IMG/VR virus record: IMGVR_UViG_3300008119_000566
Span: 1 to 61,562 of that record
DNA length: 61,562 nucleotides
Reading direction: 5' to 3' (one strand)
Source: a virus
Each line of letters begins with the position of its first letter. Position 1 is the stretch's first letter. A model generated the notes under the pieces. That model saw only the letters and a list, made by a program, of their open reading frames with translations, was not told where the DNA came from and made no database searches. This document shows, piece after piece, positions 1 through 61,562 of the stretch. Made by a program: the position numbers and the translations under genes.

Positions 1-258
1 CCCACCTTCTGGAAAAGGCCATGTTGATTGTGCAACATGTTCTTCTTCTGTCATGTCTTCGTAATATTCGTTTTCTTCTTCGGCTTGTTCAAAGTCTTCA
101 TCGTTTGCTGTTGACACAATTGATAACATGACTTTGTTGTATGCTGATAATTCATCAACTAGATCTTTTACGTGTTGTAACACTTCTAAACCGTTGTATG
201 CATCATCATCTAATTCTAAAAAAATATTTAACCCGTGTACTGTCATTTCAAGTTTCAT
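1..258 (-). CDS. Acidic hypothetical protein, 3' end outside window
   Basis: An 86-codon reading frame opens at an ATG at 258 and stays open to the left edge, so its C-terminus is missing. AAGGAG lies about 7 nt before the ATG, a strong ribosome binding site. The visible part is rich in Asp and Glu, with acidic runs such as LELDDD and EEENEYYED. It has no signal peptide, membrane segment or motif I recognise. A TTAAATA late-type promoter lies 40 nt upstream. Function unknown. Confidence 0.6.
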   Translation of the reverse strand, partial: MKLEMTVHGLNIFLELDDDAYNGLEVLQHVKDLVDELSAYNKVMLSIVSTANDEDFEQAEEENEYYEDMTEEEHVAQSTWPFPEGG

Positions 259-297
259 TTTGAGCTCCTTGTGGTTAGTGTGCTTGTGGCACATAAC

Positions 298-304
298 TAT
301 TTAA
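298..304 (-). promoter_or_regulatory. Late-type promoter TTAAATA
   Basis: TTAAATA on the minus strand resembles the T4 late promoter TATAAATA. It lies 40 nt before the ATG at 258, leaving room for a leader with the AAGGAG site. Confidence 0.4.
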
Positions 305-315
305 CGGATAATCGA

Positions 316-1323
316 TTACAAAGATTTTACAGATACTAAATTATCTCTAAATATTTTCCAAGCGTTTTCCCAAGTCCAGCGATTGCTTCCTTCTAAGACT
401 TTAGCTCTGTCCAGTAGTAACGCATCATTGACTGCTTGTACTAAGTCCTCATTCATACAGCCAGTAACACCCTCGTCAACAACATCTAATGGACCTTGAC
501 ATGGATAAGCCGCTACGGGGGTTCCACAAGCCATTGCTTCAATCATAACAAGCCCAAATGTTTCCCAACGGCTTGGAAATACAAATACGTCTGCCATAGC
601 AAAGTATTTGGCTAGCTCTTGTCCACGTTTAGCACCTACAAATTTTACATCAGGATACTGTGCCTTATACTCTTCCAGCATAGGGCCATCACCTACCATG
701 AACTTAACACCCGCATAGGGCATTTCAAAGAACGCTTCTAGATTCTTTTCTTTGCTCACACGACTAACACATACTAGTATAGGTCCATTCACCACTGTGC
801 CAGTACGTTGACTTGGATTAAATATCTCACGGTCAACACCCCTAGTCCAAGGAATAATTTCTCCATCAAATCCGTGTGCTTGTAGCTCTTTAACCATTGT
901 GTCTGTAGTTGTTAATACTTTACCACTGTGCTTGTGGAACCAACGTACTAAAGGCCAAGTAATAGCCTCAGGGACACCAAATAAGGCTCTAATTCCTTCT
1001 GGAAACTTAGTATGATAAGCAGTATTGTAGCGATAACCGTGTTTGTCAAGATATTGTCTAGCACACAAACCCACAGGACCTTCTGTGGCGATGTGGATAT
1101 GATCCGGATTGATCTCCTCAAATATCTTGCCCACTTTCCAGGGAAAGGCAATCTTGACTTCGTTGTAGCCAGGGCAATCAACATAGCGGAACCTCCTGGG
1201 ATCAAGATATACAACACTATAGTTGTCCCGAATCGCACACGCTTCAATATTTTTATAGGTTGTAACCACACCATTGATCTGCTCCGGTAGATTATCTGTA
1301 ACGATTAAGATTGTTTTTTGCAT
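316..1323 (-). CDS. GT4-type glycosyltransferase, Agt-like
   Basis: 335 aa. The protein has the two-Rossmann GT-B layout of family 4 glycosyltransferases: an N-terminal acceptor domain, a donor domain from about residue 175 (VCVSRVSKEKN), and the E-x7-E signature in ETFGLVMIEA near residue 255, which binds the nucleotide-sugar. It lies 21 nt downstream of a PlcP-like phosphoesterase on the same strand. In marine bacteria such a pair (agt and plcP) replaces phospholipids with glycolipids under phosphate stress: PlcP yields diacylglycerol and Agt adds a sugar. The family call is firm. The lipid substrate is inferred from the neighbour, and surface-glycan synthesis is the alternative. Confidence 0.75.
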   Translation of the reverse strand: MQKTILIVTDNLPEQINGVVTTYKNIEACAIRDNYSVVYLDPRRFRYVDCPGYNEVKIAFPWKVGKIFEEINPDHIHIATEGPVGLCARQYLDKHGYRYNTAYHTKFPEGIRALFGVPEAITWPLVRWFHKHSGKVLTTTDTMVKELQAHGFDGEIIPWTRGVDREIFNPSQRTGTVVNGPILVCVSRVSKEKNLEAFFEMPYAGVKFMVGDGPMLEEYKAQYPDVKFVGAKRGQELAKYFAMADVFVFPSRWETFGLVMIEAMACGTPVAAYPCQGPLDVVDEGVTGCMNEDLVQAVNDALLLDRAKVLEGSNRWTWENAWKIFRDNLVSVKSL

Positions 1324-1344
1324 TGTGCTATTACTTTAAATGAA

Positions 1345-2229
1345 TCAAATTTTAACCAACTGGTCATTGTTGATCTTGCTTGTTCGCAGGCCGTCTGAGT
1401 TGGAAATTCCAGAGTCACTCGACCCGGAATGTCCTTTGGATCGTTTACGTGAACTGCTAGTATTATCAATATCCACATTATCTCGCTCCTTAGTCCATGT
1501 AACTATTTCCCAACGGCCGTCCCAGTGTTCAACTAATGCTGTACAACTCTCAACCCAATCTCCATCGTTCATATATGTAACACCGTTGATCTCTTTGATT
1601 TCTGCGTGGTGTATGTGTCCACATATAACACCATCGAACCCACGCTTCTTACAGTAATTGGCCAAGTTCTCTTCAAACTTGAACACAAAGTCTACTGCTT
1701 TTTTGACTTTGTACTTAAGATACTTGCTAAGGCTAAAGTACCCAAAACCCATACGACGACGTATCCAATTAAATTTATTGTTGAGTGTAAGAACAATGTC
1801 ATATGCTTTGTCTCCCAAAAACGCTATCCATGGAGCTAGTCTAGTAATGCCATCAAATAAGTCACCGTGTACTACAAGATAGTGCTTACCATCTGCACCT
1901 ATATGTTCTATTTGATTGTGTATTTCTATTAGACCAAAATTAAAACCATACGGTATCATTGGTCTTAAAAATTCATCATGATTACCTGCTATGAATACTA
2001 CACGGGTGCCACGTTTGGCGTGACCTAGTACACGACGTACCACGTTAGTGTGACTTTGTTTCCAACGCCATTTGTTTTGTTGTATCTTCCAGGCATCAAT
2101 TATATCACCTACTAGATAGAGAGTATCGCACGAGTTGTGCTTGAGAAAATTATTGAGCTGTTCCGCCTTACAGTCTTTTGTACCTAAGTGGACGTCACTC
2201 ACAAAAATACTACGATAAGTTTTTTGCAT
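1345..2229 (-). CDS. plcP: PlcP/LpxH-type metallophosphoesterase
   Basis: 294 aa. Calcineurin-like metal-binding motifs occur in order: SDVHLG (residue 11), GDIID (about 41), GNHDE (about 82), HGDLFD (about 121) and GHIHH (about 204), with YMNDGDWVES further on. This pattern matches proteins annotated as UDP-2,3-diacylglucosamine hydrolase, many of which are the phospholipase C PlcP of lipid remodelling. The Ser/Arg-rich tail after residue 255 is probably disordered. Both this gene and the following glycosyltransferase start with MQKT. I favour PlcP over LpxH because of the adjacent glycosyltransferase and the NDGDWVES segment, but activity cannot be read from sequence alone. Confidence 0.7.
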   Translation of the reverse strand: MQKTYRSIFVSDVHLGTKDCKAEQLNNFLKHNSCDTLYLVGDIIDAWKIQQNKWRWKQSHTNVVRRVLGHAKRGTRVVFIAGNHDEFLRPMIPYGFNFGLIEIHNQIEHIGADGKHYLVVHGDLFDGITRLAPWIAFLGDKAYDIVLTLNNKFNWIRRRMGFGYFSLSKYLKYKVKKAVDFVFKFEENLANYCKKRGFDGVICGHIHHAEIKEINGVTYMNDGDWVESCTALVEHWDGRWEIVTWTKERDNVDIDNTSSSRKRSKGHSGSSDSGISNSDGLRTSKINNDQLVKI

Positions 2230-2234
2230 AGCAA

Positions 2235-2241
2235 TATTTAT
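2235..2241 (-). promoter_or_regulatory. Late-type promoter ATAAATA next to plcP start
   Basis: ATAAATA ends 5 nt before the plcP ATG at 2229. Transcription starting about 6-7 nt downstream of the element would give a leaderless mRNA. No Shine-Dalgarno sequence is present in the gap. Confidence 0.45.
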
Positions 2242-2273
2242 CGTAGTATCGTGTTTGAAAGATTACAGTTGTG

Positions 2274-2432
2274 TTAAATCTGTACCAAAACCCATTTACG
2301 TGTAAATGACTTACCTTCGGCCTTGTGTTTCAGTATCTTAGCGAACTCTTTTTTACGAAGTTCGGAAACCGTTTCTGTATCATGGTCAACGCAAGCCCTG
2401 TACAGTTTAGCCAATAGCTTTTTCTGTTTCAT
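2274..2432 (-). CDS. Small basic protein, 52 aa
   Basis: The frame from the ATG at 2432 encodes a Lys-rich protein (starts MKQKKLLAKLYRACVD) predicted to be helical. AGGAGG lies about 9 nt before the ATG, a near-perfect ribosome binding site and the main support. It overlaps the end of the upstream zinc-finger-like gene by 26 nt. Function unknown. Confidence 0.6.
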   Translation of the reverse strand: MKQKKLLAKLYRACVDHDTETVSELRKKEFAKILKHKAEGKSFTRKWVLVQI

Positions 2433-2592
2433 GGTTGTGTCCTCCTGACAAGTATTTAGCCGGAATCAACCCTGTCCAGTGCTTTCTACAAGTGATCATA
2501 TAACGTACATTATCACCTTGCTTAGAAAGCAGTTGCGCACCTTCTTTACAATTAGGCACTTGACATAGGGGCGGAATATTTGATGGAATCAT
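2407..2592 (-). CDS. Small Cys/His protein, possible zinc finger
   Basis: 61 aa with CQVPNC near residue 11 and CRKHW near residue 35, a spacing that could bind one zinc ion. Small proteins of this kind recur in T4-like phages. The start lies 4 nt after the stop of the upstream membrane-protein gene, so translation is probably coupled; no good ribosome binding site is visible. Function unknown. Confidence 0.55.
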   Translation of the reverse strand: MIPSNIPPLCQVPNCKEGAQLLSKQGDNVRYMITCRKHWTGLIPAKYLSGGHNHETEKAIG

Positions 2593-2596
2593 AATG

Positions 2597-2755
2597 TTAT
2601 TTGAGAAATTTGGACAAAATCCATACTATAGGAAGCCATCCCAGTAGAAAGATAGGTGCTAAGATCATACCTTGAATAAGTTTAGCTCGTTGTTCAGCTT
2701 CACGTTCTTTTGTTCGCTGTTGTTCATAACCCATTTGTCGTTGAGTTGAATACAT
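2597..2755 (-). CDS. Small single-pass membrane protein, 52 aa
   Basis: Starts at the ATG at 2755 with AAGGAC just upstream. The N-terminal half is charged and Gln-rich (QRQMGYEQQRTKEREAEQR), followed by one hydrophobic segment (ILAPIFLLGWLPIVWIL) and a short basic tail. It sits 1 nt after the discoidin/curlin gene and looks like the last envelope gene of that operon. A helper in curli export or lysis is possible but unproven. Confidence 0.6.
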   Translation of the reverse strand: MYSTQRQMGYEQQRTKEREAEQRAKLIQGMILAPIFLLGWLPIVWILSKFLK

Positions 2756-2756
2756 A

Positions 2757-4430
2757 TTATTGTCCTTGTGTAACTGTAATCTTAGCGCATCCGCCTACGG
2801 CAGTACAGTTATGTGTAATTGAATAATAGTTTTGATTACTACCGCTTTGTGTTAAACTTAGATCAGTGCCAGTGCCACTAAGATTAATTTTAGCCATATG
2901 ACTCGCACTGCCCTGTTGTAGTATATCTACATTTTTATTCCCACCACTTAGTGTGACTTCGGCATAATGACTACCACTGTCTTTTTGTTGCACTAGCAAA
3001 CTGTTGTTATTGTTACTAACATCGGCAAATATACCCTTACCTCCACCAGTACTAGTCTGTTGTAAATTTACACTGTTAAAATTACCCACAACTCTTAAAT
3101 CAACATAGTTTACTTGTGTATTAGCATTGCCAGTTTGGGAAATATCAACGGTATTACTTAGTCCGTTGCCGTAATACTTAACGTAGTTATTTCTAGTTCC
3201 GCTTTGATTAACTTCAACAATGTTCTGCGTGCCTATCTGTTCTATATGTACTTGACTGTCTGCGGTAGTTCTATTGATAAATGTCAAAATTTTAGCTGTG
3301 TTAGTGGTACTGGAATTAAATGACGATGCACTTCCTCCGCAACATAAAGTATTTGCAGCCGCAGTTACTGGATCGACAATAGTATTGTTTGAAGCAGTGC
3401 TTGTTGTTGTACTATTTGCATCGTAGTAATAGGTAATTTCAGCAATCTGCATACTGTCACAGTTTAATCCACAACCATCACCTGCTTTAGTTGTTGGGAA
3501 CAACATAAAGTAATATGCGTATGCAGTAGTATTATCTGTGCTAATCACTGAACTTGTATCAAATCTGTTTTCACTCAATGTGATAGCGTCTTGCTTAATC
3601 AATGTCCAAGTTGACCCGTCATTACTTCCGTATAACTTATAACTTGTAGGGTCACGGCCACTAAAGTCGTTAGCTGTTGTAACTGTAAATCCTGTTACAA
3701 TTCTACCTGCATTTAGTTGCACAGTAACACCGGCATTCTTTTTGTCAAAGTTTAGATACTTAGTGTTGGGATTATTATCAAAAGCACTGTTAGGGCCTTC
3801 ACCGCCAGGACTATTATTTGTAGTTGGAATTGCTCTAATAATATTAACTGTAGCATTATTCATGTAAATTGCTGTAGGCGCAGGTGGAGGAGGACCTGCT
3901 GGTGCCGCAGTTTGACCAGCAGCCAGAGGAGTTGTTGATCCGTTAGTAGCATACGAGTTAACCTGCGACACTGTGGGATTTACGGTACCAGTCCATGTGA
4001 CTCCACTAGTGTTAGCCAATCCTTGTGTCATACTAAACAACTGTCCAGTATCGTTGTCGTTTCCCACAAAAAAGAAATAGTCTGTTCCCATGTTGATAAT
4101 ACGACCAGTTCCCATCACTGCTTTCTGTGTGCCACTAGAACTAAATTGCACAGCATTCCAAGGGTTAGTTGAATTACCAGTGGCGGCAAATGCCACATAG
4201 TCACCAGTCGCCCATGATAATTGTCCTGTAGTCCAAGGTATCTTATATGCTGTTCCAGGATTCTTACTATAAATTTGACAAGTTGCTGTATACATACAGG
4301 CGCTGACATTCCATTGACTATCTGCTATTTGATAGCGGCCAAATTTTAAATCAACAAGACCCGTTGCTTGACTATGTGCAGATAAGCAGACTGTAATTAG
4401 AAAAGAAAATAATATTAAAAAGCGTTTCAT
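2757..4430 (-). CDS. Secreted curlin-repeat protein with discoidin-like domain
   Basis: 557 aa. A signal peptide (MKRFLILFSFLITVCLSAHS) is followed by an unassigned domain. A region at about 185-330 resembles an F5/8 type C (discoidin) carbohydrate-binding domain (SAFDNNPNTKYLNF; SYKLYGSNDGSTW). After about residue 395 come curlin-like repeats rich in Asn, Gln and Gly (VHIEQIGTQN, VDISQTGNAN, LSLTQSGSNQN). Curlin repeats form amyloid beta-helices. The architecture suggests a fibre subunit or cap that also binds a glycan. It is last of five co-directional curli-type genes and overlaps the FecR gene by 4 nt. Confidence 0.7.
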   Translation of the reverse strand: MKRFLILFSFLITVCLSAHSQATGLVDLKFGRYQIADSQWNVSACMYTATCQIYSKNPGTAYKIPWTTGQLSWATGDYVAFAATGNSTNPWNAVQFSSSGTQKAVMGTGRIINMGTDYFFFVGNDNDTGQLFSMTQGLANTSGVTWTGTVNPTVSQVNSYATNGSTTPLAAGQTAAPAGPPPPAPTAIYMNNATVNIIRAIPTTNNSPGGEGPNSAFDNNPNTKYLNFDKKNAGVTVQLNAGRIVTGFTVTTANDFSGRDPTSYKLYGSNDGSTWTLIKQDAITLSENRFDTSSVISTDNTTAYAYYFMLFPTTKAGDGCGLNCDSMQIAEITYYYDANSTTTSTASNNTIVDPVTAAANTLCCGGSASSFNSSTTNTAKILTFINRTTADSQVHIEQIGTQNIVEVNQSGTRNNYVKYYGNGLSNTVDISQTGNANTQVNYVDLRVVGNFNSVNLQQTSTGGGKGIFADVSNNNNSLLVQQKDSGSHYAEVTLSGGNKNVDILQQGSASHMAKINLSGTGTDLSLTQSGSNQNYYSITHNCTAVGGCAKITVTQGQ

Positions 4431-5524
4431 GGTCTTCTTAATACACCAGTTTTTTGTATAATGTTTACAACATTGCCACCAGGATCACCGCTACCCACTA
4501 CGGTAAATGCATACTGATCGTTGTGACTAATAGCCACAAAAGTATTTGATTCGTATCCTGTTGTCTTAACTTCGGCATAATGATCAATGTTACTTCTGTA
4601 AGCAGTTCCTTTTCCTTTACTCTGTATATCAGATGAGTCATTCTTTTCCCATGATACACACACTGCTGTACTGGCATTACAGCCAATCTTTCCAGCTGCT
4701 TCCATTATAGCAAGTACTCGAGCGGTTTCAATAGCTTCGTTTGTTTCTCTAACTTTCATGGCAATTCGACGCTGTGCTTCTACTTCAATATCTTCAAATT
4801 CTCGATCTCGTTTTGATCTTGCTTGTTGTTTTATTGCGAGCATGACTTCTTGAGGTTTGACAATGATTAGATTATTACCTATATTGCCTTCAATGGTATT
4901 GACTACTACTGGAGCAGTTGGCATCATACTATTACTGGTAACATATGTGGCTTCGAATGCTTTATCCAAAGTTACTGACCCCATGCCAGTGCTTACAATG
5001 ATACTGCCCACTTTGCAACGTTGTTCATCTAATTCAAATTGTTTGAAATCTTTTTCATCTTTACAACTAGGAACTAACATGATAAGACTTTGTCCAGTCT
5101 CGTCAACAGTCATTGTGAAATCAGTACCGCGTACTGCTACTGTGGCTGTGGGAGTTTTGATGTTTACTTGTTGGGGATTATTTTTAGCAATTTGGCCTGA
5201 TGCATAACGCACAGTTCCCATGCCTACTTTCATAGCTAACTTGCCTGCATCTGATTTTTTTGGATCAAAAACAAAATCGTCAATAAGTAATCTGCTGTTT
5301 TCTGTAACTTTGACTTTGGTATCGTCTTTAAATGTTATATTGCTTACACAAGCACCAGTAGTATAAGTGTCCATGCTTTCAATCTCTGCACCCTTAACCC
5401 CTGAAAGTTTTTTCTTATTTCGTTCAACTTCGCAGGCCGTGCCTTTATTTTCTGAAACCGTGCCAATACCAGCCCAAGACGGGCTGGCCACTGTTAGCAG
5501 TAGGGCTAACAATATGACACGCAT
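4427..5524 (-). CDS. Secreted FecR-domain protein
   Basis: 365 aa with a signal peptide ending SPSWA. A FecR-like beta domain spans about 20-150 and contains the family signature TATVAVRGTDF near residue 127. A charged helical, possibly coiled-coil segment (about 225-275) and a C-terminal beta region with several Cys follow. Periplasmic FecR domains often sit beside surface-fibre or secretion genes. This one lies between two curlin genes, which suggests a scaffold or anchoring role. It is not a sigma-factor regulator of the usual type, since no sigma gene is adjacent. Confidence 0.7.
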   Translation of the reverse strand: MRVILLALLLTVASPSWAGIGTVSENKGTACEVERNKKKLSGVKGAEIESMDTYTTGACVSNITFKDDTKVKVTENSRLLIDDFVFDPKKSDAGKLAMKVGMGTVRYASGQIAKNNPQQVNIKTPTATVAVRGTDFTMTVDETGQSLIMLVPSCKDEKDFKQFELDEQRCKVGSIIVSTGMGSVTLDKAFEATYVTSNSMMPTAPVVVNTIEGNIGNNLIIVKPQEVMLAIKQQARSKRDREFEDIEVEAQRRIAMKVRETNEAIETARVLAIMEAAGKIGCNASTAVCVSWEKNDSSDIQSKGKGTAYRSNIDHYAEVKTTGYESNTFVAISHNDQYAFTVVGSGDPGGNVVNIIQKTGVLRRP

Positions 5525-5526
5525 AA

Positions 5527-6342
5527 TTACCTCGCAATCGCTGTAGCTGGAGATACAATATTCGAACTACTTGTGCGAACTGTGATAGTGTTGTTGCTAC
5601 CCTGTGTTTGTATATTAACGGTAGTATCGTTAGTACCTTGTTGCTGTGTAGTGATGCTGTTGTAGTCGCCTGTGGTCATCATAGCAAGTACGTGGCCGTT
5701 AGCACCAGCTGCATCCATTTGCTGAATGTTGAACACGTTAGCATTGCCATTAACTACATTAGATACACTACCTCTACTACTGAGCAAACTACTAGTAACT
5801 TGATTATTATCACCATCTAATACTGTATTAGTGATAATGTTGCTACCAACTAGATCTTGTATGATCATGTTGTTGTTGCCAAGAATTTGTTCTGTAATAA
5901 CGTTTTGACTATTCGTAGCATTATTAGGATTACCAATGGTCAACCTAGTTTGGTTACCATTGCCTAACATATTAGTAGTATAACTATTATTGCTACCGCG
6001 AATGTTATACTGGCTGCTGTTGGCGTTGCCAGTCTGTGTGATGTTAACAGTATTTGTACTGCCGGTAATAGTACCGTAATTTGATGCACTAGGAGCATCT
6101 GGTGTTAGCGTAGTAATACCAGTTCCTGCTACCGCTGTTGCTACTGTATTAGTAACACCACCAACGTTGTTGGTCCCGCCAACCTGCTCAATAGTGATAG
6201 TGTTGCTACTACCCACTTGTTCGATATAAACTTTGTTAGGACCTGTTGCTGTCTGAGCACCACTTATGGTGGCAAAGCTCAAAAGCGCCATAGTGAGTAA
6301 TTTTCTCGACAACCCACAACCGCCTGTCATTATTTGTTTCAT
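5527..6342 (-). CDS. Curlin-repeat protein (CsgA/CsgB-like)
   Basis: 271 aa. A long N-terminal signal (cleavage probably near TISGAQ) precedes repeats of the curlin type: VYIEQVGSSNTITIEQVGGTN at about 38, then VNITQTGNANSSQYN, VFNIQQMDAAG, ITTQQQGTNDTTVNIQTQG. The spaced Gln, Gly and Asn positions are those that stack in curli amyloid. It follows csgG after a 200-bp spacer and is the best candidate for the main exported fibre subunit. Repeats are more degenerate than in E. coli CsgA. Confidence 0.75.
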   Translation of the reverse strand: MKQIMTGGCGLSRKLLTMALLSFATISGAQTATGPNKVYIEQVGSSNTITIEQVGGTNNVGGVTNTVATAVAGTGITTLTPDAPSASNYGTITGSTNTVNITQTGNANSSQYNIRGSNNSYTTNMLGNGNQTRLTIGNPNNATNSQNVITEQILGNNNMIIQDLVGSNIITNTVLDGDNNQVTSSLLSSRGSVSNVVNGNANVFNIQQMDAAGANGHVLAMMTTGDYNSITTQQQGTNDTTVNIQTQGSNNTITVRTSSSNIVSPATAIAR

Positions 6343-6542
6343 TTTTTTCTAATGTTGGATTATTATTGTTCTCCAACAAGTTCCTTGGCCATTGACCTAT
6401 AATTATAATACTCTTCTCTGATCTACCCCTTTCACGTAGATTTAATTCTTGCTACTTTATTTACTTACGGTAAAACAAAAATTAAATGTTGCTGTTATTT
6501 TTCCAACATGTAAAAAAATTAACATGTTAAAAAATCAACAGT
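6343..6542 (-). promoter_or_regulatory. 200-bp spacer between csgG and the curlin gene
   Basis: An AT-rich spacer with no open frame that I can support. It contains an inverted repeat AACATGT...ACATGTT at about 6506-6530 and the 12-mer TTAACATGTTAA, which could be an operator or a weak terminator after csgG. A TATTATAAT stretch near 6395-6410 could be a -10 box for the curlin gene, but I see no good -35. Confidence 0.35.
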
Positions 6543-7772
6543 TTAATCTATTTTTTCTAATCTATCATTCATTACCCAACCACCGCGTTTCTCACTGTCT
6601 ACTACTCTGACCCAACCTTCACTGCCAGGTTGTACAACATCTACCACTGTGCCTTTCTTAAACTGCCAAGTCTTTTGACTTTTATCATTGGGTTCTTTGT
6701 AAATGAATTCATCTTCTTTCAATTTACGTTGGCCAAACAATGCTTTAGGTTCCGCTTGCTTTTCTTCAACTTTAGTTTCAAATTTTACTTCTGGGGAGGC
6801 ACTGGGTAAGGTTTCGGTTTTGGTTTCGGGTTGGGCTTGTGGTTGAACCAAGACATCTTTCTTCTCCTCTACTTTAACTTCTTTCTTTTCCTCTACGACA
6901 GGAACAATAGGAACAATAGGAACAATAGGAACTGGGATTTCTGTTACTTGCCTTTTAAACGCCCAATGTCCTTTTCGAGCACCTTCATTAATGGTTTGTA
7001 TTACTGCTGCTTGAACTGCGACATCAACTGCTCGATTGATACTTTCGTTTATACTGCCGCCAACTTCTCCTTCAAGTGCATTTGCGCCAGCACCAAACTG
7101 TGTACCGTCATCTACGAAACGAAGTAATGTTAGTTTGTCCATATAACTTAGGACTGTTTTTGTCACTGTAACTGTGGTTAGTATTTCGCCTGTTGCTACG
7201 CTGACAGTTCTTAGTGTTACTGTAACTGTGTCTGATTGATACTGTGTGCTAGCACCAATACCAAAAATTCTCACACCTGATCCGCCTGTTAAGGTGTTGC
7301 TATCATAACCAACGATGCCGCCTTCCATAATGATTCCGGCAAACATCATTGGCGGTAATGCCTTAGCATCTTTGCCTTGATATTGTTCACGCATTTGACG
7401 AATCATTTGACGCTCTTTAATTAAGTTCTCTAAGCCTACACGTTCTAAAACTGTAAACCAACGAGCATCGCCAACATCTTGTAATGCTTTGATCAAGTAG
7501 TTTTCAGCACCTTGCGTAACTGCTGAACTTAATGACGCAATCAGTGGCTGACTTTTACGCTGTCCTGTTAGGTCTCTAAATCCATAAACCGCTACAGCTA
7601 CTGGACCGCCTTCTGGTGGCTGTAACTTGTTAGAGTCTTTCTTTAGGAACTTGCTAGACTCAACTTTTGGCTCGTCAAATTGATTACCTGTTACTTTTTC
7701 TCTTATTGCTGAACTTGATGCGCAGCCTGTTAGTACTGCTACCACTGCCAAGGATAATATTGTCTTTTTCAT
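6543..7772 (-). CDS. csgG: CsgG-family outer-membrane secretion lipoprotein with C-terminal SH3-like domain
   Basis: 409 aa. The lipoprotein signal has lipobox LTGC with Cys17. Residues about 55-265 follow CsgG closely: AVYGFRDLTGQ, TVLERVGLENLIKERQ, GIVGYDSN, FGIGASTQYQ, ATGEILTTVTVTKT, LEGEVGG. CsgG forms the nonameric pore that exports curli subunits. E. coli CsgG ends near residue 277. Here a Pro/Val repeat (PIVPIVPIV), a Lys/Glu-rich linker and a C-terminal SH3-like domain (FKKGTVVDVV, EGWVRVV, GGWV) are added. That tail could bind peptidoglycan from the periplasm. csgF lies upstream and the curlin genes downstream. Confidence 0.85.
   Translation of the reverse strand: MKKTILSLAVVAVLTGCASSSAIREKVTGNQFDEPKVESSKFLKKDSNKLQPPEGGPVAVAVYGFRDLTGQRKSQPLIASLSSAVTQGAENYLIKALQDVGDARWFTVLERVGLENLIKERQMIRQMREQYQGKDAKALPPMMFAGIIMEGGIVGYDSNTLTGGSGVRIFGIGASTQYQSDTVTVTLRTVSVATGEILTTVTVTKTVLSYMDKLTLLRFVDDGTQFGAGANALEGEVGGSINESINRAVDVAVQAAVIQTINEGARKGHWAFKRQVTEIPVPIVPIVPIVPVVEEKKEVKVEEKKDVLVQPQAQPETKTETLPSASPEVKFETKVEEKQAEPKALFGQRKLKEDEFIYKEPNDKSQKTWQFKKGTVVDVVQPGSEGWVRVVDSEKRGGWVMNDRLEKID
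6901..6927 (-). repeat. Three tandem copies of a 9-bp unit
   Basis: GGAACAATA occurs three times in direct succession on the plus strand. On the coding strand it encodes the Pro-Ile-Val repeats linking the CsgG pore domain to its tail. Copy number is likely to vary by slippage without changing the frame. Confidence 0.75.
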
Positions 7773-7781
7773 AGTCTATCC

Positions 7782-8255
7782 TTAAAATCCAAATGTACCA
7801 CTCGGCACCTTCATTTCTGTAAATTGGCTTGGGTTTAGTGCATTCTCAATCCTAACAATGATGAAAGTTCCATCAACTTTCCAAGTAATATTATTACCCG
7901 CTACTTCCATTTGACCGCATACTCCATTAGTTAATGTACATTGTGGTGCGCCATCAGTGCCAAACAAACTATCTGTAATTTGCTTGGCTAATTGTGAATA
8001 GATACGGCTTTCTAAGTTTGCTTGAAATTTGGCTTGTGGTGTGTTTAGCTTGTCGCTTTCTTCTTTTGCTTTCATAGCATCAGCGGCTGCTTTGTTTTTA
8101 TCTTTAGCCTGAGTTTCTAACTGATAAAGTGTTAGTACGTGTGAACTATAGCCTACACCACTAAATGATGGGCTATTAAAGATATGTACTAATTCTGCAG
8201 CAGATGCGGAATTAATAGTCATAACTATTCCGATTAATGCTAATGTATTTTTCAT
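7782..8255 (-). CDS. csgF: CsgF-like curli assembly protein
   Basis: 157 aa. A signal peptide ending NSASA is followed by a short segment (ELVHIFNSPSFSGVG) matching the CsgF N-terminus, which inserts into the CsgG pore and forms its second constriction. A helical middle and a beta C-terminus ending GTFGF follow. It is the first gene of the operon and ends 9 nt before csgG. CsgF normally couples export to nucleation at the cell surface. Confidence 0.75.
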   Translation of the reverse strand: MKNTLALIGIVMTINSASAAELVHIFNSPSFSGVGYSSHVLTLYQLETQAKDKNKAAADAMKAKEESDKLNTPQAKFQANLESRIYSQLAKQITDSLFGTDGAPQCTLTNGVCGQMEVAGNNITWKVDGTFIIVRIENALNPSQFTEMKVPSGTFGF

Positions 8256-8330
8256 GGTTCGCTCCCAGGTAATACTTGCCTTAAAGTATTTAATATAGGC
8301 TATGAAAATATTAAATAGCTAGTTAACCAT

Positions 8331-8355
8331 AAAAAAAGGCTCCTAAGAGCCTTTT
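8331..8355 (-). terminator. Rho-independent terminator
   Basis: An 8-bp stem AAAGGCTC/GAGCCTTT with loop TTAG is followed by T residues on the minus strand. It separates the 515-aa gene upstream from the curli operon. The flanking A run would also allow termination on the plus strand. Confidence 0.8.
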
Positions 8356-8373
8356 AGTACTTTGGTATTAATT

Positions 8374-9921
8374 TTACTTAATAGAGAATCCAATCTTGCC
8401 AACTGGTCTACGTGTTGCATAGAAGTTGCTACTTGGGTCCATTAAAATCTTACCAGTAAACACTGGTGGATAAATTACTTCAAAGTTAGAGAAGTACGCA
8501 CCACCCGGTGTTGTTTCAGTATCTTTCGTTACCTTTAAGGAAGTCTTAATTTGAAGCATGTTACTGCGTTCTAGGATTGTTCTAAAGAACTTGTCTGTGT
8601 TGGGATTTTTGTTAATTTGATTGGCTATGCCTTGCGCCAATCCAGCTAATAGATGCCAACCAATTCTATAATCTGTACGTTGATTGTCGTCAGTACCTTT
8701 GTAAGTTAATAGCGTATCTAGGCCGTTTGCCTTAAGGTCTTTTTCTCTCACATGTTGTTGATCACTGTCAATAATGGCTAAAATTTTATCAGACTGTACT
8801 CTAGTAATCATATCAATGTGTACACCAATTTGTAATACACCAGCGATAGAACCGTTCCTATACCATATATCAGAACCAGCTACATAATCCATATCAGGAT
8901 TTTTGATCATCATTACAATGTCATACAAATTTTTCATTTCATCAGCATCAAACACACCTTCATAACGCTCTGGGTATTTTGTAATGTCATCTACCATGCC
9001 TGAAATACTGGCTTTTGCTCCGCCAGCTTTGTCCTTACTACTAACACGAATCAAATTATTATCATCAAGAATCAAATAACTATCGTATAGTTTCTCTGCA
9101 GGATCATTAGGATACTCAACTCCTCTTATCTTACCAAACCCGCCTGGCCCACCTGTCATTGCAGTTTCAGCTTCTTGCCAATCACCGGCAAGGAATCGTT
9201 GTTTCATAATTGCCAATGGCGCCGCTGTTTCTCCCAAGTCAACTTCGTAACTCTTTGAATATTGATTGGCTCCAGATACAGGTGTTGTTCGTCCAAATAT
9301 TACATTTTCCAACAATGCAATTACTTGATCTTTGACATCTTGGCCTAGGTCAGCTCTGCCAGCGATTGTGTTAGCAACTTCTCCTGGAACATCATCAGCT
9401 GCCATTTCTGTATTCGTTGGGGCGATACCTACCGGCTTCAAGTTAAGTGCGGCACGTTGCTGTACTCCTGATACTTGATTTTCTTCGCCAGCTTTACCGC
9501 TTAGTTGTTGATACCCAGTTAAGTCTGAGAATAGTTTGGTCTGTAAGAAAATAGGATAAGCACCCGGTTTCTTCTTTGGCTTTAAGGCAATAAAGCCCAT
9601 CATGTTGCCAGTCTTTTCATCTTGGAATACTAGAGCCAGTGCGGCACCAGCTTTATCAGGACTTGATAGTCCCTGTGTTGCTGGCATTGTTTTGAAGTCT
9701 GCAACAGGAATGTTGTTTGCTTCGGCGTATGCAATCAACTCGGCAATAAGGTCTTGCGGTTCTGCAATGTCACCTTGTTGCGGGAACACAATGGCATCTA
9801 CCATCGTAATTACGTTGCCTGCATTATTCTTAAAGGCCACACGTTTTCCACGTCCAGCTTCTTCAGCTCGTCGTGCCATCCCGCCTTCAGATTCAATTAA
9901 TAAAAATTCTTTTGCTCTCAT
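8374..9921 (-). CDS. Putative virion/head-packaged protein with MRAKEF leader
   Basis: 515 aa, no enzymatic motif recognised. The N-terminus MRAKEFLLIE resembles T4 capsid-targeting sequences and contains an L-I-E site of the kind cut by the T4 prohead protease ([LI]-x-E). At least a dozen other proteins in the window share this leader. The body is mixed alpha/beta with no signal peptide or membrane segment. The start codon follows a CTAAATA element by 5 nt, and a terminator follows the gene, so it is probably a single-gene late transcript. Confidence 0.6.
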   Translation of the reverse strand: MRAKEFLLIESEGGMARRAEEAGRGKRVAFKNNAGNVITMVDAIVFPQQGDIAEPQDLIAELIAYAEANNIPVADFKTMPATQGLSSPDKAGAALALVFQDEKTGNMMGFIALKPKKKPGAYPIFLQTKLFSDLTGYQQLSGKAGEENQVSGVQQRAALNLKPVGIAPTNTEMAADDVPGEVANTIAGRADLGQDVKDQVIALLENVIFGRTTPVSGANQYSKSYEVDLGETAAPLAIMKQRFLAGDWQEAETAMTGGPGGFGKIRGVEYPNDPAEKLYDSYLILDDNNLIRVSSKDKAGGAKASISGMVDDITKYPERYEGVFDADEMKNLYDIVMMIKNPDMDYVAGSDIWYRNGSIAGVLQIGVHIDMITRVQSDKILAIIDSDQQHVREKDLKANGLDTLLTYKGTDDNQRTDYRIGWHLLAGLAQGIANQINKNPNTDKFFRTILERSNMLQIKTSLKVTKDTETTPGGAYFSNFEVIYPPVFTGKILMDPSSNFYATRRPVGKIGFSIK

Positions 9922-9926
9922 ACTAA

Positions 9927-9933
9927 TATTTAG
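9927..9933 (-). promoter_or_regulatory. Late-type promoter CTAAATA fused to a stop codon
   Basis: The TAA inside CTAAATA is the stop codon of the bilin reductase gene (9930-9932), and the ATG of the next gene lies 5 nt further on (9921). Transcripts from it would be leaderless. Confidence 0.5.
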
Positions 9934-10613
9934 CGTATTTCAGGGAACAGGCATTCCTGTATGAAATGCTGTACGTCCTCTTCACTAAGCCCTAAACTAA
10001 CCATTACTTTAGGAGTATGAGGGTTACACTTCTGATTCTGTGCGTAGTAATTCTGCGCTTCTGTAGTATCTTCAGCTGCATTGTTGGTTTCAGCGACTGT
10101 GCTTAGATAATGCTCTACTGTAGTTTTTGCTAAAGTTGTCAGTTGTTCTAATTCAGCTTCATCGCTGACATTGCCCGCAGCTACCATACTCTTGCTGAAT
10201 ATGTTAGTAGCCCACTCAGGCAATGCACGTTCTTTACGCCATTCTAGTTTGCTTACTTCTTCTGCAAACCACTGCATCATAGGATGATCAGCATCACCTG
10301 CTTTGCTATAATCGTGAAAGCAACCAGTTATCTTATTCTTGCCAGCGATAACATCAAAGCCATAAATTGGTGCTGGATTATGTGTATGTGGAAAGATGCA
10401 ACAGTGCATCATCCATAAACCTTTTGACTCTCTAGCGTCTACGACGTCCACATGAGCACGACGATAAGAATCGGACCGCCAAACGCGATTAACCCACCCA
10501 GGCTGATTAAAACGATCCATTCCGGGTTCAAATATTTCAGTACCTGTTTCATTAAATTTATCCTCTAACAGATGTTGTATTTCTATTAGTGTGTCCCAAA
10601 CTTTACTCTCCAC
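9930..10613 (-). CDS. pcyX: Ferredoxin-dependent bilin reductase, PcyX/PebS-like
   Basis: 227 aa, normal size for the family. The segment HCCIFPHTHNPAPIYGFD (about 70-87) carries the conserved core of phage PebS/PcyX enzymes, including the Asp of GFD that acts in proton transfer, followed by GCFHDYS. These enzymes reduce biliverdin with electrons from ferredoxin. PcyX from marine phages was reported to give phycoerythrobilin. It overlaps the heme oxygenase gene by 11 nt, so the two are translated together. PebS is the main alternative. No ferredoxin gene is visible here, so the host's would be needed. Confidence 0.8.
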   Translation of the reverse strand: MESKVWDTLIEIQHLLEDKFNETGTEIFEPGMDRFNQPGWVNRVWRSDSYRRAHVDVVDARESKGLWMMHCCIFPHTHNPAPIYGFDVIAGKNKITGCFHDYSKAGDADHPMMQWFAEEVSKLEWRKERALPEWATNIFSKSMVAAGNVSDEAELEQLTTLAKTTVEHYLSTVAETNNAAEDTTEAQNYYAQNQKCNPHTPKVMVSLGLSEEDVQHFIQECLFPEIR

Positions 10614-11148
10614 GATATAAATCCCGCATCATTTTAATAGCATATTCAAATGCTACACGAGCTTCGTCACCTAGGTCATCAGTTAGTGTTTGACGAATTG
10701 CCATCTTCATAGCATCGCCATTTTCAAAGTCATAAAACTTGCCACTGCTAATATGTGCCACTTGTTTCTTAATGATTTGACCACCGAACAAGTCGCCCAT
10801 ATGGCGGCAATATAAATGCGCCTTAACTTTTGCTTTATTCTCTGGATCATTGCCTAGTTTGTGTAAGTATGCTTGGTATTCTAATGTGGCTGGAGTTAGA
10901 TAACAATAACTACCATCATCAAGTTCCACAAAGTCTGCGTGTATAGCACGTAGTCTTGGTAGGTCTGGCATTGTGTCTAGAAACCCTTGGCGCTTACAAT
11001 ACCATTCAATTGGATCGTAAATTGCTAATAGGTTATACAGATAGTTTTTATAATCTTGTTTTTCAATTTTACCGCTAAGTAACATCTTAGCAAATGTTGT
11101 TGTTTCTGCCTCATGGTGGAGGTCTTTAGTGATGTCTTTTAAGCTCAT
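10603..11148 (-). CDS. ho: Heme oxygenase
   Basis: 181 aa. The family features are an N-terminal proximal-His region (DLHHEAE, residues 9-15), YLYNLLAIYDPIE, and the distal-helix motif GDLFGGQ near residue 120 (GDLSGGQ in many homologues). It opens heme to biliverdin, CO and Fe2+. With the overlapping bilin reductase it forms a two-step bilin cassette of the kind known from marine phage contigs. An ALA synthase gene about 30 kb away could feed heme synthesis. It starts with an ATGA overlap to clpS. Confidence 0.88.
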   Translation of the reverse strand: MSLKDITKDLHHEAETTTFAKMLLSGKIEKQDYKNYLYNLLAIYDPIEWYCKRQGFLDTMPDLPRLRAIHADFVELDDGSYCYLTPATLEYQAYLHKLGNDPENKAKVKAHLYCRHMGDLFGGQIIKKQVAHISSGKFYDFENGDAMKMAIRQTLTDDLGDEARVAFEYAIKMMRDLYRGE

Positions 11149-11450
11149 TCTTCTTCCATTTTAATTTGTAATGGAAATCCACTACCACGAGCTAAGTTAG
11201 TTGATTCAACTGCCTTTGCTTCGGCAATCTCAAAACTGTATGTTCCGGCAACACCGCTGCCTTGATCGTGAATCTGGAGAGTGATGTCTCGAGCAGTTTC
11301 TTCTGTGTGTTTGAACACTTCGGTCAAAAGACTAATGACAAAATCCATTGGGGTTGAATCATCGTTTAGAAAGATCACGTTCCAGCGTTTAGGTTCTTGA
11401 ACCTTAATCTTAATCTTCTCGTCTAGTTTAATATCAGTTATTGTTGTCAT
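11145..11450 (-). CDS. clpS: ClpS adaptor
   Basis: 101 aa. The core has RWNVIFLNDDSTPMDFV and the helix region VFKHTEETARDITLQIHDQG, typical of ClpS, which hands N-degron substrates to ClpA. The Asn-Asp-Asp and the conserved Met-Asp-Phe of the substrate pocket are present. No clpA or clpP is visible, so it would redirect the host protease. It sits between heme oxygenase and hsp20. Confidence 0.85.
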   Translation of the reverse strand: MTTITDIKLDEKIKIKVQEPKRWNVIFLNDDSTPMDFVISLLTEVFKHTEETARDITLQIHDQGSGVAGTYSFEIAEAKAVESTNLARGSGFPLQIKMEEE

Positions 11451-11494
11451 TCATGTTCTCCAAGAGTAGGGGAAGTTCCCTTCCCCTTATTATA

Positions 11495-11935
11495 TTACTT
11501 AACCTCGACAATGTCAATCACGCGAGCTTTCTTTTCTTCCGGAATTTCGTGTTCTAACTGTACAGATAGAATACCATCCTGAATTAAGGCGCCCTTGACT
11601 AGCATGTGTTCAGCTAATTGAAGCTTACGTTCAAAATCCCGTGAGCTAAGTCCTCTGTGTAAGTATTGAATATTCTCACCATCTTCGCGTGTGCGAACAC
11701 CGCGAATAGTCAACAAGTTTTGTTCAACTTCAATGTGAATTTCATCTTTCCTAAACCCGGCAACAGCAACCTCGATGACATACCTAGTGTCATCAAGTTT
11801 AATGATGTTGTGTGGGGGATAGTTATTTTGCATTTGATTTGCGATACGATGTTCGAATGTATCGAATAATCTATCGAAACCTACTAGAGCCCTGTTTAGA
11901 GCCTGTGTGTCAAAGCGTGTTATATTTGCGTTCAT
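11495..11935 (-). CDS. hsp20: Small heat shock protein Hsp20 (IbpA-like)
   Basis: 146 aa. The alpha-crystallin domain spans about 35-130 (YVIEVAVAGFRKDEIHIEV; YLHRGLSSRDFERKLQLAEH) as in IbpA-type proteins, with a short C-terminal tail carrying a V-I-D-I motif. It holds unfolded proteins for refolding by DnaK, whose gene is directly upstream. An exact TATAAATA and a 5' leader hairpin precede it. Confidence 0.88.
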   Translation of the reverse strand: MNANITRFDTQALNRALVGFDRLFDTFEHRIANQMQNNYPPHNIIKLDDTRYVIEVAVAGFRKDEIHIEVEQNLLTIRGVRTREDGENIQYLHRGLSSRDFERKLQLAEHMLVKGALIQDGILSVQLEHEIPEEKKARVIDIVEVK

Positions 11936-11969
11936 TTTAATATCTCCTTAAATTAAGCAAGAATAATTT

Positions 11970-12004
11970 ATGCGGCCTCACCTGAGCACCGCATAATATT
12001 TATA
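11970..12004 (-). promoter_or_regulatory. Late promoter TATAAATA plus 5' leader hairpin of hsp20
   Basis: TATAAATA at 11997-12004 is an exact T4 late consensus. Immediately downstream, ATGCGG...CCGCAT with an inner CTCA/TGAG stem folds into a two-part hairpin (11970-11994). The AAGGAG ribosome site lies further on and outside the hairpin, so a classic RNA thermometer that buries the site is not evident. Confidence 0.6.
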
Positions 12005-12018
12005 ACGTCTGTGTGTGT

Positions 12019-13887
12019 TTATTTTACTTCTGTAAACTCTGCATCAACAGTCTTTTCATCTTGTGAATTTTCTGTTGTAGCTTTTGCTTTTATTTCATTC
12101 AACTCTTGAGCAACTGTAAGCATTGCAGTCATTTTCTCAGTGATTGCATCTAAGTCGTCACCAGTAATTACATCTTGCAATTCTTTAATTGAGTCTTCAA
12201 GTTTAGTTTTTAATTCTTCTGGAACATCTTTTGATTCCATATCTTTCCTAATCGTGTGGATTTGACCTTCAGCACCGTTACGTGCTTCAATCAACTCTTT
12301 AGCCTTTTTGTCTGACTCGGCATTGGCTTCAGCATCTTGAACCATACGTTCAATTTCTTCTTTGCTTAAACCACTGTCTGATTTGATAGTGATTTTATTT
12401 TCCTTGCCGGTACCTTTGTCTTTAGCACTGATATTCATAATGCCGTTTGCATCAATATCAAATGTAACTTCAACTTGTGGCATACCACGTGGTGCTGGAG
12501 CAATACCGTCTAGCTTAAATTCACCAAGTGCCTTGTTGTACTTAAACAACTCACGCTCACCTTGTGCAACTTTGATATCAACAGCTGGCTGGTTATCTTC
12601 TGCTGTGCTGAATGTTTGACTAGCTTTGGTTGGAATAGTTGTGTTCTTTTGAATCAACTTGGTAAACACACCTCCCATTGTTTCAATACCCAAGCTCAAT
12701 GGGGTGACGTCCAATAGCAGTACGTCTGTACGGTCACCTGCTAGTACTGATCCTTGAATAGCCGCACCCGCAGCCACTGCCTCATCTGGGTTAACGTCTT
12801 TACGTGGTGCTTTGCCAAATAGCTTCTCAACAGTTTCTTGCACTTTAGGCATTCGTGTCATACCACCAACAAGGATAACTTCATCAATGTCGCCAGCAGT
12901 TACACCTGCATCTTTCATTGCAGTTTTGCATGGCTGCACTGAACGTTGGATCAGTTCGTCAACAAGGCTTTCTAATTTAGCACGAGTCAACTTAACATTC
13001 ATGTGTTTAGGTCCACTCGCATCAGCTGTGATGTAAGGCAAGTTAACATCTGTTTGTGCAGAGCTAGACAATTCAATCTTTGCTTTTTCAGCAGATTCTT
13101 TTAAACGCTGTAATGCTAGTGTGTCTTTTTTAAGATCAACACCGTTGTCTTTCTTAAACTCGTCAACCAAATAATCCATAATGCGTTGGTCAAAGTCTTC
13201 ACCGCCTAAGAATGTGTCGCCATTAGTTGACAACACTTCAATTTGTTTGTCGCCATCTACATCCGCGATCTCAATGATCGATACATCGAAAGTACCGCCA
13301 CCAAGGTCGTAAACAGCAATTTTGCGATCTTTTTTATCAGACTTATCAACGCCATAACTAAGAGCTGCCGCAGTAGGCTCGTTAATAATACGGAGTACTT
13401 CCAAGCCTGCGATCTGTCCAGCATCCTTTGTAGCTTGTCTTTGGCTGTCGTTAAAGTACGCAGGAACTGTGATAACTGCTTGGGTAACTTCATGACCTAG
13501 ATAGTCCTCCGCTGTCTTTTTCATCTTACGCAGAACCTCTGCGCTAATTTGTGGTGGTGCTAATTCCTTACCATTTGATCGAACCCATGCATCGCCGTTT
13601 TTGGCTTCTATGATTTCATAAGGCATTAGACCAATGTCTTTTTGCACAGCTTCTTCTTTGAACTTACGTCCAATAAGACGCTTGCTTGCGTAAATTGTGT
13701 TTTTGGGATTTGTTACTGCTTGACGCTTTGCGCTAGCACCTACTAGAATTTCATCGTTAGCGTATGCAACAATACTTGGTGTAGTACGGGCGCCTTCGCT
13801 GTTTTCGATTACTTTTGTGACACCGTTTTCAATAACGGCTACGCATGAATTTGTTGTACCTAAGTCGATACCGATTACTTTGCTCAT
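12019..13887 (-). CDS. dnaK: Chaperone DnaK (Hsp70)
   Basis: 622 aa, close to full bacterial length. The ATPase motifs are [13 protein letters not shown] (6-18), [15 protein letters not shown] (about 140), [12 protein letters not shown] (about 193) and [11 protein letters not shown] (about 338). The substrate domain begins after [17 protein letters not shown] (about 390), and the tail ends DAEFTEVK. The linker and lid are complete, so it should be active. No DnaJ or GrpE is seen, so host partners would be used. The sequence reads like a betaproteobacterial DnaK. A full DnaK is uncommon in T4-like phages. The ribosome site is AAAAGGAG. Confidence 0.95.
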
Positions 13888-13935
13888 TGTTTTCTCCTTT
13901 TAAAAAGCAAGATATATTTTCGGGTAAACACCCTA

Positions 13936-13978
13936 TGTATACAGCCCCCATTGGGCACTGTCTACACTTTTATTTATA
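13936..13978 (-). promoter_or_regulatory. Tandem promoters of dnaK (late and sigma-70-like)
   Basis: TATAAATA at 13971-13978 is an exact late consensus. TAGACA (13959-13964), a 17-nt spacer and TATACA (13936-13941) form a sigma-70-like promoter. Both point at dnaK, so it may be expressed at more than one stage. No sigma-32 consensus was seen. Confidence 0.55.
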
Positions 13979-14272
13979 TCAGATATTGTCTAAGTTTTGA
14001 ATTTTGGACCACTTTTTGAGTTTCTCGATTTTAGCTCGTTTTGCTATATGCAAATTCCCCCAGCTGATAATGTTGTTGGCCATTAGAATATCAATCATAG
14101 CCAACATATCACCAAGTTCCTCTTCCAAGTGTTCTCGATTAGTTTGTCCAGTATTAAGTTTAGCGTTGTCTATACCAAATCTACGGATTTTACTAACCGC
14201 TTGAATTACCTCTGCACATTCCTCTTGTAGGATGTCCATTACTTCATCATTAGATTCGTTTAGTGGCGCCAT
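13979..14272 (-). CDS. MazG-like nucleotide pyrophosphohydrolase
   Basis: Read from the ATG at 14272 (97 aa); an upstream in-frame start would run far into the exonuclease gene. ILQEECAEVIQAVSKIRRFG and EELGDMLAMIDIL give the EExxE...ExxD metal site of all-alpha NTP pyrophosphatases. Such phage enzymes hydrolyse nucleotides or alarmone-like molecules. It overlaps the preceding gene's stop and ends beside the dnaK promoters. Confidence 0.75.
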   Translation of the reverse strand: MAPLNESNDEVMDILQEECAEVIQAVSKIRRFGIDNAKLNTGQTNREHLEEELGDMLAMIDILMANNIISWGNLHIAKRAKIEKLKKWSKIQNLDNI

Positions 14273-14273
14273 A

Positions 14274-14807
14274 TTAATTCTCAAACTTTCTACGTAGTTT
14301 CTTAAACATTGTTTGCACACCAATTGCTTGACGACGTGCATCTTCCAAAGCGTGATGCTTTAGTGCTTGCGGCATTTCTGGATCCATGCCCAAGTCAAAT
14401 AGTGTACGAGTATCCCTCACGTCCCAAAAGTTCCATGGAAACGGTTTGCCCATTTTACGGAAATAGTGTTCTAAAATAATAATATCAAATGTAGAACCGT
14501 GACTCCAAAAACGACTTGAACCCATACAAAATTTGTAGAACTTTTCCATTGCTTCTTTACAATCTATACGATTGTCAGGACTAAAGGCCTCGTCTTGAGC
14601 AGCCTTGTCTTGATCTGCCCACCACCTAATAGTATTGTCATCAATAAATGGATCTGCAAATTCACAAGTATCTACATCAATACGTAGGTATATTTCATCG
14701 TATACCTCGTATCCGTTTGGATTAAATGTTACTGCGCCTAGTGTAAGAATTTGTGCATTTGGAGTGGTGGCTAGAGTTTCTAAGTCCACCATTAAATGTT
14801 TAGCCAT
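14274..14807 (-). CDS. dexA: DexA-like 3'-5' exonuclease (DEDDh)
   Basis: 177 aa. The motifs are VDLETL (Asp8, Glu10), SHGSTFDIIILEHYF in the second block, and HHALEDARRQA with the general-base His and the final Asp. It resembles T4 DexA and the RNase T fold. A likely role is digestion of DNA ends or host DNA. The promoter at 14833-14861 and an AAAGG ribosome site precede it. Confidence 0.8.
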   Translation of the reverse strand: MAKHLMVDLETLATTPNAQILTLGAVTFNPNGYEVYDEIYLRIDVDTCEFADPFIDDNTIRWWADQDKAAQDEAFSPDNRIDCKEAMEKFYKFCMGSSRFWSHGSTFDIIILEHYFRKMGKPFPWNFWDVRDTRTLFDLGMDPEMPQALKHHALEDARRQAIGVQTMFKKLRRKFEN

Positions 14808-14832
14808 TATAAGCCTTTCGTAGTTATACGTT

Positions 14833-14861
14833 ATTATAGCAAAATTGCTATCAAATGTCTA
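14833..14861 (-). promoter_or_regulatory. Sigma-70-like promoter of dexA
   Basis: TAGACA (14856-14861), a 17-nt spacer and TATAAT (14833-14838) lie 26 nt before the dexA ATG, leaving room for a short leader with AAAGG. Confidence 0.7.
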
Positions 14862-14870
14862 GTAGATTGA

Positions 14871-15110
14871 TTAGAAAAGTTTTTTTGGTAGTTGCTCTTT
14901 TTGGAGCTTTTTGGCGTAGCGTTGCTTGGCCGCTGCCTTCTTGCGTTTGCGTTTTGTAGTAGGCTTTTCGTAAAATTCTTTCTTACGAAGTGTATCAAGA
15001 AGACCGCTGTCCTCGATCTTCTTTTTAAATTTGCGTAGTGCGCGGTTTACATCTTCACCTTCTCTGATGTAAACTACACTACCTCTTACTTTATTGTCTC
15101 TCTGACTCAT
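14871..15110 (-). CDS. rpsU: Ribosomal protein bS21
   Basis: 79 aa from the ATG at 15110 (MSQRDN), chosen because AGGAAG lies about 9 nt upstream. A longer start would overlap the previous gene further. NRALRKFKKKIEDSGLL and RKKEFYEKPTTKRKRKKAA match bS21, with its strongly basic C-terminal half. bS21 contacts the anti-Shine-Dalgarno region of 16S rRNA. Phage copies are known and may bias host ribosomes towards phage mRNAs. It overlaps the upstream gene by 20 nt. Confidence 0.88.
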   Translation of the reverse strand: MSQRDNKVRGSVVYIREGEDVNRALRKFKKKIEDSGLLDTLRKKEFYEKPTTKRKRKKAAAKQRYAKKLQKEQLPKKLF

Positions 15111-15519
15111 CGTCATCATCTTCCTCGTCGTCTTCTTCCTCACCAGTGAAAGCCGCAACCACTGCATCTAAATTCCAAATTCTATTTTTTGAAATAAGAC
15201 CATAGGGAGTTAATTCATCGTTTGTAATATAATGAGTATTGGGCTGTGCCAATAAGAAAGTTATAAAAAGTTTTGTTGTTGGGTCACAGTTATCAATATC
15301 AATAACTGTGATATCTGCTTGTTGTGACACACTTAGTAGCCAACTAATATCTGTTTCGTTATCATCATAAATGAATACATTTAACTCTTCAATATTATGA
15401 CTTAAGATTGTTTGGAACTGTTTTTTAACATTTACTGATGGCTTTACTAATAAGTAGCTCAAGTTCAAATTGAATAATTTGTCCGGAGGCGTAATGAGGT
15501 TAATTTTTCCTAAGTTCAT
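15091..15519 (-). CDS. Conserved phage protein with acidic tail
   Basis: 142 aa. It starts MNLGKINLITPPDKLFN and ends in an acidic tract (EEEDDEEDDDDESERQ). The middle looks like an alpha/beta domain (VFIYDDNETDISWLL; ITVIDIDN). I recall similar proteins in marine T4-like phages but no assigned function. It overlaps bS21 downstream and the membrane protein upstream by 4 nt. Confidence 0.6.
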   Translation of the reverse strand: MNLGKINLITPPDKLFNLNLSYLLVKPSVNVKKQFQTILSHNIEELNVFIYDDNETDISWLLSVSQQADITVIDIDNCDPTTKLFITFLLAQPNTHYITNDELTPYGLISKNRIWNLDAVVAAFTGEEEDDEEDDDDESERQ

Positions 15520-17021
15520 TTGTTCTCTTTGTTAATTCTGTTCCATAGCGAATTGTTACTTTGTTCACTATTTTGTACGTATGTTACTGACGAATCTTTG
15601 TTATCTGCTGATCCGCTTGTTTCATCACGTAGCTCGTTTTTTTTTTGATCTTCGGTTTCGACAACTTCTGTTAGATCTGGTTTGATTCTTTCTTGTTTTG
15701 GAAAGTCTGGTTCTAGTTTATTCAATTCGTTTTGTAAAGTTGGAAAGATCTTGTATTTTGCAGCCGTTTCTGCCTCAATTTGTGCCTGACGTTGTTGTTC
15801 TAATTCCCAAGGAAGTATTTCAATTAAGCCTAACTCTTTTTTCTTTTCTTGATTTTTAATTGTATCTTCAGGATGTTCGATTTTCCACTTACGCATTGCT
15901 TCCTTCTCATGAAGGTCAGCACGTTCAGCTTCTTCAATCATTTTATTCCAACGATCTAATTCATTTATGTTGTCCAGTGATATTGTTGGCTCAATTCTGG
16001 TAACTTCTTCTTTGGGTTCTTCTTTTACTTCAAGTTCATGCTCAAACTTGTCTTTTGGATGTTCGCCGTTATCAACAAATTTTATTGTAGGTTCTGGTAC
16101 TATCGGTTCTGTTTTCACACTTGCTTCAGAAGCCATTTGATTAATTTGGTCTAATTGTTCTTGTGTTAATGCGCCATCATCTGGTTCATAGGTTGGCTTC
16201 TTTTCTTCTGGTAAGGGAGGAACAAACAATGGAACAGTTTTGTGTAACAATCCTTCATTCTGTTTTTCTTCTCGTCTCCAACCAAATGTCATTTGTGCGG
16301 CCAATAACATTATAACTGCTAGTGGATCAAATACCACAATAATGGTAATGATGACCCAAGTGACTGCTTTCTCTAAAAGAGTCTCATCAGTTGCTCCGTA
16401 TATAAAGGCAGCAATGTATTTTAGCGGTCCAACTTCTGCTTCTACTTTACGAACTTCGGCGGCAATAGGAGCTCGCTCTTCGTTCAGGCTGGCAATTTTC
16501 TTTTGACTTGCAGTTATCTCATTTTGTAAACGGGTACGTTCTCTAGCCTGTTGTTGACGAATATTAACGGCTCTATTAGCACCTTGTTCAGTTGTTGAAC
16601 GAGCCATGCTCTGATCCACAGCCTCATCCATCTGTTTAAGTGCTTTACGATTAGCTTCAATGTTTTCTTTTTCAGTCTTGATCTTTTCGTCGTAAATTGA
16701 AATTTTAGCAATTACATCTCCGCTTACAAGACTTTGATCACTATGTGCCTTTGATAAGAACCCAAAGATACCCATACTTGTAATAAGCATTAATACAATG
16801 ACTGCCACTGTCATGTAAACTTTCATCAAACGTGGCGCACGTTCCCAATTAGCCTTAAGCCAGCTTGCACAGACAAGTTTTCCAACCTCCAATGCTGATC
16901 CCATGATAATAATTGGAATCATTGCCGCAGAGAAAATAGCGGCCAAACCCACTACGGAGTAGTAGATTGCGACCGCTGAAATTGTTAAACCTGTAAGTAA
17001 GAGTAAGTATGCTAAAATCAT
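15516..17021 (-). CDS. Multi-pass membrane protein with coiled coil
   Basis: 501 aa from the ATG at 17021, preferred because ATAAATA ends 5 nt before it. Membrane segments lie at about 2-20, 25-50 and 70-95. A long coiled coil follows (about 120-205, KISIYDEKIKTEKENIEANRK). A further pair of membrane helices (ITIIVVFDPLAVIMLLAA) and a long charged, Glu/Lys/Pro-rich tail complete it. It could organise the cell envelope or phage assembly at the membrane. Function unknown. Confidence 0.65.
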   Translation of the reverse strand: MILAYLLLLTGLTISAVAIYYSVVGLAAIFSAAMIPIIIMGSALEVGKLVCASWLKANWERAPRLMKVYMTVAVIVLMLITSMGIFGFLSKAHSDQSLVSGDVIAKISIYDEKIKTEKENIEANRKALKQMDEAVDQSMARSTTEQGANRAVNIRQQQARERTRLQNEITASQKKIASLNEERAPIAAEVRKVEAEVGPLKYIAAFIYGATDETLLEKAVTWVIITIIVVFDPLAVIMLLAAQMTFGWRREEKQNEGLLHKTVPLFVPPLPEEKKPTYEPDDGALTQEQLDQINQMASEASVKTEPIVPEPTIKFVDNGEHPKDKFEHELEVKEEPKEEVTRIEPTISLDNINELDRWNKMIEEAERADLHEKEAMRKWKIEHPEDTIKNQEKKKELGLIEILPWELEQQRQAQIEAETAAKYKIFPTLQNELNKLEPDFPKQERIKPDLTEVVETEDQKKNELRDETSGSADNKDSSVTYVQNSEQSNNSLWNRINKENK

Positions 17022-17025
17022 AAGT

Positions 17026-17463
17026 TTATTTATCAGCGAAATTCCATGTATTACTGCTAGTTTTAAAACAAGCCCATTCTTCAAATGTACGCTGATCTGA
17101 TTTTAACATAATAACGCTATAAATCCTACGACACATTTCACCGTTTACCATAGCAGTTACCATAACTTGCACCTGCCCCATATGGTATCCATCATCTGAA
17201 TACCATTTAGTAGCCTCGCCGTTATCTAAACGATTAAGTGCAAAGAATACTGCTTGTTGATGTTTTCGACTGTCTTCTTTATTCAGACGACTAAACATAC
17301 TTCGGTACGCATTAAAAATAATAGCTGGACCATGCAAGTCGTTTATCTCATTTTGATAAATGGGCTTGTCCCACTGTCCTGCGTGTGCAACATTACTGGT
17401 AAAACTAATGAGTATTATTGTTGCCAATAATTTCCCAAGTACCATCATATTTTTGGCAAGCAT
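17026..17463 (-). CDS. Secreted surface-antigen-like protein
   Basis: 145 aa from the ATG at 17463, which GAGGG precedes. The signal peptide ends NVAHA. The mature part has AVFFALNRLDNGEATKWYSD and GEMCRRIYSVIML...WACF...WNF. This pattern is like bacterial 17-kDa/RT0821-type surface antigens, where a Cys pair and Trp close a small beta domain. It is the last of a run of four small exported or membrane proteins. The role is probably in envelope modification or superinfection exclusion (inference). Confidence 0.6.
   Translation of the reverse strand: MLAKNMMVLGKLLATIILISFTSNVAHAGQWDKPIYQNEINDLHGPAIIFNAYRSMFSRLNKEDSRKHQQAVFFALNRLDNGEATKWYSDDGYHMGQVQVMVTAMVNGEMCRRIYSVIMLKSDQRTFEEWACFKTSSNTWNFADK
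17027..17033 (-). promoter_or_regulatory. Late-type promoter ATAAATA within a gene junction
   Basis: GATAAATAAACTTATG contains the stop of the upstream gene (TAA, 17026-17028), the promoter-like element and the ATG at 17021, with 5 nt between element and start. Confidence 0.5.
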
Positions 17464-17728
17464 ATCCCATTCCCTCAATTATACGTCCGCTAGGCAAACG
17501 ATGTCTATATGGATTTTCAAAGCATTGTTTGGCAACGCCCATTTTCTTAATTCCAATTTGTTCAATTGGATCGTCATTGCATTTTACAAGAGTGTCACTC
17601 GAAACTGTTTCATTTCCACTTTTGCGAATTTCTTGACTAGTGTAACAGTATTGTTTGTATTGCTTTGGAGGAGCACTACTGCACCCCACCAAAGACAATA
17701 CTGCTATTGCGAACAAGAGCTTGTTCAT
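17405..17728 (-). CDS. Lipoprotein, surface-antigen-like
   Basis: 107 aa from the ATG at 17728. The lipobox LVGC puts the lipidated Cys at residue 16. It has further Cys residues and a C-terminal LPSGRIIEGMGYACQKYDG, resembling the C-terminal pattern of the next gene product. It starts 1 nt after the LPP20-like gene and overlaps the next gene by 59 nt. Probably anchored in the outer membrane. Confidence 0.6.
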   Translation of the reverse strand: MNKLLFAIAVLSLVGCSSAPPKQYKQYCYTSQEIRKSGNETVSSDTLVKCNDDPIEQIGIKKMGVAKQCFENPYRHRLPSGRIIEGMGYACQKYDGTWEIIGNNNTH

Positions 17729-17729
17729 G

Positions 17730-18197
17730 TTATTCGCCTTTTGATTCTGCAACCAATTGATCGAATACAGTCTTCTTCATTTCAAGTTTGACGTATGTGT
17801 AATGACGTCCACCCATTGTAAAGTGACCTTTCTCACTCTTCACATGTCGACGAATTGCTGTGTCAGACACTTTGTAAGAGATAAAAGTACGTGATGACTT
17901 TTTGTCATTTACAATTTCAATGGATGTTTCTGAATTAACTTTACCGTTAATACGTTTGGCAAAGTTGTTCATTGCAATGGCATCCATTTGCTCTTCGGCA
18001 GCTTGAGCATATTTGCTTTCGCCAGCACCGCAAGCATAGACATAGTCTTCTTTCCACCAGAACCAACCTTTAACGCCTTCTTGTGCGCAATCCTGATACC
18101 AACTGGGTTGAGCATAAGTTTTACGGTCGGGAATGTCTTTCATTGAACCGCAAGCGGTAAGTGTTGCAATAATGGGGATTAAAATAAGTTTTTTCAT
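17730..18197 (-). CDS. LPP20-like lipoprotein
   Basis: 155 aa. The lipobox LTAC gives lipidated Cys16. A WYQDC...YACGAGESKYAQAAEEQMDAIAMNNFAKRI region resembles LPP20/FlgP-type lipoproteins, where an alpha/beta domain follows a Gly-rich GxGES motif. LPP20 proteins often accompany CsgG-type or flagellar outer-membrane complexes, and this phage carries a CsgG 10 kb away. It overlaps the upstream small membrane gene by 4 nt. Confidence 0.6.
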   Translation of the reverse strand: MKKLILIPIIATLTACGSMKDIPDRKTYAQPSWYQDCAQEGVKGWFWWKEDYVYACGAGESKYAQAAEEQMDAIAMNNFAKRINGKVNSETSIEIVNDKKSSRTFISYKVSDTAIRRHVKSEKGHFTMGGRHYTYVKLEMKKTVFDQLVAESKGE

Positions 18198-18355
18198 TTT
18201 GAAGACTCCTGAACAGTTTTAGTAGCTTCTTTAGCCACTTCCGATACCAACGCTTTGCCTTGATTGCTTACGAACGAAACTCCGCTCGAAACCAAATTAA
18301 CGACGAATGTCGGTGCTAGAATAACCAGCGCAAGAACAACAATCCATTTAGTCAT
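18194..18355 (-). CDS. Small membrane-anchored protein, 53 aa
   Basis: The frame from the ATG at 18355 starts MTKWIVVLALVILAPTFVVN (signal anchor) followed by a polar helix (EVAKEATKTVQESSK). AAAGAGAG lies upstream. The stop overlaps the start of the LPP20-like gene (ATGA). It is the first gene after the promoter at 18405-18433. Confidence 0.65.
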   Translation of the reverse strand: MTKWIVVLALVILAPTFVVNLVSSGVSFVSNQGKALVSEVAKEATKTVQESSK

Positions 18356-18387
18356 TTCAAACTCTCTTTCTGTGTGTGTTAATAAAA

Positions 18388-18422
18388 AAGCCTCTGTAGT
18401 ATGTATTATACGACAAAGGCTT
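18388..18422 (-). terminator. Terminator hairpin containing a promoter in its loop
   Basis: The arms AAGCCTTTGT and ACAGAGGCTT (10 bp with one G-T) are followed by TTTTTATT on the minus strand, giving a terminator for the gene ending at 18452. The 15-nt loop holds a TATAAT box. Confidence 0.7.
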
Positions 18423-18433
18423 CGTTATGTCAA
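18405..18433 (-). promoter_or_regulatory. Sigma-70-like promoter overlapping a terminator
   Basis: TTGACA (18428-18433), a 17-nt spacer and TATAAT (18405-18410) form a near-consensus promoter. The spacer contains the 5' arm of the terminator stem, so new transcripts begin after that arm and cannot form the hairpin. Confidence 0.75.
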
Positions 18434-18451
18434 CGGTTTTGGTAAACCGAA

Positions 18452-18763
18452 TTATTTGAAAAATATCAATGCTAGTAAAACTGCTTGAAGTATAAAACCA
18501 ATTCCAATTGTTGCTACATTAAGCATGTCTCGGGCAATAATTGCTCTTGCAAATAGTAGGGTTAGACCTCCCCAAATTAACAAAATAATATCAATCCCAG
18601 GTAACTTATCAGTTAGTCCCATACCAACTGCTAAAAAAGTTGGAATGGTTGAACAATGTAACACAATGTTTGCTAACCAACCTAATGTTTCTGTTGAAAC
18701 TGAATGAGCCTTCTCTTGAATAAGGCCAATCAATTTATTTGCCAATTGCTTAATTTCTTCCAT
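18452..18763 (-). CDS. Small membrane protein, holin candidate
   Basis: 103 aa from the ATG at 18763, chosen because AGGGA lies about 8 nt upstream. Three hydrophobic segments are visible (IVLHCSTIPTFLAVGMGL; IILLIWGGLTLLFARAII; ATIGIGFILQAVLLALIFF). Related proteins occur in T4-like marine phages. It sits directly after the SleB-like lysin and overlaps it by 14 nt, so a holin role is reasonable but not shown. Confidence 0.6.
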   Translation of the reverse strand: MEEIKQLANKLIGLIQEKAHSVSTETLGWLANIVLHCSTIPTFLAVGMGLTDKLPGIDIILLIWGGLTLLFARAIIARDMLNVATIGIGFILQAVLLALIFFK

Positions 18764-19307
18764 GTTTTGGATCCCTGTAAAAAATGTGTCTTCCAATTTT
18801 GCCAATTTTTTCCTTGCCCCATTGTGGGTTCACGTAATCAGCATGATAATACAATGCATCCTTCATTACGTCAAGTCTAAAATTTTCCAATAATACCTTC
18901 TTAGCCACTTTGTATGACTCGTCATACATTGCAGTGCTTCGGATTGGAGGTTTTCCGCCGTTTTGGCAATACCAGCTAAACTGGCAAACTACCCTTTCCA
19001 TAAACACATTTTTTTGGTAAACAACTGCGCAGACATCGCTGGGAAATTTTCCTGATTCTGCTCGATTCATTGTTACCTGTGCCACTGCCACTTTGCCCTC
19101 AAACGGCTCGCTTGCCGCTTCGTGGTAAATGTTTTTGGCTAAGCAGTCCAGTTGTCTTTCTCTGTCTCTGATTGAGACTACATCTGCTGATGCGACAAAC
19201 TGCGCTTCTTTTAATCTATCTATTTTGGCTATTGTGATTTCGGATACCGCAGTACCTACAAATACAATACCAAAAACTAAGGCTATAAGCCTAATTGCTT
19301 TTTCCAT
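18750..19307 (-). CDS. SleB/CwlJ-type cell wall hydrolase (probable endolysin)
   Basis: 185 aa. An N-terminal hydrophobic segment (IALVFGIVFVGTAV) serves as signal anchor. The hydrolase_2 domain starts at about 50 with CLAKNIYHEAASEPFEGKVAVAQVTMNR, whose Glu after His is the catalytic acid, and runs through YCQNGGKPP and ALYYHADYVNPQW. This family cleaves peptidoglycan. Unlike the GH19 and M23 enzymes further on, it has no MRxxEF leader, so it is the best candidate for the lysis enzyme. Confidence 0.8.
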   Translation of the reverse strand: MEKAIRLIALVFGIVFVGTAVSEITIAKIDRLKEAQFVASADVVSIRDRERQLDCLAKNIYHEAASEPFEGKVAVAQVTMNRAESGKFPSDVCAVVYQKNVFMERVVCQFSWYCQNGGKPPIRSTAMYDESYKVAKKVLLENFRLDVMKDALYYHADYVNPQWGKEKIGKIGRHIFYRDPKHGRN

Positions 19308-19620
19308 TTCATGTCTCCTTTGACTTGGTGTAGTTCAAAATTCAAACTACATTACATAAAGGGAGATGACTAACTACTTGGTCTCAAACCCAAAGCAGAT
19401 TCTGTCTTCTCCATTAGCAACACTTGTTTATAGTTGGCTCATAACTCAACATCAACTGTTACCTTTGGCAAGCCTGGCATCCCGATCTTCGGGTTTCTAA
19501 TTGGCCAAGACTCGCGGAACCGTTTCAGCTTGTGACATACTTTGGTTCTACTATCTTAGTTTCTTTCGAAACGATAAAATATATAGCTTCTTTTCGTTGA
19601 TATTGGGTTAAAACGGGCCA
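19308..19620. other. 313-bp region without a supported gene
   Basis: No convincing protein is seen on either strand. The longest minus-strand ATG frames are 13-15 codons, and a 44-codon plus-strand frame at 19366-19500 lacks a properly spaced ribosome site. On the minus strand there are possible stems GTAGTT/AACTAC near 19330-19352 and CCCGA/TCGGG near 19480-19495. It may hold the 5' leader of the lysin gene or a small RNA. Confidence 0.4.
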
Positions 19621-20016
19621 TTATCGACGCATTCTAGATATATCTACTGCTTCTTCATCACTAAACACAGGAACAGCGTTGCTCTTGTGCATTGTAGCAA
19701 TACCTTTTACTTTGGTTCCAGTGTACACCTTAGCTGGTTTGAGTGTGGCATTACCACCTGTGTCCACACTTTTGATGTGTGCAGTGGTATTCCTACCTTC
19801 TGGAATTTTCAAACTGTAACTGCTGCTCAAACTAGGAGCAGATAACGCTCGTGTACGTTTTCTATCATCGGCCTCAATTCCCCATTTCTTTTGGAGAGCT
19901 TTCCAATCCGCATCTGCTTGTTCGGCTTTGCGTTTGTGTTCAGCACTGGGCCACTTGTGTTTGCCTTTTGGTTTACCAGTGAGGCTTAAACTGGGATGAT
20001 GTAAGTGCATTGTCAT
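19621..20016 (-). CDS. Conserved phage protein ending SRMRR
   Basis: 131 aa. Basic N-terminal half (GKPKGKHKWPSAEHKRKAEQ) with a W-x9-W spacing. The C-terminus (MHKSNAVPVFSDEEAVDISR) is a pattern I recognise from many phages without a known role. The ATG at 20016 follows TATAAT by 6 nt, so the mRNA is probably leaderless; ATGACAATG offers a second start. Confidence 0.65.
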   Translation of the reverse strand: MTMHLHHPSLSLTGKPKGKHKWPSAEHKRKAEQADADWKALQKKWGIEADDRKRTRALSAPSLSSSYSLKIPEGRNTTAHIKSVDTGGNATLKPAKVYTGTKVKGIATMHKSNAVPVFSDEEAVDISRMRR

Positions 20017-20022
20017 AGAACA

Positions 20023-20051
20023 ATTATACTACAAGTGTTGGGCAAAGTCAA
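20023..20051 (-). promoter_or_regulatory. Sigma-70-like promoter, leaderless type
   Basis: TTGACT (20046-20051), a 17-nt spacer and TATAAT (20023-20028) end 6 nt before the ATG at 20016. Confidence 0.75.
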
Positions 20052-20077
20052 GCCCAACACTTACCAAAATCATTCTA

Positions 20078-20281
20078 TTATTTTGCTTCTTTTGCTTCGG
20101 AACGTGCATTCTTAACTGCGGTAACATCGTTACGAGTTTCTTTGCACAATTTGGCTAAGTCTTGACAATGTTTACGAACACGGGTGCCGGCAGCGCCAAC
20201 TTCCTTGTCATAAAACTTTTCGAAGTCTGCTTCCATTGCCTCTACGATTTTGGTAAATTCTGCATGTTTATTTACTGACAT
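20078..20281 (-). CDS. Histone-H1-like nucleoid protein
   Basis: 67 aa. ADFEKFYDKEVGAAGTRVRK and the following LAKLCKETRND resemble bacterial histone H1-like (Hc1-type) proteins, which have an FEKFY...AGTRxRK helix and a short Lys/Ala-rich tail. It could bind phage or host DNA. The family's usual long basic tail is very short here. AAGGAG precedes the start. Confidence 0.6.
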   Translation of the reverse strand: MSVNKHAEFTKIVEAMEADFEKFYDKEVGAAGTRVRKHCQDLAKLCKETRNDVTAVKNARSEAKEAK

Positions 20282-20306
20282 AATAGTCTCCTTGTTTTAT
20301 AGTTAG

Positions 20307-20474
20307 CTACCAGTGTCGAATAACACTGGCAATAATGAAGCAGTTTGTAATGATATATGTTAGAACAACAATCGTCCTAACTATAGCAACATGGTCTGCT
20401 TCTTGAACTGTTGCTCCAGCTTTTTCACCTAAGGCCCTAGCCCAAATTTTCCAAAACTTTCGAAACACTTTCAT
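20307..20474 (-). CDS. Small membrane protein, 55 aa
   Basis: The frame from the ATG at 20474 starts MKVFRKFWKIWARALGEKAG and has one membrane helix (TIVVLTYIITNCFIIASVI) ending RHW. This W-x2-W...ALGEKA...IR...RHW pattern recurs in T4-like marine phages. The start lies 6 nt after a TAAAAT box. Function unknown. Confidence 0.65.
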   Translation of the reverse strand: MKVFRKFWKIWARALGEKAGATVQEADHVAIVRTIVVLTYIITNCFIIASVIRHW

Positions 20475-20480
20475 TCTTTA

Positions 20481-20509
20481 ATTTTATATTATTTTTTGGC
20501 AAATGTCAA
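20481..20509 (-). promoter_or_regulatory. Sigma-70-like promoter sharing a stop codon
   Basis: TTGACA (20504-20509), a 17-nt spacer and TAAAAT (20481-20486) end 6 nt before the ATG at 20474. The TGA within TTGACA is the stop codon of the PAAR gene. Confidence 0.65.
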
Positions 20510-20811
20510 CCTGCAAACACGTTTGACGATCCGCTTGAAATAGTTGCACCACAACCGTACGCATCTCCCAGTCTACCTATTGCTTTATTATTCACAAATA
20601 CCGTTGAGGAAAAGGATGAAAGTCCAGGAGAATGACTTGGACAGGCTGGCGGCGCAAAGGTGTGGCTCTGCACTTGATCTGCTTGCCTTACTGCCCCAAT
20701 GTTGTTTACTAATACATCGTCAGATCCTGCGTCAGTGGTAGTAGACCCTTGACATGTAGGATGATTTATAGATACTTGATCATTTCCGTTTTTCCTTGCG
20801 ACTGCGGGCAT
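20506..20811 (-). CDS. PAAR-domain spike tip protein
   Basis: 101 aa. The Pro-Ala-Ala-Arg-type fold is indicated by MPAVARKNGND at the start, CQGSTTT, the SDDVLVNN and STVFVNNKAIGRLGD strands, and His/Cys residues (CPSH, GCG) that can bind the apical metal. It would cap the tail spike like T4 gp5.4 and pierce the outer membrane. Size is normal for phage PAAR proteins. Confidence 0.85.
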   Translation of the reverse strand: MPAVARKNGNDQVSINHPTCQGSTTTDAGSDDVLVNNIGAVRQADQVQSHTFAPPACPSHSPGLSSFSSTVFVNNKAIGRLGDAYGCGATISSGSSNVFAG

Positions 20812-20822
20812 AATTTTTCTCC

Positions 20823-21113
20823 TTAGGCCATTGCAATACCAGTAGTTCCTTGCATGTACTGATCAGCAAACTCTTTATCGGATGCTGCTACCACTGCAAC
20901 TGCTGTTTTACTTAATTTAATATCTTTTTCTGGACTTACAGTAAACAAGTAAGGCATTAGTGCTGGACCTTTTGGGCTCATACCAATAACCGAAGGCTTG
21001 GATAACTTGTAAAAGTCGTTGCCTTCTTCTACCAATCTTGCTACTAGTTCTTCTCCGCTTGTTAGTTTTAAGGTGATCACTTCACCTGCTGTTACGCCTC
21101 GGTCAATTAACAT
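20823..21113 (-). CDS. Small beta-barrel (Sm-like?) phage protein
   Basis: 96 aa. The N-terminal part (EVITLKLTSGEELVARLVEE) reads as strands typical of an Sm-like or similar small barrel, followed by LSKPSVIGM and a hydrophobic strand. Related proteins are common in T4-like marine phages without known function. It follows the glutaredoxin gene closely. Confidence 0.6.
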   Translation of the reverse strand: MLIDRGVTAGEVITLKLTSGEELVARLVEEGNDFYKLSKPSVIGMSPKGPALMPYLFTVSPEKDIKLSKTAVAVVAASDKEFADQYMQGTTGIAMA

Positions 21114-21114
21114 A

Positions 21115-21358
21115 TTATCCTTTCAGTGTGTTAAAAAATTCTTCGTCTTTACCTGCTAGGCCTTGAAAGCCCCCCAGGAAGGAGAACGCCATCCTTAAAA
21201 ATTTGTGGAACACTACGCAACCCTTGCTCCATAAGGAACTCTCGTGCGCCGGCGTTCTCTTCCATTTTAATTACTGTAAATGGAATATCTTTGCTTTCCA
21301 ATAATGCCTTTGCTCTATCGCAAAATGGACAATTATTTTTACTGTAAACTGTGATCAT
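21115..21358 (-). CDS. grx: Glutaredoxin, frame broken by one extra G
   Basis: The active site CPFC is at residues 11-14 and VPQIF follows near residue 50. As given, the frame ends early at 21149 with GVLLPGGLSRPSR. Reading the C6 run at 21170-21175 (GGGGGG on the coding strand) as five bases restores GGFQGLAGKDEEFF, a normal glutaredoxin end, to a TAA at 21115, giving about 80 aa. It would reduce the adjacent ribonucleotide reductase (nrdB follows). A sequencing or assembly error is the simplest reading. Confidence 0.8.
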
Positions 21359-21367
21359 GTTTCTCTC

Positions 21368-22468
21368 TTATAATGCTGGTAATGAATCGTAATCAAGTGC
21401 TTCGCTCATTACGCCAATAACGTAATTAGTACTTTCACTTTCTTGTAATGCTGTTTGTTTCTTGCTTGTGTCCACGTGCTTGTTGAACCAAGGAATAGGA
21501 GTTGACTTTGGTGCTGGGTTGTTATACTTGATGCCAATCTCTTTCAGTGCTCCAACTGCTGTAAAATCCACAAAGTCACGTAGGATGTTGGCATTAAGAC
21601 CAATCACTGGTCCCATTTTAAACAAATAAGTGGCCCATTCTTTTTCTTCACGAATCACATCCATGTACAAACTATATACTTCTTGTTCACATTCTGATTT
21701 AGCTTCAGCAAATCTTGTGTCTTCTTTGACCACTTGATTAATCAAGTAAGCTGTCCAGCCTTTGTGTAGCAGTTCGTCTTGTAGAATCAATGAGATAATG
21801 TTGCCATTGCCAATAAAGATCTTGTTCTCTACCATAGCCAAACTGGTAGCAAACGATACCATAAAGCGGAAAGCTTCTAATGCGTAACTAGCATGTAATG
21901 CCATCCATATCGCTTTAATGTATTCTTTTTCTGGAATAGTTTCACCCAATTGTTTGCGACAGTTGATAACATGTAGTGCTTCATAGTAGTTACCTACACT
22001 GGAGGCCATGTCAACAATTTCTTTAGTGTCGTGGATGGTGTTGAATACATCCTTTGGTACATTATAAATGTTACGAATAATATGGCTGTAGCTCTTACTG
22101 TGAATGTTTGTTTCAAAGAATGTCCAGTTGTATACTAGTGCTTCTAGTTCAGGCAAGCTGATCACTGGCATAAAAATTTGACTTGGTCCACGGCCTTGCA
22201 AACTATCTAGTGCTGTTTGACGTAACAAGTTACTGGTGAAGATATGTTTAATAGCATCGCTGGCATCCTTAAAATCATTACTGTCTTTGCTTAAACTAAT
22301 TTCTTCTGGTTGCCAAAAGAAGCCACGTGCTGTTGCTTCAAAGTCTGCAATCTTTTTGTATTTGACTTCTTCGAATCTCTGTATGGTTACTGGACCTGCT
22401 GGGTCCAAAAACATCTTGCGATTCAAATAGTCTGTCTTGGTGTTTAGGTTATATTGTTGTTTTGACAT
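21368..22468 (-). CDS. nrdB: Ribonucleotide reductase class I beta subunit
   Basis: 366 aa. Ferritin-like helices carry the metal ligands: LDSLQGRGP (Asp), FETNIHSKSY (Glu, His) and QDELLHKGW (Glu, His). The Tyr of HSKSY is at the position of the radical tyrosine. It makes dNTPs for phage DNA with NrdA, which is encoded 3 kb upstream beyond Fe-S and SOD genes. The C-terminal residues LDYDSLPAL would dock into NrdA. Confidence 0.93.
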   Translation of the reverse strand: MSKQQYNLNTKTDYLNRKMFLDPAGPVTIQRFEEVKYKKIADFEATARGFFWQPEEISLSKDSNDFKDASDAIKHIFTSNLLRQTALDSLQGRGPSQIFMPVISLPELEALVYNWTFFETNIHSKSYSHIIRNIYNVPKDVFNTIHDTKEIVDMASSVGNYYEALHVINCRKQLGETIPEKEYIKAIWMALHASYALEAFRFMVSFATSLAMVENKIFIGNGNIISLILQDELLHKGWTAYLINQVVKEDTRFAEAKSECEQEVYSLYMDVIREEKEWATYLFKMGPVIGLNANILRDFVDFTAVGALKEIGIKYNNPAPKSTPIPWFNKHVDTSKKQTALQESESTNYVIGVMSEALDYDSLPAL

Positions 22469-22482
22469 TTTATTTTGTTCTT

Positions 22483-23325
22483 TTAGTTAATTTGTATTCC
22501 AGCTAACACCCATCCGCCAGCAGATTTTGATTTGGTCATGTTCCAAACTTCTGTAAATGCTTCGGCTTCTGCACCTACTGTATCTTGTATTGAGCCAGTA
22601 AATTCTACACTGGCTATGTAATTGGCATCAGTTTCTTCTATGCCCAACAGTTTTGCTGACAATGATATCACTGCTGTTCTATACTCTTGGGTGTTATCTC
22701 GATCCGCTAATTGCTGTTGTATCTCTTTCAACATGTCATCAGTCATCATGTTGCTGAGAGTAGCTGTGTCAGCACGATCCCATGCGCCTTGCAATAAAAC
22801 AAAGTGTTGTTTGGCAGCTGACTCAAAGCCTGCCACATCAAACCCTGCAGGAATTGTCCATGTGGCGTTTGTGGCCAATGCCGATCCAATCATTGAACCT
22901 CCTTGGAATCTTGTGGGTTGGTTGACTTCCGGGATGGCCTGTGGACCTTGATAAGCCAGGTTGGGTGAATTAGCCATCACACGCTTGCGCATGAACCAAC
23001 CTATTGCCCCTAATACTATAGCGCCAATCAACAAGACCATTAAGATATTACCAAACGCTTCTCCCAATCCTAAACTACTGGCCAACCATGCTAGACCTAA
23101 TCCTGCTGCCAATCCACCCAACATGGCGCCCCATGGGCGACTTGGTGCGGGTGCTGGTGTAGCCTGTGGCGGTGCGGCTTGTGCTGGCGGTGTTGCCTGT
23201 TTCTTGCTCACATTGGAACTTTGTTGTCCCACGCTTTTTCCGCCACCCATGCGTTTACTGGCTTCTGCACTCACACTGGCAAAAGCCAAGACGCTTACTA
23301 ATAAAATTGCAAATAATTTTTTCAT
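22483..23325 (-). CDS. Tim44-domain membrane protein, host-like
   Basis: 280 aa from the ATG at 23325, preceded by AGGAG; the longer upstream start overlaps the aldolase gene. A signal peptide is followed by RMGGGKSVGQQSSNV and a Pro/Ala linker. Then come two membrane segments (GAMLGGLAAGLGLAWLASSL; ILMVLLIGAIVLGAIGWF) and a C-terminal Tim44-like domain (AAKQHFVLLQGAWDRADTA). The Gly-rich stretches closely resemble betaproteobacterial Tim44-family proteins. Its function in bacteria is poorly known and its presence in a phage is unusual. Confidence 0.75.
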   Translation of the reverse strand: MKKLFAILLVSVLAFASVSAEASKRMGGGKSVGQQSSNVSKKQATPPAQAAPPQATPAPAPSRPWGAMLGGLAAGLGLAWLASSLGLGEAFGNILMVLLIGAIVLGAIGWFMRKRVMANSPNLAYQGPQAIPEVNQPTRFQGGSMIGSALATNATWTIPAGFDVAGFESAAKQHFVLLQGAWDRADTATLSNMMTDDMLKEIQQQLADRDNTQEYRTAVISLSAKLLGIEETDANYIASVEFTGSIQDTVGAEAEAFTEVWNMTKSKSAGGWVLAGIQIN

Positions 23326-23333
23326 ATTATCTC

Positions 23334-23990
23334 CTAGTATTTTCCTGATGCAAGCACTATCTTGCAAATGTGTTCTAATCTTTCTATATGCTCATATGCA
23401 CGCCAAGGACTTGTATCGATAGCCACAACACCGTGTCCTTTAATTCCCACAATGTCATAAGCAATGTTGCCGTCTCGATCTAATTGTAACATTGTATGGC
23501 ACTGGTCTGCAAGTTCTTGACTGATGGGTGCCACATCGCCTACATTGGGTGCTACGCGAGTATAACGGTTAAGTTCTGGAAACGCATTACTGATGGTACT
23601 TAAATCAATTCCGGCATGCATGGCAGCAATACAGTAAGTGGGATGAACGTGTACTACTACTCGAACATCATTACTGTGTTGCCCCATTTCACGTTGTAGA
23701 CCAAAGTGTAACGGAAGTTCTCCACTAGGCTTTAATTTAGCACTGATATCTGAATAAGGAAGATCGCGCCAGTTATAATTAAAAGATGCAGTACCGCTAC
23801 CACTGTGAATAGTTCTATCAATGCTGATCTTCTTAAACTGATCAGGTTGAAGTGTTTGTTTACGCACACCACTAGGTGTAATATAGAAGTGGTCACGGTC
23901 ATGATGACGTATTGACACGTTACCATCTCGACTGGTAATCCAATTGCGTTTGTACGCATCTAACATCACATCACATATTGTTTCTAACAT
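23334..23990 (-). CDS. Class II aldolase/adducin-family enzyme
   Basis: 218 aa from the ATG at 23990, 5 nt after the iscA stop. The metal site is the HVHP motif at about 120 and the later GIKGHGVV His. SRDGNVSIR and ITPSGVRK match the phosphate-binding part of fuculose/ribulose-phosphate aldolases and epimerases. The substrate cannot be told from the sequence; sugar-phosphate aldol cleavage or methionine-salvage dehydration are options. The neighbours are Fe-S assembly genes. Confidence 0.75.
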   Translation of the reverse strand: MLETICDVMLDAYKRNWITSRDGNVSIRHHDRDHFYITPSGVRKQTLQPDQFKKISIDRTIHSGSGTASFNYNWRDLPYSDISAKLKPSGELPLHFGLQREMGQHSNDVRVVVHVHPTYCIAAMHAGIDLSTISNAFPELNRYTRVAPNVGDVAPISQELADQCHTMLQLDRDGNIAYDIVGIKGHGVVAIDTSPWRAYEHIERLEHICKIVLASGKY

Positions 23991-23994
23991 TATT

Positions 23995-24321
23995 TTATAC
24001 TCTAAAACTTTCGCCACATCCACAACGATCACGTTCATTGGGATTGATAAAATCAAATCCCTCATTGAGCCCGTTACGCACCCAATCCATTGTTAAACCA
24101 TTTAGATAAGCTAGGCTTTTTGCATCCACTAGCACAACAAAGTCTTTTTGGGCAAAATTAGTTACACCCACTTCGGCTATGTATTCGTCCACATATTCTA
24201 TAGTGTATGCCAGACCACTGCAACCTGTGGTTCTTACACCTATACGAATACCCACGCCTTTACCGCGCTTGTCCAAATTTTGTTTGATGCGTTTACTTGC
24301 TGTGTCGGTTACGATAATCAT
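23995..24321 (-). CDS. iscA: A-type Fe-S carrier IscA/HesB
   Basis: 108 aa. The three conserved Cys are in TTGCSGLAY and CGCGESF. It delivers Fe-S clusters to target proteins. It overlaps iscU by 29 nt and is co-directional, so the pair is co-translated. The C-terminal SFRV matches many bacterial homologues. Confidence 0.9.
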   Translation of the reverse strand: MIIVTDTASKRIKQNLDKRGKGVGIRIGVRTTGCSGLAYTIEYVDEYIAEVGVTNFAQKDFVVLVDAKSLAYLNGLTMDWVRNGLNEGFDFINPNERDRCGCGESFRV

Positions 24322-24679
24322 TTACGGCCGCTTTGATAGCATCTTCTGCTAATATACTACAATGTATCTTCACTGGTGGTAATGCTAGTTCTTCAGCAAT
24401 CTCAATGTTTTTAATTGCTCCAGCTTCGTCAAGTGTTTTGCCCTTGACCCACTCTGTAACAAGCGAACTGCTTGCAATTGCTGATCCGCACCCGTAAGTT
24501 TTGAATTTTGCATCAGTAATAAGACCTGTAACGTTATCAACCTTAATTTGTAACTTCATCACATCACCACAAGCCGGTGCACCAACCATGCCAGTGCCCA
24601 CTGTAGGATCATCTTTAGCAAAAGATCCCACATTGCGCGGATTTTCGTAATGATCAATTACTTTTTCAGAATATGCCAT
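24293..24679 (-). CDS. iscU: Fe-S scaffold IscU
   Basis: 128 aa, the full bacterial length. Cluster ligands are present in APACGD, YGCGSA and KIHCS, with the Asp after the first Cys. The HscA-binding LPPVK motif is intact (ALPPVKIHCS). The sequence is very host-like, suggesting recent transfer. No IscS, HscA or HscB is in the window, so it would depend on host partners. Confidence 0.93.
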   Translation of the reverse strand: MAYSEKVIDHYENPRNVGSFAKDDPTVGTGMVGAPACGDVMKLQIKVDNVTGLITDAKFKTYGCGSAIASSSLVTEWVKGKTLDEAGAIKNIEIAEELALPPVKIHCSILAEDAIKAAVNDYRNRHSK

Positions 24680-25211
24680 TTATATGCTCCCAGTTCATAA
24701 TTTTCCATTGATTTTTTAAATAACTTTTTTTGTCTGCTTGGTAGTCCAATGCCCATGCATGTTCCCACCAGTCTACTAATACTACAATATCTTTTTTAAT
24801 TTCGTGATTCACAATGGTTTTAATCTTGCCATCCTTAGCCAGATAAACCCATCCGCTGCCTTGCACACCCATTGCCACTTTGAGAAACTCTTCCTTGAAT
24901 TTGACAAAAGTTTTATAGTGTGTTTCAATAAACTCAGCTATCTTGCCAGTTGGATCATTACTGTCACTTGGCTCTTGATACTGTTGGAATAAAATGTTAT
25001 GAAGAAATGCTCCAGCTTCATTAAAATTAGGATCCCCTTCGCCAGCATTGAAACGTTTGGCGTAAGTCTTAGCAAGATTTTCGTAATGATAATCTATTGT
25101 GGCTTTGGAGATGCTAGGGCTCAAATCATTCACACCGTAGGGCAAGGGTAGTATTTTTAAAGATACTGGTCTGCCTTCAGTAATAAATTGTCTGATAAAG
25201 TTATAGCTCAT
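24666..25211 (-). CDS. sodB: Fe/Mn superoxide dismutase with N-terminal extension
   Basis: 181 aa. Ligands are His in TIDYHYENLAK, His in GAFLHNIL, and Asp/His in VDWWEHAW; the C-terminal YLKNQWKIMNWE matches the family. Typical enzymes begin near LPLPY, but here about 19 residues precede it (MSYNFIRQFITEG), containing I-T-E like the head-protein leaders elsewhere in this window. It overlaps nrdA (ATGA) and iscU. Confidence 0.88.
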   Translation of the reverse strand: MSYNFIRQFITEGRPVSLKILPLPYGVNDLSPSISKATIDYHYENLAKTYAKRFNAGEGDPNFNEAGAFLHNILFQQYQEPSDSNDPTGKIAEFIETHYKTFVKFKEEFLKVAMGVQGSGWVYLAKDGKIKTIVNHEIKKDIVVLVDWWEHAWALDYQADKKSYLKNQWKIMNWEHINGIF

Positions 25212-27538
25212 AACTTACATGCCTCACAATCATCTTCCATATCTTCATAGTTATAGCCGTTAGTTTGCATTTCAGTAGGCGCTATCTCTGCTACTTGTTT
25301 GCTTCCAGCTTTGTTAATCAAGCTGTAGTAGAATGTTTTAATGCCCCATAACTGTGCTTGCATCAAGTTCTTAGCAATCAACGTAGTTGGTACTTTACGT
25401 TCTGGAAAGTGTGCTGGATTATAGAATGTATTGGTACTGATACTTTGATCAACATATGCGGCAATGACAGCACTTGTCTTCAAATAGCCTTCGCAATCTC
25501 GTTGTTCCCACATGAGTTGATATTTGTTCTTTAGTTTAGCATACTCAGGTACAACTTGTGTAAAGCTACCTGCTTTACTTTCCTTAGTACTGATAAGACT
25601 CATTGGCATCTCAATTCCGTTAGTGCTGTTTATAACCACGCTGGAACTTTCCACTGGTGCCACTGCCATTTGTGTAGCATTGCGAACACCGTGTTCTTTC
25701 ATTTGCACTCTTAAAGTTTCCCAATCCAGTTCTGGTGTAAAGTCTGCCAGTTCATTAGATCCGTTAGCACGTAGTTCCCAAGGAAATATTCCTTTGCCGT
25801 ATCGTGTTTGATCTGAACCTAAACACTTACCACGTTCTTTAGCCAACTCAACACTTGCTTCTGTTAAGTAGAATGCTTGATGTTCCATCCAAGATTTAAC
25901 TTCGCCCAATGCGTCCTTCTCACCATAGCGTAGACTACGCTTGGCGTGCCAGTAGGCTAAGTTTGTAATACCAATACCTAATGGCCTAATTTCATCATTG
26001 CTTAGTTTACTCTGTATTGATAAAAAGTCTTGATAATCCAAAATATTGTTAAGACTGCGATGTAGTATGCGACAAGCACGGCGCATGTCTTCAGGATTAC
26101 GGAATGCTCCCCAATTGATAGATCCCAGTGTACATAGCGCAATGCGCCCCTCTGCATCATCAAGACGTTTGAATGACTTGGTTGGTAATAGGATTTCACA
26201 ACATAGGTTGCTTTGATATATGGTATGGTACTCGGGATCAAATGGTCCTTGGCTCATTACATTGTCAATGAACACAAGATAGATACGTCCTGTGTCTGTA
26301 CGTTCTTTTAGTATTCCACTTTTAAATACTTCTTCAGCTGACATTGTCTTTGTACGTAGGCCTTTTTGCTTTTCATATTTGACATAGAGTTCTTCAAATA
26401 ATGTTGTGTTTGAATAGAATGCTTCGTACAAGTCGGGAACTTCGTTTGGGTCAAAGAATGTAATGTCTTCTTTATTCTTGAATCGTCTCCAGAAGAAGGC
26501 ACTAAGCACAACCCCATAATCCATATGACGGACTCGGGTTTCTTCTGTTCCTTGGTTGTTCTTAAGCACAATAAGATCATCAAACTGAAGATGCCAAATA
26601 GGATAGAATACAGTAGCACTAGCATTGCGGATACCTCCTTGTGAACATGATCGTAAATCTCCAAACCATTTCTTCAAGAATGGTATCATACCTGTGTGCA
26701 TAATCTCACCACCTCTGATGGGACTGCCCAGTGGACGTAGTCGTCCAATTTCTAAACCAATGCCTGCTCGCTTGCTGGCATACTTGGCCATCATCTCACC
26801 AGAAGCAAATATGCTATCCAGATCGTCGTCACTGCGGATAAGCACACAACTAGAAAACTGTTTAGTAGGAGTGCCAAGACCAGCCAGCACAGGTGTAGCA
26901 AGAGTAAACAAACCATCGGATGCCGCATTATAATATTCTTTAATGTAACGCATTCTTGCGCTATTCGGCTCCTCTTTATGGAACACAGTCGCTGCTGCCA
27001 CCATATATCTAATTTGTGGAGTTTCATAAATTTCCTTTGTCGCACGATTGCGTACCAAATATTTTTCTATTAATTGTTCAATAGCGGCATAGGAATAGTC
27101 TTCATCTTTCTCATGCTCCAGCATGTCGTTCATTTTATTCCAATCATCTTCACTGTACCATGTCAATAGTTCTGGAGTATATAAACCAACTGCTATATTC
27201 TTTTTTACTATTTCAAATAGATGAGGCGGAGTATAATCTCCGTATACATCTTTACGCAACATTGATAGTCGTTGTTTGCCAGCAACGTACTGATAATTGA
27301 CATGTCCAACATCTGGATTGGATTCAACGTCAATTAAATCTACGATAGCACGTAGGGTAATTTCGTCAACTTCTTTCGTAGTGATACAATCATAGAAGTG
27401 AGGTTGCGCTTTGATTTCAATCATACTTTGACTGACATCTGCAATCCCGCTACATACTTTTGCTACTTGAGTCTGCCATTTCTCCAGTGTGAGTTCTTCT
27501 TTGGCGCCACTTCTTTTTATTACTGTAATCTTATTCAT
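25208..27538 (-). CDS. nrdA: Ribonucleotide reductase class I alpha subunit
   Basis: 776 aa, normal length. It begins with an ATP-cone (ITVIKRSGAKEELTLEKWQ). Active-site Cys residues occur in FSSCVLI, LCCEI (with Asn/Glu nearby) and LCTLGSINWG. The redox Cys pair is in the C-terminal DDCEACKL. The cone suggests dATP inhibition is kept. Its promoter is about 170 nt upstream with a structured leader between. Confidence 0.95.
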   Translation of the reverse strand: MNKITVIKRSGAKEELTLEKWQTQVAKVCSGIADVSQSMIEIKAQPHFYDCITTKEVDEITLRAIVDLIDVESNPDVGHVNYQYVAGKQRLSMLRKDVYGDYTPPHLFEIVKKNIAVGLYTPELLTWYSEDDWNKMNDMLEHEKDEDYSYAAIEQLIEKYLVRNRATKEIYETPQIRYMVAAATVFHKEEPNSARMRYIKEYYNAASDGLFTLATPVLAGLGTPTKQFSSCVLIRSDDDLDSIFASGEMMAKYASKRAGIGLEIGRLRPLGSPIRGGEIMHTGMIPFLKKWFGDLRSCSQGGIRNASATVFYPIWHLQFDDLIVLKNNQGTEETRVRHMDYGVVLSAFFWRRFKNKEDITFFDPNEVPDLYEAFYSNTTLFEELYVKYEKQKGLRTKTMSAEEVFKSGILKERTDTGRIYLVFIDNVMSQGPFDPEYHTIYQSNLCCEILLPTKSFKRLDDAEGRIALCTLGSINWGAFRNPEDMRRACRILHRSLNNILDYQDFLSIQSKLSNDEIRPLGIGITNLAYWHAKRSLRYGEKDALGEVKSWMEHQAFYLTEASVELAKERGKCLGSDQTRYGKGIFPWELRANGSNELADFTPELDWETLRVQMKEHGVRNATQMAVAPVESSSVVINSTNGIEMPMSLISTKESKAGSFTQVVPEYAKLKNKYQLMWEQRDCEGYLKTSAVIAAYVDQSISTNTFYNPAHFPERKVPTTLIAKNLMQAQLWGIKTFYYSLINKAGSKQVAEIAPTEMQTNGYNYEDMEDDCEACKL

Positions 27539-27744
27539 ATCTCTTTTCTACTCGTTGTATAGTATAATTAACTCTTCACTGTTCGTTTAGACAGTATTTA
27601 TTGACAGGCGCTTATGCACTAAAAATTGTTGATTCACAACAATTTAGCGCGGTTAGCTTTTGATCTTTTGGAGGTGGTTTACCATATCATCACAACAATG
27701 TTAATAATATACTGTTTTAACTGTGATGTCAAGTACCTTGAGCA
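27539..27744 (-). promoter_or_regulatory. Promoter and structured leader of nrdA
   Basis: TTGACA (27727-27732), a 17-nt spacer and TATTAT (27704-27709) give a start point about 160 nt before nrdA. The leader has a perfect 9-bp hairpin AAATTGTTG/CAACAATTT (27623-27645) and an AATAAATA late-type element (about 27595-27602). I found no NrdR box pair that I can support. Confidence 0.6.
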
Positions 27745-29364
27745 TTAACAAATTGATCGGTACGTGTAAGTAAATTTGGCTTGATCGCCAATAGTAGAAT
27801 TTTTATAGTTCAATTGGATTGTATCATTTACTGAGTCTGAGTCTGCATCTTCAAGTACCGCTTCAATTTGTAAATTAAGTTCAGCTCCAGTGGTACCAGT
27901 GTAATCAAAATCGTCTGATAACTGTACAGTACCGTTGCCGCCGTCAACTGCCAAATTAATTTTGCCTGAACGCATTTGAGAATGAGTTGTACTTTGATAA
28001 ACGTAGTTGATTTCATAACCAATCGCATTGCCTATTGGCAATCTGCAAAGCGGAATGAATGTAGCAGTTTGAACTAATGTTTCCTGTCTAGTAAAAAAAT
28101 TGAAAAACATTGTTTTACCAAGCACTTCCCCAACGTATGCATCAGTTGCAGTCATACTACCAAGTTCACTTGATCTATCAAATATGTCGTGTACACTTAC
28201 GTTTGACAAGCTGTCAAATTCTATATGACCATATACTGCTTGAGAATTGCCACTGCCGTCGTTACCAACATTGACAAATCTATTTGCTGTACTGATGTTG
28301 CCAGTACCATTTGCAACTTTAATTCCCTGTCTTAAAATATCTTCAAATGTACAATCTGATATACTGTTATTGCGTGGACCGTATTGTTGTCCAATACTAG
28401 TTAAGTTTGTGCCAACACCGTAACTAACCCCAGTGTATAATGTATCAAATCCGCAACTGTGACAGTCATTACCAATAATGTCTTGTTTTGAATACACACC
28501 ATAACTAACTGATTTAATTGATACCCTAGAAAATACGTTATCCTTACACGTGACTGCTGCGCTGAGGGCATTCATATAAATGCCCACACTATTGGCTTCA
28601 ACTGGATCAGTTAATTCCCAAATGCCAGTAATTCCAATATCCTCAAACACGCTGTTTCTTACTGCGTTTAATTTTAAACCTGTTGTATTAGCTTGAGTAA
28701 GTAACAATGTAAATCCTCTAAACAAAACATGTTTAGGTTGATTGTTAAAAGTTGAACTACCAATTACACTTGGTGAACCAATTGTAGACGTATCGTTAAT
28801 AAACTCAAACGCTGAGCCAGTGCCTGTGTAGTTGAACACTGTTCGTCCTTGGCCAGCGCCAACAATACTTGTGTAGCTAGGAACATAAATTGTTTCATCA
28901 AAAGTAAAAATTCCAGGACCAAATTCTAAAACATAACGACCTTGATACAAACCAACACTTGCTGGGTTTAAATAAAGTTGATATATTGCACGTTGTATTG
29001 CCAATGTGTCATCAGCCGTGCCGTCTCCGCCAATGGCTCCAAATTCAGCAGCACTCACTCTCTCATCTAATCGATCTTGAACACTACGTAGTATTGGATA
29101 ATTACTGTCGTCACCAGTTTGAACAGTTGTATCAGTTCTCTTGTACTGGTACTGTTCAAACAGTTCTAAGATGTTATCATTAGTAGTAAGAATCTTACTG
29201 TTACCAACGAACGGCGCACCCTCTGCAACGCTGCCGTTACCAATGAACAGTTCTTGTGTATCAACTGCCCAGGCAAGTTCGCCTGAAGCTAATTGTGGTA
29301 GTCCGCTACCAGTGTTCTTTTGTCCTCTGCGGACTTGAATACGTGAAATTTGAACGACAGCCAT
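27745..29364 (-). CDS. Tail fibre/tailspike with beta-helix domain
   Basis: 539 aa. The N-terminus (ISRIQVRRGQKNTGSGLPQ; SGELAWAVDTQELFIGNGS) is a phage fibre attachment domain also seen in cyanophages. A pectate-lyase-like beta-helix begins at about 95 (AAEFGAIGGDGTADDTLAIQ) with a repetitive Asn/Ser/Thr-rich solenoid, then a beta C-terminal domain. It probably binds or cleaves a surface polysaccharide. No catalytic residues can be assigned. Confidence 0.8.
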   Translation of the reverse strand: MAVVQISRIQVRRGQKNTGSGLPQLASGELAWAVDTQELFIGNGSVAEGAPFVGNSKILTTNDNILELFEQYQYKRTDTTVQTGDDSNYPILRSVQDRLDERVSAAEFGAIGGDGTADDTLAIQRAIYQLYLNPASVGLYQGRYVLEFGPGIFTFDETIYVPSYTSIVGAGQGRTVFNYTGTGSAFEFINDTSTIGSPSVIGSSTFNNQPKHVLFRGFTLLLTQANTTGLKLNAVRNSVFEDIGITGIWELTDPVEANSVGIYMNALSAAVTCKDNVFSRVSIKSVSYGVYSKQDIIGNDCHSCGFDTLYTGVSYGVGTNLTSIGQQYGPRNNSISDCTFEDILRQGIKVANGTGNISTANRFVNVGNDGSGNSQAVYGHIEFDSLSNVSVHDIFDRSSELGSMTATDAYVGEVLGKTMFFNFFTRQETLVQTATFIPLCRLPIGNAIGYEINYVYQSTTHSQMRSGKINLAVDGGNGTVQLSDDFDYTGTTGAELNLQIEAVLEDADSDSVNDTIQLNYKNSTIGDQAKFTYTYRSIC

Positions 29365-29384
29365 GAAAATATCCTCTTATGTGA

Positions 29385-29391
29385 TATTTAG
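29385..29391 (-). promoter_or_regulatory. Late-type promoter CTAAATA of the tailspike gene
   Basis: CTAAATA lies 20 nt before the ATG at 29364, with AAGAGGATA between as ribosome site, so this transcript has a short leader. Confidence 0.5.
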
Positions 29392-30107
29392 CTGTTTTCT
29401 CGGTAGTACTGTTCTACACGGTCGTACCATTTAGTGGACCAGTAGTCAAAATCTTTGGGTTCTAGAATAAATTCCTGATATTGCGGTTCCGCCCATGCTC
29501 CAGGTGAAATCTCATCAGGTTTAACGCACATTAGAATAACACCTTTGCGAATATTAGTGCCGTGTACTTCGTTATGGGCGCAAGCGTAGGCTGTTAGCTG
29601 AATAAAGTAATCATCAATGTATTCACGCTTCTTAGGCTTGTTAGTTTGTTTAAAGTCTAGGATACTTTCATCGCCGGCATGTATGCCCACGCAGTCAGTA
29701 GTTCCCGCATATAATCCAGGAAAATATAACGGAACTTCACTTCCCCATACTTCTTCAATTAACGGGAAACCTTGTTCAATTACCTTCTTGGCCATTACTA
29801 GGCTTTGCTGTGCGTAAGGGTTACTTACACTTTCACGTAACACATCTCCTTTGATATAGTTCTCTAAGAACGTGTGCATACGTGTGCCTCGATTGGCAGC
29901 TTCTGTAGTGATTTCAGTCGCACGTTTGTCGCCAACTGACTTGCGCCAATTAGCTAATGCTATACGTGATTCTGCGGGTTTTGTTTTATCTAGGACAGTT
30001 GTAACGCTGGGTACTTTGTGTCCATCTGGACAAGCGTATAAACGCTTGCCAGTGCTTTCATCTCGTGATAAAGGAGTATAAACGAATTTTTGTTTTAAAA
30101 GAGTCAT
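29388..30107 (-). CDS. PD-(D/E)XK nuclease (Cas4/RecB-like)
   Basis: 239 aa. The nuclease core is GLYAGTTDCVG (Asp) and ILDFKQTNKPKK (Asp-x-Lys), followed by the QLTAYA helix. RGTRMHTFLENYIKG supplies the upstream His. The N-terminus has a YACPDGHKVPSVTTVL pattern common in phage nucleases of this kind. It may process recombination ends or degrade host DNA. The start follows TATAAT by 5 nt. Confidence 0.8.
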   Translation of the reverse strand: MTLLKQKFVYTPLSRDESTGKRLYACPDGHKVPSVTTVLDKTKPAESRIALANWRKSVGDKRATEITTEAANRGTRMHTFLENYIKGDVLRESVSNPYAQQSLVMAKKVIEQGFPLIEEVWGSEVPLYFPGLYAGTTDCVGIHAGDESILDFKQTNKPKKREYIDDYFIQLTAYACAHNEVHGTNIRKGVILMCVKPDEISPGAWAEPQYQEFILEPKDFDYWSTKWYDRVEQYYRENS

Positions 30108-30112
30108 GTGCC

Positions 30113-30141
30113 ATTATACTACAACTATTTGGTAATGTCAA
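30113..30141 (-). promoter_or_regulatory. Sigma-70-like promoter sharing a stop codon
   Basis: TTGACA (30136-30141), a 17-nt spacer and TATAAT (30113-30118) end 5 nt before the ATG at 30107. The TGA in TTGACA is the stop of the -1 frame extension of the upstream gene, the same arrangement as at 20504-20509. Confidence 0.75.
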
Positions 30142-30467
30142 CCGGCTCTTTTTGCCGTTGCTCGTTTGGCCATTTGTCCAACGCTGTTGTCAGTGCCTCC
30201 ACGAGTTTGGTCAGATTCAGCCTCTTGTGTGTTCAATTTGACACCTTCAGGACCAAAGCTACAAAGTTCTTTAAATTGAGGATTTGCATCGTAGTAAATG
30301 CCAAATGTGTTTGGATTATCAATGCGTTGACCGATTACGTTTTCAGTCTCGTTGCCGAGTGCTTGCCAACTAATGGTCTCTGGATTTTCTTCGCTGTCAG
30401 CGGCATTTTTCTTTGCCGCTAACAGGTCGAATAAAGGATCTCTACTTTCTTTAATTACTTTTTTTTT
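30138..30467 (-). CDS. -1 frame continuation of the upstream virion protein
   Basis: About 108 open codons with no usable start codon near the beginning, in the -1 frame relative to the gene ending at 30455. The join is a run of nine A (30459-30467 as T on the plus strand), reading A-AAA-AAG in frame, a classic bacterial slippery site. The encoded sequence looks real (RDPLFDLLAAKKN; FGIYYDANPQFKEL). It is either made by programmed frameshifting or is the true C-terminus hidden by one missing A in the assembly. Confidence 0.65.
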   Translation of the reverse strand, partial: KKKVIKESRDPLFDLLAAKKNAADSEENPETISWQALGNETENVIGQRIDNPNTFGIYYDANPQFKELCSFGPEGVKLNTQEAESDQTRGGTDNSVGQMAKRATAKRAG

Positions 30468-31381
30468 GAAAGCATTTGTGCTAGTCTGCGGCTATATTGC
30501 ACAGACTCACGCATTTCTCTGCCTGCTGCTTCTGCTGGAATTTCAGCTTCAGCTTCGCCTTCTGCTGGAGGAAGTGCTTCAGCTCCTGGAGCGGCTCCCA
30601 TTGTTGTTGGTGGCTCACTACCTGTTAGGATACTCACTGCCTTTGCTAGGTTTTGACGGTTAGTCTCTAATACTGTGTAAATTTCATCTAGTGCTGGGCG
30701 GACGGCTTGTTCAAATGACCCGCTAATGTCAGAACCCATTTCGTCTCTTATAGAGTCTAATAAATCTAGCATAGCTTCAGATTTCATAGCTGCCACATCT
30801 TCTAACCAACCTGTGATGCGGTCAACCATGTCTTTGGAAGCCATAATTAATTCGGCTTTTTCTTCTTCGCCTTCAGTGATTAACAATGTTTGGATTAGTG
30901 CGTTAGCTGTGCCTTCATCTAAATCGTAACGTACGATTAGTTCGCTTTTGATATCATCTGCATCTTCTTCAATCATCAAACGTGAACGTGCTTGTTGCGT
31001 CCAAGTTGATGGGATAGAAAACTGTCTAGTGAAATGATTTAATGCAATCATTGCTTCGTTATATTCTTTCAAGTTCTTTGCCTTTTTCTTCTTTGGCTTC
31101 TCATCTACTTTATCTTCGTCTTCGATCTCAACACGTTCTGCAATCTCTTGATTGATTACGTCCAAGAACATTTTGTTCTTATGGTACTTGTGATCCGTAT
31201 GAACCGCGTCGTAGCTTTCGTTTGTTTCAAACTGGTGTTGAGCTGTACGTAGTTTATTACGTGCATCTTCTAGCTGCTCCATAGTGAACTTGTTCAAGTC
31301 CAACCTGTAGCCAAACTTCTGTGCTAGGCTCTCGTTTAATCTCTTGCTACTTACTGGTTTTGAAAAATCTGTTATCTGCAT
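30455..31381 (-). CDS. Putative virion/core protein with MQITDF leader
   Basis: 308 aa as read. The N-terminus has MQITDF and an L-N-E site at about 17, similar to the head-protein leaders here. TMEQLEDARNKLRTAQHQFE and KNKMFLDVINQEI match a family I recall in T4-like marine phages. A Lys-rich linker, a helical middle and an acidic Ala/Glu/Pro segment follow, then RESVQYSRRLAQMLSKKK. It probably continues in the -1 frame (see 30138-30467). A scaffold or core role is inferred. Confidence 0.65.
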   Translation of the reverse strand: MQITDFSKPVSSKRLNESLAQKFGYRLDLNKFTMEQLEDARNKLRTAQHQFETNESYDAVHTDHKYHKNKMFLDVINQEIAERVEIEDEDKVDEKPKKKKAKNLKEYNEAMIALNHFTRQFSIPSTWTQQARSRLMIEEDADDIKSELIVRYDLDEGTANALIQTLLITEGEEEKAELIMASKDMVDRITGWLEDVAAMKSEAMLDLLDSIRDEMGSDISGSFEQAVRPALDEIYTVLETNRQNLAKAVSILTGSEPPTTMGAAPGAEALPPAEGEAEAEIPAEAAGREMRESVQYSRRLAQMLSKKK

Positions 31382-31404
31382 GATGGCTTCCTAACTATTG
31401 TAAT

Positions 31405-31411
31405 TATTTAT
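31405..31411 (-). promoter_or_regulatory. Late-type promoter ATAAATA over a stop codon
   Basis: AGATAAATA overlaps the stop of the 146-aa gene and lies 23 nt before the ATG at 31381, with AGGAAG between as ribosome site. Confidence 0.45.
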
Positions 31412-31848
31412 CTGAATACGTTTTTAAACGAACTGGAAATCTTGTCCTTGTAGAACTTGGTTTTCTCAGTGGTTATTTCGTAGCGCCAAAGAAACGTATC
31501 TCTGCGCACTGGATCTGTGGTTTTATTGTAAAAATATCTAAAATAAGTAGCATCTGTCTCGTTTGCAGAGTACTTCCTATCTAAATCTTTGATTTCCATT
31601 AGCTGCTGAATCCTAGTAGTTTCGTGGAATTTTGCGGATATCAGCGCACATACTTTTAAGTTGAATGTGTCAACTATTGATGGCCCGCTTGGATACTTTT
31701 TTAACAAGTCCCATCCGTTATTTTTATTAGGCCTAACTATGTAGTCATGATAGCCCACGGCCTTGTTGGGCAACAGAGTAAACGGTAACTTGTCTTTGAA
31801 GTCTTCGTAAAATGATTCTAGTTGTCTTGCTGATTTTTTAATATTCAT
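31408..31848 (-). CDS. Conserved phage protein
   Basis: 146 aa, mixed alpha/beta, rich in Lys and aromatic residues (GYHDYIVRPNKNNGWDLL; YFRYFYNKTT). No domain recognised. It overlaps the upstream gene by 11 nt. Its stop codon TAA lies inside an ATAAATA element that may serve the next gene downstream. Confidence 0.55.
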   Translation of the reverse strand: MNIKKSARQLESFYEDFKDKLPFTLLPNKAVGYHDYIVRPNKNNGWDLLKKYPSGPSIVDTFNLKVCALISAKFHETTRIQQLMEIKDLDRKYSANETDATYFRYFYNKTTDPVRRDTFLWRYEITTEKTKFYKDKISSSFKNVFR

Positions 31849-32038
31849 TTGCTACTACACTTGGGTCTTCGTGCCCTATCTTAATTAACAAACTTTTACG
31901 AATCATTGTTTCTGCAATAACACGTTCACGTTCTGTTAACGCTGCCATCTTTACGGGACGGCTAACTTTAGATAAGAAGTCCTGCTCCTCATTTGTAGTG
32001 TATATAGCAAAGTCACCAATGAGTTCGTTTATTTTCAT
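31838..32038 (-). CDS. Small phage protein with MKINELI leader
   Basis: 66 aa, largely helical (LTERERVIAETMIRKSLLIKI). The N-terminus MKINELIGDF fits the M-[RK]-x-x-E-[FL] leader pattern, although no clear [IL]-x-E site follows. It overlaps both neighbours (ATGA upstream). Function unknown. Confidence 0.55.
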   Translation of the reverse strand: MKINELIGDFAIYTTNEEQDFLSKVSRPVKMAALTERERVIAETMIRKSLLIKIGHEDPSVVANEY

Positions 32039-32655
32039 AGACCAGCTAACTTTCTAATATCAGCTATGGATTTGTTTGCTGACTTGCTGACTTTAGCATC
32101 AGTGCCAGCAACACGTTTGGCCAGTGCTGTAATATATGCTGACTCGTCCATTCTTGATGGTTGTGGCATTTCATCTTCTTCATCTGACATGCCTGAACCG
32201 TGGAACATGTCCGCTAGTTTATAAGCATAACTTTCAGAGTCTGAACTGTTGTCCATGCGATCTGCAACAAAGTTTAATGCTTTAATGAATACTGCTTTAT
32301 CGTCACTAGAGTCGTCATCGTACGGTGCATACTCACTGTTCATCCAGTCGTTGAACATATCTTCAATCTTATCGCCTGAACCTTCTGTAGTAGCTGTGTC
32401 AATGTGAATTTGTGCGCCTGGTTTGATCTCAGGCGCTTGTGATTGACCAGGTGCCGCTGCTTGTGTATCTGGAGTTGGGTCATAGGTCAAGTTGCCCTGT
32501 TCGTCAGGTTTAACTGCCATTGGATTCTTTTTAAGATCAACAGTGGTCATTGTGGATCCTTCTTGATCCGTAAAACTTAACGACTGTCCAGGTTTGTAGT
32601 CTTTAATAGTGGCTACTGAACCGCCTGCTTCGCCTAATATATCTTTAATTTTCAT
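32035..32655 (-). CDS. Acidic virion-type protein with MKIKDILGE leader
   Basis: 206 aa. The leader MKIKDILGEAGG contains L-G-E followed by Ala, a good match to T4 prohead-protease sites. The rest is low-complexity (Pro/Gln/Asp-rich to about 120), then a helical acidic part (SDDKAVFIKALNFVADRMD) and ends with a basic helix. Probably an internal head protein. Confidence 0.6.
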   Translation of the reverse strand: MKIKDILGEAGGSVATIKDYKPGQSLSFTDQEGSTMTTVDLKKNPMAVKPDEQGNLTYDPTPDTQAAAPGQSQAPEIKPGAQIHIDTATTEGSGDKIEDMFNDWMNSEYAPYDDDSSDDKAVFIKALNFVADRMDNSSDSESYAYKLADMFHGSGMSDEEDEMPQPSRMDESAYITALAKRVAGTDAKVSKSANKSIADIRKLAGL

Positions 32656-33355
32656 TGTTTGTCTCCAGGCTCAGTTTGTTTGCCTTTAGTATACTTATAT
32701 GTTCGCGTAGTCGGTCGATATATCCTTTGCTACGCAATACTTTAAATGTGATGTTTTCCACACTTAATTCGCCTTCCCGATCCAACCCTTGTTGGCGTAG
32801 ACGTTTGATATTTTCCATAACTTGTAGTGATGCTTGTAAATTATCACTACGCAATGCTGCTCGAATTGATCCCACAAAGTGTTTGTACTTTACTTTGACT
32901 TCAGCTCGATCCACTGTGTCTTCTTTACGCTCGGGGATTTTTAACCATTTATCATCAAGTACGCTGTACACACCTACGCTGTGATGAACTTGCTGTGCAT
33001 CTTGTACATACACTTCAGTGTGTATGCCTTTCAATTTGATGCTGTGTTGAAAGTTGTATTGATTTTTCTTTGCATCAAATAGTTGTTTCATTAAACGTTC
33101 ACGTTCTTTTGGAATGTTAACAACTAAATGTAAATCTAAGTCTGAATTACGGCTAAATGTGTATCCTGCATTACTGCCGCTGATTGTGATATCTTGTAAC
33201 CCTAATGGTTCAATGCCAATAAAGTCTATGAAATTCTGTGCTATTTCTAGTAGATGAAACCTAACATCTTTTTTTAGTTGCCCTTTAGACCACAACTTGG
33301 GGTTTAATCGTTTGTGGAATACAATGGCTGTGCTGACTAGATCTTCTTGTTGCAT
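32645..33355 (-). CDS. Nucleotidyltransferase-like protein
   Basis: 236 aa. The motif GSNAGYTFSRNSDLDLHLVV (about 56-75) is the Gly-Ser...Asp-x-Asp signature of the polymerase-beta-like nucleotidyltransferase fold, with another acidic residue in TEVYV near 105. This resembles MNT/antitoxin-type or CCA-adding cores. Similar genes occur in T4-like marine phages. The target (RNA, protein or small molecule) is unknown. It starts 7 nt after a TTAAATA element. Confidence 0.7.
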   Translation of the reverse strand: MQQEDLVSTAIVFHKRLNPKLWSKGQLKKDVRFHLLEIAQNFIDFIGIEPLGLQDITISGSNAGYTFSRNSDLDLHLVVNIPKERERLMKQLFDAKKNQYNFQHSIKLKGIHTEVYVQDAQQVHHSVGVYSVLDDKWLKIPERKEDTVDRAEVKVKYKHFVGSIRAALRSDNLQASLQVMENIKRLRQQGLDREGELSVENITFKVLRSKGYIDRLREHISILKANKLSLETNNEN

Positions 33356-33362
33356 AGGTCAT

Positions 33363-33369
33363 TATTTAA
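33363..33369 (-). promoter_or_regulatory. Late-type promoter TTAAATA, near-leaderless
   Basis: TTAAATA ends 7 nt before the ATG at 33355 of the nucleotidyltransferase gene. Confidence 0.45.
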
Positions 33370-33371
33370 TA

Positions 33372-33719
33372 TCAAAGACCAAAGAACTTTAAAACATGTG
33401 GAAAATTGATAGCGTTGATCCAGCCTGCGCCTGCGGCAAACGCTAGTCCAACCATGGCATACATGGTGTACTTGTTTTTAATCTTTTCTAAGTCACTAAT
33501 CTTAGCTGACATTTCTGCGTGTTGGTTGTTTGATGCGTCTGACATTTCACACAGCTTTTTATCTAGCATGTCACGAGTGTTGTCTAAACAGTCGTGCATT
33601 TCTTTGACATCAATTTTGATGTCGTCAAGTTTTTCTTCTATGTTGTCTACTTTGGTTTCAACTACAGCTACACGCTCTGGTAATGCTGCTATTTGTGCTA
33701 TTGCTTCTTTCGTGGCCAT
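33372..33719 (-). CDS. Coiled-coil membrane protein
   Basis: 115 aa from the ATG at 33719, preceded by GGAGAG; an upstream start at 33764 is less likely. A long coiled coil (about 10-75, AVVETKVDNIEEKLDDIKID) is followed by one membrane helix (YTMYAMVGLAFAAGAGWI). This is the layout of XhlA-type hemolysin or holin accessory proteins. Confidence 0.65.
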   Translation of the reverse strand: MATKEAIAQIAALPERVAVVETKVDNIEEKLDDIKIDVKEMHDCLDNTRDMLDKKLCEMSDASNNQHAEMSAKISDLEKIKNKYTMYAMVGLAFAAGAGWINAINFPHVLKFFGL

Positions 33720-33821
33720 CTTGGGCTCTCCAATGTTATAAGTCAGGGACTCGCTCCGAGTCATGTGCCTATTGTATGATTGAATGCCTAAGTGATTGTG
33801 TGAGTTAAATTGCCTACCAAG

Positions 33822-33829
33822 TATTTATA
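33822..33829 (-). promoter_or_regulatory. Late promoter TATAAATA over a stop codon
   Basis: An exact T4 late consensus. The TAA within it is the stop of the gene ending at 33825. It lies about 100 nt before the start at 33719. Confidence 0.65.
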
Positions 33830-34220
33830 CTAACATTTCAAATACAATGTTTTTGCCTGGCATGAATACAGACAGTTCTGATGGGGTAGTTTCTGTTAAG
33901 TTTGGAATGTAGGGAACTAGCTTGAATAGCTGTTTTAAATAGCCCACGTGGTCAGTGCCATCTAAAAACAAAAACTCACGTTCGCAACGCCATTCAAAGA
34001 TCCATATACTGGCAAGCTCGTTGCCCTCTAAACCATATGTGCTAGGGACGTCTACAGTTACTTTTGGTGGACTATCATATGTAATGTTTGCCCTCATTCC
34101 AATGGTCTGAATCACAGTGTCAAAGTTCTGTTGCTGATTACGAGCCTGTCGCATTTCAGCAGTGTTTTGATACTGTCTAGTGTTTGTTATATCTACGAGG
34201 GAATACAGTCTATAATGCAT
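33825..34220 (-). CDS. Conserved phage structural-type protein
   Basis: 131 aa. MHYRLYSLVDITNT and NQQQNFDTVIQTIGMR match a family I recall from T4-like marine phages next to tail genes. The later IWIFEWRCEREFLFLDG...LVPYIPNLTETTPSELSVF looks like a beta-rich structural domain. Function unknown. The start follows TTAAATA by 6 nt. Confidence 0.55.
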   Translation of the reverse strand: MHYRLYSLVDITNTRQYQNTAEMRQARNQQQNFDTVIQTIGMRANITYDSPPKVTVDVPSTYGLEGNELASIWIFEWRCEREFLFLDGTDHVGYLKQLFKLVPYIPNLTETTPSELSVFMPGKNIVFEMLV

Positions 34221-34226
34221 AGACTA

Positions 34227-34233
34227 TATTTAA
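34227..34233 (-). promoter_or_regulatory. Late-type promoter TTAAATA, leaderless type
   Basis: TTAAATA ends 6 nt before the ATG at 34220. Confidence 0.45.
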
Positions 34234-34240
34234 CAGTCGT

Positions 34241-34267
34241 AAAAAAGCCCCACTATAAAAGCGGGGC
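34241..34267 (-). terminator. Rho-independent terminator
   Basis: GCCCCGC/GTGGGGC stem (7 bp, one G-T) with a 7-nt loop and six T on the minus strand. It ends the transcript of the 113-aa gene at 34288-34629. Confidence 0.85.
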
Positions 34268-34287
34268 CAACTTCCCATCCCTGAGAA

Positions 34288-34629
34288 TTAACTTACTACA
34301 ATAGCAGTACCTAGTGTAACTGTTGCACCAGTTGCATCATAAGCATTTGGTCCAATTGCGCCCAATGCACGGATACGTGCTTGTAATGAAGCCGCATCTA
34401 CTGCATGACCGTCAACGATAACGTGGATGATACCGTTTCCTGCTGATGGTACAGAGTACATTAAAGGCTGTACTTCACGGATGATCGCCTCTACAGCCTC
34501 ATCTGCACCATCATCTTCAGTTTGAAGATCGCCACCTGCATCAATAACGAATGCTTTTAATTGTGCAACTGAACGTAATGTACCAGTTGTGTATTGGCCA
34601 AAGCCATTTACTCTTGTTGTTGCTGACAT
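34288..34629 (-). CDS. Probable abundant virion protein
   Basis: 113 aa from the ATG at 34629 with AGGAG 8 nt upstream. It starts SATTRVNGFGQYTTGTLRSV and is rich in Gly, Ala, Thr and Val with few Lys, as in decoration or tail proteins. The gene has its own late promoter, two leader hairpins and a strong terminator, which together suggest high expression. Identity is inferred. Confidence 0.6.
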   Translation of the reverse strand: MSATTRVNGFGQYTTGTLRSVAQLKAFVIDAGGDLQTEDDGADEAVEAIIREVQPLMYSVPSAGNGIIHVIVDGHAVDAASLQARIRALGAIGPNAYDATGATVTLGTAIVVS

Positions 34630-34653
34630 AATATTTTCTCCTCGATATGTCTT

Positions 34654-34690
34654 GTCCATTCTCTATGGACGGCTTGTAACCTAACAAGCC
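34654..34690 (-). promoter_or_regulatory. Two adjacent hairpins in a 5' leader
   Basis: GTCCAT/ATGGAC (6 bp, 34654-34670) and GGCTTGT/ACAAGCC (7 bp, 34671-34690) stand next to each other just after the late promoter. Such 5' hairpins can protect mRNA from decay. Confidence 0.6.
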
Positions 34691-34700
34691 TTTGTAATAT

Positions 34701-34708
34701 TATTTATT
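34701..34708 (-). promoter_or_regulatory. Late-type promoter AATAAATA
   Basis: Lies 71 nt before the ATG at 34629, directly upstream of the two leader hairpins. A CACTTT/AAAGTG stem (34709-34726) beside it may terminate the upstream gene. Confidence 0.5.
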
Positions 34709-34751
34709 CACTTTGGTAAAAAAGTGCTTATAAGGGGAGAAAATGGGGAGA

Positions 34752-35021
34752 TTAAATTGGATCTTTGCCGGGCTTTTTAGCTTCTTGTATGCGCTGTATA
34801 CCACGTTTGAACTTGCTACTGTCGCCCGCACGAATAGCATTTAAGAAACGGCGCTCTAGTTCTGAGGCGGTTTCAATGTCATAGTTCTCTCTAATAACTG
34901 TTAGCAAATTGACTGCGCTCTCAATGATGTTTGATCCCCGGCTCTCTATGATGAGATCCGTGTCGCGCTTGATTCCCAAATCGCTTAGTTCTTGTAAGAT
35001 ACTTCTTGTGCTTTTTCGCAT
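34752..35021 (-). CDS. Small phage protein with I-L-Q-E leader
   Basis: 89 aa from the ATG at 35021 (MRKSTRSILQEL); the longer upstream frame is hydrophobic noise across the promoter region. The SILQEL part offers an L-x-E site. The C-terminal helix pattern ELERRFLNAIRAGDSSKFKR is one I recall from T4-like marine phages. Function unknown. Confidence 0.55.
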   Translation of the reverse strand: MRKSTRSILQELSDLGIKRDTDLIIESRGSNIIESAVNLLTVIRENYDIETASELERRFLNAIRAGDSSKFKRGIQRIQEAKKPGKDPI

Positions 35022-35085
35022 AATATTATTTTTGTTATGTAATGTATTTATTGGATTGTAACACAACATACGACTAAACACAACC

Positions 35086-35114
35086 TTGACTTTTCGTGCA
35101 GTGCCGCATTTAAT
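35086..35114 (+). promoter_or_regulatory. Sigma-70-like promoter of the small plus-strand operon
   Basis: TTGACT (35086-35091), a 17-nt spacer and TTTAAT (35109-35114) lie upstream of the gene at 35173. An AATAAATA element follows at about 35119, so both early and late transcription are possible. Confidence 0.6.
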
Positions 35115-35172
35115 AGAATAAATACTCAGTAGAAACACTGATACGTTGCTACACACACTTACAGAGGAAAGT

Positions 35173-35349
35173 ATGAAAACTATATCAAACAAAATGTTAG
35201 CCATTCTGGAACGTCTATCCGAAATGTTTCCAGGATCTAACTATCAAAGCAGTTTAGACGCTTATCTAAGCACAAAAGGCATTACCGATGCCGCACAGTT
35301 GGAAAACTACATCCAGCAATTCAATTCTCAAAAGGAACATTATCTATGA
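35173..35349 (+). CDS. Small helical phage protein, 58 aa
   Basis: Starts at the ATG at 35173 with AGAGGAAAGT before it. The sequence is helical with SLDAYLSTKGITDAAQLENY, which looks like a short helix-bundle motif. The stop overlaps the next start (ATGA). Function unknown. Confidence 0.6.
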   Translation: MKTISNKMLAILERLSEMFPGSNYQSSLDAYLSTKGITDAAQLENYIQQFNSQKEHYL

Positions 35350-35465
35350 AAACAATTTTAAACACCATCTGGTCATGGTTAGTAGCATTTGGCGAAGCAC
35401 GTTATGCCGCTAGTCTTGCACGTCAAGGCCGAGTAGCAGAAGCCAAAGCTGTATACGGATCTTAA
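35346..35465 (+). CDS. Very small phage protein, 39 aa
   Basis: Starts within the stop of the previous gene (CTATGA). The sequence contains WSWLVAFGEARYAASLARQG and ends AKAVYGS, a pattern I recall from many phages (GEARYAA...G...A..Y). Function unknown. Its stop TAA overlaps the ATAAATA element of the next gene. Confidence 0.55.
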   Translation: MKTILNTIWSWLVAFGEARYAASLARQGRVAEAKAVYGS

Positions 35466-35471
35466 TAAATA
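35465..35471 (+). promoter_or_regulatory. Late-type promoter ATAAATA fused to a stop codon
   Basis: The TAA stop of the 39-aa gene (35463-35465) touches ATAAATA, and the ATG of the lipase-like gene follows 5 nt after the element. Confidence 0.5.
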
Positions 35472-35476
35472 TTGGC

Positions 35477-36052
35477 ATGAACTTGGTGTATATACACGGG
35501 GCTAATGCCACCAGTGAAAGTTTCAATTATATTAAGAGTAAACTGGGCACTGGGCTAGACGTTAACTACGACAGTCGAAACGGGTTTGAAAATAACCTAA
35601 AAGACATGCAGGCAACATTGCAGAACTATAAGAACGTGGTGTTTGTTGCACATAGTTTGGGCGGTATATACGCATTACATTTGGCCAATGACATGCCCAC
35701 TGCGGTTAAAGGTGCTGTTACCTTAAGCACTCCATATGGTGGTGCAGAAGTAGCGGATTATGCTCAATACTTTTTGCCATTCAGTAGATTAATGCGTGAT
35801 ATTGGGCCCAGTAGTTGGGTAATGAAGCAGGCTAAACGCATTAAGATACAACATCCTTGGACTAATATAGTAACAGTTAAAGGGCAAAGTCCGTTCATGC
35901 ATGAGCCCAATGACGGTGTAGTTACTATTGCCAGTCAAAAGCACCATGAGGATATGGAACTAGTGGAAGTGGCATGTAACCACTACGAAGTTGTGCTCAG
36001 TGACCAAGTGGTTGAACTTATTAAAGAACGAGTGAACAAGTTTAAGAAATAG
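35477..36052 (+). CDS. Alpha/beta hydrolase (lipase-like)
   Basis: 191 aa. HGANATSESFNYI gives the oxyanion-hole start, AHSLGG (about 58-63) is the nucleophile elbow with Ser60, NDGVVT supplies the Asp, and NHYEVV the His, so the triad is complete. LSTPYGGAE matches triacylglycerol-lipase-like proteins. No signal peptide is present. It may act on membrane lipids or esters. Confidence 0.8.
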   Translation: MNLVYIHGANATSESFNYIKSKLGTGLDVNYDSRNGFENNLKDMQATLQNYKNVVFVAHSLGGIYALHLANDMPTAVKGAVTLSTPYGGAEVADYAQYFLPFSRLMRDIGPSSWVMKQAKRIKIQHPWTNIVTVKGQSPFMHEPNDGVVTIASQKHHEDMELVEVACNHYEVVLSDQVVELIKERVNKFKK

Positions 36053-36062
36053 TTCATTCAGC

Positions 36063-36091
36063 TTTACAAACAGTTTGTAACACTGTATAAT
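36063..36091 (+). promoter_or_regulatory. Sigma-70-like promoter
   Basis: TTTACA (36063-36068), a 17-nt spacer and TATAAT (36086-36091). An ATG follows 6 nt later (36098) and opens a 28-codon frame overlapping the real gene start at 36150. Confidence 0.7.
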
Positions 36092-36149
36092 AAATACATG
36101 GGCAACAAGGTTGTTGCCAATACAGACATTAAACACACAGGAGATTATT

Positions 36150-36416
36150 ATGTCATTCGAACTACCAAAAACACCAGAAGTTAAATTCAGCAAGAACGGT
36201 TACGAGATCCGCACAGACGTGTTGGCCATGGCCAAGGACGCTGTTATGGAAGAATACCACTCAAAGTTCCGCGGTTGGGAAATGTCAGTTCAAAAAGATG
36301 AAAAGACTGGCCAAGTTGTTACCAGAGTAGATATGCCAGAGTTTCCAGGTCTAGATAAGATCATGGAAGCGGCTGAAAAGTTCTATGGGTTCGTAAATAC
36401 GGGCACAAAGAAGTAA
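36150..36416 (+). CDS. Conserved small phage protein
   Basis: 88 aa from the ATG at 36150 with AGGAG about 8 nt upstream. FELPKTPEVKFSKNGYEIRT and AKDAVMEEYHSKFRGWEM look like a compact alpha/beta domain. It has its own promoter and terminator. Function unknown. Confidence 0.65.
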   Translation: MSFELPKTPEVKFSKNGYEIRTDVLAMAKDAVMEEYHSKFRGWEMSVQKDEKTGQVVTRVDMPEFPGLDKIMEAAEKFYGFVNTGTKK

Positions 36417-36450
36417 GCATAGCTTAAAGTAGGTTGATACTATAAAAACA

Positions 36451-36475
36451 AAAGGACTCTTAGGAGTCCTTTCTT
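36451..36475 (+). terminator. Rho-independent terminator, possibly bidirectional
   Basis: AAAGGACTC/GAGTCCTTT stem (9 bp) with loop TTAG and a T-rich tail, between converging genes. Confidence 0.85.
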
Positions 36476-36480
36476 ATTGG

Positions 36481-37011
36481 TTATTTAATACCAATAGTCA
36501 TGTATCTAGTGTACGCAGTCTCGGGATCTTTTAAATCTTTTTCACCAGAGTACAACAGTTTAGTAAACTTGAACTCGTTTAAATCTTCATCACGAGTTTG
36601 CAGTGCTACTAAAGTGCCGTTGGGTATGTTATCAAACCATCCATCGTTCTTCATATCGTTGACACTGGTGTTGATAACAAGACTTGGGGCAGTTGCTTGT
36701 CTATAATCAAGGTCGTTGGCATCTTTGATCATGGGTTCTATCTTGTCGTCAATGCCTAACTTTTTGGCAAGTTTGTTACCAGTTGACAGTACTTTTCTAT
36801 TGATGTCAACGTTTATGATTCTATCAAATTTGATGTTGTTCTTGTTTATGAGGAACAAACTTAGATTGCCATACCAACTGCCCAATACATATATTGAGTT
36901 GAAATCTTTGTGTATCTTGGAGACTTCAGAAATCAACCAAGACTTACACGTTATTAGATCATCAGTAAAGCTGCCTGCTAGTGTGCTAGGGCTAAATTCA
37001 TAGATTCTCAT
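36481..37011 (-). CDS. Methyltransferase-like protein with MRIYEF leader
   Basis: 176 aa. SIYVLGSWYGNLSLFL (about 37-52) and IINVDINRKVLSTGNKLAKK (about 64-83) have the layout of a class I methyltransferase Rossmann fold. NTSVNDM is at the position of motif IV. The leader MRIYEF matches the putative head-packaging leader. The substrate is unknown and it may be a degenerate, non-catalytic member. Confidence 0.6.
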   Translation of the reverse strand: MRIYEFSPSTLAGSFTDDLITCKSWLISEVSKIHKDFNSIYVLGSWYGNLSLFLINKNNIKFDRIINVDINRKVLSTGNKLAKKLGIDDKIEPMIKDANDLDYRQATAPSLVINTSVNDMKNDGWFDNIPNGTLVALQTRDEDLNEFKFTKLLYSGEKDLKDPETAYTRYMTIGIK

Positions 37012-37439
37012 TAATCAGCAGATTTATTTTTGTCTTTTTCAGTGATTGGGCCACCAGTTACCCAAGCCTTGCAACTGCGTGAGCCAGCGCATTTGAAATG
37101 TAAAAAGTTGCAGTAACCAAGATCAGCCAAATTGATACTGGCATTGGCATCCACAGAAGACTCGTCGCCTTTGATACCTTTGCTGATACACTTTCTCATA
37201 CTGTCGCTGACATCAAATGCCGCACAATTGCCACACAACATTGTCTTAGCTGTTGCGGTAGTCACATTGAAAATCTTTGCACTCTTGTTCCAGTAATCTT
37301 CAGCCTTGTTGGGATTGGCAGGACCATAGTGATATTCATCTATGGCCTTCTGTCGATTTTTTAAATTGACATCTATGTTATGAGTTGCAGTAGGACAGCC
37401 TTGTTCAATAGCTTCCAGCAAGTTTATATAGTTTCTCAT
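37011..37439 (-). CDS. Cys-rich virion-type protein with MRNYINLLE leader
   Basis: 142 aa from the ATG at 37439, which forms an ATGA overlap with the upstream stop. The leader MRNYINLLEAIEQ has L-L-E followed by Ala. The C-terminal half has CGNC, a C after MRK, and GYCNFLHFKCAGSRSCKAW, a zinc- or disulfide-type cluster I recall from T4-like marine phages, followed by GGPIT. Confidence 0.65.
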   Translation of the reverse strand: MRNYINLLEAIEQGCPTATHNIDVNLKNRQKAIDEYHYGPANPNKAEDYWNKSAKIFNVTTATAKTMLCGNCAAFDVSDSMRKCISKGIKGDESSVDANASINLADLGYCNFLHFKCAGSRSCKAWVTGGPITEKDKNKSAD

Positions 37440-38413
37440 TTGTTTTTGGCCTTGCCAGCTTTCATATTGGCCATCCAATGTGCCAGTTCACCTTTGCGGC
37501 CACCCTGTTTAGCAACCTTGCGTAGTGTACTTACACTTGCTTTAGTAGGAACACCGTGTCGCTTGCTGTCGCCCTTATCTTGTGGATTACGACCATCAGC
37601 AAAGTTTTCTTTTATTTTATTGCCTTGTACAGCAGTAGTTTTTTCAGGATCATCTGCCAATCCTATCTTGGCATTGGGCATAAACTTGTTTATGGATTTG
37701 CGTGTGAGCGGACCCAATACGCCATCAAGATCCAAGTTAGCGTTGTACTTGGCATTTAACATTTTTTGTATGCGTAGAATTGCTTCTTTCTTATTGGAGT
37801 CTTCAGCTATGCTTTCGCCACCTCCGCCATCTCCACCACCACCGCCATCTCCACTATAACCAGCATCATACCCGTACCAACCATACGGTCCTGGACCATA
37901 TGCTGCGCCTCTGGGTTTACGTTTACGTTTTCGTGCTTCATCAACATTATAAGTTGGATCAACTTTTTGTCTAGGCATACCTTTAGGTTGTTTTTTGATC
38001 TGACTTTCTGCTAGTATGGCTGCACGTTGAAACAGTTCTGGATTCATCTTGCCCCACAAGCGCATGACCACTGCGGCTTTGGCATTGGCTTCATTCTCAT
38101 GCTCGCTGCCATCTTTACCACTTTCATCATTTAGTCTGCCATCCACATCTTGCTTGTGGTGTACTAACTCATGTGCTAGTGTGCGTAGCACATCCATGAT
38201 GTGTCTGTTGCCAATAGTAATCTCAATGCCGCCACCAGGCATGTAACCTCCAAAGCTTCTACGTTGGCTTGCCAGTTTAGGATTGCGTACTAGTTTGATT
38301 TGCGGAGGACGTTCCAAGCCAATGCGATCACAGGCAAAGTCTACAAATGCTTTGATGATTGGAAGACTTCCATCTTCTCTTCCTGGTTCTTCAGTTAATT
38401 CGTTAAATCTCAT
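37436..38413 (-). CDS. Zinc metallopeptidase with peptidoglycan-binding repeat and MRFNELTE leader
   Basis: 325 aa. The leader has L-T-E (residues 6-8). A zinc-protease motif HELVHHKQD (about 83-91) with a downstream Glu (NEANA) follows. A Gly-rich linker (GDGGGGGDGGGG) separates it from a peptidoglycan-binding fold (LDGVLGPLTRKSINKF). The C-terminal module (SKRHGVPTKASVSTLRKVAK...LAHWMANMKAG) is one I know from T4-like head proteins. If packaged in the head it could act on entry. Confidence 0.7.
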   Translation of the reverse strand: MRFNELTEEPGREDGSLPIIKAFVDFACDRIGLERPPQIKLVRNPKLASQRRSFGGYMPGGGIEITIGNRHIMDVLRTLAHELVHHKQDVDGRLNDESGKDGSEHENEANAKAAVVMRLWGKMNPELFQRAAILAESQIKKQPKGMPRQKVDPTYNVDEARKRKRKPRGAAYGPGPYGWYGYDAGYSGDGGGGGDGGGGESIAEDSNKKEAILRIQKMLNAKYNANLDLDGVLGPLTRKSINKFMPNAKIGLADDPEKTTAVQGNKIKENFADGRNPQDKGDSKRHGVPTKASVSTLRKVAKQGGRKGELAHWMANMKAGKAKNK

Positions 38414-39072
38414 TTTGGTACACAGTTAGGGACTTGCTTGCCATTCTTTTCTTTCATGCCCAATTGCTTATACTTCTTCCAACATGGGCCTTTTCCCTTA
38501 GCTTCATCAACTTTAATTAAAGGAGGCATGGTAAGAAACTGTGTCTCTAAGTCAAAGTCTTGTTTTACAAAATTGTATGCTTGTTGATAAGTTGGGATTT
38601 TTGTATGAGGTTCTGGGATGTCGTCCTGTCTTGGCGTGCCAGTTAATGTAATATCTGGACGATGATATGTAATTGTAAACGTGCCGTCTGAATCTTGTGT
38701 TATACTAGCAAAGTTTTCGTTTGGCGATTTGAATTGTTCTTCACCTTGCTCACCAATGTTGCGATCAATGCCTCTACTTTGAACTCCACCCTTTTTACGT
38801 TTGGCTGCAAGTTCTTCAATACCATGACGTACTTGTTCCAAGTTCTGTGCTAGGCCCATGAACATGCCACCTTTGTGTAACTGTGTAATCTTTTCCCAAA
38901 CAACTAACTCATCACTTTCAGCTAACTCAGCCAATTCTTTTAACTGTGCGCGAGCACTCATGATGCGTCCTTTCAAGCTCATTGGATTAGCTTTCTCATG
39001 TCCGTACACAGTGGGATCGTTTGGATCACCACTTGGTTCAATTGGCATTTCTAATAGTTGATGTATTTTCAT
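38410..39072 (-). CDS. Virion-type protein with MKIHQLLE leader
   Basis: 220 aa. The leader has L-L-E followed by Met. A helical middle (MSLKGRIMSARAQLKELAEL) and a beta part (FTITYHRPDITLTG) follow. The C-terminus GPCWKKYKQLGMKEKNGKQV is a short Cys-containing module widely found at the ends of T4-like phage head proteins. Function unknown; an internal head protein is likely. Confidence 0.6.
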   Translation of the reverse strand: MKIHQLLEMPIEPSGDPNDPTVYGHEKANPMSLKGRIMSARAQLKELAELAESDELVVWEKITQLHKGGMFMGLAQNLEQVRHGIEELAAKRKKGGVQSRGIDRNIGEQGEEQFKSPNENFASITQDSDGTFTITYHRPDITLTGTPRQDDIPEPHTKIPTYQQAYNFVKQDFDLETQFLTMPPLIKVDEAKGKGPCWKKYKQLGMKEKNGKQVPNCVPK

Positions 39073-39091
39073 ATCGTACTTACCTTAATTT

Positions 39092-41047
39092 TTAGAATCC
39101 GTTGGTGGCTGAGTTGTAGAACACCTTGCCGGTCACGGTGGTGGTTTTCACAATGGTGGGCGTTGAGTAATTGAATTCTAATAAATCACCTCCACCCTGT
39201 TCTCCAAACTGGATCCTTACAGGATAATACTGGCCAGCAGTGAGCGCAATGCTGCCATTGACTTCTTGAGGGGCGTGTCCGCCACCGTTGTTGATCAGTG
39301 CATTGCCTGTAGTGAATCCTGTCACAGCAGTAGCGCCAATCCACATGTAACTGGCATCATCGCTGTTGAGGAAGAATGTATGGGTCTCAGTGGTGGTGGG
39401 TTTGAAGTAGCCCAACCATTGCACACTGAAACTTTCACCATCATCTGAACCTGGTTCTTGAATCACTGTGGTTTGCACAGATGTGGCTGGGTTTGCACCA
39501 AATGTGGCGGATGTGGCTGTGGCAAAAAAATTCACGTCATCAGCAAAGTAGCCTGTGTAAGTGGTTTTGTACAATCCAGCGGTATCTCCCGAGGCCGTCA
39601 ATGAAGTGTCGTTCACTGTGATGCTGCCACTGGTCACTATCACTGTGCCACTGATGCTGCCAGTTCTCACACTCACTGTGAATGTCTGAGCGCCTTCTGT
39701 GGTGGTATCAGCGATTGTGGTGACAGTGAATGAGCCAGTGCCGTTGTCCTGTGCTCCACCGCCTGTGAGAGAGAATGATCCATTCACTGCAACAAAGTCA
39801 GCATTGGCAGTGGTGACGTGGTTGATGGTCCAGTAATAAGTGCCGTTGGGTCCAAGGTTGGTCACTGCAAATGACAATGAGGAGCCTTCATTCACTGAGT
39901 TGGCAGCAGGAGTGATCGTGGGTGTCAATGACACATCAGTGATCTCCACATTGGAGAACGTGGCCACCACTGTGCCCGATGAACTGCCCCTGCGTAAAAT
40001 GATGTTGAATGTTTCTGTGCCCTCTGTGCTGAGATCTTTGGTAGGAGTCACTGTGAAACTGCCACTGTCATTGTTCACTACAAACGTGCCCAATGCTGTG
40101 CCAAAATCTCCAGCATTACTCACTGACCAATACACTGTGGTGCCATCCAGTATTTCCAGTAGGGCGATATTCACTGTGAGAGTTCCGCCTTCATTCACAA
40201 TGGTGGCAGTGGGGTTAATATCATAAGAAGTCCACGGTCTTGCTCTCAGCAGGCCTTCAGCGTTGGCATTGTCAACAACAGTATAGCCGCTGTATTGAGT
40301 GGGCAATCGATCTGGGTCGTACACGTTGCGAGCACGATAATAAGGTGCTGTGGGATCTATACTACCACTAATAGTTCCGTCAAGTGCCACAGTTTTACCC
40401 TGACGTTTGGCTTCGGCAATGTCTAGTTTGGCCGTCTGTCTTGCCTCTTTGTCTGCTTCACCATCCGCAGCCGGTTTTATGGTCCATTGTGTTGTGGTTG
40501 TTTTAGCAACTCTTTGCCAGACAGCTCCATCATAGATGCGCCAGTCTTGTTCGCCATACGCAGGAAAGGCGCCGCTGGTTCCAGCAACTGTTGTATCGTA
40601 AGCATCTCCCAAGGTACCAACACCATCAGTCAGTGTGGGAGTGTTAGTAAAAGCGTTCCATGTGCCTTTGTATGTTGCGGCAGTTATTATAGTATTAGAC
40701 AATGAACCACAAACAGCCGCGGCTTTGGCCATGTAATTGTCTATTGTGGTATTGCCCTTTATAATGTTAATACTGGTTCCATATTCATCATACAAGAAGT
40801 TGCCTGCTGTCACTGCAAAATCACCTGTTGAATGACTGGTCAATGTGAAAGCAGAGCCTAAGCCCAACGATGTTACATACAGTTTGTATGAGACACTGTC
40901 TGTTGCTCCCAAAGCACCCGCATAATTCAAACTCCAAATAGCCGAGAAAGGAGCCACAATCTCAGTATTAGAATGTGGTGGATTGATATTTTTTGTGAGA
41001 GTAGTCCCACTTGCTATTGTCAGTGTTGATATTCCGTTAGCTGCCAT
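39092..41047 (-). CDS. Virion adhesin with Calx-beta-like and PA14 domains
   Basis: 651 aa from the ATG at 41047 ([10 protein letters not shown]), preceded by AGGATA; the longer frame crosses the divergent promoters. The N-terminal fibre-type domain includes [15 protein letters not shown]. Calx-beta-like repeats follow at about 310-500 ([24 protein letters not shown]). A PA14 domain is at about 510-640 ([28 protein letters not shown]). Codons in the C-terminal half look richer in G and C than neighbours, hinting at separate origin. Confidence 0.75.
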
Positions 41048-41067
41048 TATTTTTATCCTGTATCCTA

Positions 41068-41083
41068 TATTTAGTGTTAAATA
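41068..41083. promoter_or_regulatory. Back-to-back late-type promoters
   Basis: CTAAATA on the minus strand (41068-41074) serves the adhesin gene with a 20-nt leader. TTAAATA on the plus strand (41077-41083) ends 7 nt before the ALA synthase ATG at 41091. Confidence 0.5.
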
Positions 41084-41090
41084 CTCCACT

Positions 41091-42290
41091 ATGACAATTA
41101 ACACTGAACCATTCAAAAAACTAATAGATAACTTGAAAGACTCGGGCAAATACCGTGTGTTCAACGATATTCTACGTGAAAACGGCAAGTTTCCCAACGC
41201 TATTTGGTACGGACCTTATAACATCAAGACCATCACCAACTGGTGCAGTAATGACTATTTGGGTATGGGTCAACACAAAGTTGTGTTAGATGCCATGCAC
41301 ACAGCATTAGACATGACTGGCGCCGGTTCTGGCGGTACTAGAAACATTGCGGGTACTAGCCACTATCACGTGGCCCTTGAACACGAGCTTGCAAGTCTAC
41401 ATAAGAAAGAACGAGCATTGCTGTTCTCTAGTGCCTATGTGGCCAACGAGTGGACACTAATTGCGCTGGCCAAGATTATTCCCAACATACACTACATCAG
41501 CGACAGCAAGAATCACAACAGTATGATTGTGGGCATTAGTCATAGTAAGGCTGCTAAAAGCATATTCAAACACAATGACATGGACATGCTGGAAGAAATG
41601 TTGGAAGCAAGTGTGGCAGCTGGTCACACTCCATGCATTGTATTTGAAAGTGTTTACAGTATGGATGGCGATGTAAGTTTGATTAAGGACATTTGCGATC
41701 TTGCAGACAAATATGCGGCCATCACATACATTGATGAAGTACACGCTGTGGGATTGTATGGCGCACAGGGTGCTGGCAAGTTAGAGGAGTTAGGTCTTCA
41801 AGACCGCGTTGACATAGTTAACGGAACCTTGGGAAAAGCGTTCGGAGTTCAAGGCGGGTACATTGCTGCCAACAGCATTGTAATAGATGCAGTCCGCAGC
41901 ATCGCAGCTGGTTTTATTTTTACAACGTCAATGAGTCCAGTTACTTGTGCTGGTGCATTGGCAGCTGTCAAGTATTTGAAAGCACATCCAGAACTACGTG
42001 AACAACATCAAGACCGTGCAAGTAAACTAAAGCAATGTCTACAAAAAGCAGGACTGCCAGTAATGGCCAGTACCACACACATTGTACCTGTACTAGTAGG
42101 AGATGCTAAACGTGCCAAGGCTATGAGTGATGCATTAATGAGTGACTACAACATCTATGTACAGGCTATTAACTTTCCCACTGTGGATGTAGGAACGGAG
42201 CGGTTGCGTTTTGCGCCCACTCCGTTACATGATGATGGTATGATTGAGGATTTAGTTCAAGCGTTACAAAAAATCTTTAGCACATACTAG
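41091..42290 (+). CDS. hemA: 5-aminolevulinate synthase (Shemin pathway)
   Basis: 399 aa from the ATG at 41091. The PLP-enzyme motifs are [12 protein letters not shown] (about 43), [28 protein letters not shown] (about 213) and the Lys of NGTLGKAFG (about 245) that binds PLP. The active-site lid and C-terminal domain are complete. It condenses glycine and succinyl-CoA to ALA, the first step of heme synthesis in alphaproteobacteria. With heme oxygenase and bilin reductase it could raise bilin output. Phage copies of this enzyme have been reported from aquatic environments. Confidence 0.93.
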
Positions 42291-42516
42291 CAATTTGTGT
42301 AATGCCAAATACTAATGCTGCTCTTAATTGTAGGTCAGCGCCTTCTGCTTCCAACTTCTCTGTATCAATCAAGTCAGCTAATATCTCCTTAGCTTCACTT
42401 GGACTCATTTGTCCTGACTGTAATGCTTCTTGAACTTGCAAGGCCATCTGGGCACGATCAGTTGCCCATGGTTGACCAGCATTGATTACTTCGTGTAGTA
42501 TGTTGCCTTGTCCCAT
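42277..42516 (-). CDS. Small helical phage protein
   Basis: 79 aa, mostly amphipathic helix ([20 protein letters not shown]) with an acidic middle. It overlaps the 3' end of the converging ALA synthase gene by 14 nt and the lipoprotein gene upstream by 1 nt. Function unknown. Confidence 0.6.
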
Positions 42517-42899
42517 TAGAATCTCCCCTGTACTGCACCAGCAATTATTTCACTTTGCTGAATAATTATTTTCTTTTTGAGTTCACAATACAAAGGACTC
42601 ACAGGTCCTTTACTGGCACGATCTTTAAACTCGCTCACAGTATCAACCATTGTCTTTGTTAGTTTTGCCACGTCACGTGTGGGCTTGGTCTTGGCATAGA
42701 TATCAAACCATTCAATGTCTCTATCTAATGCTGTTAGTTGTGCTAGTTGATCACCTTTGCAATCAAAACGCTTGGCGCCTTGTTGTATGTCAGTAACTAC
42801 CTTTGCTTGATTGACATCCCAACGACTGGGGAACTTTTCAATTAGCCCCGCACAACCCGTTAGTGTTACAACTAGAAGTAATGCGACTAATTGTTTCAT
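42516..42899 (-). CDS. Lipoprotein (spanin-like candidate)
   Basis: 127 aa from the ATG at 42899, with AAGGAA upstream. The lipobox LTGC puts Cys16 at the lipid site. A helical body with two further Cys follows (FDCKGDQ; LYCELKKK). It starts 3 nt after the Dps gene. An outer-membrane spanin is one option, but no inner-membrane partner is adjacent. Confidence 0.6.
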   Translation of the reverse strand: MKQLVALLLVVTLTGCAGLIEKFPSRWDVNQAKVVTDIQQGAKRFDCKGDQLAQLTALDRDIEWFDIYAKTKPTRDVAKLTKTMVDTVSEFKDRASKGPVSPLYCELKKKIIIQQSEIIAGAVQGRF

Positions 42900-42901
42900 T
42901 T

Positions 42902-43339
42902 TTATTCCTTGGAGCTTGCTCTTAACATCCAACCGTGTTTGCGATGTGCATCAATACGGCCAGCAATAAAGTCACTGAATCCAAATTCTTGATTTGCTTC
43001 GCTTTGTTGAAAAACCAATTTTAGTATCTTGATAATTTTTTCATTGTCTTCTAACAATGTTTGAACCATTATAGACTTGGGTAGTATAGCAGTTTCATCT
43101 TCAATTTGTGTTAGCATACTGAAACGAGTATAGCTGGCCGGCACATATGTACCTAGCGCACGAATCTGTTCTGCAAATGTATCTATGCTCCCATACACTT
43201 CTTCGTAAATAACGCCAAATAGGTCGTGATATTGTTTGAAGTCTGGACCTTCCACGTTCCAGTGAAAGTTGTGTGCCTTTAAGTAAAAACTATATTGTGT
43301 GGCAAATGCCACTTTGGCCGCTTGTTGTAATTCATCCAT
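42902..43339 (-). CDS. dps: Dps-like mini-ferritin
   Basis: 145 aa. KAHNFHWNVEGPDFKQYHDL and EEVYGSIDTFAEQIRALG are the Dps signature, with the His, Asp and Glu of the shared ferroxidase site. It oxidises and stores iron with peroxide and can bind DNA. In this phage it could sequester iron released by heme oxygenase. TATAAATA precedes it. Confidence 0.88.
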   Translation of the reverse strand: MDELQQAAKVAFATQYSFYLKAHNFHWNVEGPDFKQYHDLFGVIYEEVYGSIDTFAEQIRALGTYVPASYTRFSMLTQIEDETAILPKSIMVQTLLEDNEKIIKILKLVFQQSEANQEFGFSDFIAGRIDAHRKHGWMLRASSKE

Positions 43340-43360
43340 GGTTGTTAGTCTCTTATAGTA

Positions 43361-43368
43361 TATTTATA
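43361..43368 (-). promoter_or_regulatory. Late promoter TATAAATA of dps
   Basis: Exact T4 late consensus 21 nt before the ATG at 43339, with AAGAGA between. Confidence 0.65.
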
Positions 43369-43375
43369 CAACAAG

Positions 43376-43822
43376 TTACTGGCACCAGCTTTGTTTTGCA
43401 TCACCATAGTACTCACGTGCGAATCCATTAGCAATCAATGCTGCACGTAGACTTTGTCCATTTACTAGAATATCGCCTAGAACACGACCACCAAACTTGT
43501 CCCATCCATACATAGTTACTTGAAACTTGCCACCAGTTGCCGCTGCCTGTGCGATTGCATTTTTAGTGAAAGCTGAAGCCGCCTCCCCTCTTTGCTTTTC
43601 GCTATCGCATTGCGCACGAAATCCTTTTTCAGGAGTATCTACACCGTAGACTCTAACAGCCAATTCTGGTTTAAGAGGTGCTGGGAGAAAGGGAGCAGAA
43701 ATTACCACTGTATCGCCATCGGTTATTCTCAAGATTTGTGCGTCATATGTGACGCCATGGGGTGTTTTTTGTGCAAATGCCAGTACTGGAACTAACAATA
43801 GTAGTGTTAATAATTTCTTCAT
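43376..43822 (-). CDS. Secreted thermonuclease (SNase family)
   Basis: 148 aa. The signal peptide ends VLAFA. The SNase core shows RITDGDTVVI, VRVYGVDTPEKG (Arg, Asp, Glu) and WDKFGGRVLGDI with the second catalytic Arg. Two Cys near DSEKQ and the C-terminus may form a disulfide. It probably degrades host or environmental DNA in the periplasm. Confidence 0.85.
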   Translation of the reverse strand: MKKLLTLLLLVPVLAFAQKTPHGVTYDAQILRITDGDTVVISAPFLPAPLKPELAVRVYGVDTPEKGFRAQCDSEKQRGEAASAFTKNAIAQAAATGGKFQVTMYGWDKFGGRVLGDILVNGQSLRAALIANGFAREYYGDAKQSWCQ

Positions 43823-43843
43823 GTATACTCCGTTTAATAAGAG

Positions 43844-43851
43844 TATTTATT
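43844..43851 (-). promoter_or_regulatory. Late-type promoter AATAAATA of the nuclease gene
   Basis: Lies 21 nt before the ATG at 43822, with CGGAGT between as ribosome site. It overlaps the last codons of the upstream gene. Confidence 0.5.
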
Positions 43852-44269
43852 AAATGTAGTTATTAAACCAACCCACTTTTTTGCCGTTAGAAATGCGACT
43901 ATCGTGTTCTTCAACACTGCTGGGATAACGCCATGCCCATACTGCAACCAATGCCATGAAGATGGCTGTGCTGATAACACCGATTAGTTTAACACCTGTG
44001 AAGAACATAATGCATATGCTCAATGACATCATGCCCAGCATAAAGTACTTCATCTTTAATGGGAACACACGTTTGGTATTCCAGTTGGTTAGGAAGGGTC
44101 CAAACAGTTTGTGATTATAGATCCAACGATGCATACGTTCACTGCCCTTGCTAAAGCAATAGGCAGCAAATACCACAAAAGGACTGTAGGGGATGCCAGG
44201 TGTGACAACCCCCACATAGGCCATGCCTAGACTAAGAAACCCTAGTGTGGTCCAGAACAGTTTCTTCAT
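43850..44269 (-). CDS. YbaN-family (DUF454) membrane protein
   Basis: 139 aa. LGFLSLGMAYVGVVTPGIPYSP, FAAYCFSKGSERMHRWIYNH and LFGPFLTNWNTKRV match the YbaN family. Two further hydrophobic segments lie at about 75-115. Inner-membrane protein of unknown function, seen in some T4-like marine phages. It overlaps the HNH gene by 4 nt. Confidence 0.75.
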   Translation of the reverse strand: MKKLFWTTLGFLSLGMAYVGVVTPGIPYSPFVVFAAYCFSKGSERMHRWIYNHKLFGPFLTNWNTKRVFPLKMKYFMLGMMSLSICIMFFTGVKLIGVISTAIFMALVAVWAWRYPSSVEEHDSRISNGKKVGWFNNYI

Positions 44270-44778
44270 ACTTGCAAGTAATCCAGCCAGCTGTCGTGTC
44301 TAACATGGAACGGCATCATCTTACGCTTATTGATCAGTTCGTAGTAGTCAGGCTTGTAGGGTTTGACCTTTGGAACAATCTTCTTGTTCGCACCCTTGTT
44401 AGCATTACATGGACCGCAAGCAGTTGTGGTGTTTTCAAAGGTTGTCTTGCCGCCCAAGCTGGTTGGTAGCACATGGTCTAGTGTGCAATCCTTCTTTGTC
44501 AAGTGGGTATTGCAGTATTGGCATGTGTAACGGTCACGTAGGAATACATTACTCTTTGAGTAACGAATCGCTGTCTTTGGTTTCATGTATTCACGCAACA
44601 TGATAATAGCTGGTACTTGTGTTTCCCAACGGGCTGATCTAACGACCCAATCATCGTGCCATGTGATTACTGCGGCCTTGTCCAAGACCAGATATCGAAT
44701 AGCTTCCTGCCAATCTACTGTGCTCAATGGCAAGTAGTTTACCGGCATACCATCAGCATTAAGTACTAAGGTATCCAT
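44266..44778 (-). CDS. HNH endonuclease
   Basis: 170 aa. Zinc ligands CQYC and CGPC flank the HNH core LDHVLPTSLGGKTTFENTT, followed by CNANKGA. The N-terminal part (LVLNADGMPVNYLPLSTVDW) is a segment found in stand-alone phage and bacterial HNH proteins. It could be homing-type or act on host DNA. It has its own promoter. Confidence 0.85.
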   Translation of the reverse strand: MDTLVLNADGMPVNYLPLSTVDWQEAIRYLVLDKAAVITWHDDWVVRSARWETQVPAIIMLREYMKPKTAIRYSKSNVFLRDRYTCQYCNTHLTKKDCTLDHVLPTSLGGKTTFENTTTACGPCNANKGANKKIVPKVKPYKPDYYELINKRKMMPFHVRHDSWLDYLQV

Positions 44779-44826
44779 TTTTTAACCTCTTTTGATTGTG
44801 TTACAGACCCAACCTATGAAGTGTAT

Positions 44827-44855
44827 ATTGTACACTTAAAAACTATTTAAGTCAA
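44827..44855 (-). promoter_or_regulatory. Sigma-70-like promoter of the HNH gene
   Basis: TTGACT (44850-44855), a 17-nt spacer and TACAAT (44827-44832), with an AGAGG ribosome site before the ATG at 44778. The -35 lies inside the 3' end of the upstream gene. Confidence 0.7.
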
Positions 44856-45398
44856 TATTGATTGAACGAATTCGTTTCCGGAACGCTCTACGGCCGAATT
44901 CCATTGATCTTTGAGATCGTTGTCAAATACACTTTCATGATCGGCTGAAGCAGTTAGCCAACTGAAACTGTGATCTCGTTGTGATGTGCCTTTGAGTTCT
45001 TCTGCTAATTGTCTTGGTGCCCAACCGCATAATCCCAAAAACAATCTAAACTGTCTAGGTGCATCGCCATCGCCTAAACGCACTAACAAATCTTCTGCGC
45101 TGCTAATTGAAAAGTCTTCGTTGATCTGCATGGTGTTGGTACATGACCATTCACTGCTGTGTAGCATACTAAGAGCTTTGATGTTAACTGGACCACCTAA
45201 ATAAATGTAGCCAGGTATATTAAGACGAGCGATTCCCACTTGTTCACTAAACTCAGACACAGTCATTTCACTGCGCTTGTTCAGTATAAGTCCCATGCTA
45301 CCATTAGCATGATGTTCAGTTACGAAGATCACACTCTTATACCAAAAGTTACTTTTTAGTTTAGGTGGTGCAATTAGTAGTGTTCCAGATAGATCCAT
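44847..45398 (-). CDS. YqgE/AlgH-family protein (UPF0301)
   Basis: 183 aa. SGTLLIAPPKLKSNFWYKSV, MGLILNKRS, YLGGPVN and FLGLCGWAPRQLAEEL follow the YqgE/AlgH family, whose bacterial function is unclear. Phage copies exist. It starts within the stop of the GH19 gene (TAATG). Confidence 0.8.
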   Translation of the reverse strand: MDLSGTLLIAPPKLKSNFWYKSVIFVTEHHANGSMGLILNKRSEMTVSEFSEQVGIARLNIPGYIYLGGPVNIKALSMLHSSEWSCTNTMQINEDFSISSAEDLLVRLGDGDAPRQFRLFLGLCGWAPRQLAEELKGTSQRDHSFSWLTASADHESVFDNDLKDQWNSAVERSGNEFVQSILT

Positions 45399-45724
45399 TA
45401 TGCCACATTCATTGATTGTTTAAAAGCGGCATAACGCATCTTGCGATCATCTAATCCGTTATATCCGCCGTTTATTACTTTAGTTATAGCATTAACATCA
45501 TCCCAGTTACTGACTCTGGGTTGCACATTGGCTTTCCAAAAATACACAGCAGTCTTTGCGGCCATAGCCGGTTGTTCAACTAGGTCTGGATCTTTTTCTA
45601 ATGGCATTCCCAACGCAGCACCCGCCGCACGATAATTACTGCGACCAGTTAGCTGAATGTAACCTCGACCCCTATATCGATACCCGTCACCTTTTTGTAC
45701 GTTGCCCAAATCTCTACGACCTTC
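45398..45724 (-). pseudogene. C-terminal part of GH19 lysin after an in-frame amber codon
   Basis: The frame continues without shift after the TAG at 45725-45727: EGRRDLGNVQKGDGYRYRGR, then GYIQLTGRSNY and VINGGYNGLDDR, all typical of GH19 chitinase/lysozyme. Homologues I recall have Tyr-Glu-Gly-Arg here, so the TAG most likely replaces a Tyr codon (TAC or TAT). No ATG start is available, so the segment is made only by readthrough, or the stop is an error or a mutation. Confidence 0.7.
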
Positions 45725-46735
45725 CTATCCTCGTTGTGCAGTGCTTGGCCCCCATATTTCACTTAGGTATCTAAAGCCGCCACTCTCGTGACTGCATTGT
45801 GCAAGGAACGCTGCCAGCTCTTTGCCTTTAATGCCTTGTCCCATTGCTTCTTTGGCCAGTAAGTCTCTTGATTCTTTATCGCCCAATGCACTTACTGCAA
45901 TCTTACCTTTAAACTCTTCTGGTTTAGCTTTTTCTAATTTGCTTGCTTTTGGGTTATCGGCAACTGCCTTGTTCACTGCTTCAACTGTTTCAGGTGTTGC
46001 AGTTCCTGTTGCTTGTAATTTGTTATCTGCTTGGAACTTTGAAATGGCAGCACTTGTGTACTTGCCAAGTATACCATCGTCCTTTGTTCTTCCAACATCA
46101 TAGCCCAACGCCATCAATGCACGTTGCAAATTAACAACTTCAACACCCCTACTGCCCATCTTAGGACCAGTTGGTACTTGAATATATCCGCCATAACGGC
46201 CACCACCGCCAGCGGCAATTCCAGCAGGTGCCGGTTGTACTGTATTTGCTCCAGCTTTTACCTTTGCGGCAGCAGTGCCATACCAACCCATAGGAGCATG
46301 GATACCATCGCCACCAGACACACTTAGTTTGCCCATGTCAATTACTTCAACACCACTTGGTATATTTGATTGTATTAGTTTTCTTAGTTGGTTTCTATCT
46401 TTTGCAAATTTGGGGTTATCTGTTTCGGCAAATAGAACATAGAACACTTTGCATTTCTTTTGTAGAAGTTCACTAAGCATACTGTTGACTCTACTCACTA
46501 CCTGTTGCTTGTCAGGTTTCATCATGTCGTTGGCGCCAGCACTCAATACCACTGTGCTTCCTGGACTGACCTTGTCAATGGCATCGTCATTGGCACCATT
46601 CATTGCACTTCTGCCGTTGGTTGCTAAAGTGATAAATTTACCTGAACCAGCAATGGCCACTGCATGACTATCGCCAATGGCATATATTTTTGTAGCCGTT
46701 TCTGGCGGTGTTTCTTTAAACTCAAAAAATCTCAT
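45725..46735 (-). CDS. SGNH hydrolase-peptidoglycan-binding-GH19 protein with MRFFEF leader, N-terminal part
   Basis: 336 aa to the amber codon. After the leader MRFFEFKE comes an SGNH-type hydrolase (YAIGDSHAV with Ser; SAGANDMMKP with Asn). Then follow a Gly-rich linker, a peptidoglycan-binding fold (LQRALMALGYDVG...SAAISKFQ), and the start of a GH19 domain (FLAQCSHESGGFRYLSEIWG) with a catalytic Glu. The whole would be a multi-domain wall enzyme. AAGGATAACAT precedes the ATG. Confidence 0.75.
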   Translation of the reverse strand: MRFFEFKETPPETATKIYAIGDSHAVAIAGSGKFITLATNGRSAMNGANDDAIDKVSPGSTVVLSAGANDMMKPDKQQVVSRVNSMLSELLQKKCKVFYVLFAETDNPKFAKDRNQLRKLIQSNIPSGVEVIDMGKLSVSGGDGIHAPMGWYGTAAAKVKAGANTVQPAPAGIAAGGGGRYGGYIQVPTGPKMGSRGVEVVNLQRALMALGYDVGRTKDDGILGKYTSAAISKFQADNKLQATGTATPETVEAVNKAVADNPKASKLEKAKPEEFKGKIAVSALGDKESRDLLAKEAMGQGIKGKELAAFLAQCSHESGGFRYLSEIWGPSTAQRG

Positions 46736-46744
46736 ATGTTATCC

Positions 46745-47389
46745 TTATGCTAGCGGGTTAAGTTGTTTTCCACTACTTGCGTATTTTTCCCAGTGCAAAT
46801 GATTGCCTGTACTAAATCCTGTACTGCCCACACGGCCTATGATGTCGCCCTTCTTGACCACATCGCCCAGTGTTGCTTCTATTTTAGACATGTGCATAAA
46901 TCTATGACGATGTCCATCTGATGTAACCATCTCAACATAGTTACCAGCTGAAGGGTTGTTTGGTTGTACTAGCGTGATCTTGCCATTGTCTGGAGCAACG
47001 ATTGGTGTGCCTTCTGGAGCTGCAATATCCACTCCTGGGTGTGGGACTTTATTACCATTAGGACCAGTTACTACTCGTCCGTACTCACCAGACAAACGAC
47101 CTTTGGTTGGCAGTATGTCGCTGCCAGTTGCCGGCTCTGGAGTGTCTCCTGAATCAGCATCAAACTTTTTCAATGCCATTGAGTCTGGCTTCTTAACGTC
47201 TTTGGGATCAATACCTTTTTCTGCTGCGTCTTTGGCTGCTTGTGTATAAGGTCCCATGATACCATCAATACCATCATTATTAGGACCGTATGTGCCCAAA
47301 TCGTAACCTTTGGCTTTTAATTCTTTTTGCAGTTTAACTACTTCTGGATCGCTTTGCGCTTCAACTACACGAAACTCTCTGAATCTCAT
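46745..47389 (-). CDS. M23 peptidase with peptidoglycan-binding domain and MRFREF leader
   Basis: 214 aa from the ATG at 47389 (TAATG with the upstream stop; AGGGGA as ribosome site). The leader MRFREFRVVEAQ has V-V-E followed by Ala. A peptidoglycan-binding fold lies at about 18-60. The LytM/M23 domain has HPGVDIAAPEGTPI (His, Asp), HRFMHM and GNHLHWE (His-x-His), so all zinc ligands are present. It cuts peptide cross-links in the wall. Confidence 0.85.
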   Translation of the reverse strand: MRFREFRVVEAQSDPEVVKLQKELKAKGYDLGTYGPNNDGIDGIMGPYTQAAKDAAEKGIDPKDVKKPDSMALKKFDADSGDTPEPATGSDILPTKGRLSGEYGRVVTGPNGNKVPHPGVDIAAPEGTPIVAPDNGKITLVQPNNPSAGNYVEMVTSDGHRHRFMHMSKIEATLGDVVKKGDIIGRVGSTGFSTGNHLHWEKYASSGKQLNPLA

Positions 47390-47694
47390 TATTGATTCCC
47401 CTTCCACACTGGCAGTGGCCCACCGTAGTTGCCACCCTTAACTTTTTTACCTTTGATCTTTTGACGTTTACGATTGATAGTAAATTTCTTTTCAGTTGCC
47501 CTAGCTCTAAATCCTTGGCTGATACAACTGCTTAACTGGCTAGCGCCTAGTTCACTGTTAGGTTTAGTGCTCTTACACAGTTTGCGACTGGCCTTGCCCG
47601 ATTCAGCCAAACTACCGCCGCAAACTTCACAAAATTGTTCTGTGCCTTCAGCTACATCTTGATTGACTTGTGAGGTAAATTCTTTTGCTCTCAT
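47389..47694 (-). CDS. Zinc-ribbon virion-type protein with MRAKEF leader
   Basis: 101 aa from the ATG at 47694 (ATGA overlap). The leader MRAKEFTSQVNQDVAEG has V-A-E followed by Gly. FCEVCGGS and a later Cys pair could bind zinc. KPNSELGASQLSSCISQGFR and GGNYGGPLPVWKG are patterns I recall from T4-like marine phages. Strongly basic C-terminal half, suggesting DNA contact. Confidence 0.65.
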   Translation of the reverse strand: MRAKEFTSQVNQDVAEGTEQFCEVCGGSLAESGKASRKLCKSTKPNSELGASQLSSCISQGFRARATEKKFTINRKRQKIKGKKVKGGNYGGPLPVWKGNQ

Positions 47695-48335
47695 TTCATA
47701 ATCCATGTATCTGGTATTTGATCGTATTCTTTAACCCACATGTCATGTAGCTTTTTTCCGCTTATGCCATGTGACTTAGCAATACGTGTCATTATATCAT
47801 CAATAATATCATATACATCGTCTTCGCTGGCATTTTGTAAGGTTGTCTTCTTAGCTAGCAACGCAGATTTGAGTTCTGGAACTGCTTGATTGTCCTTTGC
47901 ATGATCCATATTCTCTATAATCATGTCTACCATTTCTTCAACACTTTCACAGTTCCAACGTCTTAGTGCTTTGGCTTTAGGTGTTGGGCGGCCTTTTTCA
48001 TCCTTCATTGGACCTTTGTTACCACTCATCCTAGCACAGAAACTCTTGCGTCGCTTGGCTGCTTTACTGCCAGGTTTTAATTTACTGGGTTTAGTAGTAA
48101 CCGCTGTTTGTAACTTGCTACCAGGATTTTCTCGTCGATAGGCTTTGACAGCTTTGCGACTCAATCCATCAGTCTTATCTTGACGATTGGCTTTGTTCCA
48201 GTCTTCGTCGATACTTTCATCGTGCTTCTTCCCAGCACAATGGGCCTTTTGGCTGAACCCTTTAGGGTTGCTACAGTTGATACTCTTTTTGTATTTTTGA
48301 GTCCACTGTTCGGTAATAAATTCTTTTGCTCGCAT
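47691..48335 (-). CDS. Basic virion-type protein with MRAKEFITE leader
   Basis: 214 aa. The leader MRAKEFITE closely mirrors the T4 internal-protein leader (MKTYQEFIAE). It has INCSNPKGFSQKAHCAGKK and a DUF6321-like core (RRKSFCARMSGNKGPMKDEK), then a helical tail. Highly basic, as expected for a head protein bound to DNA. The start is 4 nt after TTAAATA. Confidence 0.7.
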   Translation of the reverse strand: MRAKEFITEQWTQKYKKSINCSNPKGFSQKAHCAGKKHDESIDEDWNKANRQDKTDGLSRKAVKAYRRENPGSKLQTAVTTKPSKLKPGSKAAKRRKSFCARMSGNKGPMKDEKGRPTPKAKALRRWNCESVEEMVDMIIENMDHAKDNQAVPELKSALLAKKTTLQNASEDDVYDIIDDIMTRIAKSHGISGKKLHDMWVKEYDQIPDTWIMK

Positions 48336-48339
48336 CTAG

Positions 48340-48346
48340 TATTTAA
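48340..48346 (-). promoter_or_regulatory. Late-type promoter TTAAATA over a stop codon
   Basis: The TAA stop of the epimerase gene (48343-48345) lies within TTAAATA, and the ATG at 48335 follows 4 nt after the element. Confidence 0.5.
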
Positions 48347-49173
48347 CTTTTTTCGTAATCTAACCATTCGTAAACATTAAGCCATTTGCGTGTACCCACT
48401 GTTTCCTTTAAATGATGCAAATCTGCACAGGTTTTGTTGCGCATACGGGTCTGTTCTGCAAACGGTACTGGTTCTGTTTCTAGGGGAACACCCTCTTGTT
48501 CTGCAATATATTCAGCTATGTCCAGAAACGAGTGCGGTAGGCCGGATCCCACGTTCCAGATACCACTGCCCTTTACAGTATTAATAAAGTCTAATTGCAG
48601 TTGACAGATGTCACCTACCCATGTCCAGTCACGCTTGATTAGCTCTGCGTTGTCCCACACAGTAACTTTACCTTCCTTCTTAGCCTGTTGTCGCCATTTG
48701 TAGATAGCATTGGCTCGCTTGCCTCTGAGGTGCATCCACTTGCCGTAGACATTGAAATAGCGAAAGCCTTGTACAAATGCCTTATGGTCTGGTTGTTGAA
48801 ATACCCAACGGTCAAATAGATACTTGCTCCATGCGTAGGGTGTTTGAGGTTTGCATGCCGCTGTTTCCTCAAAGTCTTTAGTGTTACCATACACACTACT
48901 TGAACTGGCATACTGTAAATTAACTGCGTGTTTTTGACATTCACCAAAAAGCCAGCAACTGAAATCAAAATTCTTCTGCATTATGAGGTCAACGTCAGTT
49001 TCGCTCATATCGGCAATTGCACCTAAATGGATAACCCAATCGTACTGCTTAACATCAGGACGCTCTTTTGGATCCCACTCGTATCCGTCAACTTGCCAAT
49101 CTGGTTGTTTGCTCAAAAACGAAGTCATATTCCTACCAATAAACCCTTGGTGGCCTGTTACTAGTATTTTCAT
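48343..49173 (-). CDS. NAD-dependent sugar epimerase (HldD-like)
   Basis: 276 aa from the second of two adjacent ATG codons. The extended SDR features are VTGHQGFIGRNM (GxxGxxG), SSSSVYG and YAWSKYLFDRW (Tyr-x3-Lys), and IWNVGSGLPHSFLDIA. It resembles ADP-glyceromanno-heptose 6-epimerase. It may alter lipopolysaccharide or supply a modified sugar. AAAGGAG precedes it. Confidence 0.8.
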   Translation of the reverse strand: MKILVTGHQGFIGRNMTSFLSKQPDWQVDGYEWDPKERPDVKQYDWVIHLGAIADMSETDVDLIMQKNFDFSCWLFGECQKHAVNLQYASSSSVYGNTKDFEETAACKPQTPYAWSKYLFDRWVFQQPDHKAFVQGFRYFNVYGKWMHLRGKRANAIYKWRQQAKKEGKVTVWDNAELIKRDWTWVGDICQLQLDFINTVKGSGIWNVGSGLPHSFLDIAEYIAEQEGVPLETEPVPFAEQTRMRNKTCADLHHLKETVGTRKWLNVYEWLDYEKS

Positions 49174-49188
49174 CATAACTCCTTTTGA

Positions 49189-49196
49189 TATTTATT
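49189..49196 (-). promoter_or_regulatory. Late-type promoter AATAAATA of the epimerase gene
   Basis: Lies 12-15 nt before the ATG codons at 49176 and 49173, with AAAGGAG between. Confidence 0.45.
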
Positions 49197-49204
49197 GATA
49201 GGTG

Positions 49205-49233
49205 TTGACAAGTAGAAAATTATAGCATATAAT
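49205..49233 (+). promoter_or_regulatory. Consensus sigma-70-like promoter, leaderless type
   Basis: TTGACA (49205-49210), a 17-nt spacer and TATAAT (49228-49233) match consensus in both boxes and end 6 nt before the ATG at 49240. It opens the plus-strand early block. Confidence 0.85.
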
Positions 49234-49239
49234 AGCAAC

Positions 49240-49710
49240 ATGAACAAATATGATGACTTCCCAGAACATCCTCGCATTATGACCAATGCTGAGGGAGAGC
49301 TATATTTTAATAATATGCTTGCTCAAATTGCAGCGTTCAAACCTGATGAGATAGTAGCAGTCAATCGCAGTGGCTTTAGTTACGCCATGTGGGTGGCTCA
49401 AATACTCAAACTACCACTAGGCGCATACTGGCCCAAAGATGGTAAATTGGTTGCACAAGATACTAGTAAACGACTAGTGTTTGTTGATGACAATATCCTA
49501 CAAGGCACAACTTTTTTGGACACTAAAAAGTTTATGGATGGTTATCAACATGAATGGCGGTGGGCTGTACTGTTTAGTGATTGGCACACTCCACAAGAAG
49601 TGCGTAACCAAATTATACAAGGCACACGCTTATCTTACTTTGCTGAAGAACCAATGTGGGGTAGTCGAAAAGTCAGTGCAGATTATGGAGTGAGGTATCG
49701 AGATGAGTAA
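49240..49710 (+). CDS. Phosphoribosyltransferase-like protein
   Basis: 156 aa. LVFVDDNILQGTTFLDT (about 85-101) is the PRPP-binding loop of type I phosphoribosyltransferases, and IVAVNRSGFSYAMWVA is the upstream Gly loop. It may act in nucleotide salvage or pair with the HAD protein that follows (8-nt overlap). First gene after the consensus promoter. Confidence 0.75.
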   Translation: MNKYDDFPEHPRIMTNAEGELYFNNMLAQIAAFKPDEIVAVNRSGFSYAMWVAQILKLPLGAYWPKDGKLVAQDTSKRLVFVDDNILQGTTFLDTKKFMDGYQHEWRWAVLFSDWHTPQEVRNQIIQGTRLSYFAEEPMWGSRKVSADYGVRYRDE

Positions 49711-50098
49711 AATTGCTTTTGATTTAGATGGTGTGTTCGTCCCTGACTGCCTCAACATTCCCAGTGTTGGTGGGCTTACTGAATTTTATGCACTGACATA
49801 TTACATGAAGCCTGTGTTTAGGCCAGGCGGCGATTGGAGTATTATCACTGCTCGAAATGTCAAGTATCGAGCACAAACGATGGCTTGGATTGATGAACAT
49901 TTTGAAAACAAACCAGTTAGGGTTTGGCATGAATTAGTTGATCAAACTCCTGAACAATACAAAGCAGAAGTTATTAACCAAAATGGTATTGAGATTTATA
50001 TTGAGAGTGATATGAACATTGTGCAATATTTGATGGACAATACTCAAGCTCAAGTTATCCATTTTGATATGATTTGTCGCCAAAACTTTGCAATTTAG
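49703..50098 (+). CDS. HAD-like phosphatase
   Basis: 131 aa. FDLDGVFVPD is HAD motif I, WSIITARNVKYRAQT motif II (Thr), and YIESDMNIVQYLM fits the last acidic motif. A small phosphatase on nucleotides is likely, given the phosphoribosyltransferase upstream. Confidence 0.7.
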   Translation: MSKIAFDLDGVFVPDCLNIPSVGGLTEFYALTYYMKPVFRPGGDWSIITARNVKYRAQTMAWIDEHFENKPVRVWHELVDQTPEQYKAEVINQNGIEIYIESDMNIVQYLMDNTQAQVIHFDMICRQNFAI

Positions 50099-50099
50099 C

Positions 50100-50128
50100 T
50101 TGACTTAATCTGCATTTGAAGCTATAAT
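50100..50128 (+). promoter_or_regulatory. Sigma-70-like promoter with short leader
   Basis: TTGACT (50100-50105), a 17-nt spacer and TATAAT (50123-50128). The ATG at 50160 is preceded by AGAGAG, so this transcript has a leader. Confidence 0.75.
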
Positions 50129-50159
50129 TATGTTATCGTAATTACACAGAGAGATTCAA

Positions 50160-50372
50160 ATGCGGACTTGTTTGTTACTTGTAGCGGTTTTGGTTACCGG
50201 TTGTAGTGCATATCGCCCGCTGTGTCCTGGCACACGCCACTATGATCCGCAAGTTTGTCGCGGTGAATCTTTCCAACGTCTAAACAATTTCAAAAACGAA
50301 GCATTACAACGTGAAGCCAAATGTGATGCCAACATACAACCTGAAATCAATTGTGTTTGGGGTCGTCCATGA
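50160..50372 (+). CDS. Small lipoprotein
   Basis: 70 aa. Lipobox VTGC gives Cys15, followed by a Cys-containing body (RPLCPGTRHYDPQVCRGE; INCVWG) that could form two disulfides. An early lipoprotein could block superinfection (inference). The stop overlaps the next start (ATGA). Confidence 0.65.
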   Translation: MRTCLLLVAVLVTGCSAYRPLCPGTRHYDPQVCRGESFQRLNNFKNEALQREAKCDANIQPEINCVWGRP

Positions 50373-50716
50373 AGATAAAAATCCGTAATACAATGTGGGA
50401 TAGGCGCAGTGCCTACTTCTTTGAGATTAAACAGTTTAATGAATATGATGGCGACGAAGTCAAAGTCAAATGGTGCAAGCCTGAAGAGATTGCAATCAGT
50501 ACAGACAATCCTGAATTCCCCTTCCGTATTTTACAACGTGCTAACATTGTAGAGATTGATGGACTACCATACGCATATGATGTTAAGCCTAAGGTAGACA
50601 AAGTTCGACTAGTACAAGGTAGCAACGGCAAAGTGTATGAAGTAACTTCTCATAGTTGTACTTGCCCCGGATTTACCTTTAGAGGTACTTGTAAGCATAT
50701 AGGAGAAAAGTTATGA
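50369..50716 (+). CDS. SWIM zinc-finger protein
   Basis: 115 aa from the ATG at 50369. The C-terminal CTCPGFTFRGTCKHI is a SWIM-type CxC...CxH zinc finger, preceded by a beta domain (VEIDGLPYAYDV; YEVTSHS). SWIM fingers bind DNA or protein partners. Early expressed. Confidence 0.75.
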   Translation: MKIKIRNTMWDRRSAYFFEIKQFNEYDGDEVKVKWCKPEEIAISTDNPEFPFRILQRANIVEIDGLPYAYDVKPKVDKVRLVQGSNGKVYEVTSHSCTCPGFTFRGTCKHIGEKL

Positions 50717-50910
50717 CTCTCGAAGACTTACAATACATCTTTGAATATCAAATTGAAGAAGGCACAGAAAAACTGTACTTTATGCTGACTGATGGCAACG
50801 GTCATCCCGTGATACAACGACATCCTGCTGACGATTTGGCTGGCCTATTGCTCATGCTGGACTCGTTTCAATACACAGGACACAATGTCATGCCGAGGTT
50901 CGCCAAATGA
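50713..50910 (+). CDS. Small phage protein, 65 aa
   Basis: Acidic alpha/beta protein (LEDLQYIFEYQIEEGTEKLY; HPADDLAGLLLMLDSF). ATGA overlaps on both sides place it firmly in the operon. No domain recognised. Confidence 0.55.
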   Translation: MTLEDLQYIFEYQIEEGTEKLYFMLTDGNGHPVIQRHPADDLAGLLLMLDSFQYTGHNVMPRFAK

Positions 50911-51155
50911 ACAAACCTTTCTACATCACATACAAACTGGTTGAAGAGATGCTACAAAAGCACGATGTCCACTGTGTGTTTGAACTGGATGCACCCGTGC
51001 AGATCTTTACCAGGCTGATGTCATCAGAGTTCTACACCACGCAGGATGTCCGCGGTCGTGAGGCTGAGTTTAGAGGGTGCTGGGCACTGAGCGAGATCTA
51101 CTGTCCACATGAAGGTATTGACCGTCGTAGTGAATATGGAATGGAGATTGTATGA
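50907..51155 (+). CDS. Small phage protein, 82 aa
   Basis: Mixed protein (FYITYKLVEEMLQKHDVHCV; YTTQDVRGREAEFRGCWAL). Linked by 4-nt overlaps at both ends. No domain recognised. Confidence 0.55.
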   Translation: MNKPFYITYKLVEEMLQKHDVHCVFELDAPVQIFTRLMSSEFYTTQDVRGREAEFRGCWALSEIYCPHEGIDRRSEYGMEIV

Positions 51156-51391
51156 ACGAACGAATTAAAGAACTTGAAAAACAATGTTGGCAATCCAGCC
51201 AGTCTGAGCCTTATGCCTTGTTTGATGTTAACAAGTTCGCCGAGTTGATTGTGAGAGAATGTGCCAAGTATATCAATGAACGCAGTCAAGACTGGGACGC
51301 TGATTTGCGGTGGATCTTCAATGACGGTTCTGGTGATATGGCAGTCAATGTTGACGAATTATTAAATAGACATTTTGGAGTTGAAGAATGA
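51152..51391 (+). CDS. MNERI-family phage protein, copy 1
   Basis: 79 aa. MNERIKELEKQCW, KFAELIVRECAKYI and a C-terminal HFGVEE form a pattern seen in many T4-like phages, often in tandem copies. The next gene is a paralogue. Function unknown. Confidence 0.65.
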   Translation: MNERIKELEKQCWQSSQSEPYALFDVNKFAELIVRECAKYINERSQDWDADLRWIFNDGSGDMAVNVDELLNRHFGVEE

Positions 51392-51633
51392 ACGAACGAA
51401 TTCGAGAACTGGCTGATGAGGCTGAAGCACAGTATTGTGATCTAGGCGATGCCAGTTGTTTCAAAAGACTAGGATTAGTTGAAGCAGTAGTTTTCAAACC
51501 AGAAGATTTAGAAAAGTTCGCCGAGTTGATTGTAGAGGAGTGTGCAGGCATCATAGAATCACAGGATGTGGACCCTTCATTCAAACTCAGAATGAGTTGG
51601 GCAGTCAAAGAATATTTCGGAGTTGAAGAATAA
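51388..51633 (+). CDS. MNERI-family phage protein, copy 2
   Basis: 81 aa. MNERIRELADEAE, KFAELIVEECAGII and YFGVEE match copy 1, with a diverged middle. The two genes overlap by 4 nt, consistent with tandem duplication. Confidence 0.65.
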   Translation: MNERIRELADEAEAQYCDLGDASCFKRLGLVEAVVFKPEDLEKFAELIVEECAGIIESQDVDPSFKLRMSWAVKEYFGVEE

Positions 51634-51809
51634 TGGAACCAAAATATCTATATACAATCAAGTGGACACAACCCTACGCAACAGATTGGCAGCGGCCATA
51701 CCTACGCGGATTGCAAAAACAGATGGAACAAGTAATTGAAAACATCTTAGAGCAAAGTGACTACAGCGAGGCAAAAGAAGTAATTGATCGAATCAGACAG
51801 CGAATTTAA
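51633..51809 (+). CDS. Small phage protein, 58 aa
   Basis: The frame starts at the TAATG overlap at 51633 (MEPKYLYTIKWTQPYATDWQ) and ends with a charged helix. Position and overlap support it. Function unknown. Confidence 0.55.
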   Translation: MEPKYLYTIKWTQPYATDWQRPYLRGLQKQMEQVIENILEQSDYSEAKEVIDRIRQRI

Positions 51810-52041
51810 TACAAAAAAACTAGTAACAGAATACTTGGATAGATTTCCTCATGTACACAGAATACATAAGCAGTCAATCTTTCATGGTAAAATTAAAGAC
51901 TGGTGTGAGAAGAATTTTAACAGCGAATTTAAAGATTGGTTTTGGTTCCCAGGTGGTCGTTACGATGACCACTCCAATCTACACATTAGGCATGACAAAT
52001 GGAACACCTTGTTTATTTTAAGGTGGGGTGATAAAATATGA
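51784..52041 (+). CDS. Small protein of the F-x-L-[KR]-[WY] family
   Basis: 85 aa if started at the TTG at 51784; no in-frame ATG is available early, so the start is uncertain. It has KDWFWFPGG and ends HDKWNTLFILRWGDKI. The C-terminal block is shared with at least six other small proteins in the next 2.5 kb. Confidence 0.5.
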   Translation: MIESDSEFNTKKLVTEYLDRFPHVHRIHKQSIFHGKIKDWCEKNFNSEFKDWFWFPGGRYDDHSNLHIRHDKWNTLFILRWGDKI

Positions 52042-52238
52042 AAATGGAAAGAGTTGAAGTGGGCATGTTTAAATTGCCAGGTGTAGTTCTTGACAAAGAA
52101 GAAATGACCGAAGAGAAACTGCATGAGATGGATGAATGGAGACTGACCGAACAAGGAGTTGGCACACGCATGACTGATTTACTATGGAGTTTTCGTAACG
52201 AAAGTCAAAGGGACTGGTTTATTCTTAAGTGGTCATGA
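52038..52238 (+). CDS. Small protein of the F-x-L-[KR]-[WY] family
   Basis: 66 aa. It ends WSFRNESQRDWFILKWS, the clearest form of the shared C-terminal block. ATGA overlaps link it to both neighbours. Confidence 0.6.
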   Translation: MKMERVEVGMFKLPGVVLDKEEMTEEKLHEMDEWRLTEQGVGTRMTDLLWSFRNESQRDWFILKWS

Positions 52239-52453
52239 TAAAGGTTATAATCAAACATCGCAGTGCCAATGAAATATTAGATATAGTTCACGAGCTAAGG
52301 GCTCAAGGACTTGTACAAGGCACTGACTTTGATTTTGCCTATAACAAAGCACAATACGATAACTTCAGTTACGAACCAGCAGTAGAACAACATACAGTAT
52401 TTTCCTTTCATACTGAAAAGTATGCAACACTATTTGCCTTGAGGTACACATGA
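52235..52453 (+). CDS. Small protein of the F-x-L-[KR]-[WY] family
   Basis: 72 aa from the ATG at 52235 (ATGA overlap). The N-terminal part (IKHRSANEILDIVHELRAQG) differs from its neighbours; the end FSFHTEKYATLFALRYT carries the shared block with Tyr in place of Trp. Confidence 0.6.
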   Translation: MIKVIIKHRSANEILDIVHELRAQGLVQGTDFDFAYNKAQYDNFSYEPAVEQHTVFSFHTEKYATLFALRYT

Positions 52454-52692
52454 CAGTGTTAGAAGGTAATAAACGACATAGATTGGAACATTGGCATCGA
52501 TTACGTCTTGCCAAAGAAGATTACTATGGAATTTATGATAGACTGACTGAAACAACTCCAGAGTTTTACCAACACTTGAAAAAACAATATGGAATCAAAT
52601 TGGATTTTGATAATAGCGGAAACATAACTGACACATATCAAATTATTGATGAAAAGAAGTACATGCTTTTTATTTTAAAATATCCAAAATAA
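52450..52692 (+). CDS. Small protein of the F-x-L-[KR]-[WY] family
   Basis: 80 aa. Basic N-terminal helix (KRHRLEHWHRLRLAKEDYYG) and C-terminal IIDEKKYMLFILKYPK. Starts with an ATGA overlap. Confidence 0.6.
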   Translation: MTVLEGNKRHRLEHWHRLRLAKEDYYGIYDRLTETTPEFYQHLKKQYGIKLDFDNSGNITDTYQIIDEKKYMLFILKYPK

Positions 52693-52708
52693 CACAAGGA
52701 TTGAGAAA

Positions 52709-52945
52709 ATGACTATTTTTATACCTGTGCTGTTTATTTGCCTTAACGGCAATTGCGAGTTCATGCAGGGCAAAACACACTACAAAAATGAAGCTCAATG
52801 TGTAGCCAGTTTGGACATGCAAAAACAGCACATGCGAAATTTGGTTAAAGAAGCAGAGAAACAAGGTACCAAAGGTGAAATTACCATTTTGGAAGGTACT
52901 TGTATTGATGCCGAAATCAAAATAACCCAGGGCAGAACAACATGA
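52709..52945 (+). CDS. Small exported or membrane-linked protein
   Basis: 78 aa. Hydrophobic start (MTIFIPVLFICLNGNCEFMQ) and four Cys in total; the rest is a polar helix and a short strand (EITILEGTCIDAEI). AAGGA precedes the start. Possibly periplasmic with two disulfides. Confidence 0.55.
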   Translation: MTIFIPVLFICLNGNCEFMQGKTHYKNEAQCVASLDMQKQHMRNLVKEAEKQGTKGEITILEGTCIDAEIKITQGRTT

Positions 52946-53451
52946 ATATATTTTTAGACATGGATGACGTGGTAGCCGCTTGGCAAGAACGAGCACAGGA
53001 GATACTGAAGCTACGTGTTAACAAAGACAGTGATCGTATACCACAAGCGGAATGGGACAAGCTCAAAGAGGACATGCGCTTTTATAGAGACTTGCCCGTA
53101 ATGGAGGGCGCACATGAACTGGTAGCTATGTGCAAGCAGTACATTGCCCGAAATCCTCAATACACACTACGATTTCTTACAGCATTGCCGCATGATTACT
53201 CCATGCCATTGGCCGTTTACGATAAGGTACATTGGGGAGATCAACACTTCCCAGGTATACCGGTTACCATTGGACCATTCAGTTATGACAAGTGGCGGCA
53301 TTGTAAAAATGCAGGCGACATATTGATCGATGACCGTTTGAGCAACTGTGAGGAATGGGAAGCTCGAGGTGGCATTGCACACAGATATACCACTTGGGAG
53401 GCATGTAAGCCATGGCTAGAACAAACACTAAACCCAATGCCCAAGTTGTAA
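52942..53451 (+). CDS. 5'(3')-deoxyribonucleotidase-like HAD protein
   Basis: 169 aa. FLDMDDVVAAW is motif I (Asp-x-Asp), RFLTALP motif II, YDKWRHCKNAGDILIDDR motifs III-IV. This is the layout of phage dNMP phosphatases that adjust nucleotide pools. ATGA overlap with the upstream gene. Confidence 0.75.
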   Translation: MNIFLDMDDVVAAWQERAQEILKLRVNKDSDRIPQAEWDKLKEDMRFYRDLPVMEGAHELVAMCKQYIARNPQYTLRFLTALPHDYSMPLAVYDKVHWGDQHFPGIPVTIGPFSYDKWRHCKNAGDILIDDRLSNCEEWEARGGIAHRYTTWEACKPWLEQTLNPMPKL

Positions 53452-53747
53452 TTGCACACGGTAGACAGATGGGTAAATCACACGTTGCCGATATACTCAA
53501 ATCTTTCTACGACAGAATGGGATTAAGGCCTAAAATCAAATGGCAACGTTTGCCAGGACTCAAACTACAAGCCTATACAGATGAAATATCTGCCCGTGGA
53601 TATGAACGTGGAATCAACGAGTCAGATATGGATCCTGTACAAGAGTGGTCAGACAACTGTCAATGTGGCACACGTATGAGCTTTAATGTTTGGCAGTTTG
53701 AAAACGAAAAACAAATTACTATGTTTTTAATTAGGTGGTCAGAATGA
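53412..53747 (+). CDS. Protein of the F-x-L-[KR]-[WY] family with extended N-terminus
   Basis: 111 aa. The N-terminal GRQMGKSHVADIL resembles part of a P-loop but is one residue short of the Walker A spacing. It ends WQFENEKQITMFLIRWSE, the shared block. It overlaps the HAD gene by 40 nt; GGAGG lies upstream. Confidence 0.6.
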   Translation: MARTNTKPNAQVVIAHGRQMGKSHVADILKSFYDRMGLRPKIKWQRLPGLKLQAYTDEISARGYERGINESDMDPVQEWSDNCQCGTRMSFNVWQFENEKQITMFLIRWSE

Positions 53748-54031
53748 ATGATTCATTAGAAGAGTATTATGCTGTGGCTGCACAAGCTATGGCTAAGGAT
53801 ATTGATCGAGAAGTGTTATGGAGTATGCTATCTGAGATTGGGTGGACTAGAGTTATACTCAGTAGCGATGTGGCTAGGAATAATGCTGATAATATAGTAC
53901 AATGGCTTGAAGCAAACTGCAAACACGCTTACGAAAAAGCAACAACTGACTTTTTGTTTGAGAACAAACAAGATGCAAATTGGTTTATACTGAAATGGCT
54001 TACCCCTAATGGCACTTCCACACAATATTGA
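53744..54031 (+). CDS. Protein of the F-x-L-[KR]-[WY] family
   Basis: 95 aa from the ATG at 53744. Acidic helical N-terminal part; the block TDFLFENKQDANWFILKWL is followed by ten extra residues (TPNGTSTQY end) that overlap the next gene's start. Confidence 0.6.
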   Translation: MNDSLEEYYAVAAQAMAKDIDREVLWSMLSEIGWTRVILSSDVARNNADNIVQWLEANCKHAYEKATTDFLFENKQDANWFILKWLTPNGTSTQY

Positions 54032-54206
54032 AATAGATCACGAGTATTCTGTCATCGATGTTGATGGTAGTGCAGAGACTCTTAACAACGCTGTTGCTTG
54101 GTGTCATGATCGGTTTGGTCCATCAGGACATAGATGGTTCTATACATTTAAACGATTTTATTTTAGAGAAGAAAAAGATTCTCTTTGGTTTGAATTGAGG
54201 TGGTAA
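54009..54206 (+). CDS. Protein of the F-x-L-[KR]-[WY] family
   Basis: 65 aa. It has WCHDRFGPSGHRWFYTFKR and ends FYFREEKDSLWFELRW, a complete shared block at the very C-terminus. It overlaps the previous gene by 23 nt and abuts the next. Confidence 0.6.
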   Translation: MALPHNIEIDHEYSVIDVDGSAETLNNAVAWCHDRFGPSGHRWFYTFKRFYFREEKDSLWFELRW

Positions 54207-54578
54207 ATGATTAAAGGATTAACAGGTGCATTAGGTGTGACAATTGCTGGAGGCAGTACTACCATGCCTTATGTCCCACAAAACTCTAGTAACCCTATCC
54301 AAGGTATGATACGGGTTAACAATCAAGACTTAGAAGTGTTTACTGGCAGTAGTTGGCAAATCATGTCCACCAGTTATGCTAGTGTGGGATTAGATCAAGA
54401 TGTATTGGATGTTATACAATGGGCACGTAAACAACGTGACAAACAATTAGATAGAGAACGTCGTATACAAAACAATCCAGCACTGAAGAAAGCATACGAA
54501 GCAATTGAACGTGCTGAAGCAAATTATGAAATACTAGACAAAATAGTAGGCGAAGATGGCAATCACATCCCGGCGTGA
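54207..54578 (+). CDS. Conserved phage protein (fibre-like N-terminus)
   Basis: 123 aa. GLTGALGVTIAGGSTTMPYV and PIQGMIRVNNQDLEVFTGSS resemble short fibre or tail-associated segments; the C-terminal part is a charged helix. A pattern I recall from many T4-like marine phages. Function unknown. Confidence 0.65.
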   Translation: MIKGLTGALGVTIAGGSTTMPYVPQNSSNPIQGMIRVNNQDLEVFTGSSWQIMSTSYASVGLDQDVLDVIQWARKQRDKQLDRERRIQNNPALKKAYEAIERAEANYEILDKIVGEDGNHIPA

Positions 54579-54915
54579 CAAGAGCTATTTGGGCAAAGAG
54601 CCTGATAAAGTATCTCACGACTACATGTTAGTCAAAGATCGAGTTGAACGTGTGCATACTGTTTTGGTACACAAGTTTAGAGTAGGGGATTCTGAAGATC
54701 CTGATCTATATGCCGCACAGCCACTTTGGGAATGGCAAGAAAGTGAAATTGGTAAATGGGTAATGACTCATGCTGTTGAGCCACCAACTTGGCACAGACA
54801 GGCACACAACTATTTGCTATGGGGTTACGAATACGCTATCACTGCTAGACTAATGGGCAAAGATTATACATATTGGATGCTCAAATACGACAAACTTCTT
54901 GACAACATTAACTAA
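54556..54915 (+). CDS. Conserved phage protein
   Basis: 119 aa. HTVLVHKFRVGDSEDPDLYA and AQPLWEWQESEIGKWVMTHA form a conserved phage pattern without assigned role. A late TYWMLKYDK is weakly like the neighbouring C-terminal block. The promoter of the next gene lies in its 3' end. Confidence 0.65.
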   Translation: MAITSRRDKSYLGKEPDKVSHDYMLVKDRVERVHTVLVHKFRVGDSEDPDLYAAQPLWEWQESEIGKWVMTHAVEPPTWHRQAHNYLLWGYEYAITARLMGKDYTYWMLKYDKLLDNIN

Positions 54916-54927
54916 ATCACGTATAAT
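54899..54927 (+). promoter_or_regulatory. Consensus sigma-70-like promoter, leaderless type
   Basis: TTGACA (54899-54904), a 17-nt spacer and TATAAT (54922-54927) end 6 nt before the ATG at 54934, identical in geometry to the promoter at 49205. Confidence 0.8.
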
Positions 54928-54933
54928 ATACAC

Positions 54934-55185
54934 ATGGAAAACATTAATCTTAATCAATACCTCATCGATCTCAAGTGCCAAATCCTTGACATCCTCCATA
55001 GCCACAAACTCCAAGGACAAGTTGAAGTTCCTGTAAGGATCTTACTTGAAGAATTGGGCATGGATGAAATGACCAATGCTACCGGTCTTGATCCAGATGA
55101 CACTATTGAGCTAACCAGCACATCACTTGCCAACGTCGAAGCCGCAAAGGCCAAGATCCGATCAACAAACTTTAACCTTCAGTAA
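54934..55185 (+). CDS. Small acidic phage protein
   Basis: 83 aa, helical N-terminal part (NLNQYLIDLKCQILDILHSH) and acidic middle (LDPDDTIELTSTSLANVEAA). Directly upstream of the tRNA gene. Function unknown. Confidence 0.55.
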   Translation: MENINLNQYLIDLKCQILDILHSHKLQGQVEVPVRILLEELGMDEMTNATGLDPDDTIELTSTSLANVEAAKAKIRSTNFNLQ

Positions 55186-55193
55186 CAAACAAT

Positions 55194-55270
55194 CTGCCCG
55201 TAGCTCAACTGGATAGAGCAACAGCCTTCTAAGCTGTAGGTCGGGGGTTCGAGTCCCTCCGGGCAGGCCA
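55194..55270 (+). tRNA. tRNA-Arg (anticodon UCU), CCA encoded
   Basis: Full cloverleaf: acceptor CTGCCCG/CGGGCAG (7 bp), D stem GCTC/GAGC, anticodon stem ACAGC/GCTGT with loop CTTCTAA (anticodon TCT), a 5-nt variable loop, T arm GGGGG-TTCGAGT-CCCTC, discriminator G and encoded CCA. It reads AGA and AGG, which may be rarer in the host. Confidence 0.95.
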
Positions 55271-55284
55271 CTATTAGGATTGCT

Positions 55285-55758
55285 ATGGAAACAATTTTCT
55301 ATATCAAAAAAGGACGTAAGTACATTCCGCACAGCACATACAGTTCAGAGTTCTGCGATAGTTTTCCCAAAGGTACACATCTGGTAGATGTCTATCCAGG
55401 CGGGGCCAGTCGTAGGTTTAATGTTGATCCTGCGTATGCTCCTATGATTGCAGCCGGTCGTGTGGCAGAAGATGCAATTAGTAAAAGTATTATGGAAGCC
55501 AGTGCCTTACGTGTTCCTGAGCGTGACAAACCCCTAACACCTGCACAGTTAGAAGCATGGAAGGCTCTTGCTGAATCATTTGGAACTGAACGTTATGCAT
55601 TAGAGTGGTGCAGTTATAGGGAAGCGGCTGAAGCTGGTGTTAAGGCTATGCAAGCAGAAGCGGATAAATTATTAGAGAACCCAATTGTGCGTAGAGCATA
55701 TGAAAGGTTTTTATTGGTAGCAGAACTGGCAAAGGATCATAATGAAAGAACTGATTAA
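55285..55758 (+). CDS. Conserved phage protein
   Basis: 157 aa. ALRVPERDKPLTPAQLEAWK and YALEWCSYREAAEAGVKAMQ form a pattern I recognise from many phages; the function is unknown. Strongly helical C-terminal half. It follows the tRNA by 14 nt. Confidence 0.65.
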   Translation: METIFYIKKGRKYIPHSTYSSEFCDSFPKGTHLVDVYPGGASRRFNVDPAYAPMIAAGRVAEDAISKSIMEASALRVPERDKPLTPAQLEAWKALAESFGTERYALEWCSYREAAEAGVKAMQAEADKLLENPIVRRAYERFLLVAELAKDHNERTD

Positions 55759-56002
55759 TTTTGTTAAATGGCAGTGGAGTAAATGGGAGTTTTGGCAAAA
55801 GACTTTTATCTTTAGTGCCGCATTCTTTGGAGCAGGTGTAACTGCACCTTCTCCCTATTCAACTTACTTGCTTATGATTCCTGCTTGTGTAGTTTTCTTT
55901 TGGATGACTAAATGGTGTATATGGGATGGTACCCGTACTGCTTGGCTCAACTACAAGAAAGAAAAAGCAAATTTGTTTAACACTATTAAGGATGGAAAGT
56001 AA
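55742..56002 (+). CDS. Small membrane protein
   Basis: 86 aa with two hydrophobic segments (FIFSAAFFGAGVTAP; YLLMIPACVVFFWM) and Trp-rich flanks. Overlaps the upstream gene by 17 nt. Function unknown. Confidence 0.6.
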   Translation: MKELINFVKWQWSKWEFWQKTFIFSAAFFGAGVTAPSPYSTYLLMIPACVVFFWMTKWCIWDGTRTAWLNYKKEKANLFNTIKDGK

Positions 56003-56003
56003 T

Positions 56004-56183
56004 ATGAATCAGGTAACAATTGGATCTCGCTGGTCAGGTGGAGAGAGAATTGAATTTACAGTAAGAGATGTTGTAGTTGAGAATGGCGAGACATGGATTC
56101 ATTATGGTCGTCACGCACAGGACACAACCTACAGTTGTTTGATTGATGCATTCTTGCATCGCTTTACACAAATTCTAAATTAA
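56004..56183 (+). CDS. Small beta-rich phage protein, 59 aa
   Basis: Start at the ATG at 56004 with GGAAAG upstream. TIGSRWSGGERIEFTVRDVV and TYSCLIDAFLHRF resemble a conserved small phage family. Function unknown. Confidence 0.6.
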   Translation: MNQVTIGSRWSGGERIEFTVRDVVVENGETWIHYGRHAQDTTYSCLIDAFLHRFTQILN

Positions 56184-56192
56184 GGAGCTATC

Positions 56193-56564
56193 ATGGACTT
56201 ATTTGACGTTGCCCTTGTTGCTATTGTAGCATTTACCATTGGATCCGTATACGGCGGGTTCAGACAGAACATGCGATTTATTCAAAAAGTCAGTACGGAC
56301 CCGCAACATATGATTGACCTATTGACCAAACTCAAAGTGGAGTTGGAACGTATCAAAGAAGCGGAAGATGCTGGTGCTGACGAAGATGCAATTGAATTGA
56401 GATTTGAACAGCACAACGGAATTTATTTTTGCTATCGTAAAGACAACGAACAGTTTATGGGTCAAGGTAATGATATTGAGACTTTGATTAAACAAGTCAA
56501 TGACCGTACTGGTTTGAATGTTTGGGCAAGGAAGCCTGAGCAATCTAACCAAACGGCTTGCTAA
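56193..56564 (+). CDS. Membrane-anchored phage protein
   Basis: 123 aa. One N-terminal membrane helix (DVALVAIVAFTIGSVYGGF), a coiled-coil-like linker, then a small domain (FEQHNGIYFCYRKDNEQFMG; IETLIKQVNDRTG). AAGGAG precedes the start. Function unknown. Confidence 0.6.
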   Translation: MDLFDVALVAIVAFTIGSVYGGFRQNMRFIQKVSTDPQHMIDLLTKLKVELERIKEAEDAGADEDAIELRFEQHNGIYFCYRKDNEQFMGQGNDIETLIKQVNDRTGLNVWARKPEQSNQTAC

Positions 56565-56639
56565 CTGGTATGCAAGATAGTATACTAGTAACACGTTGGT
56601 GATACGCACCGACACATTTTATTATAATAGGACATAAAA

Positions 56640-56912
56640 ATGAAATTATTCAATCCAGAAACTAAAACTTTTAAACTTTTCTCAGCACTTTACAAGGGTG
56701 ACAAGATCACTGCTTCAGAAGCACAGAAGCGTTTTGGTATCAAGAACTTGGCAGCAGAAGCTAGCCGTGTACGTCATATGGGCTATGCAGTCTATACAAA
56801 CACACGCAAGGCTGGTAACGGTGTTACTGTTACTGAGTATGTTATGGGCAAGCCAAGCCGTGAAATCGTAGCATTAGGCTACAAGGCTAAGGCATTAGGT
56901 ATCAGCCTTTAA
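56640..56912 (+). CDS. Winged-helix-like DNA-binding protein
   Basis: 90 aa. FSALYKGDKITASEAQKRFG and AAEASRVRHMGYAVYTNTRK look like a winged helix-turn-helix, with a beta wing after it. AGGAC precedes the start and a terminator follows, so it is a separate unit. A regulator role is likely. Confidence 0.7.
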   Translation: MKLFNPETKTFKLFSALYKGDKITASEAQKRFGIKNLAAEASRVRHMGYAVYTNTRKAGNGVTVTEYVMGKPSREIVALGYKAKALGISL

Positions 56913-56931
56913 TCCTTAAAATGGATTAATC

Positions 56932-56956
56932 AAAAGCGCCTCCGGGCGCTTTTCTT
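56932..56956 (+). terminator. Rho-independent terminator
   Basis: AAAAGCGCC/GGGCGCTTTT stem (9 bp) with a short loop and TCTTTT tail, 20 nt after the winged-helix gene. Confidence 0.85.
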
Positions 56957-56972
56957 TTGACTAACTAATAAT

Positions 56973-57461
56973 ATGATAAACATTGGATTTTTTGGAACAT
57001 TTTTAGGCAGCAAACAGAATTACGGCACTGTACAGACATTTGCTGATATTATTAGGATTCATTACGGAGCAACTGTAGTGGCGCAACCTGCTGGGGGCAA
57101 CGTTCAGGAAGAAGATATTTTAGAATCAATTAAGTCTTGTTCCAAATTGGATTTGGCAATTGTATGCCATGTGGATAAAATACGTGCTGTTGATGTAACT
57201 GCTTACAATGCGGCTGTCAAAGCCATTGATCAATATTTGTTGAGACAAAATATCAAATGCGTTCATTTAATATTTGAAAGAGATGTGCCTGAAGAATGGA
57301 GTTTCTCTTCAGGTCCTGTTGATTTTGAAATACCAAGATACCATGTGCCTAGCAAATATCGAACACATGCCTCTCCAGAAGAAAGTGATAACTGCATAGG
57401 CATAGCCGGAAATCTTCTTGCTGGTAATACATTGATTAAAATAATAGATAGTATATTATGA
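56973..57461 (+). CDS. Hypothetical protein, alpha/beta
   Basis: 162 aa. GFFGTFLGSKQNYGTVQTFA and LDLAIVCHVDKI suggest a Rossmann- or flavodoxin-like fold, and ESDNCIGIAGN near the end is Gly-rich. No known family recognised. ATGA overlap with the next gene. Confidence 0.55.
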   Translation: MINIGFFGTFLGSKQNYGTVQTFADIIRIHYGATVVAQPAGGNVQEEDILESIKSCSKLDLAIVCHVDKIRAVDVTAYNAAVKAIDQYLLRQNIKCVHLIFERDVPEEWSFSSGPVDFEIPRYHVPSKYRTHASPEESDNCIGIAGNLLAGNTLIKIIDSIL

Positions 57462-57745
57462 AATATGTCAATAACACATTAGAATGGATCAAGCAAGATT
57501 GGAGGTCAAATCCTTGGAGATTGAGTGCCGAGACTTATAACGCTTTCACAGCACTTGCCACTGCTATTATATTTGCTACTATGGCGCCAAATGTGCCATA
57601 TCTAATAACTTACCCGTTATGGCTAAGTGGAACGTTCCTTATGATATTCTGCGGTATCAGTCGTGGCAGTGTTGGAATGGTAACTATGAGTGTTGTAATG
57701 ACCATTATCGATGCTGTTGGCTATGCTAGATTATTGATGTCTTAA
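57458..57745 (+). CDS. Small membrane protein
   Basis: 95 aa. LEWIKQDWRSNPWRL is followed by three hydrophobic segments (FTALATAIIFATMAP; YPLWLSGTFLMIFCGI; MVTMSVVMTIIDAVGYA). A pattern I recall from T4-like cyanophages. Its end overlaps the converging radical SAM gene by 15 nt. Confidence 0.6.
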   Translation: MKYVNNTLEWIKQDWRSNPWRLSAETYNAFTALATAIIFATMAPNVPYLITYPLWLSGTFLMIFCGISRGSVGMVTMSVVMTIIDAVGYARLLMS

Positions 57746-59032
57746 ACTTTGATAAAACAAAACTAGTTCTGGAAACGTTTCTATGAAGTTAGTTTTACGT
57801 TTGGCATCCAATGCTTCAACTCCTTTAACAAACTTTGTTTTAACTTCATTATAGTCAAACTTTTGATTTAAAAGATTTAAACAATTATCTATATTTGCTA
57901 TCCAAGCTGGTGATGGCAATATAGTCTTACTGTCCCCTAAAGCTAATTGGATCTTTTCTCTAAACTCATCGTGCATAGTTAAGTTTAAAAAGTTCCACAC
58001 TAACGGATTTGAAACATAAGTTAATTTCATTCCAGCTCGATTGGCAATGTTGTTGTCGACGTACCATTGAGATAATTCATTTAGTGTAAATGTATTAAAC
58101 AAAGTAAAGCTGGTCTGTATGGTCATTTCAATTCCAGCATTATGAAATCGATCAAAGTTCTCTAACCATTTGCCTTCGTGGTATCCATATCTAAAGTATT
58201 CACCACGGCGACCAAAGTGATCATGGCTCATAGTAATTTTACAATTTCTCCCCCATGGTGCCAAGTAGTCCTCTACAATGTCAACACCTTTGTATGTTCT
58301 GATACTGCCGTTAGTATGGAACCATAGGTTGATCTGCTTATTGAGTCCTCGCTTTATTAACTCATCAATCAACTCAAACGTTTCTTCTTGCATTAGCGGC
58401 TCGCCACCGTTAAAGTGTATTTGATCTATTTCATTGCAGTTGTCTAAAACATATTTCATTTTAGAACTATTGTCAACTACTGCACTAGTTTTGTAATTAT
58501 CGTAATGTGATATTGGACTTTTGTCCAACCAAATTGGAAACACTTCTTTATAGTTGTCTGCCACTGCACTGCTGATGTCTGGTTGGCAATGTAAGCAGGC
58601 TAAGTTACATTTGTTGGTCCATATCAAATCAACAAATTTAAGATTGTGTTTGTTTAGTTGTCCATCATTATCAGTATGCGCTAAACTATCTTCAATAACA
58701 TTCTTACCTTGCTGATTGCTTAACCATCTAGGGTTACCAATAGCTGGACCACCACGTTCAGTTTCCCAGCAGCTTTCACAACTCTTAGGTCGCTGTTTGT
58801 CCATGAACTCTTTACGTATACCTTTGGCAATATCATTGTTCATAATGTTGATTACGGTATCAGTCTTGATGTTTCCCAGCACTTGGTTACTAGCACAGCA
58901 GAATTTGACATTGCCATCACTGCTGGTCCAAACTGTATTCCAAGGAGCACAACAGAAACTTTCCCCGTACTCTTTGATCACTGGGTGGTTCTTCATCTCT
59001 TCAAATCTTAGTGAGTTATTAGCTTGTACCAT
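57731..59032 (-). CDS. Radical SAM protein, twitch/SPASM-like, copy A
   Basis: 433 aa. An N-terminal Cys cluster (FCCAPWNTVW; VKFCCAS; SCESCWE) resembles an auxiliary Fe-S site. The radical SAM motif CNLACLHC lies near residue 145, and HFNGGEPLM supplies the SAM-binding GGE. No leader peptide gene for a RiPP is visible beside it. It overlaps copy B by 25 nt and probably acts with it and the carbamoyltransferase. Confidence 0.8.
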   Translation of the reverse strand: MVQANNSLRFEEMKNHPVIKEYGESFCCAPWNTVWTSSDGNVKFCCASNQVLGNIKTDTVINIMNNDIAKGIRKEFMDKQRPKSCESCWETERGGPAIGNPRWLSNQQGKNVIEDSLAHTDNDGQLNKHNLKFVDLIWTNKCNLACLHCQPDISSAVADNYKEVFPIWLDKSPISHYDNYKTSAVVDNSSKMKYVLDNCNEIDQIHFNGGEPLMQEETFELIDELIKRGLNKQINLWFHTNGSIRTYKGVDIVEDYLAPWGRNCKITMSHDHFGRRGEYFRYGYHEGKWLENFDRFHNAGIEMTIQTSFTLFNTFTLNELSQWYVDNNIANRAGMKLTYVSNPLVWNFLNLTMHDEFREKIQLALGDSKTILPSPAWIANIDNCLNLLNQKFDYNEVKTKFVKGVEALDAKRKTNFIETFPELVLFYQSLRHQ

Positions 59033-60204
59033 GTGGGTTCTAGTTGTTCAAATGTTGTAAAGTTTTTATAGATAGTCAGTGCTTTGGCATCTCGTCTGTC
59101 CATATACTGTTTAGTCGTTTCAAGTAGAGGTCTTGATTTATTGTCATCTAAATATTTGATTACAAATTGCATCCTATGATCCTCTCGATATAGTTCACGT
59201 AAGTAATCCTTTGCTTGTTGATTTAAATTGTCCACTGCCAGTTCTGCGGGCCAATGCACAAATTGATAATGCCATAGTACTCCGTTGGATTCTAAAAAGT
59301 CCACCATTGATGTTAGTTTATGCACATTGAGTACGCTGATGGTAATTCCAACTTTGTGATTAAACGGATCACCGTTAGTCATCCCTAGTTTAGCCATCTC
59401 TTTGTACTGTAGCATGTTTCGCACCCACAAGTTCCAGTTGCCTCTAGTTCTGATGTATTCACTTAACTCTTCTGTAGCATCTTGACTTACATCAAACTGT
59501 ATTGACCTAAAGCTACGTAACATTGTTATTTGTTCAGGCTTCAAAGTAACAGTGCCATTGGTATTGATTCCCAAGTTAATATTTTGAGAATAGCCGTTGG
59601 TTACCACATGGTCTATGAGTCTCCAAAAGTATTCATTAACTAGTGGTTCCCCTCCACTTATCTGTAGCTTAATAATGTTAGCAGTTAATTCTAATAACTT
59701 ATCAAACACTCCTGGTCGGGTATACCATTCTAAATCACCGTATCGTTTATTCTTTTTAGTAGCAGCATAAAAAACTTTTCGATCCCTAAAGTATTCAACT
59801 TCAAATTCTTTTTCTAATAAACTACTGCTTTCTTCACTGCAGGTTCTACAGGCTAGATTGCACAAGTTACCAAATTTAATATGCATACTACGTATCATTG
59901 GAGTTTTATAGTATAACAGCGTAGTCTCTGGAGGAAAGCGATCAAACATATTTTCACGCATACTCTTAACACCCGCCCGTTCGTGATTAATACATTGACC
60001 ACAATCAGATTCAATCATATCTCTATGAGTTCTAAAGTGATCCCTGATACCTTTTAAGTCTGAGTGAGTATCCCAATTGTCTAAATCCTCAGCTGATTGG
60101 ATTATGTAGTTGCTGTCTTTACGATACATGGCACAACAAGGACCCACAGTGCCTTTAGGTTCAATGTATAAATGCGTAAAGGGAAATAAACAATCTTTGG
60201 TCAT
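59008..60204 (-). CDS. Radical SAM protein, twitch/SPASM-like, copy B
   Basis: 398 aa. Same layout: N-terminal CCAMYRK and CGQCIN cluster, radical SAM motif CNLACRTC near residue 115, LQISGGEPLVNEYFW for SAM binding. Diverged paralogue of copy A. It overlaps the carbamoyltransferase by 4 nt, so the three genes are co-transcribed. Confidence 0.8.
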   Translation of the reverse strand: MTKDCLFPFTHLYIEPKGTVGPCCAMYRKDSNYIIQSAEDLDNWDTHSDLKGIRDHFRTHRDMIESDCGQCINHERAGVKSMRENMFDRFPPETTLLYYKTPMIRSMHIKFGNLCNLACRTCSEESSSLLEKEFEVEYFRDRKVFYAATKKNKRYGDLEWYTRPGVFDKLLELTANIIKLQISGGEPLVNEYFWRLIDHVVTNGYSQNINLGINTNGTVTLKPEQITMLRSFRSIQFDVSQDATEELSEYIRTRGNWNLWVRNMLQYKEMAKLGMTNGDPFNHKVGITISVLNVHKLTSMVDFLESNGVLWHYQFVHWPAELAVDNLNQQAKDYLRELYREDHRMQFVIKYLDDNKSRPLLETTKQYMDRRDAKALTIYKNFTTFEQLEPTWYKLITH

Positions 60205-61562
60205 GAACAGACTTTAACTCCATATAAATTTTCAAAACGGTCAGCATCAGCTCTGTCGTTGACCATTGGCTCACCCCTAACATTGAGGCTGGTGTTTAGT
60301 AACATGGGACAGCCTGTGGCTGCATACCATGCTTCCAATAACTGTCTTATTCCTGATCCATCTTGCGGCACTGTTTGTACACGGCTAGTCCCATCACGAT
60401 GAATGATAGCAGGAAATAGCTCAGGATGCCTGCAACGAGCGACTGACTGCATATACCTACTGTTATGCCAACCCCTAGGCATATCAAAATAATTGTCAAC
60501 ATGCTCTTCCATAACGACTGGCGCAAAGGGTCTGAACTGTTGTCTTCGTTTAATGTCATTTACTTTCTCTTTAATTTCTGTACCCCTTGGGTCAGCCAAG
60601 AGGCTGCGATTGCCCAAGGCTCTTGGACCGTATTCGGCTGGTCCGGAAGCCACTCCCACAATAGACTTAGCAAGTAGCTGAGCCATAATGTCGCTAACAG
60701 GATAAGCCCCAGGTATAACATGACCGAGGCTAGCACTATGCCAGTTAACTCTACGCCCATAGCCCAGACAGGCAGCACCAAGGCTGCTGCCAGCATCACC
60801 AGGGTTAGGCATGATCCAAATATTTTCATAGTATTCTCCTAGTAGCCTATTGGCCAAACAGTTGAGGGCTACCCCTCCACCATAACACAAGTTCTTGCTG
60901 GGGCTCAACGTAAGGGCACGTGCCATTACTGCACCTATGTATTGCTCGGCTATGCTCTGGGTAGCGGCTGCTAGGTCAAATACGTCTGCACCCTCTAGGT
61001 ACCCAGAGTTGACTCCAGTGTGTAAGTTTTGTTTAAACTCTGTACGTGCTATGCTAGCCACTAGGTCATGGGTAATCACAGGCTCTAGCTTGGTATTGCC
61101 ATACGCTGCCATACCCATGAGTATGTACTCTTCGTCCAAAGGTTTGAGACCCACCCGCTGTGTCATGGCTGTGTAGAACAAGCCTATGCTGTCTGGGTAG
61201 GTTTGACTCCACAGTTTCTTATATTGAGCAAAGCCGTTGGCATCGTAATGGGCATGCCATATTGATGCTGTATCAAACTCTCCTATAGCGTCTATGACCA
61301 CAATTGTGGCTTCATCATAGGGTGAGGTCTGGAATTGTGCCGCAGCATGACTTAGGTGATGCCCATGGGTGTGCAATGGCCTACGTCCCAACATGTGCCA
61401 TTGAACCTCACCCAATACGTCTTGAGTTTTTGTGCTGGGTCTACGCTGTCCTGTACGCAAGCCCCTAAGCCAACGTAGCCACGGACGTTCATAATAGTGT
61501 AGCTGGTAAACACCCTGGGTATGGGTCAGCACATCTTTGATTAGATCAAGGCTCAACGTTTT
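60201..61562 (-). CDS. NodU/CmcH-type carbamoyltransferase, 5' end outside window
   Basis: The frame is open to the right edge, so the N-terminus is missing (members are usually about 550-600 aa; 453 codons are present). HGHHLSHAAAQF (Kae1/YrdC-type metal site) lies near the visible start. LCYGGGVALNC, GPAEYGPRALGNRS and FRPFAPVV mark the carbamoyltransferase fold and C-terminal domain. It transfers carbamoyl from carbamoyl phosphate via an adenylate. In phages such enzymes can modify DNA bases (a 5-hydroxymethylcytosine carbamoyltransferase is known from metagenomes). Confidence 0.88.
   Translation of the reverse strand, partial: KTLSLDLIKDVLTHTQGVYQLHYYERPWLRWLRGLRTGQRRPSTKTQDVLGEVQWHMLGRRPLHTHGHHLSHAAAQFQTSPYDEATIVVIDAIGEFDTASIWHAHYDANGFAQYKKLWSQTYPDSIGLFYTAMTQRVGLKPLDEEYILMGMAAYGNTKLEPVITHDLVASIARTEFKQNLHTGVNSGYLEGADVFDLAAATQSIAEQYIGAVMARALTLSPSKNLCYGGGVALNCLANRLLGEYYENIWIMPNPGDAGSSLGAACLGYGRRVNWHSASLGHVIPGAYPVSDIMAQLLAKSIVGVASGPAEYGPRALGNRSLLADPRGTEIKEKVNDIKRRQQFRPFAPVVMEEHVDNYFDMPRGWHNSRYMQSVARCRHPELFPAIIHRDGTSRVQTVPQDGSGIRQLLEAWYAATGCPMLLNTSLNVRGEPMVNDRADADRFENLYGVKVCS

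What the first reader, a model, noticed from the sequence alone, without database searches (positions are those of the whole stretch)
8374..48335. A family of about a dozen proteins with a T4-like capsid-targeting leader, including peptidoglycan and protease enzymes
Unrelated proteins share a short N-terminus: MRAKEFLLIE (8374-9921), MRAKEFITE (47691-48335), MRAKEFTSQ (47389-47694), MRFREFRVVE (46745-47389), MRFFEFKE (45725-46735), MRFNELTE (37436-38413), MRNYINLLE (37011-37439), MRIYEF (36481-37011), MKIHQLLE (38410-39072), MKIKDILGE (32035-32655), MKINELI (31838-32038), MQITDF (30455-31381). Most have an [ILV]-x-E within about 20 residues. T4 internal head proteins start MKTYQEFIAE and are cut after [LI]-x-E by the gp21 protease. 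By inference these proteins are loaded into the prohead and processed. An M23 peptidase, a GH19/SGNH protein, a zinc metallopeptidase and a methyltransferase-like protein would then be injected with the DNA.
Basis: partly seen in the sequence, partly recalled or inferred. Interest (0 to 1): 0.88.

Follow-up and report, generated by a model that had tools for sequence, protein, structure and literature searches.

The report
Head-packaging tags on phage enzymes
A large aquatic phage appears to tag many unrelated proteins, including enzymes, with a short removable address label of the kind phage T4 uses to load proteins into its head for delivery into the host cell, and a model of that label picks out enzymes already detected in particles of related phages.

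Summary
The leaders are real and beyond chance. A motif matrix trained on leaders from other environmental contigs passes 9 of 94 called ATG starts in the window, against 1 of 280 internal methionines and 0 of 533 starts from SPO1, phiKZ and E. coli stretches. The matrix never saw T4, yet its five T4 hits include all three known internal head proteins. In cyanophage S-CREM2, with a published virion proteome, all four hits are virion proteins and 0 of 167 undetected proteins pass. A second proteome gave weak support, 1 of 3 hits. The window is a fragment without the gp21-type protease, but a syntenic 372-kb relative has it, as do all seven fetched records over 300 kb.

Corrections: 9 of the 12 named proteins have [ILV]-x-E at residues 8-17; 30455, 36481 and 45725 are weak; an iron superoxide dismutase (24666-25211) was missed.

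New: homologous segments begin and end at [LIV]-x-E more often than background, suggesting polyproteins cut by the prohead protease. Packaging, cleavage and injection are inferred for this phage. Known principle (T4 capsid targeting sequence), new variant.

The parts
47691..48335 (-). DUF6321 multi-module protein; leader MRAKEFITE|Q (leader DNA 48309-48335); further [LIV]xE at residues 44 (IDE|D) and 141 (IIE|N)
   Evidence: matrix 22.8; PF19846 9.8e-17; homologous segments start at residues 7 and 42-46; the DUF6321 match in S-CREM2 lies in gp137, a virion protein
47389..47694 (-). small protein, IPI-like longer leader MRAKEFTSQVNQDVAE|G
   Evidence: matrix 8.9, gapped 10.7; compare T4 IPI MKTFKEFTSTTTPVSTITE; G025 homologue MRAQEFIKEE
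46745..47389 (-). M23 peptidase with PG-binding region; leader MRFREFRVVE|A
   Evidence: PF01551 4.1e-26; matrix 5.7, gapped 6.7, below threshold; four close relatives keep it
45725..46735 (-). SGNH-like plus PG-binding plus start of a GH19 domain; weak leader MRFFEFKE
   Evidence: PF01471 1.3e-14; gapped score 8.8, ungapped 0.6; another phage has GH19 behind MRATDFIIE
45398..45709 (-). rest of the GH19 domain behind an in-frame TAG
   Evidence: PF00182 1.8e-12; interrupted frame in the window, open in L301-L303
38410..39072 (-). multi-module protein; leader MKIHQLLE|M
   Evidence: gapped score 10.5, ungapped -5.1; all five homologues reaching the N-terminus, one of them 100% identical, have a leader; segment boundaries at IGE|Q and VDE|A
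37436..38413 (-). HExxH metallopeptidase-like multi-module protein; leader MRFNELTE|E; internal LAE|S, VDE|A, IAE|D, IKE|N
   Evidence: gapped 13.1, ungapped 2.8; 24 of 103 homologous segments start at residue 267, the I of IKE|NFADG; homologues start MKAREILTE, MRAKEFLAE and others
37011..37439 (-). 142-aa protein, leader MRNYINLLE|A
   Evidence: matrix 9.1; hydrophobic-hydrophobic-E|A/S kept in 73 of 79 homologues, the other six being wrong or truncated start calls
36481..37011 (-). methyltransferase-like protein, MRIYEF, no cut site in the leader
   Evidence: gapped 11.0, ungapped 3.6; some homologues have a complete leader, e.g. MRIQHLLE|T; Pfam matches all below cut-off
32645..33355 (-). 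nucleotidyltransferase-like protein without a leader in the window
   Evidence: homologue S-CREM2 gp156 is a virion protein with 6 unique peptides; G025 homologue starts MRFTELSE|K, score 10.8
32035..32655 (-). 206-aa protein, leader MKIKDILGE|A
   Evidence: matrix 13.4; L006 has MKIKDILGE|D; no Pfam
31838..32038 (-). 66-aa protein MKINELIGD: leader-like but no E at the cut position
   Evidence: matrix 8.0; homologue L006 MKISELLTN
30455..31381 (-). probable virion protein; MQITDFSKPVSSKRLNE|S, not a standard leader
   Evidence: phrog_14154 head and packaging, 4.8e-10; LNE|[SN] kept in G025 and G001 homologues; matrix -5.4
24666..25211 (-). Fe superoxide dismutase with N-terminal extension MSYNFIRQFITE|G (leader DNA 25176-25211)
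   Evidence: PF02777 6.4e-21; several solved SODs begin to align at query residues 18-20 with chain residues 3-4; extension with cut site in 80 of 80 kept phage homologues, matrix -14.5
8374..9921 (-). 515-aa orphan, leader MRAKEFLLIE|S (leader DNA 9892-9921)
   Evidence: matrix 11.7; leader kept with a one-residue deletion in L308; no Pfam

Best explanation
The shared N-terminus is a T4-type capsid targeting sequence. The precursor docks into the scaffolding core of the prohead through the 8-19 residue leader; the phage's S77 protease cuts after the E of [L/I/V]-x-E, releasing the mature protein inside the head; DNA is packed on top and the proteins leave with it at infection. Shown here: the leader and its statistics, its reuse on unrelated bodies, the protease and the matching gp23 cut site in large relatives, and agreement with a published virion proteome. 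Inferred: docking, cutting and injection in this phage. Likely cargo: DUF6321 DNA-associated-looking proteins, a superoxide dismutase, cell-wall enzymes and a metallopeptidase. My odds per step: leader is a head-targeting signal 0.85; cut by S77 0.8; delivered into the host 0.65.
For: Matrix trained on L001-L084 leaders only (41 nine-residue and 20 ten-residue types): T4 hits at 8 or more are gp61.1, IPII, IPIII, alt.-3, IPI of 251 starts. Final counts: window 9/94 starts vs 1/280 internal Met; five S77 relatives 48/1604 vs 4/5254; SPO1+phiKZ+E. coli 0/533 vs 2/2367. S-CREM2: 4 of 4 hits among 218 scored CDS are virion proteins (cytidylyltransferase, kinase, SAM hydrolase, gp13), 0/167 non-virion, p = 3.5e-4 against the 28 non-structural virion proteins (proteome Table 3 of PMC10665884). 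S77 in T4 (control), four Kyanoviridae and 7 of 7 fetched IMG/VR records over 300 kb. gp23 of G001, G002, G003, G025 keeps L-x-E|A/S-type sites ahead of the mature start. T4 CTS rules: first 10 residues suffice, residues 8 and 10 govern processing (PMC9026906, passages of section 10).
Against: No S77 in the window record, and only 11 of 42 IMG/VR records searched have it, most being fragments. HTVC008M, a T4-like phage with S77, has 0/175 starts at 8 or more and 2/759 internal; Syn9 1/196; G038, a 400-kb relative, only 5/393. In S-SZBM1 2 of 3 matrix hits, including the strongest (23.4), were not detected. In S-CREM2 a plain regex does not separate virion from non-virion (5/28 vs 14/167, p = 0.11), the rank test is marginal (p = 0.046), and gp137 and gp156, the virion homologues of window proteins, score -13.4 and 1.1. 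The window SOD scores -14.5.
Confidence: 0.8

Rival explanations
1. The N-terminus is a targeting signal for the head but is not usually cut in this lineage; the [LIV]-x-E is part of the docking helix.
For: 31838 (MKINELIGD) and its homologue (MKISELLTN) lack E; in T4 an aspartate at position 10 blocks cutting but not targeting (PMC9026906).
Against: E is kept when leader length changes (8374 vs L308; 38410 vs L413) and when the leader letters change (37011 family); gp23 sites of the same type persist.
Confidence: 0.08
2. The leader sorts proteins to some other place, such as the portal, tail, membrane or a replication compartment.
For: The window alone gives no location; no direct localisation data.
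Against: T4 IPI, IPII and IPIII, which are inside the head, are recovered blind; no structural protein of S-CREM2 (0 of 23 scored) but 5 of 28 non-structural virion proteins pass with one gap allowed; leaders are not hydrophobic, mean Kyte-Doolittle -0.57 to 0.32 in six examples.
Confidence: 0.07
3. Chance, start-codon composition, a translation-initiation element, or simple paralogy.
For: M[KR] starts are common; a simple regex is not significant in several single genomes; one body cluster of 55 dominates the 150 leader proteins.
Against: 0/533 control starts; codons and upstream DNA vary; 60 body clusters.
Confidence: 0.03

Closest known systems
Capsid targeting sequence (CTS) of phage T4 internal proteins IPI, IPII, IPIII (and Alt)
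   Same: Short N-terminal propeptide with [LI]-x-E, unrelated bodies behind it, S77 protease in the genome of large relatives
   Different: Many more tagged proteins per genome (G025 18 of 478 starts, T4 5 of 251), mostly a nine-residue rather than ten-residue form, enzymes as cargo, and proteins built of several segments with repeated sites
Virion-associated enzymes of T4-like cyanophages (NMNAT/cytidylyltransferase, kinases, SAM hydrolase)
   Same: Enzymes in virions; those of S-CREM2 at matrix 8 or more all carry the leader
   Different: The S-CREM2 paper does not mention a targeting signal (words targeting, leader, N-terminal absent); cargo in the window differs (SOD, M23, GH19/SGNH, DUF6321)
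Propeptides of ejection proteins in giant Salmonella phage SPN3US and phiKZ relatives
   Same: Prohead protease removes N-terminal propeptides of internal proteins (PMC5694885, passages)
   Different: Those propeptides are mostly over 100 residues; phiKZ has no S77 match and 0 of 277 starts pass
Polyvalent proteins of phages (Iyer and colleagues, PMC5512222, passages)
   Same: Multi-domain proteins thought to be delivered with DNA, possibly proteolysed
   Different: Proposed processing there is by an internal peptidase domain; here segment boundaries coincide with the prohead protease motif

Membership tests
T4-type capsid targeting sequence | Short N-terminal leader shared by proteins with unrelated bodies | tested here: met
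   9/94 window starts vs 1/280 internal Met; 150 proteins in 60 body clusters
T4-type capsid targeting sequence | [L/I]-x-E cut site at the end of the leader | tested here: met
   9 of 12 named proteins with [ILV]-x-E at residues 8-17, plus the SOD; not met in 45725, 36481, 31838
T4-type capsid targeting sequence | Recognisably the same motif as the T4 internal proteins | tested here: met
   IPI 8.7, IPII and IPIII 11.8 by a matrix that did not include T4; internal Met in T4 1/788
T4-type capsid targeting sequence | gp21-type S77 protease in the same genome | tested here: inconclusive
   none in the 61.6-kb fragment; present in syntenic G025 and in 7 of 7 fetched records over 300 kb
T4-type capsid targeting sequence | Tagged proteins are inside the virion | tested here: inconclusive
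   not testable for this phage; S-CREM2 4 of 4 hits in virions, S-SZBM1 1 of 3
T4-type capsid targeting sequence | Leader is removed at the E | not testable with these tools
   needs N-terminal proteomics
T4-like (Straboviridae/Kyanoviridae-type) phage | gp23-type capsid and S77 protease | tested here: inconclusive
   head genes are not in the fragment; G001, G002, G003, G005 have both; G025 has S77 and a gp23-like protein next to it
Prohead-protease polyprotein (proposed here) | Segment boundaries coincide with [LIV]-x-E | tested here: met
   starts 117/2469 vs 36 expected, ends 123/2505 vs 35; strictest reduction 46/1613 vs 24.8 and 64/1724 vs 24.9
Prohead-protease polyprotein (proposed here) | Segments are physically separated in virions | not testable with these tools
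   needs virion proteomics

The most novel reading that the evidence does not exclude
Many of these tagged proteins are polyproteins: strings of interchangeable segments, each beginning behind a prohead-protease site, loaded into the head as one chain through a single leader and cut apart inside it. The site travels with the segment, so any segment works either right behind the leader or in the middle of a chain. Such phages would have an open, recombining loading system for injected proteins, including a superoxide dismutase.
Probability: 0.45. Interest if true: 0.86.

Novelty: new variant of a known kind. Interest (0 to 1): 0.72.

Why it matters
How non-structural enzymes reach the virions of T4-like cyanophages is not explained in the papers I saw. 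If the leader is their ticket, cargo could be predicted from sequence alone across uncultured phages, as the S-CREM2 test suggests. It would turn a set of hypothetical and metabolic genes, now read as functions expressed during infection, into proteins delivered at the first minute of infection, and it would show how far the T4 loading principle has been elaborated in large aquatic phages.

Tried and rejected
A plain regex for the leader: weak, not significant in several single genomes and not in S-CREM2 (p = 0.11); replaced by the matrix. Enrichment of [LIV]-x-E over whole leader proteins: none (13.6 against 13.8 per 1000 residues), so only the position at segment boundaries is informative. 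CWxGY segment: does not follow the boundary rule (3 of 14 internal contexts). AlphaFold2 of 37011-37439 (mean pLDDT 44.9) and 8374-9921 (34.7): too poor, no fold search made. megablast of window 25000-49500 against phage records: no match. Scans with the M23 and the 515-aa protein found four relatives each, too close to inform except L308. S-CREM1 and S-SCSM1 proteomes: full lists are not in the main text, so not tested. The five segment patterns were chosen after seeing the alignments; searches are the unselected version.
Full report
What was checked. The window is a 61,562-base virus record, a fragment. All twelve N-termini are at the stated places. Nine of twelve have [ILV]-x-E ending at residues 8-17; 45725, 36481 and 31838 do not. 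A simple pattern is only weakly better than chance in the window, 6 of 28 M[KR] starts against 1 of 34 internal M[KR] (p = 0.028). I therefore built a matrix from 41 nine-residue and 20 ten-residue leaders of L001-L084, loci fetched with the DUF6321 protein. Those loci belong to the same broad phage group as the window, so the matrix is not independent of it, but it contains neither T4 nor the cyanophages used below. With one gap allowed, 9 of 94 called ATG starts in the window reach 8, against 1 of 280 internal Met; five S77-bearing relatives 48 of 1604 against 4 of 5254; G038 5 of 393 against 1 of 1463; SPO1, phiKZ (first 240 kb) and two 50-kb E. coli K-12 stretches 0 of 533 against 2 of 2367. 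Codons and upstream DNA differ between leaders, so this is not a DNA element.

Is it the T4 signal? Ungapped, the matrix passes five of 251 T4 starts: gp61.1, IPII, IPIII, alt.-3 and IPI, with 1 of 788 internal Met. IPI, IPII and IPIII are the known internal head proteins. T4 work says that the first ten residues of IPIII are enough for packaging, that residues 4 and 7 matter for targeting and 8 and 10 for cutting, and that gp21 cuts after L/I-x-E (PMC9026906, section 9 read, passages of section 10).

Is there a protease? Not in the window. The S77 model finds T4 gp21 (4e-113) and S-CRM01, HTVC008M, P-SSM2, Syn9 and, just over the cut-off, Maribacter phage Molly, but not SPO1 or phiKZ. Of 42 IMG/VR records searched, 11 have it (4 of 16, 0 of 8, 7 of 18), among them all seven fetched records over 300 kb. 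G025 (372 kb) shares 43 of 107 called window ORFs, most in one stretch at 248-318 kb, and has S77 next to a gp23-like gene. The gp23 proteins of G001, G002, G003 and G025 keep YLAE|A, HLIE|S, LLAE|S and LMES-type sites ahead of the mature start.

Independent virion data. S-CREM2 has a published virion proteome (Table 3 of PMC10665884; section 18 read). I scored 218 of its 219 annotated CDS. Four reach 8: cytidylyltransferase gp154 (MKNFSSFLTE), gp13 (MKDLHSFLTE), kinase gp14 (MKRFDAFLTE) and SAM hydrolase gp6 (MKDFDSFLEE). All four are virion proteins; 0 of 167 undetected proteins pass (p = 3.5e-4 against 28 non-structural virion proteins); with a gap, 5 of 28, 0 of 23 structural and 0 of 167. 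Weaker results on the same data: lower thresholds let non-virion proteins in (4 or more: 5 of 28 against 3 of 167), the rank test gives p = 0.046, and a plain regex p = 0.11. The paper does not use the words targeting, leader or N-terminal. The DUF6321 match lies in gp137 and the homologue of window 32645-33355 is gp156; both are virion proteins, with 4 and 6 unique peptides, but neither has a scoring leader. In S-SZBM1 (Table 1 of PMC9146016, passages; my own gene calls, 27 of 30 virion proteins matched) three starts pass: cytidylyltransferase SSZBM1_140, the only enzyme detected, and SSZBM1_191 and a CP12 gene, not detected. The S-CREM2 paper also says kinases were found in S-CRM01 virions (passage); the S-CRM01 gene annotated as a kinase carries MISFDQFLSE, score 15.2; that they are the same protein is my inference.

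Where the leader is sparse. HTVC008M has S77 but no start at 8 or more (0 of 175), Syn9 one of 196, G038 five of 393. The system is expanded in some large relatives (G025 18 of 478, G003 14 of 425) and nearly absent elsewhere.

Cargo. In the window: DUF6321, M23 peptidase, SGNH/PG-binding/GH19, an HExxH metallopeptidase-like protein and several orphans. The Fe-SOD is the clearest addition: in several solved SODs the alignment begins at query residues 18-20 with chain residues 3-4, leaving a phage-specific extension that ends ITE|G. 80 of 80 kept homologues have it, with the caution that one of six search peptides was MSYNFIRQ and that only the best 80 of 211 were kept. More distant phage SODs have other leaders, MYNFIKTIAE, MYNFIKSLNE, MRDIIQLLE and MRDLIQLLE. 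The SOD leader does not score on the matrix (-14.5). In relatives, leader proteins include an amidoligase-like protein, a cytidylyltransferase-like protein, GH19 and a gp88-like protein by Pfam.

Segments and sites. Several proteins are strings of segments that recur elsewhere alone behind a leader. Before the segment, [LIVMF]-x-E stands in 11 of 12 internal contexts of DWNK, 15 of 15 of WTQKYK, 31 of 36 of FADG, 13 of 18 of AAW and 3 of 14 of CWxGY, against 4.9% background (patterns chosen after inspection). Without choosing segments, an all-against-all comparison of 3713 proteins shows homologous stretches starting at [LIV]-x-E in 117 of 2469 non-redundant cases against 36 expected per position, and ending on it in 123 of 2505 against 35; [LIV]-x-D, [LIV]-x-K and [AGS]-x-E show no comparable peak. 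With one case per segment type the excess is 46 of 1613 against 24.8 and 64 of 1724 against 24.9. Leader proteins as a whole are not richer in the motif. The reading that these are polyproteins cut in the prohead is mine and untested.

Literature. Full-text searches of the open library: capsid targeting sequence with cyanophage, one paper; with metagenom, none; prohead protease, polyprotein, phage and ejection proteins, seven papers with three of four terms, of which I opened three in passages. Subscription journals are mostly not held.

Noticed in passing
window 45398-46735 (-): The GH19 domain is interrupted by an in-frame TAG; near-identical L301 and L302 and the 87-91% relative L303 have the frame open. 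Strain variation or assembly error is not decided.
   Followed up: partly
window 2757-8255 (-): Curli-like gene cluster (CsgG-, CsgF- and repeat-protein-like by reading), comparable to the csgF/csgG genes annotated in pelagiphage HTVC008M and syntenic in G025.
   Followed up: no
window 10603-13887 (-), 40983-42290 (+), 23995-24679 (-): By reading: heme oxygenase-like, ClpS-like, Hsp20 and DnaK genes; a 5-aminolevulinate-synthase-like gene; IscU- and IscA-like genes. Not searched in a family library.
   Followed up: no
T4 NC_000866 18966-19130 (L473): T4 gp61.1, a 54-aa hypothetical protein, starts MKTFKEFIKE and is the top matrix hit in T4, so it may be an unrecognised internal head protein.
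   Followed up: partly
L013, L019, L026, G003 188672-190183: Repeated GVAEG linkers in large multi-segment proteins.
   Followed up: partly
S-SZBM1 122311-122640; G005 89159-89473; L020; L053: A small conserved protein with one of the strongest leaders (MKSFxxFISE, then NIxGDFNGNLY-like) not detected in the S-SZBM1 virion.
   Followed up: no
S-CREM2 gp12 (L470 7704-10313, -): A virion protein annotated Cas9-like has LRFASFMAEA about 20 residues from its annotated start, perhaps a leader behind a wrong start.
   Followed up: no

Follow-up and report, generated by a model that had tools for sequence, protein, structure and literature searches.

A phage operon end with two N-twitch radical SAM enzymes and a carbamoyltransferase, and a conserved tiny peptide in related loci

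Described carbamoyltransferases and radical SAM cassettes

Carbamoyltransferases (CTs) and arrays of radical SAM (rSAM) enzymes are common in uncultured phages, and past annotation has treated them as stray metabolic genes. The NodU, TobZ, GdmN and NovN CTs, of 550-700 aa, have a two-domain architecture, metal-site His/Asp residues and a GPRALGNRS-type carbamoyl-adenylate motif. In hydrogenase maturation, a Kae1/YrdC-type enzyme of the HypF-HypE system carbamoylates the C-terminal tail of its partner protein. The T4-like cyanophages and pelagiphages carry Nol-like CTs of PHROG 1601, and the gene for the CT of Pelagibacter phage Mosig has MoaA-like rSAM, aminotransferase, epimerase and VrlC genes as neighbours. 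A phage CT that modifies 5-hydroxymethylcytosine (5hmC) has also been described (MetaGPA, eLife 2021; PMC8670742). One T4-like genome of 183 kb has been reported to carry 12 rSAM genes (PMC5332604). In pelagimyophages, rSAM cassettes share the host-recognition region with glycosyltransferases that were interpreted as modifying the O-chain (PMC7029224); the consulted portions of these two accounts state no link between the cassettes and a CT, an SGNH protein or a tiny peptide. Finally, the crocagin pathway (CgnA-CgnI) combines a peptide gene with the hydrolase CgnD and the carbamoyltransferase CgnI (PMC10070186).

The DNA analysed here (the window, all 61,562 nucleotides of IMG/VR record IMGVR_UViG_3300008119_000566) ends in an operon that resembles each of these systems in part. 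Our literature search, which covered few subscription papers, returned no prior account of the combination of rSAM, SGNH and CT genes, or of N-twitch enzymes, in phages.

Table 1. Features of the window discussed in the text
Feature	Position	Strand	Size or profile match
GT4-type glycosyltransferase, same phage, outside the operon	316..1323	minus	Glyco_trans_1_4 2.2e-23, Glycos_transf_1 1.2e-21
NDP-sugar epimerase related to ADP-heptose epimerase, outside the operon	48343..49176	minus	PF01370 1.2e-28
rSAM2, N-terminal twitch/SPASM radical SAM protein	57731-59032	minus	433 aa
rSAM1, N-terminal twitch/SPASM radical SAM protein	59008-60204	minus	398 aa
CT, NodU/CmcH/TobZ-type O-carbamoyltransferase	60201-61562	minus	453/492 aa, open at contig end

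The operon and its enzymes

As an earlier note on this DNA had recognised, the region 57731-61562 holds three overlapping genes. All are on the minus strand, and the overlaps are 25 nt between rSAM1 and rSAM2 and 4 nt between the CT and rSAM1. They form the tail end of a phage operon cut at the contig edge; rSAM1 and rSAM2 are intact and the CT lacks 39 N-terminal residues, which lie beyond the contig end; this truncation was not mentioned in the note. A full-length copy of the CT (L004:5792-7270, 492 aa) is 98% identical to that of the window, and near-identical contigs give the full operon order as peptide1-SGNH1-peptide2-SGNH2-CT-rSAM1-rSAM2. Where the earlier note had proposed to look past the right edge for a hydroxymethylase or a nucleotide kinase, the related contigs L004 and L005 show tiny peptides and SGNH-fold genes instead. 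All three are real genes under purifying selection, with dN/dS values of 0.060 for rSAM1 and 0.050 for rSAM2 against the L005 relative, and of 0.095 for the CT as computed between the relatives L004 and L005. At the DNA level, a search of phage isolates returned a single short match.

Both rSAM proteins score above the curated cut-off of 170 bits for NF033640 (N_Twi_rSAM), at 253 bits for rSAM2 and 241 bits for rSAM1, and Pfam matches to SPASM and Radical_SAM are likewise above cut-off. Each keeps the CxxxCxxC motif and the twitch cysteines, which are invariant or nearly so in relatives as well; in rSAM1, this applies to C5, C23/C24, C68, C71, C115, C119, C122 and GGEP. By these features the two proteins are N-twitch enzymes, and radical SAM catalysis is predicted for both. 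They are ancient paralogues of about 25% identity, which agrees with the earlier description of two different twitch/SPASM-like copies beside a CT. The AlphaFold model of rSAM1 (mean pLDDT 83.8) has radical-SAM/SPASM structural matches, the best of which is BlsE, a sugar-nucleoside decarboxylase, and which also include the peptide maturases CteB, SkfB and SuiB. In addition, a match to the N-twitch profile was found in the twitch of the aminocyclitol dehydrogenase BtrN. N-twitch rSAMs are present in 41 of 42 CT-bearing virus contigs, at 1–21 per contig. For a genome scan, a narrower rSAM alignment was employed, a diverse one being too variable.

The CT matches Carbam_trans_N (8.6e-29) and Carbam_trans_C (3.8e-47), both above cut-off, and PHROG 1601 (2.9e-83), and its identity to the Nol-like phage CTs of that family is about 28-32%. 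Both domains, the metal-site His/Asp and the carbamoyl-adenylate (YrdC-like) motif are conserved, as in NodU, TobZ, GdmN and NovN, while the phage enzyme is shorter than these proteins, at 492 aa, and adjoins a conserved tiny peptide that was absent from the bacterial relatives inspected. NodU proper (NF041651) was considered and rejected, since the CT, truncated as it is in the window, scores 125 bits against an equivalog cut-off of 1000. In a FastTree phylogeny of 90 sequences, the CT clusters with rhizobial and Streptomyces proteins and with NodU-type CTs, apart from the 5hmC enzyme.

Of the two SGNH proteins, SGNH2 (from L004, outside the window) conserves S107, D281 and H284, that is, a nucleophile Ser and a DxxH motif. 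Its predicted structure (pLDDT 84.5) has the alpha/beta fold of SGNH/GDSL hydrolases and resembles GDSL esterases and the PatB O-acetyltransferase, the GDSL matches having a probability of 1.00 and a query TM of merely 0.3-0.5. The crocagin peptide hydrolase CgnD is also matched (E 7.6e-5), with the highest query TM among the matches listed. A Pfam search gave no match for SGNH1 or SGNH2, and that for the homologue L012, at 8.5e-4, lies below the cut-off; SGNH1 had no match among phage isolates.

A tiny basic peptide beside the CT

Translationally coupled ORFs for a strongly basic peptide of 31–53 residues occur in 77 of 80 CT loci, immediately before the CT or before an SGNH gene that precedes it. 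The peptide has an amphipathic N-terminus and a near-invariant tail, [DN]P[FY]xY, usually ending as RDPFIY(K), and it is under purifying selection. A chance origin was ruled out, as 79 sites were found in real DNA and 0, 0 and 0 in shuffled DNA. A reverse search with the tail returns CT genes, and a CT was found elsewhere in every peptide record longer than 20 kb that was checked. Since the tail pattern had no match in 398 genomes of one bacterial phylum, the peptide looks virus-borne. The phage collection yielded no RDPFIYK peptide, which sets the Nol-like CTs apart. The peptide is highly conserved and apparently new to the literature.

The peptide is not confined to the operon arrangement of the window. 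In a second phage group, to which the reverse search with the tail also leads, the peptide–CT pair is placed between the genes for DNA primase and DnaB helicase, and 13 of 15 sampled records of this arrangement are without an N-twitch rSAM. At locus L219, the peptide lies directly upstream of an rSAM gene. We take the peptide to be a probable partner or substrate of the CT, anchoring or docking being the likelier role. Its tight coupling to the CT offers a concrete and cheap handle on the function of phage CTs and rSAM arrays.

Candidate products of the operon

The earlier note had offered a hypermodified base, a modified glycan or a small molecule as the product. For the first of these, the CT would carbamoylate a hydroxymethylated base that the rSAMs build or extend. 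The validated phage 5hmC enzyme is a precedent in the same superfamily (PMC8670742), and the position of the peptide–CT pair between primase and helicase genes is also in keeping with such a role. However, the window CT is about 25% identical to that enzyme, lies outside its clade and has V/G/R at TobZ positions 408/421/423, where the validated enzyme has I/C/T. L090, which is truly related to the 5hmC enzyme, shows L/C/T at these positions and is surrounded by MazG-like, kinase, thymidylate synthase (TS)-like and dCMP-deaminase genes, which are absent from the operon surroundings in L004 and L005. No TS-fold gene is present in the window, itself a fragment, nor in a sample of 15 records, most of them with the primase-helicase arrangement, and the six TS sequences examined in CT-bearing relatives keep the canonical Asn177/His147. 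Because of its clade, its diagnostic residues, its neighbours and the TS type, DNA base modification was rejected and is judged very improbable; on none of clade, residues and a dCMP-hydroxymethylase-type TS does the window CT group with the 5hmC CTs. A widespread CT subfamily is thereby set apart from the DNA-modifying one, which is relevant when phage DNA modification is predicted from a CT gene. It is also improbable, if less so, that the operon is a compact biosynthetic cassette from which a diffusible signal or secondary metabolite arises during infection. Among plasmids, the nearest relatives of the CT belong to small clusters of Mesorhizobium and Streptomyces that contain DUF6071 genes, to which Mesorhizobium adds aminotransferase, 2OG-oxygenase and rSAM genes, and WelO5/PhyH oxygenases and UbiA are encoded at N-twitch loci of bacteria. 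Yet no scaffold-forming enzyme (NRPS, PKS or terpene) was recognised near the operon, and sugar-type and SGNH genes dominate the phage relatives.

The peptide itself might instead be modified. It is conceivable, though we think it rather unlikely, that the RDPFIY(K) tail is the carbamoyl acceptor of the Kae1-fold CT, and that SGNH proteins and N-twitch rSAMs, where present, modify it further. The HypF-HypE pair is a precedent for such an acceptor, but HypE is large and its terminal residue is Cys, whereas the phage peptide has 31-53 aa and a tail that lacks Cys. If true, many uncultured phages would carry an undescribed HypF/HypE-like or RiPP-like peptide-modification module. We hold as unlikely, too, the related possibility that the peptide is a RiPP-like precursor, its tail being modified by CT, SGNH and rSAM proteins, comparably to crocagin biosynthesis, in which a CT and a hydrolase act on a precursor peptide (PMC10070186). 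The coupled peptide ORFs, the likeness of SGNH2 to CgnD, the peptide maturases among the rSAM fold matches and the peptide before the rSAM gene of L219 are all consistent with it. The tail, however, is unchanged with or without rSAM and SGNH genes, which counts against a precursor because a core would be expected to vary with its enzymes. A strongly basic, amphipathic peptide would also be an unusual leader, the operon showed neither a transporter gene nor one for a recognition domain, and the neighbours are sugar-type. Crocagin differs further in its dioxygenase CgnC and its peptide-binding CgnB and CgnE, with no rSAM named; the phage operon has rSAMs and no recognised dioxygenase, and no homologue of CgnB, CgnC or CgnE was recognised among the operon genes of L004 and L005.

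We favour, at about an even chance, an operon for the tailoring of a sugar-type molecule, with the peptide acting together with the CT; a glycan or glycolipid on the surface of the host or the virion is the likeliest target. The YrdC-like C-terminal half of the CT would make carbamoyl-adenylate and its Kae1-like half would pass the carbamoyl group to a hydroxyl, while the two N-twitch rSAMs may act one after the other in radical C-H chemistry, as dehydrogenation, epimerisation or deoxygenation, and the SGNH proteins may be O-acyl esterases or transferases. The peptide, with its amphipathic N-terminus and conserved tail, would probably serve in anchoring or docking.

Several observations bear on sugar-type tailoring. 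The phage and bacterial neighbours, the grouping of the CT, the SGNH2 fold, the BtrN and BlsE matches, the co-occurrence of rSAMs, the pelagimyophage cassettes with their glycosyltransferases (PMC7029224) and the coupling of peptide and CT speak for it; the matches of rSAM1 to CteB, SkfB and SuiB and of SGNH2 to CgnD, and the peptide–CT pair between primase and helicase with no evident sugar neighbours, speak against it. So do the lack of a glycosyltransferase or NDP-sugar gene in the window operon itself and the frequent neighbour families without assignment. Pfam and PHROG searches of these families (c0 in part, c3, c4, c7, c26 and c40) gave no useful assignment, and no PDB entry was matched by the profiles of c3 and c0; for this reason they are not called glycosyltransferases here, although they look glycosyltransferase-like by eye.

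The sugar evidence comes from relatives and from distant genes in the window, among them the NDP-sugar epimerase (TIGR02197 177 bits, below the cut-off of 274.6). Of the earlier proposals, the glycan is the one favoured, if unproven, by the neighbours of relatives. Genes adjoining CT relatives include a UDP-glucose/GDP-mannose-type dehydrogenase and kinase-nucleotidyltransferase fusions, as well as genes resembling amidinotransferases or aminotransferases. In bacteria, genes for DegT aminotransferase, NTP transferase, MannoseP_isomer, GDSL lipase and GT2 are found at N-twitch loci, several of which also have a CT.

Three overlapping genes and their continuation beyond the contig edge

The last 3.8 kb of the 61,562-base window are filled by genes for a NodU/CmcH/TobZ-type carbamoyltransferase (CT) and two N-twitch radical SAM proteins, rSAM1 and rSAM2, which overlap by 4 nt (CT/rSAM1) and 25 nt (rSAM1/rSAM2); the gene finding of the earlier note is real. 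The window, an entire IMG/VR virus record, is probably a fragment, given that the CT gene continues past its end; compared with the full-length CT of the near-identical relative L004 (98% identical), 39 residues are missing at the contig edge. Both radical SAM proteins score above the threshold of NF033640, which covers the subfamily with an N-terminal twitch, and in both the SPASM/twitch precedes the radical SAM core rather than following it. When they are aligned with relatives, the three AdoMet-cluster cysteines, the twitch cysteines and GGEP are invariant or nearly so. The two proteins share only about 25% identity, and their duplication is therefore old. The dN/dS ratios of rSAM1 (0.06) and rSAM2 (0.05), calculated between the window and the relative L005, and of CT (0.095; L004 against L005) show that all three are under purifying selection.

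The operon is prolonged by L004, which has 96.7% DNA identity to the window over 1.9 kb, and by contig 3300009164_002986 (L003, L005 and L007), with 85-94% protein identity. Upstream of CT lie two genes of about 300 aa each, SGNH1 and SGNH2, with SGNH residues Ser107, Asp281 and His284 (SGNH2 numbering). As a tiny ORF precedes each, the full order in these relatives is peptide1–SGNH1–peptide2–SGNH2–CT–rSAM1–rSAM2. The earlier note had proposed searching here for a hydroxymethylase or nucleotide kinase; neither occurs among the operon genes of L004 and L005, nor does a thymidylate-synthase-type gene. The model of SGNH2 (pLDDT 84.5) matches GDSL lipases, the O-acetyltransferase PatB and CgnD of crocagin biosynthesis, with scores that reveal fold class and not substrate.

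Coordinates of features in the window and in related loci
Feature	Location	Strand	Remark
CT	window 60201-61562	minus	open at contig end
rSAM1	window 59008-60204	minus	N-twitch radical SAM
rSAM2	window 57731-59032	minus	N-twitch radical SAM
peptide1 MFIIRFYRWLVREYKWRRHMRKMRKENPYNY	L004:3797-3892		directly before SGNH1; kept in L005
peptide2 MFKWIRELYIKCQRELAHRRRLKEIKKNDPFTY	L004:4784-4885		directly before SGNH2; kept in L005
Large repetitive protein	L012:11391-15323; L057:11368-13701; L073:8600-10315		after CT
GT4 glycosyltransferase	window 316-1323	minus	beside phosphoesterase gene
Calcineurin-like phosphoesterase	window 1345-2229	minus	beside GT4 gene
Small-ORF run	window 51784-52692; 53412-54206	plus	common C-terminal motif
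Adjacent small paralogues	window 51152-51391; 51388-51633	plus	shared motifs

A tiny peptide linked to the carbamoyltransferase

The most surprising fact is the linkage of CT to a tiny peptide, for which no prior description was found in the open-access papers searched. Among 80 viral loci fetched solely by CT similarity (contig fragments with simple longest-ORF gene calls, and the best matches of one scan rather than a random sample), 77 contain such an ORF, one per locus except for two each in L004 and L005. The peptide is basic, 31-53 aa long, and ends in [DEN]P[FY]xY plus 0-2 residues, usually RDPFIYK. Its ORF shares the strand of CT and, wherever loci were inspected, directly precedes either CT itself or the SGNH gene ahead of CT. 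In 1.46 Mb there are 79 tiny-peptide ORFs, versus none in three Markov shuffles. Across the final 20 codons, compared among 63 distinct copies, a mean pS of 0.84 against a mean pN of 0.36 demonstrates conservation of the amino acids, not of the DNA.

In the reverse test, virus sequences were scanned with a degenerate DNA pattern for RDPFIYK-stop, and at least 120 stretches matched. Among the 43 fetched matches with at least 2.5 kb downstream, CT starts within 1.5 kb in 38 and at 1.57 kb in one more, and in many the peptide stop overlaps the CT start by 4 nt. Where no CT is adjacent, every checked record above 20 kb has one elsewhere, and the two peptide records without any CT are fragments of 13-16 kb. 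The peptide was not found in the phage isolate collection, the bacterial CT loci inspected or 398 genomes of one bacterial phylum; the marine virus AG-345-D19 (L099) carries a divergent copy. On the 13.2 kb contig L198, the RDPFIYK tail ends a longer ORF rich in Cys and His, in place of the short peptide seen elsewhere.

The first 18 residues of the peptide show moderate amphipathicity (mean z of 1.1 versus shuffles, 88% above the shuffle mean; indicative figures only, as the sequences are related), and the same analysis gave a net charge of about +9. From these sequences we infer that the peptide may be either a partner of CT, as an anchor or dock, or its substrate.

Two genomic contexts

The neighbourhood survey in related phages, suggested by the earlier note, revealed a sugar/rSAM and a replication context. 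In the former, N-twitch radical SAM genes occur in 41 of 42 larger CT-bearing records, in 1-21 copies (the record of L082, G040, 346,856 bp, has 21 matches), and form arrays with as many as seven members, accompanied by SGNH genes and CT, after which a large repetitive protein is encoded. Among the neighbours are a UDP-glucose/GDP-mannose-type dehydrogenase in L030 and a nucleotidyltransferase–kinase fusion in L015. The repetitive protein, also present in about 60 loci beyond those tabulated, has repeats like FDFSWHPDPxDPPYIYVFGNQW and a conserved C-terminal domain; Pfam, PHROG and PDB gave no match.

The replication context has the order primase–peptide–CT–DnaB helicase. Family searches confirm it for L144 and L153, and the other records are assigned to it because they resemble the same helicase cluster. 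Of 15 records chosen chiefly to sample this context, only 2 have an N-twitch radical SAM gene, as opposed to the 41 of 42, indicating that these enzymes are optional partners, which the peptide is not; thymidylate synthase (TS) occurs in none of the 15. A clade of 12 proteins here (in L144, L153, L157, L161, L167, L207 and others) retains only the Kae1-like half of the peptide-linked CT (312-336 aa), its metal residues intact, and in three of these records another CT, of about 606-619 aa, is encoded at a separate place. These findings suggest that the peptide belongs with the Kae1-like half.

DNA, sugar or peptide as possible targets

The earlier note had offered a hypermodified base, a glycan or a small molecule as the product. 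Base modification by the window operon now appears unlikely: the window CT is only 25% identical to the validated phage 5-hydroxymethylcytosine CT (sequence from PMC8670742), which lies outside its clade. At the three positions diagnostic for the latter, TobZ W408, G421 and R423 (PMC8670742), mapped here by motif counting, the window CT has V, G and R, matching other non-DNA CTs at 421 and 423, versus I or L, C and T in the validated enzyme and its relative L090. TS genes are present in 20 of the 42 sugar/rSAM-context records, and all six sampled have the canonical Asn177 and His147. The CTs of unmodified contigs are reported to adjoin glycosyltransferase genes (PMC8670742). L090 itself (IMGVR_UViG_3300050496_000100), 39% identical to the validated enzyme, has MazG-like, kinase, TS-like and dCMP-deaminase neighbours (named by eye), as expected for DNA modification, and likely represents a DNA-carbamoylating phage.

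The most probable function is tailoring of a sugar or surface glycan, a reading of sequence that we consider about evenly balanced; the glycan outcome is favoured to that extent by the sugar-type neighbours in relatives. A GT4 enzyme and an epimerase are among the window phage's own gene products, and the twitch of the N-twitch family matches BtrN, an aminocyclitol dehydrogenase. A genome scan yielded 40 cellular contigs with N-twitch relatives, part of which resemble mis-binned phage (L102-L104, L121). In bacterial loci such as L101, L105, L118 and L125 an N-twitch radical SAM gene is paired with CT, and the leading neighbours are DegT aminotransferases, dioxygenases, NTP transferases, GDSL lipases and B12-binding radical SAM proteins; L101 also holds GT2 and DegT. 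Pelagimyophage host-recognition regions are reported to contain radical SAM cassettes as well as glycosyltransferases, the latter read as O-chain modifiers (PMC7029224). The main alternative, that a peptide is modified, seems rather improbable to us. Two points count against the sugar reading: rSAM1 matches in fold not only sugar/nucleoside or nucleotide enzymes (BlsE, MoaA) but also the peptide or protein maturases CteB, SkfB, SuiB and anSME, and crocagin, whose CgnD the SGNH2 of L004 resembles in fold, is a precedent for a peptide as target (PMC10070186).

Elsewhere in the window, the GT4 and phosphoesterase genes form a pair resembling PlcP-Agt, with which marine bacteria remodel their lipids under phosphate starvation; such a pair would be remarkable in a phage. 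The small ORFs of the run, which share a motif like F..E.D..WFILKW at their C-termini, appear to be tandem paralogues of one family, and the two adjacent small paralogues share MNERI(K/R)EL...FAELIV(R/E)EC...FGVEE.
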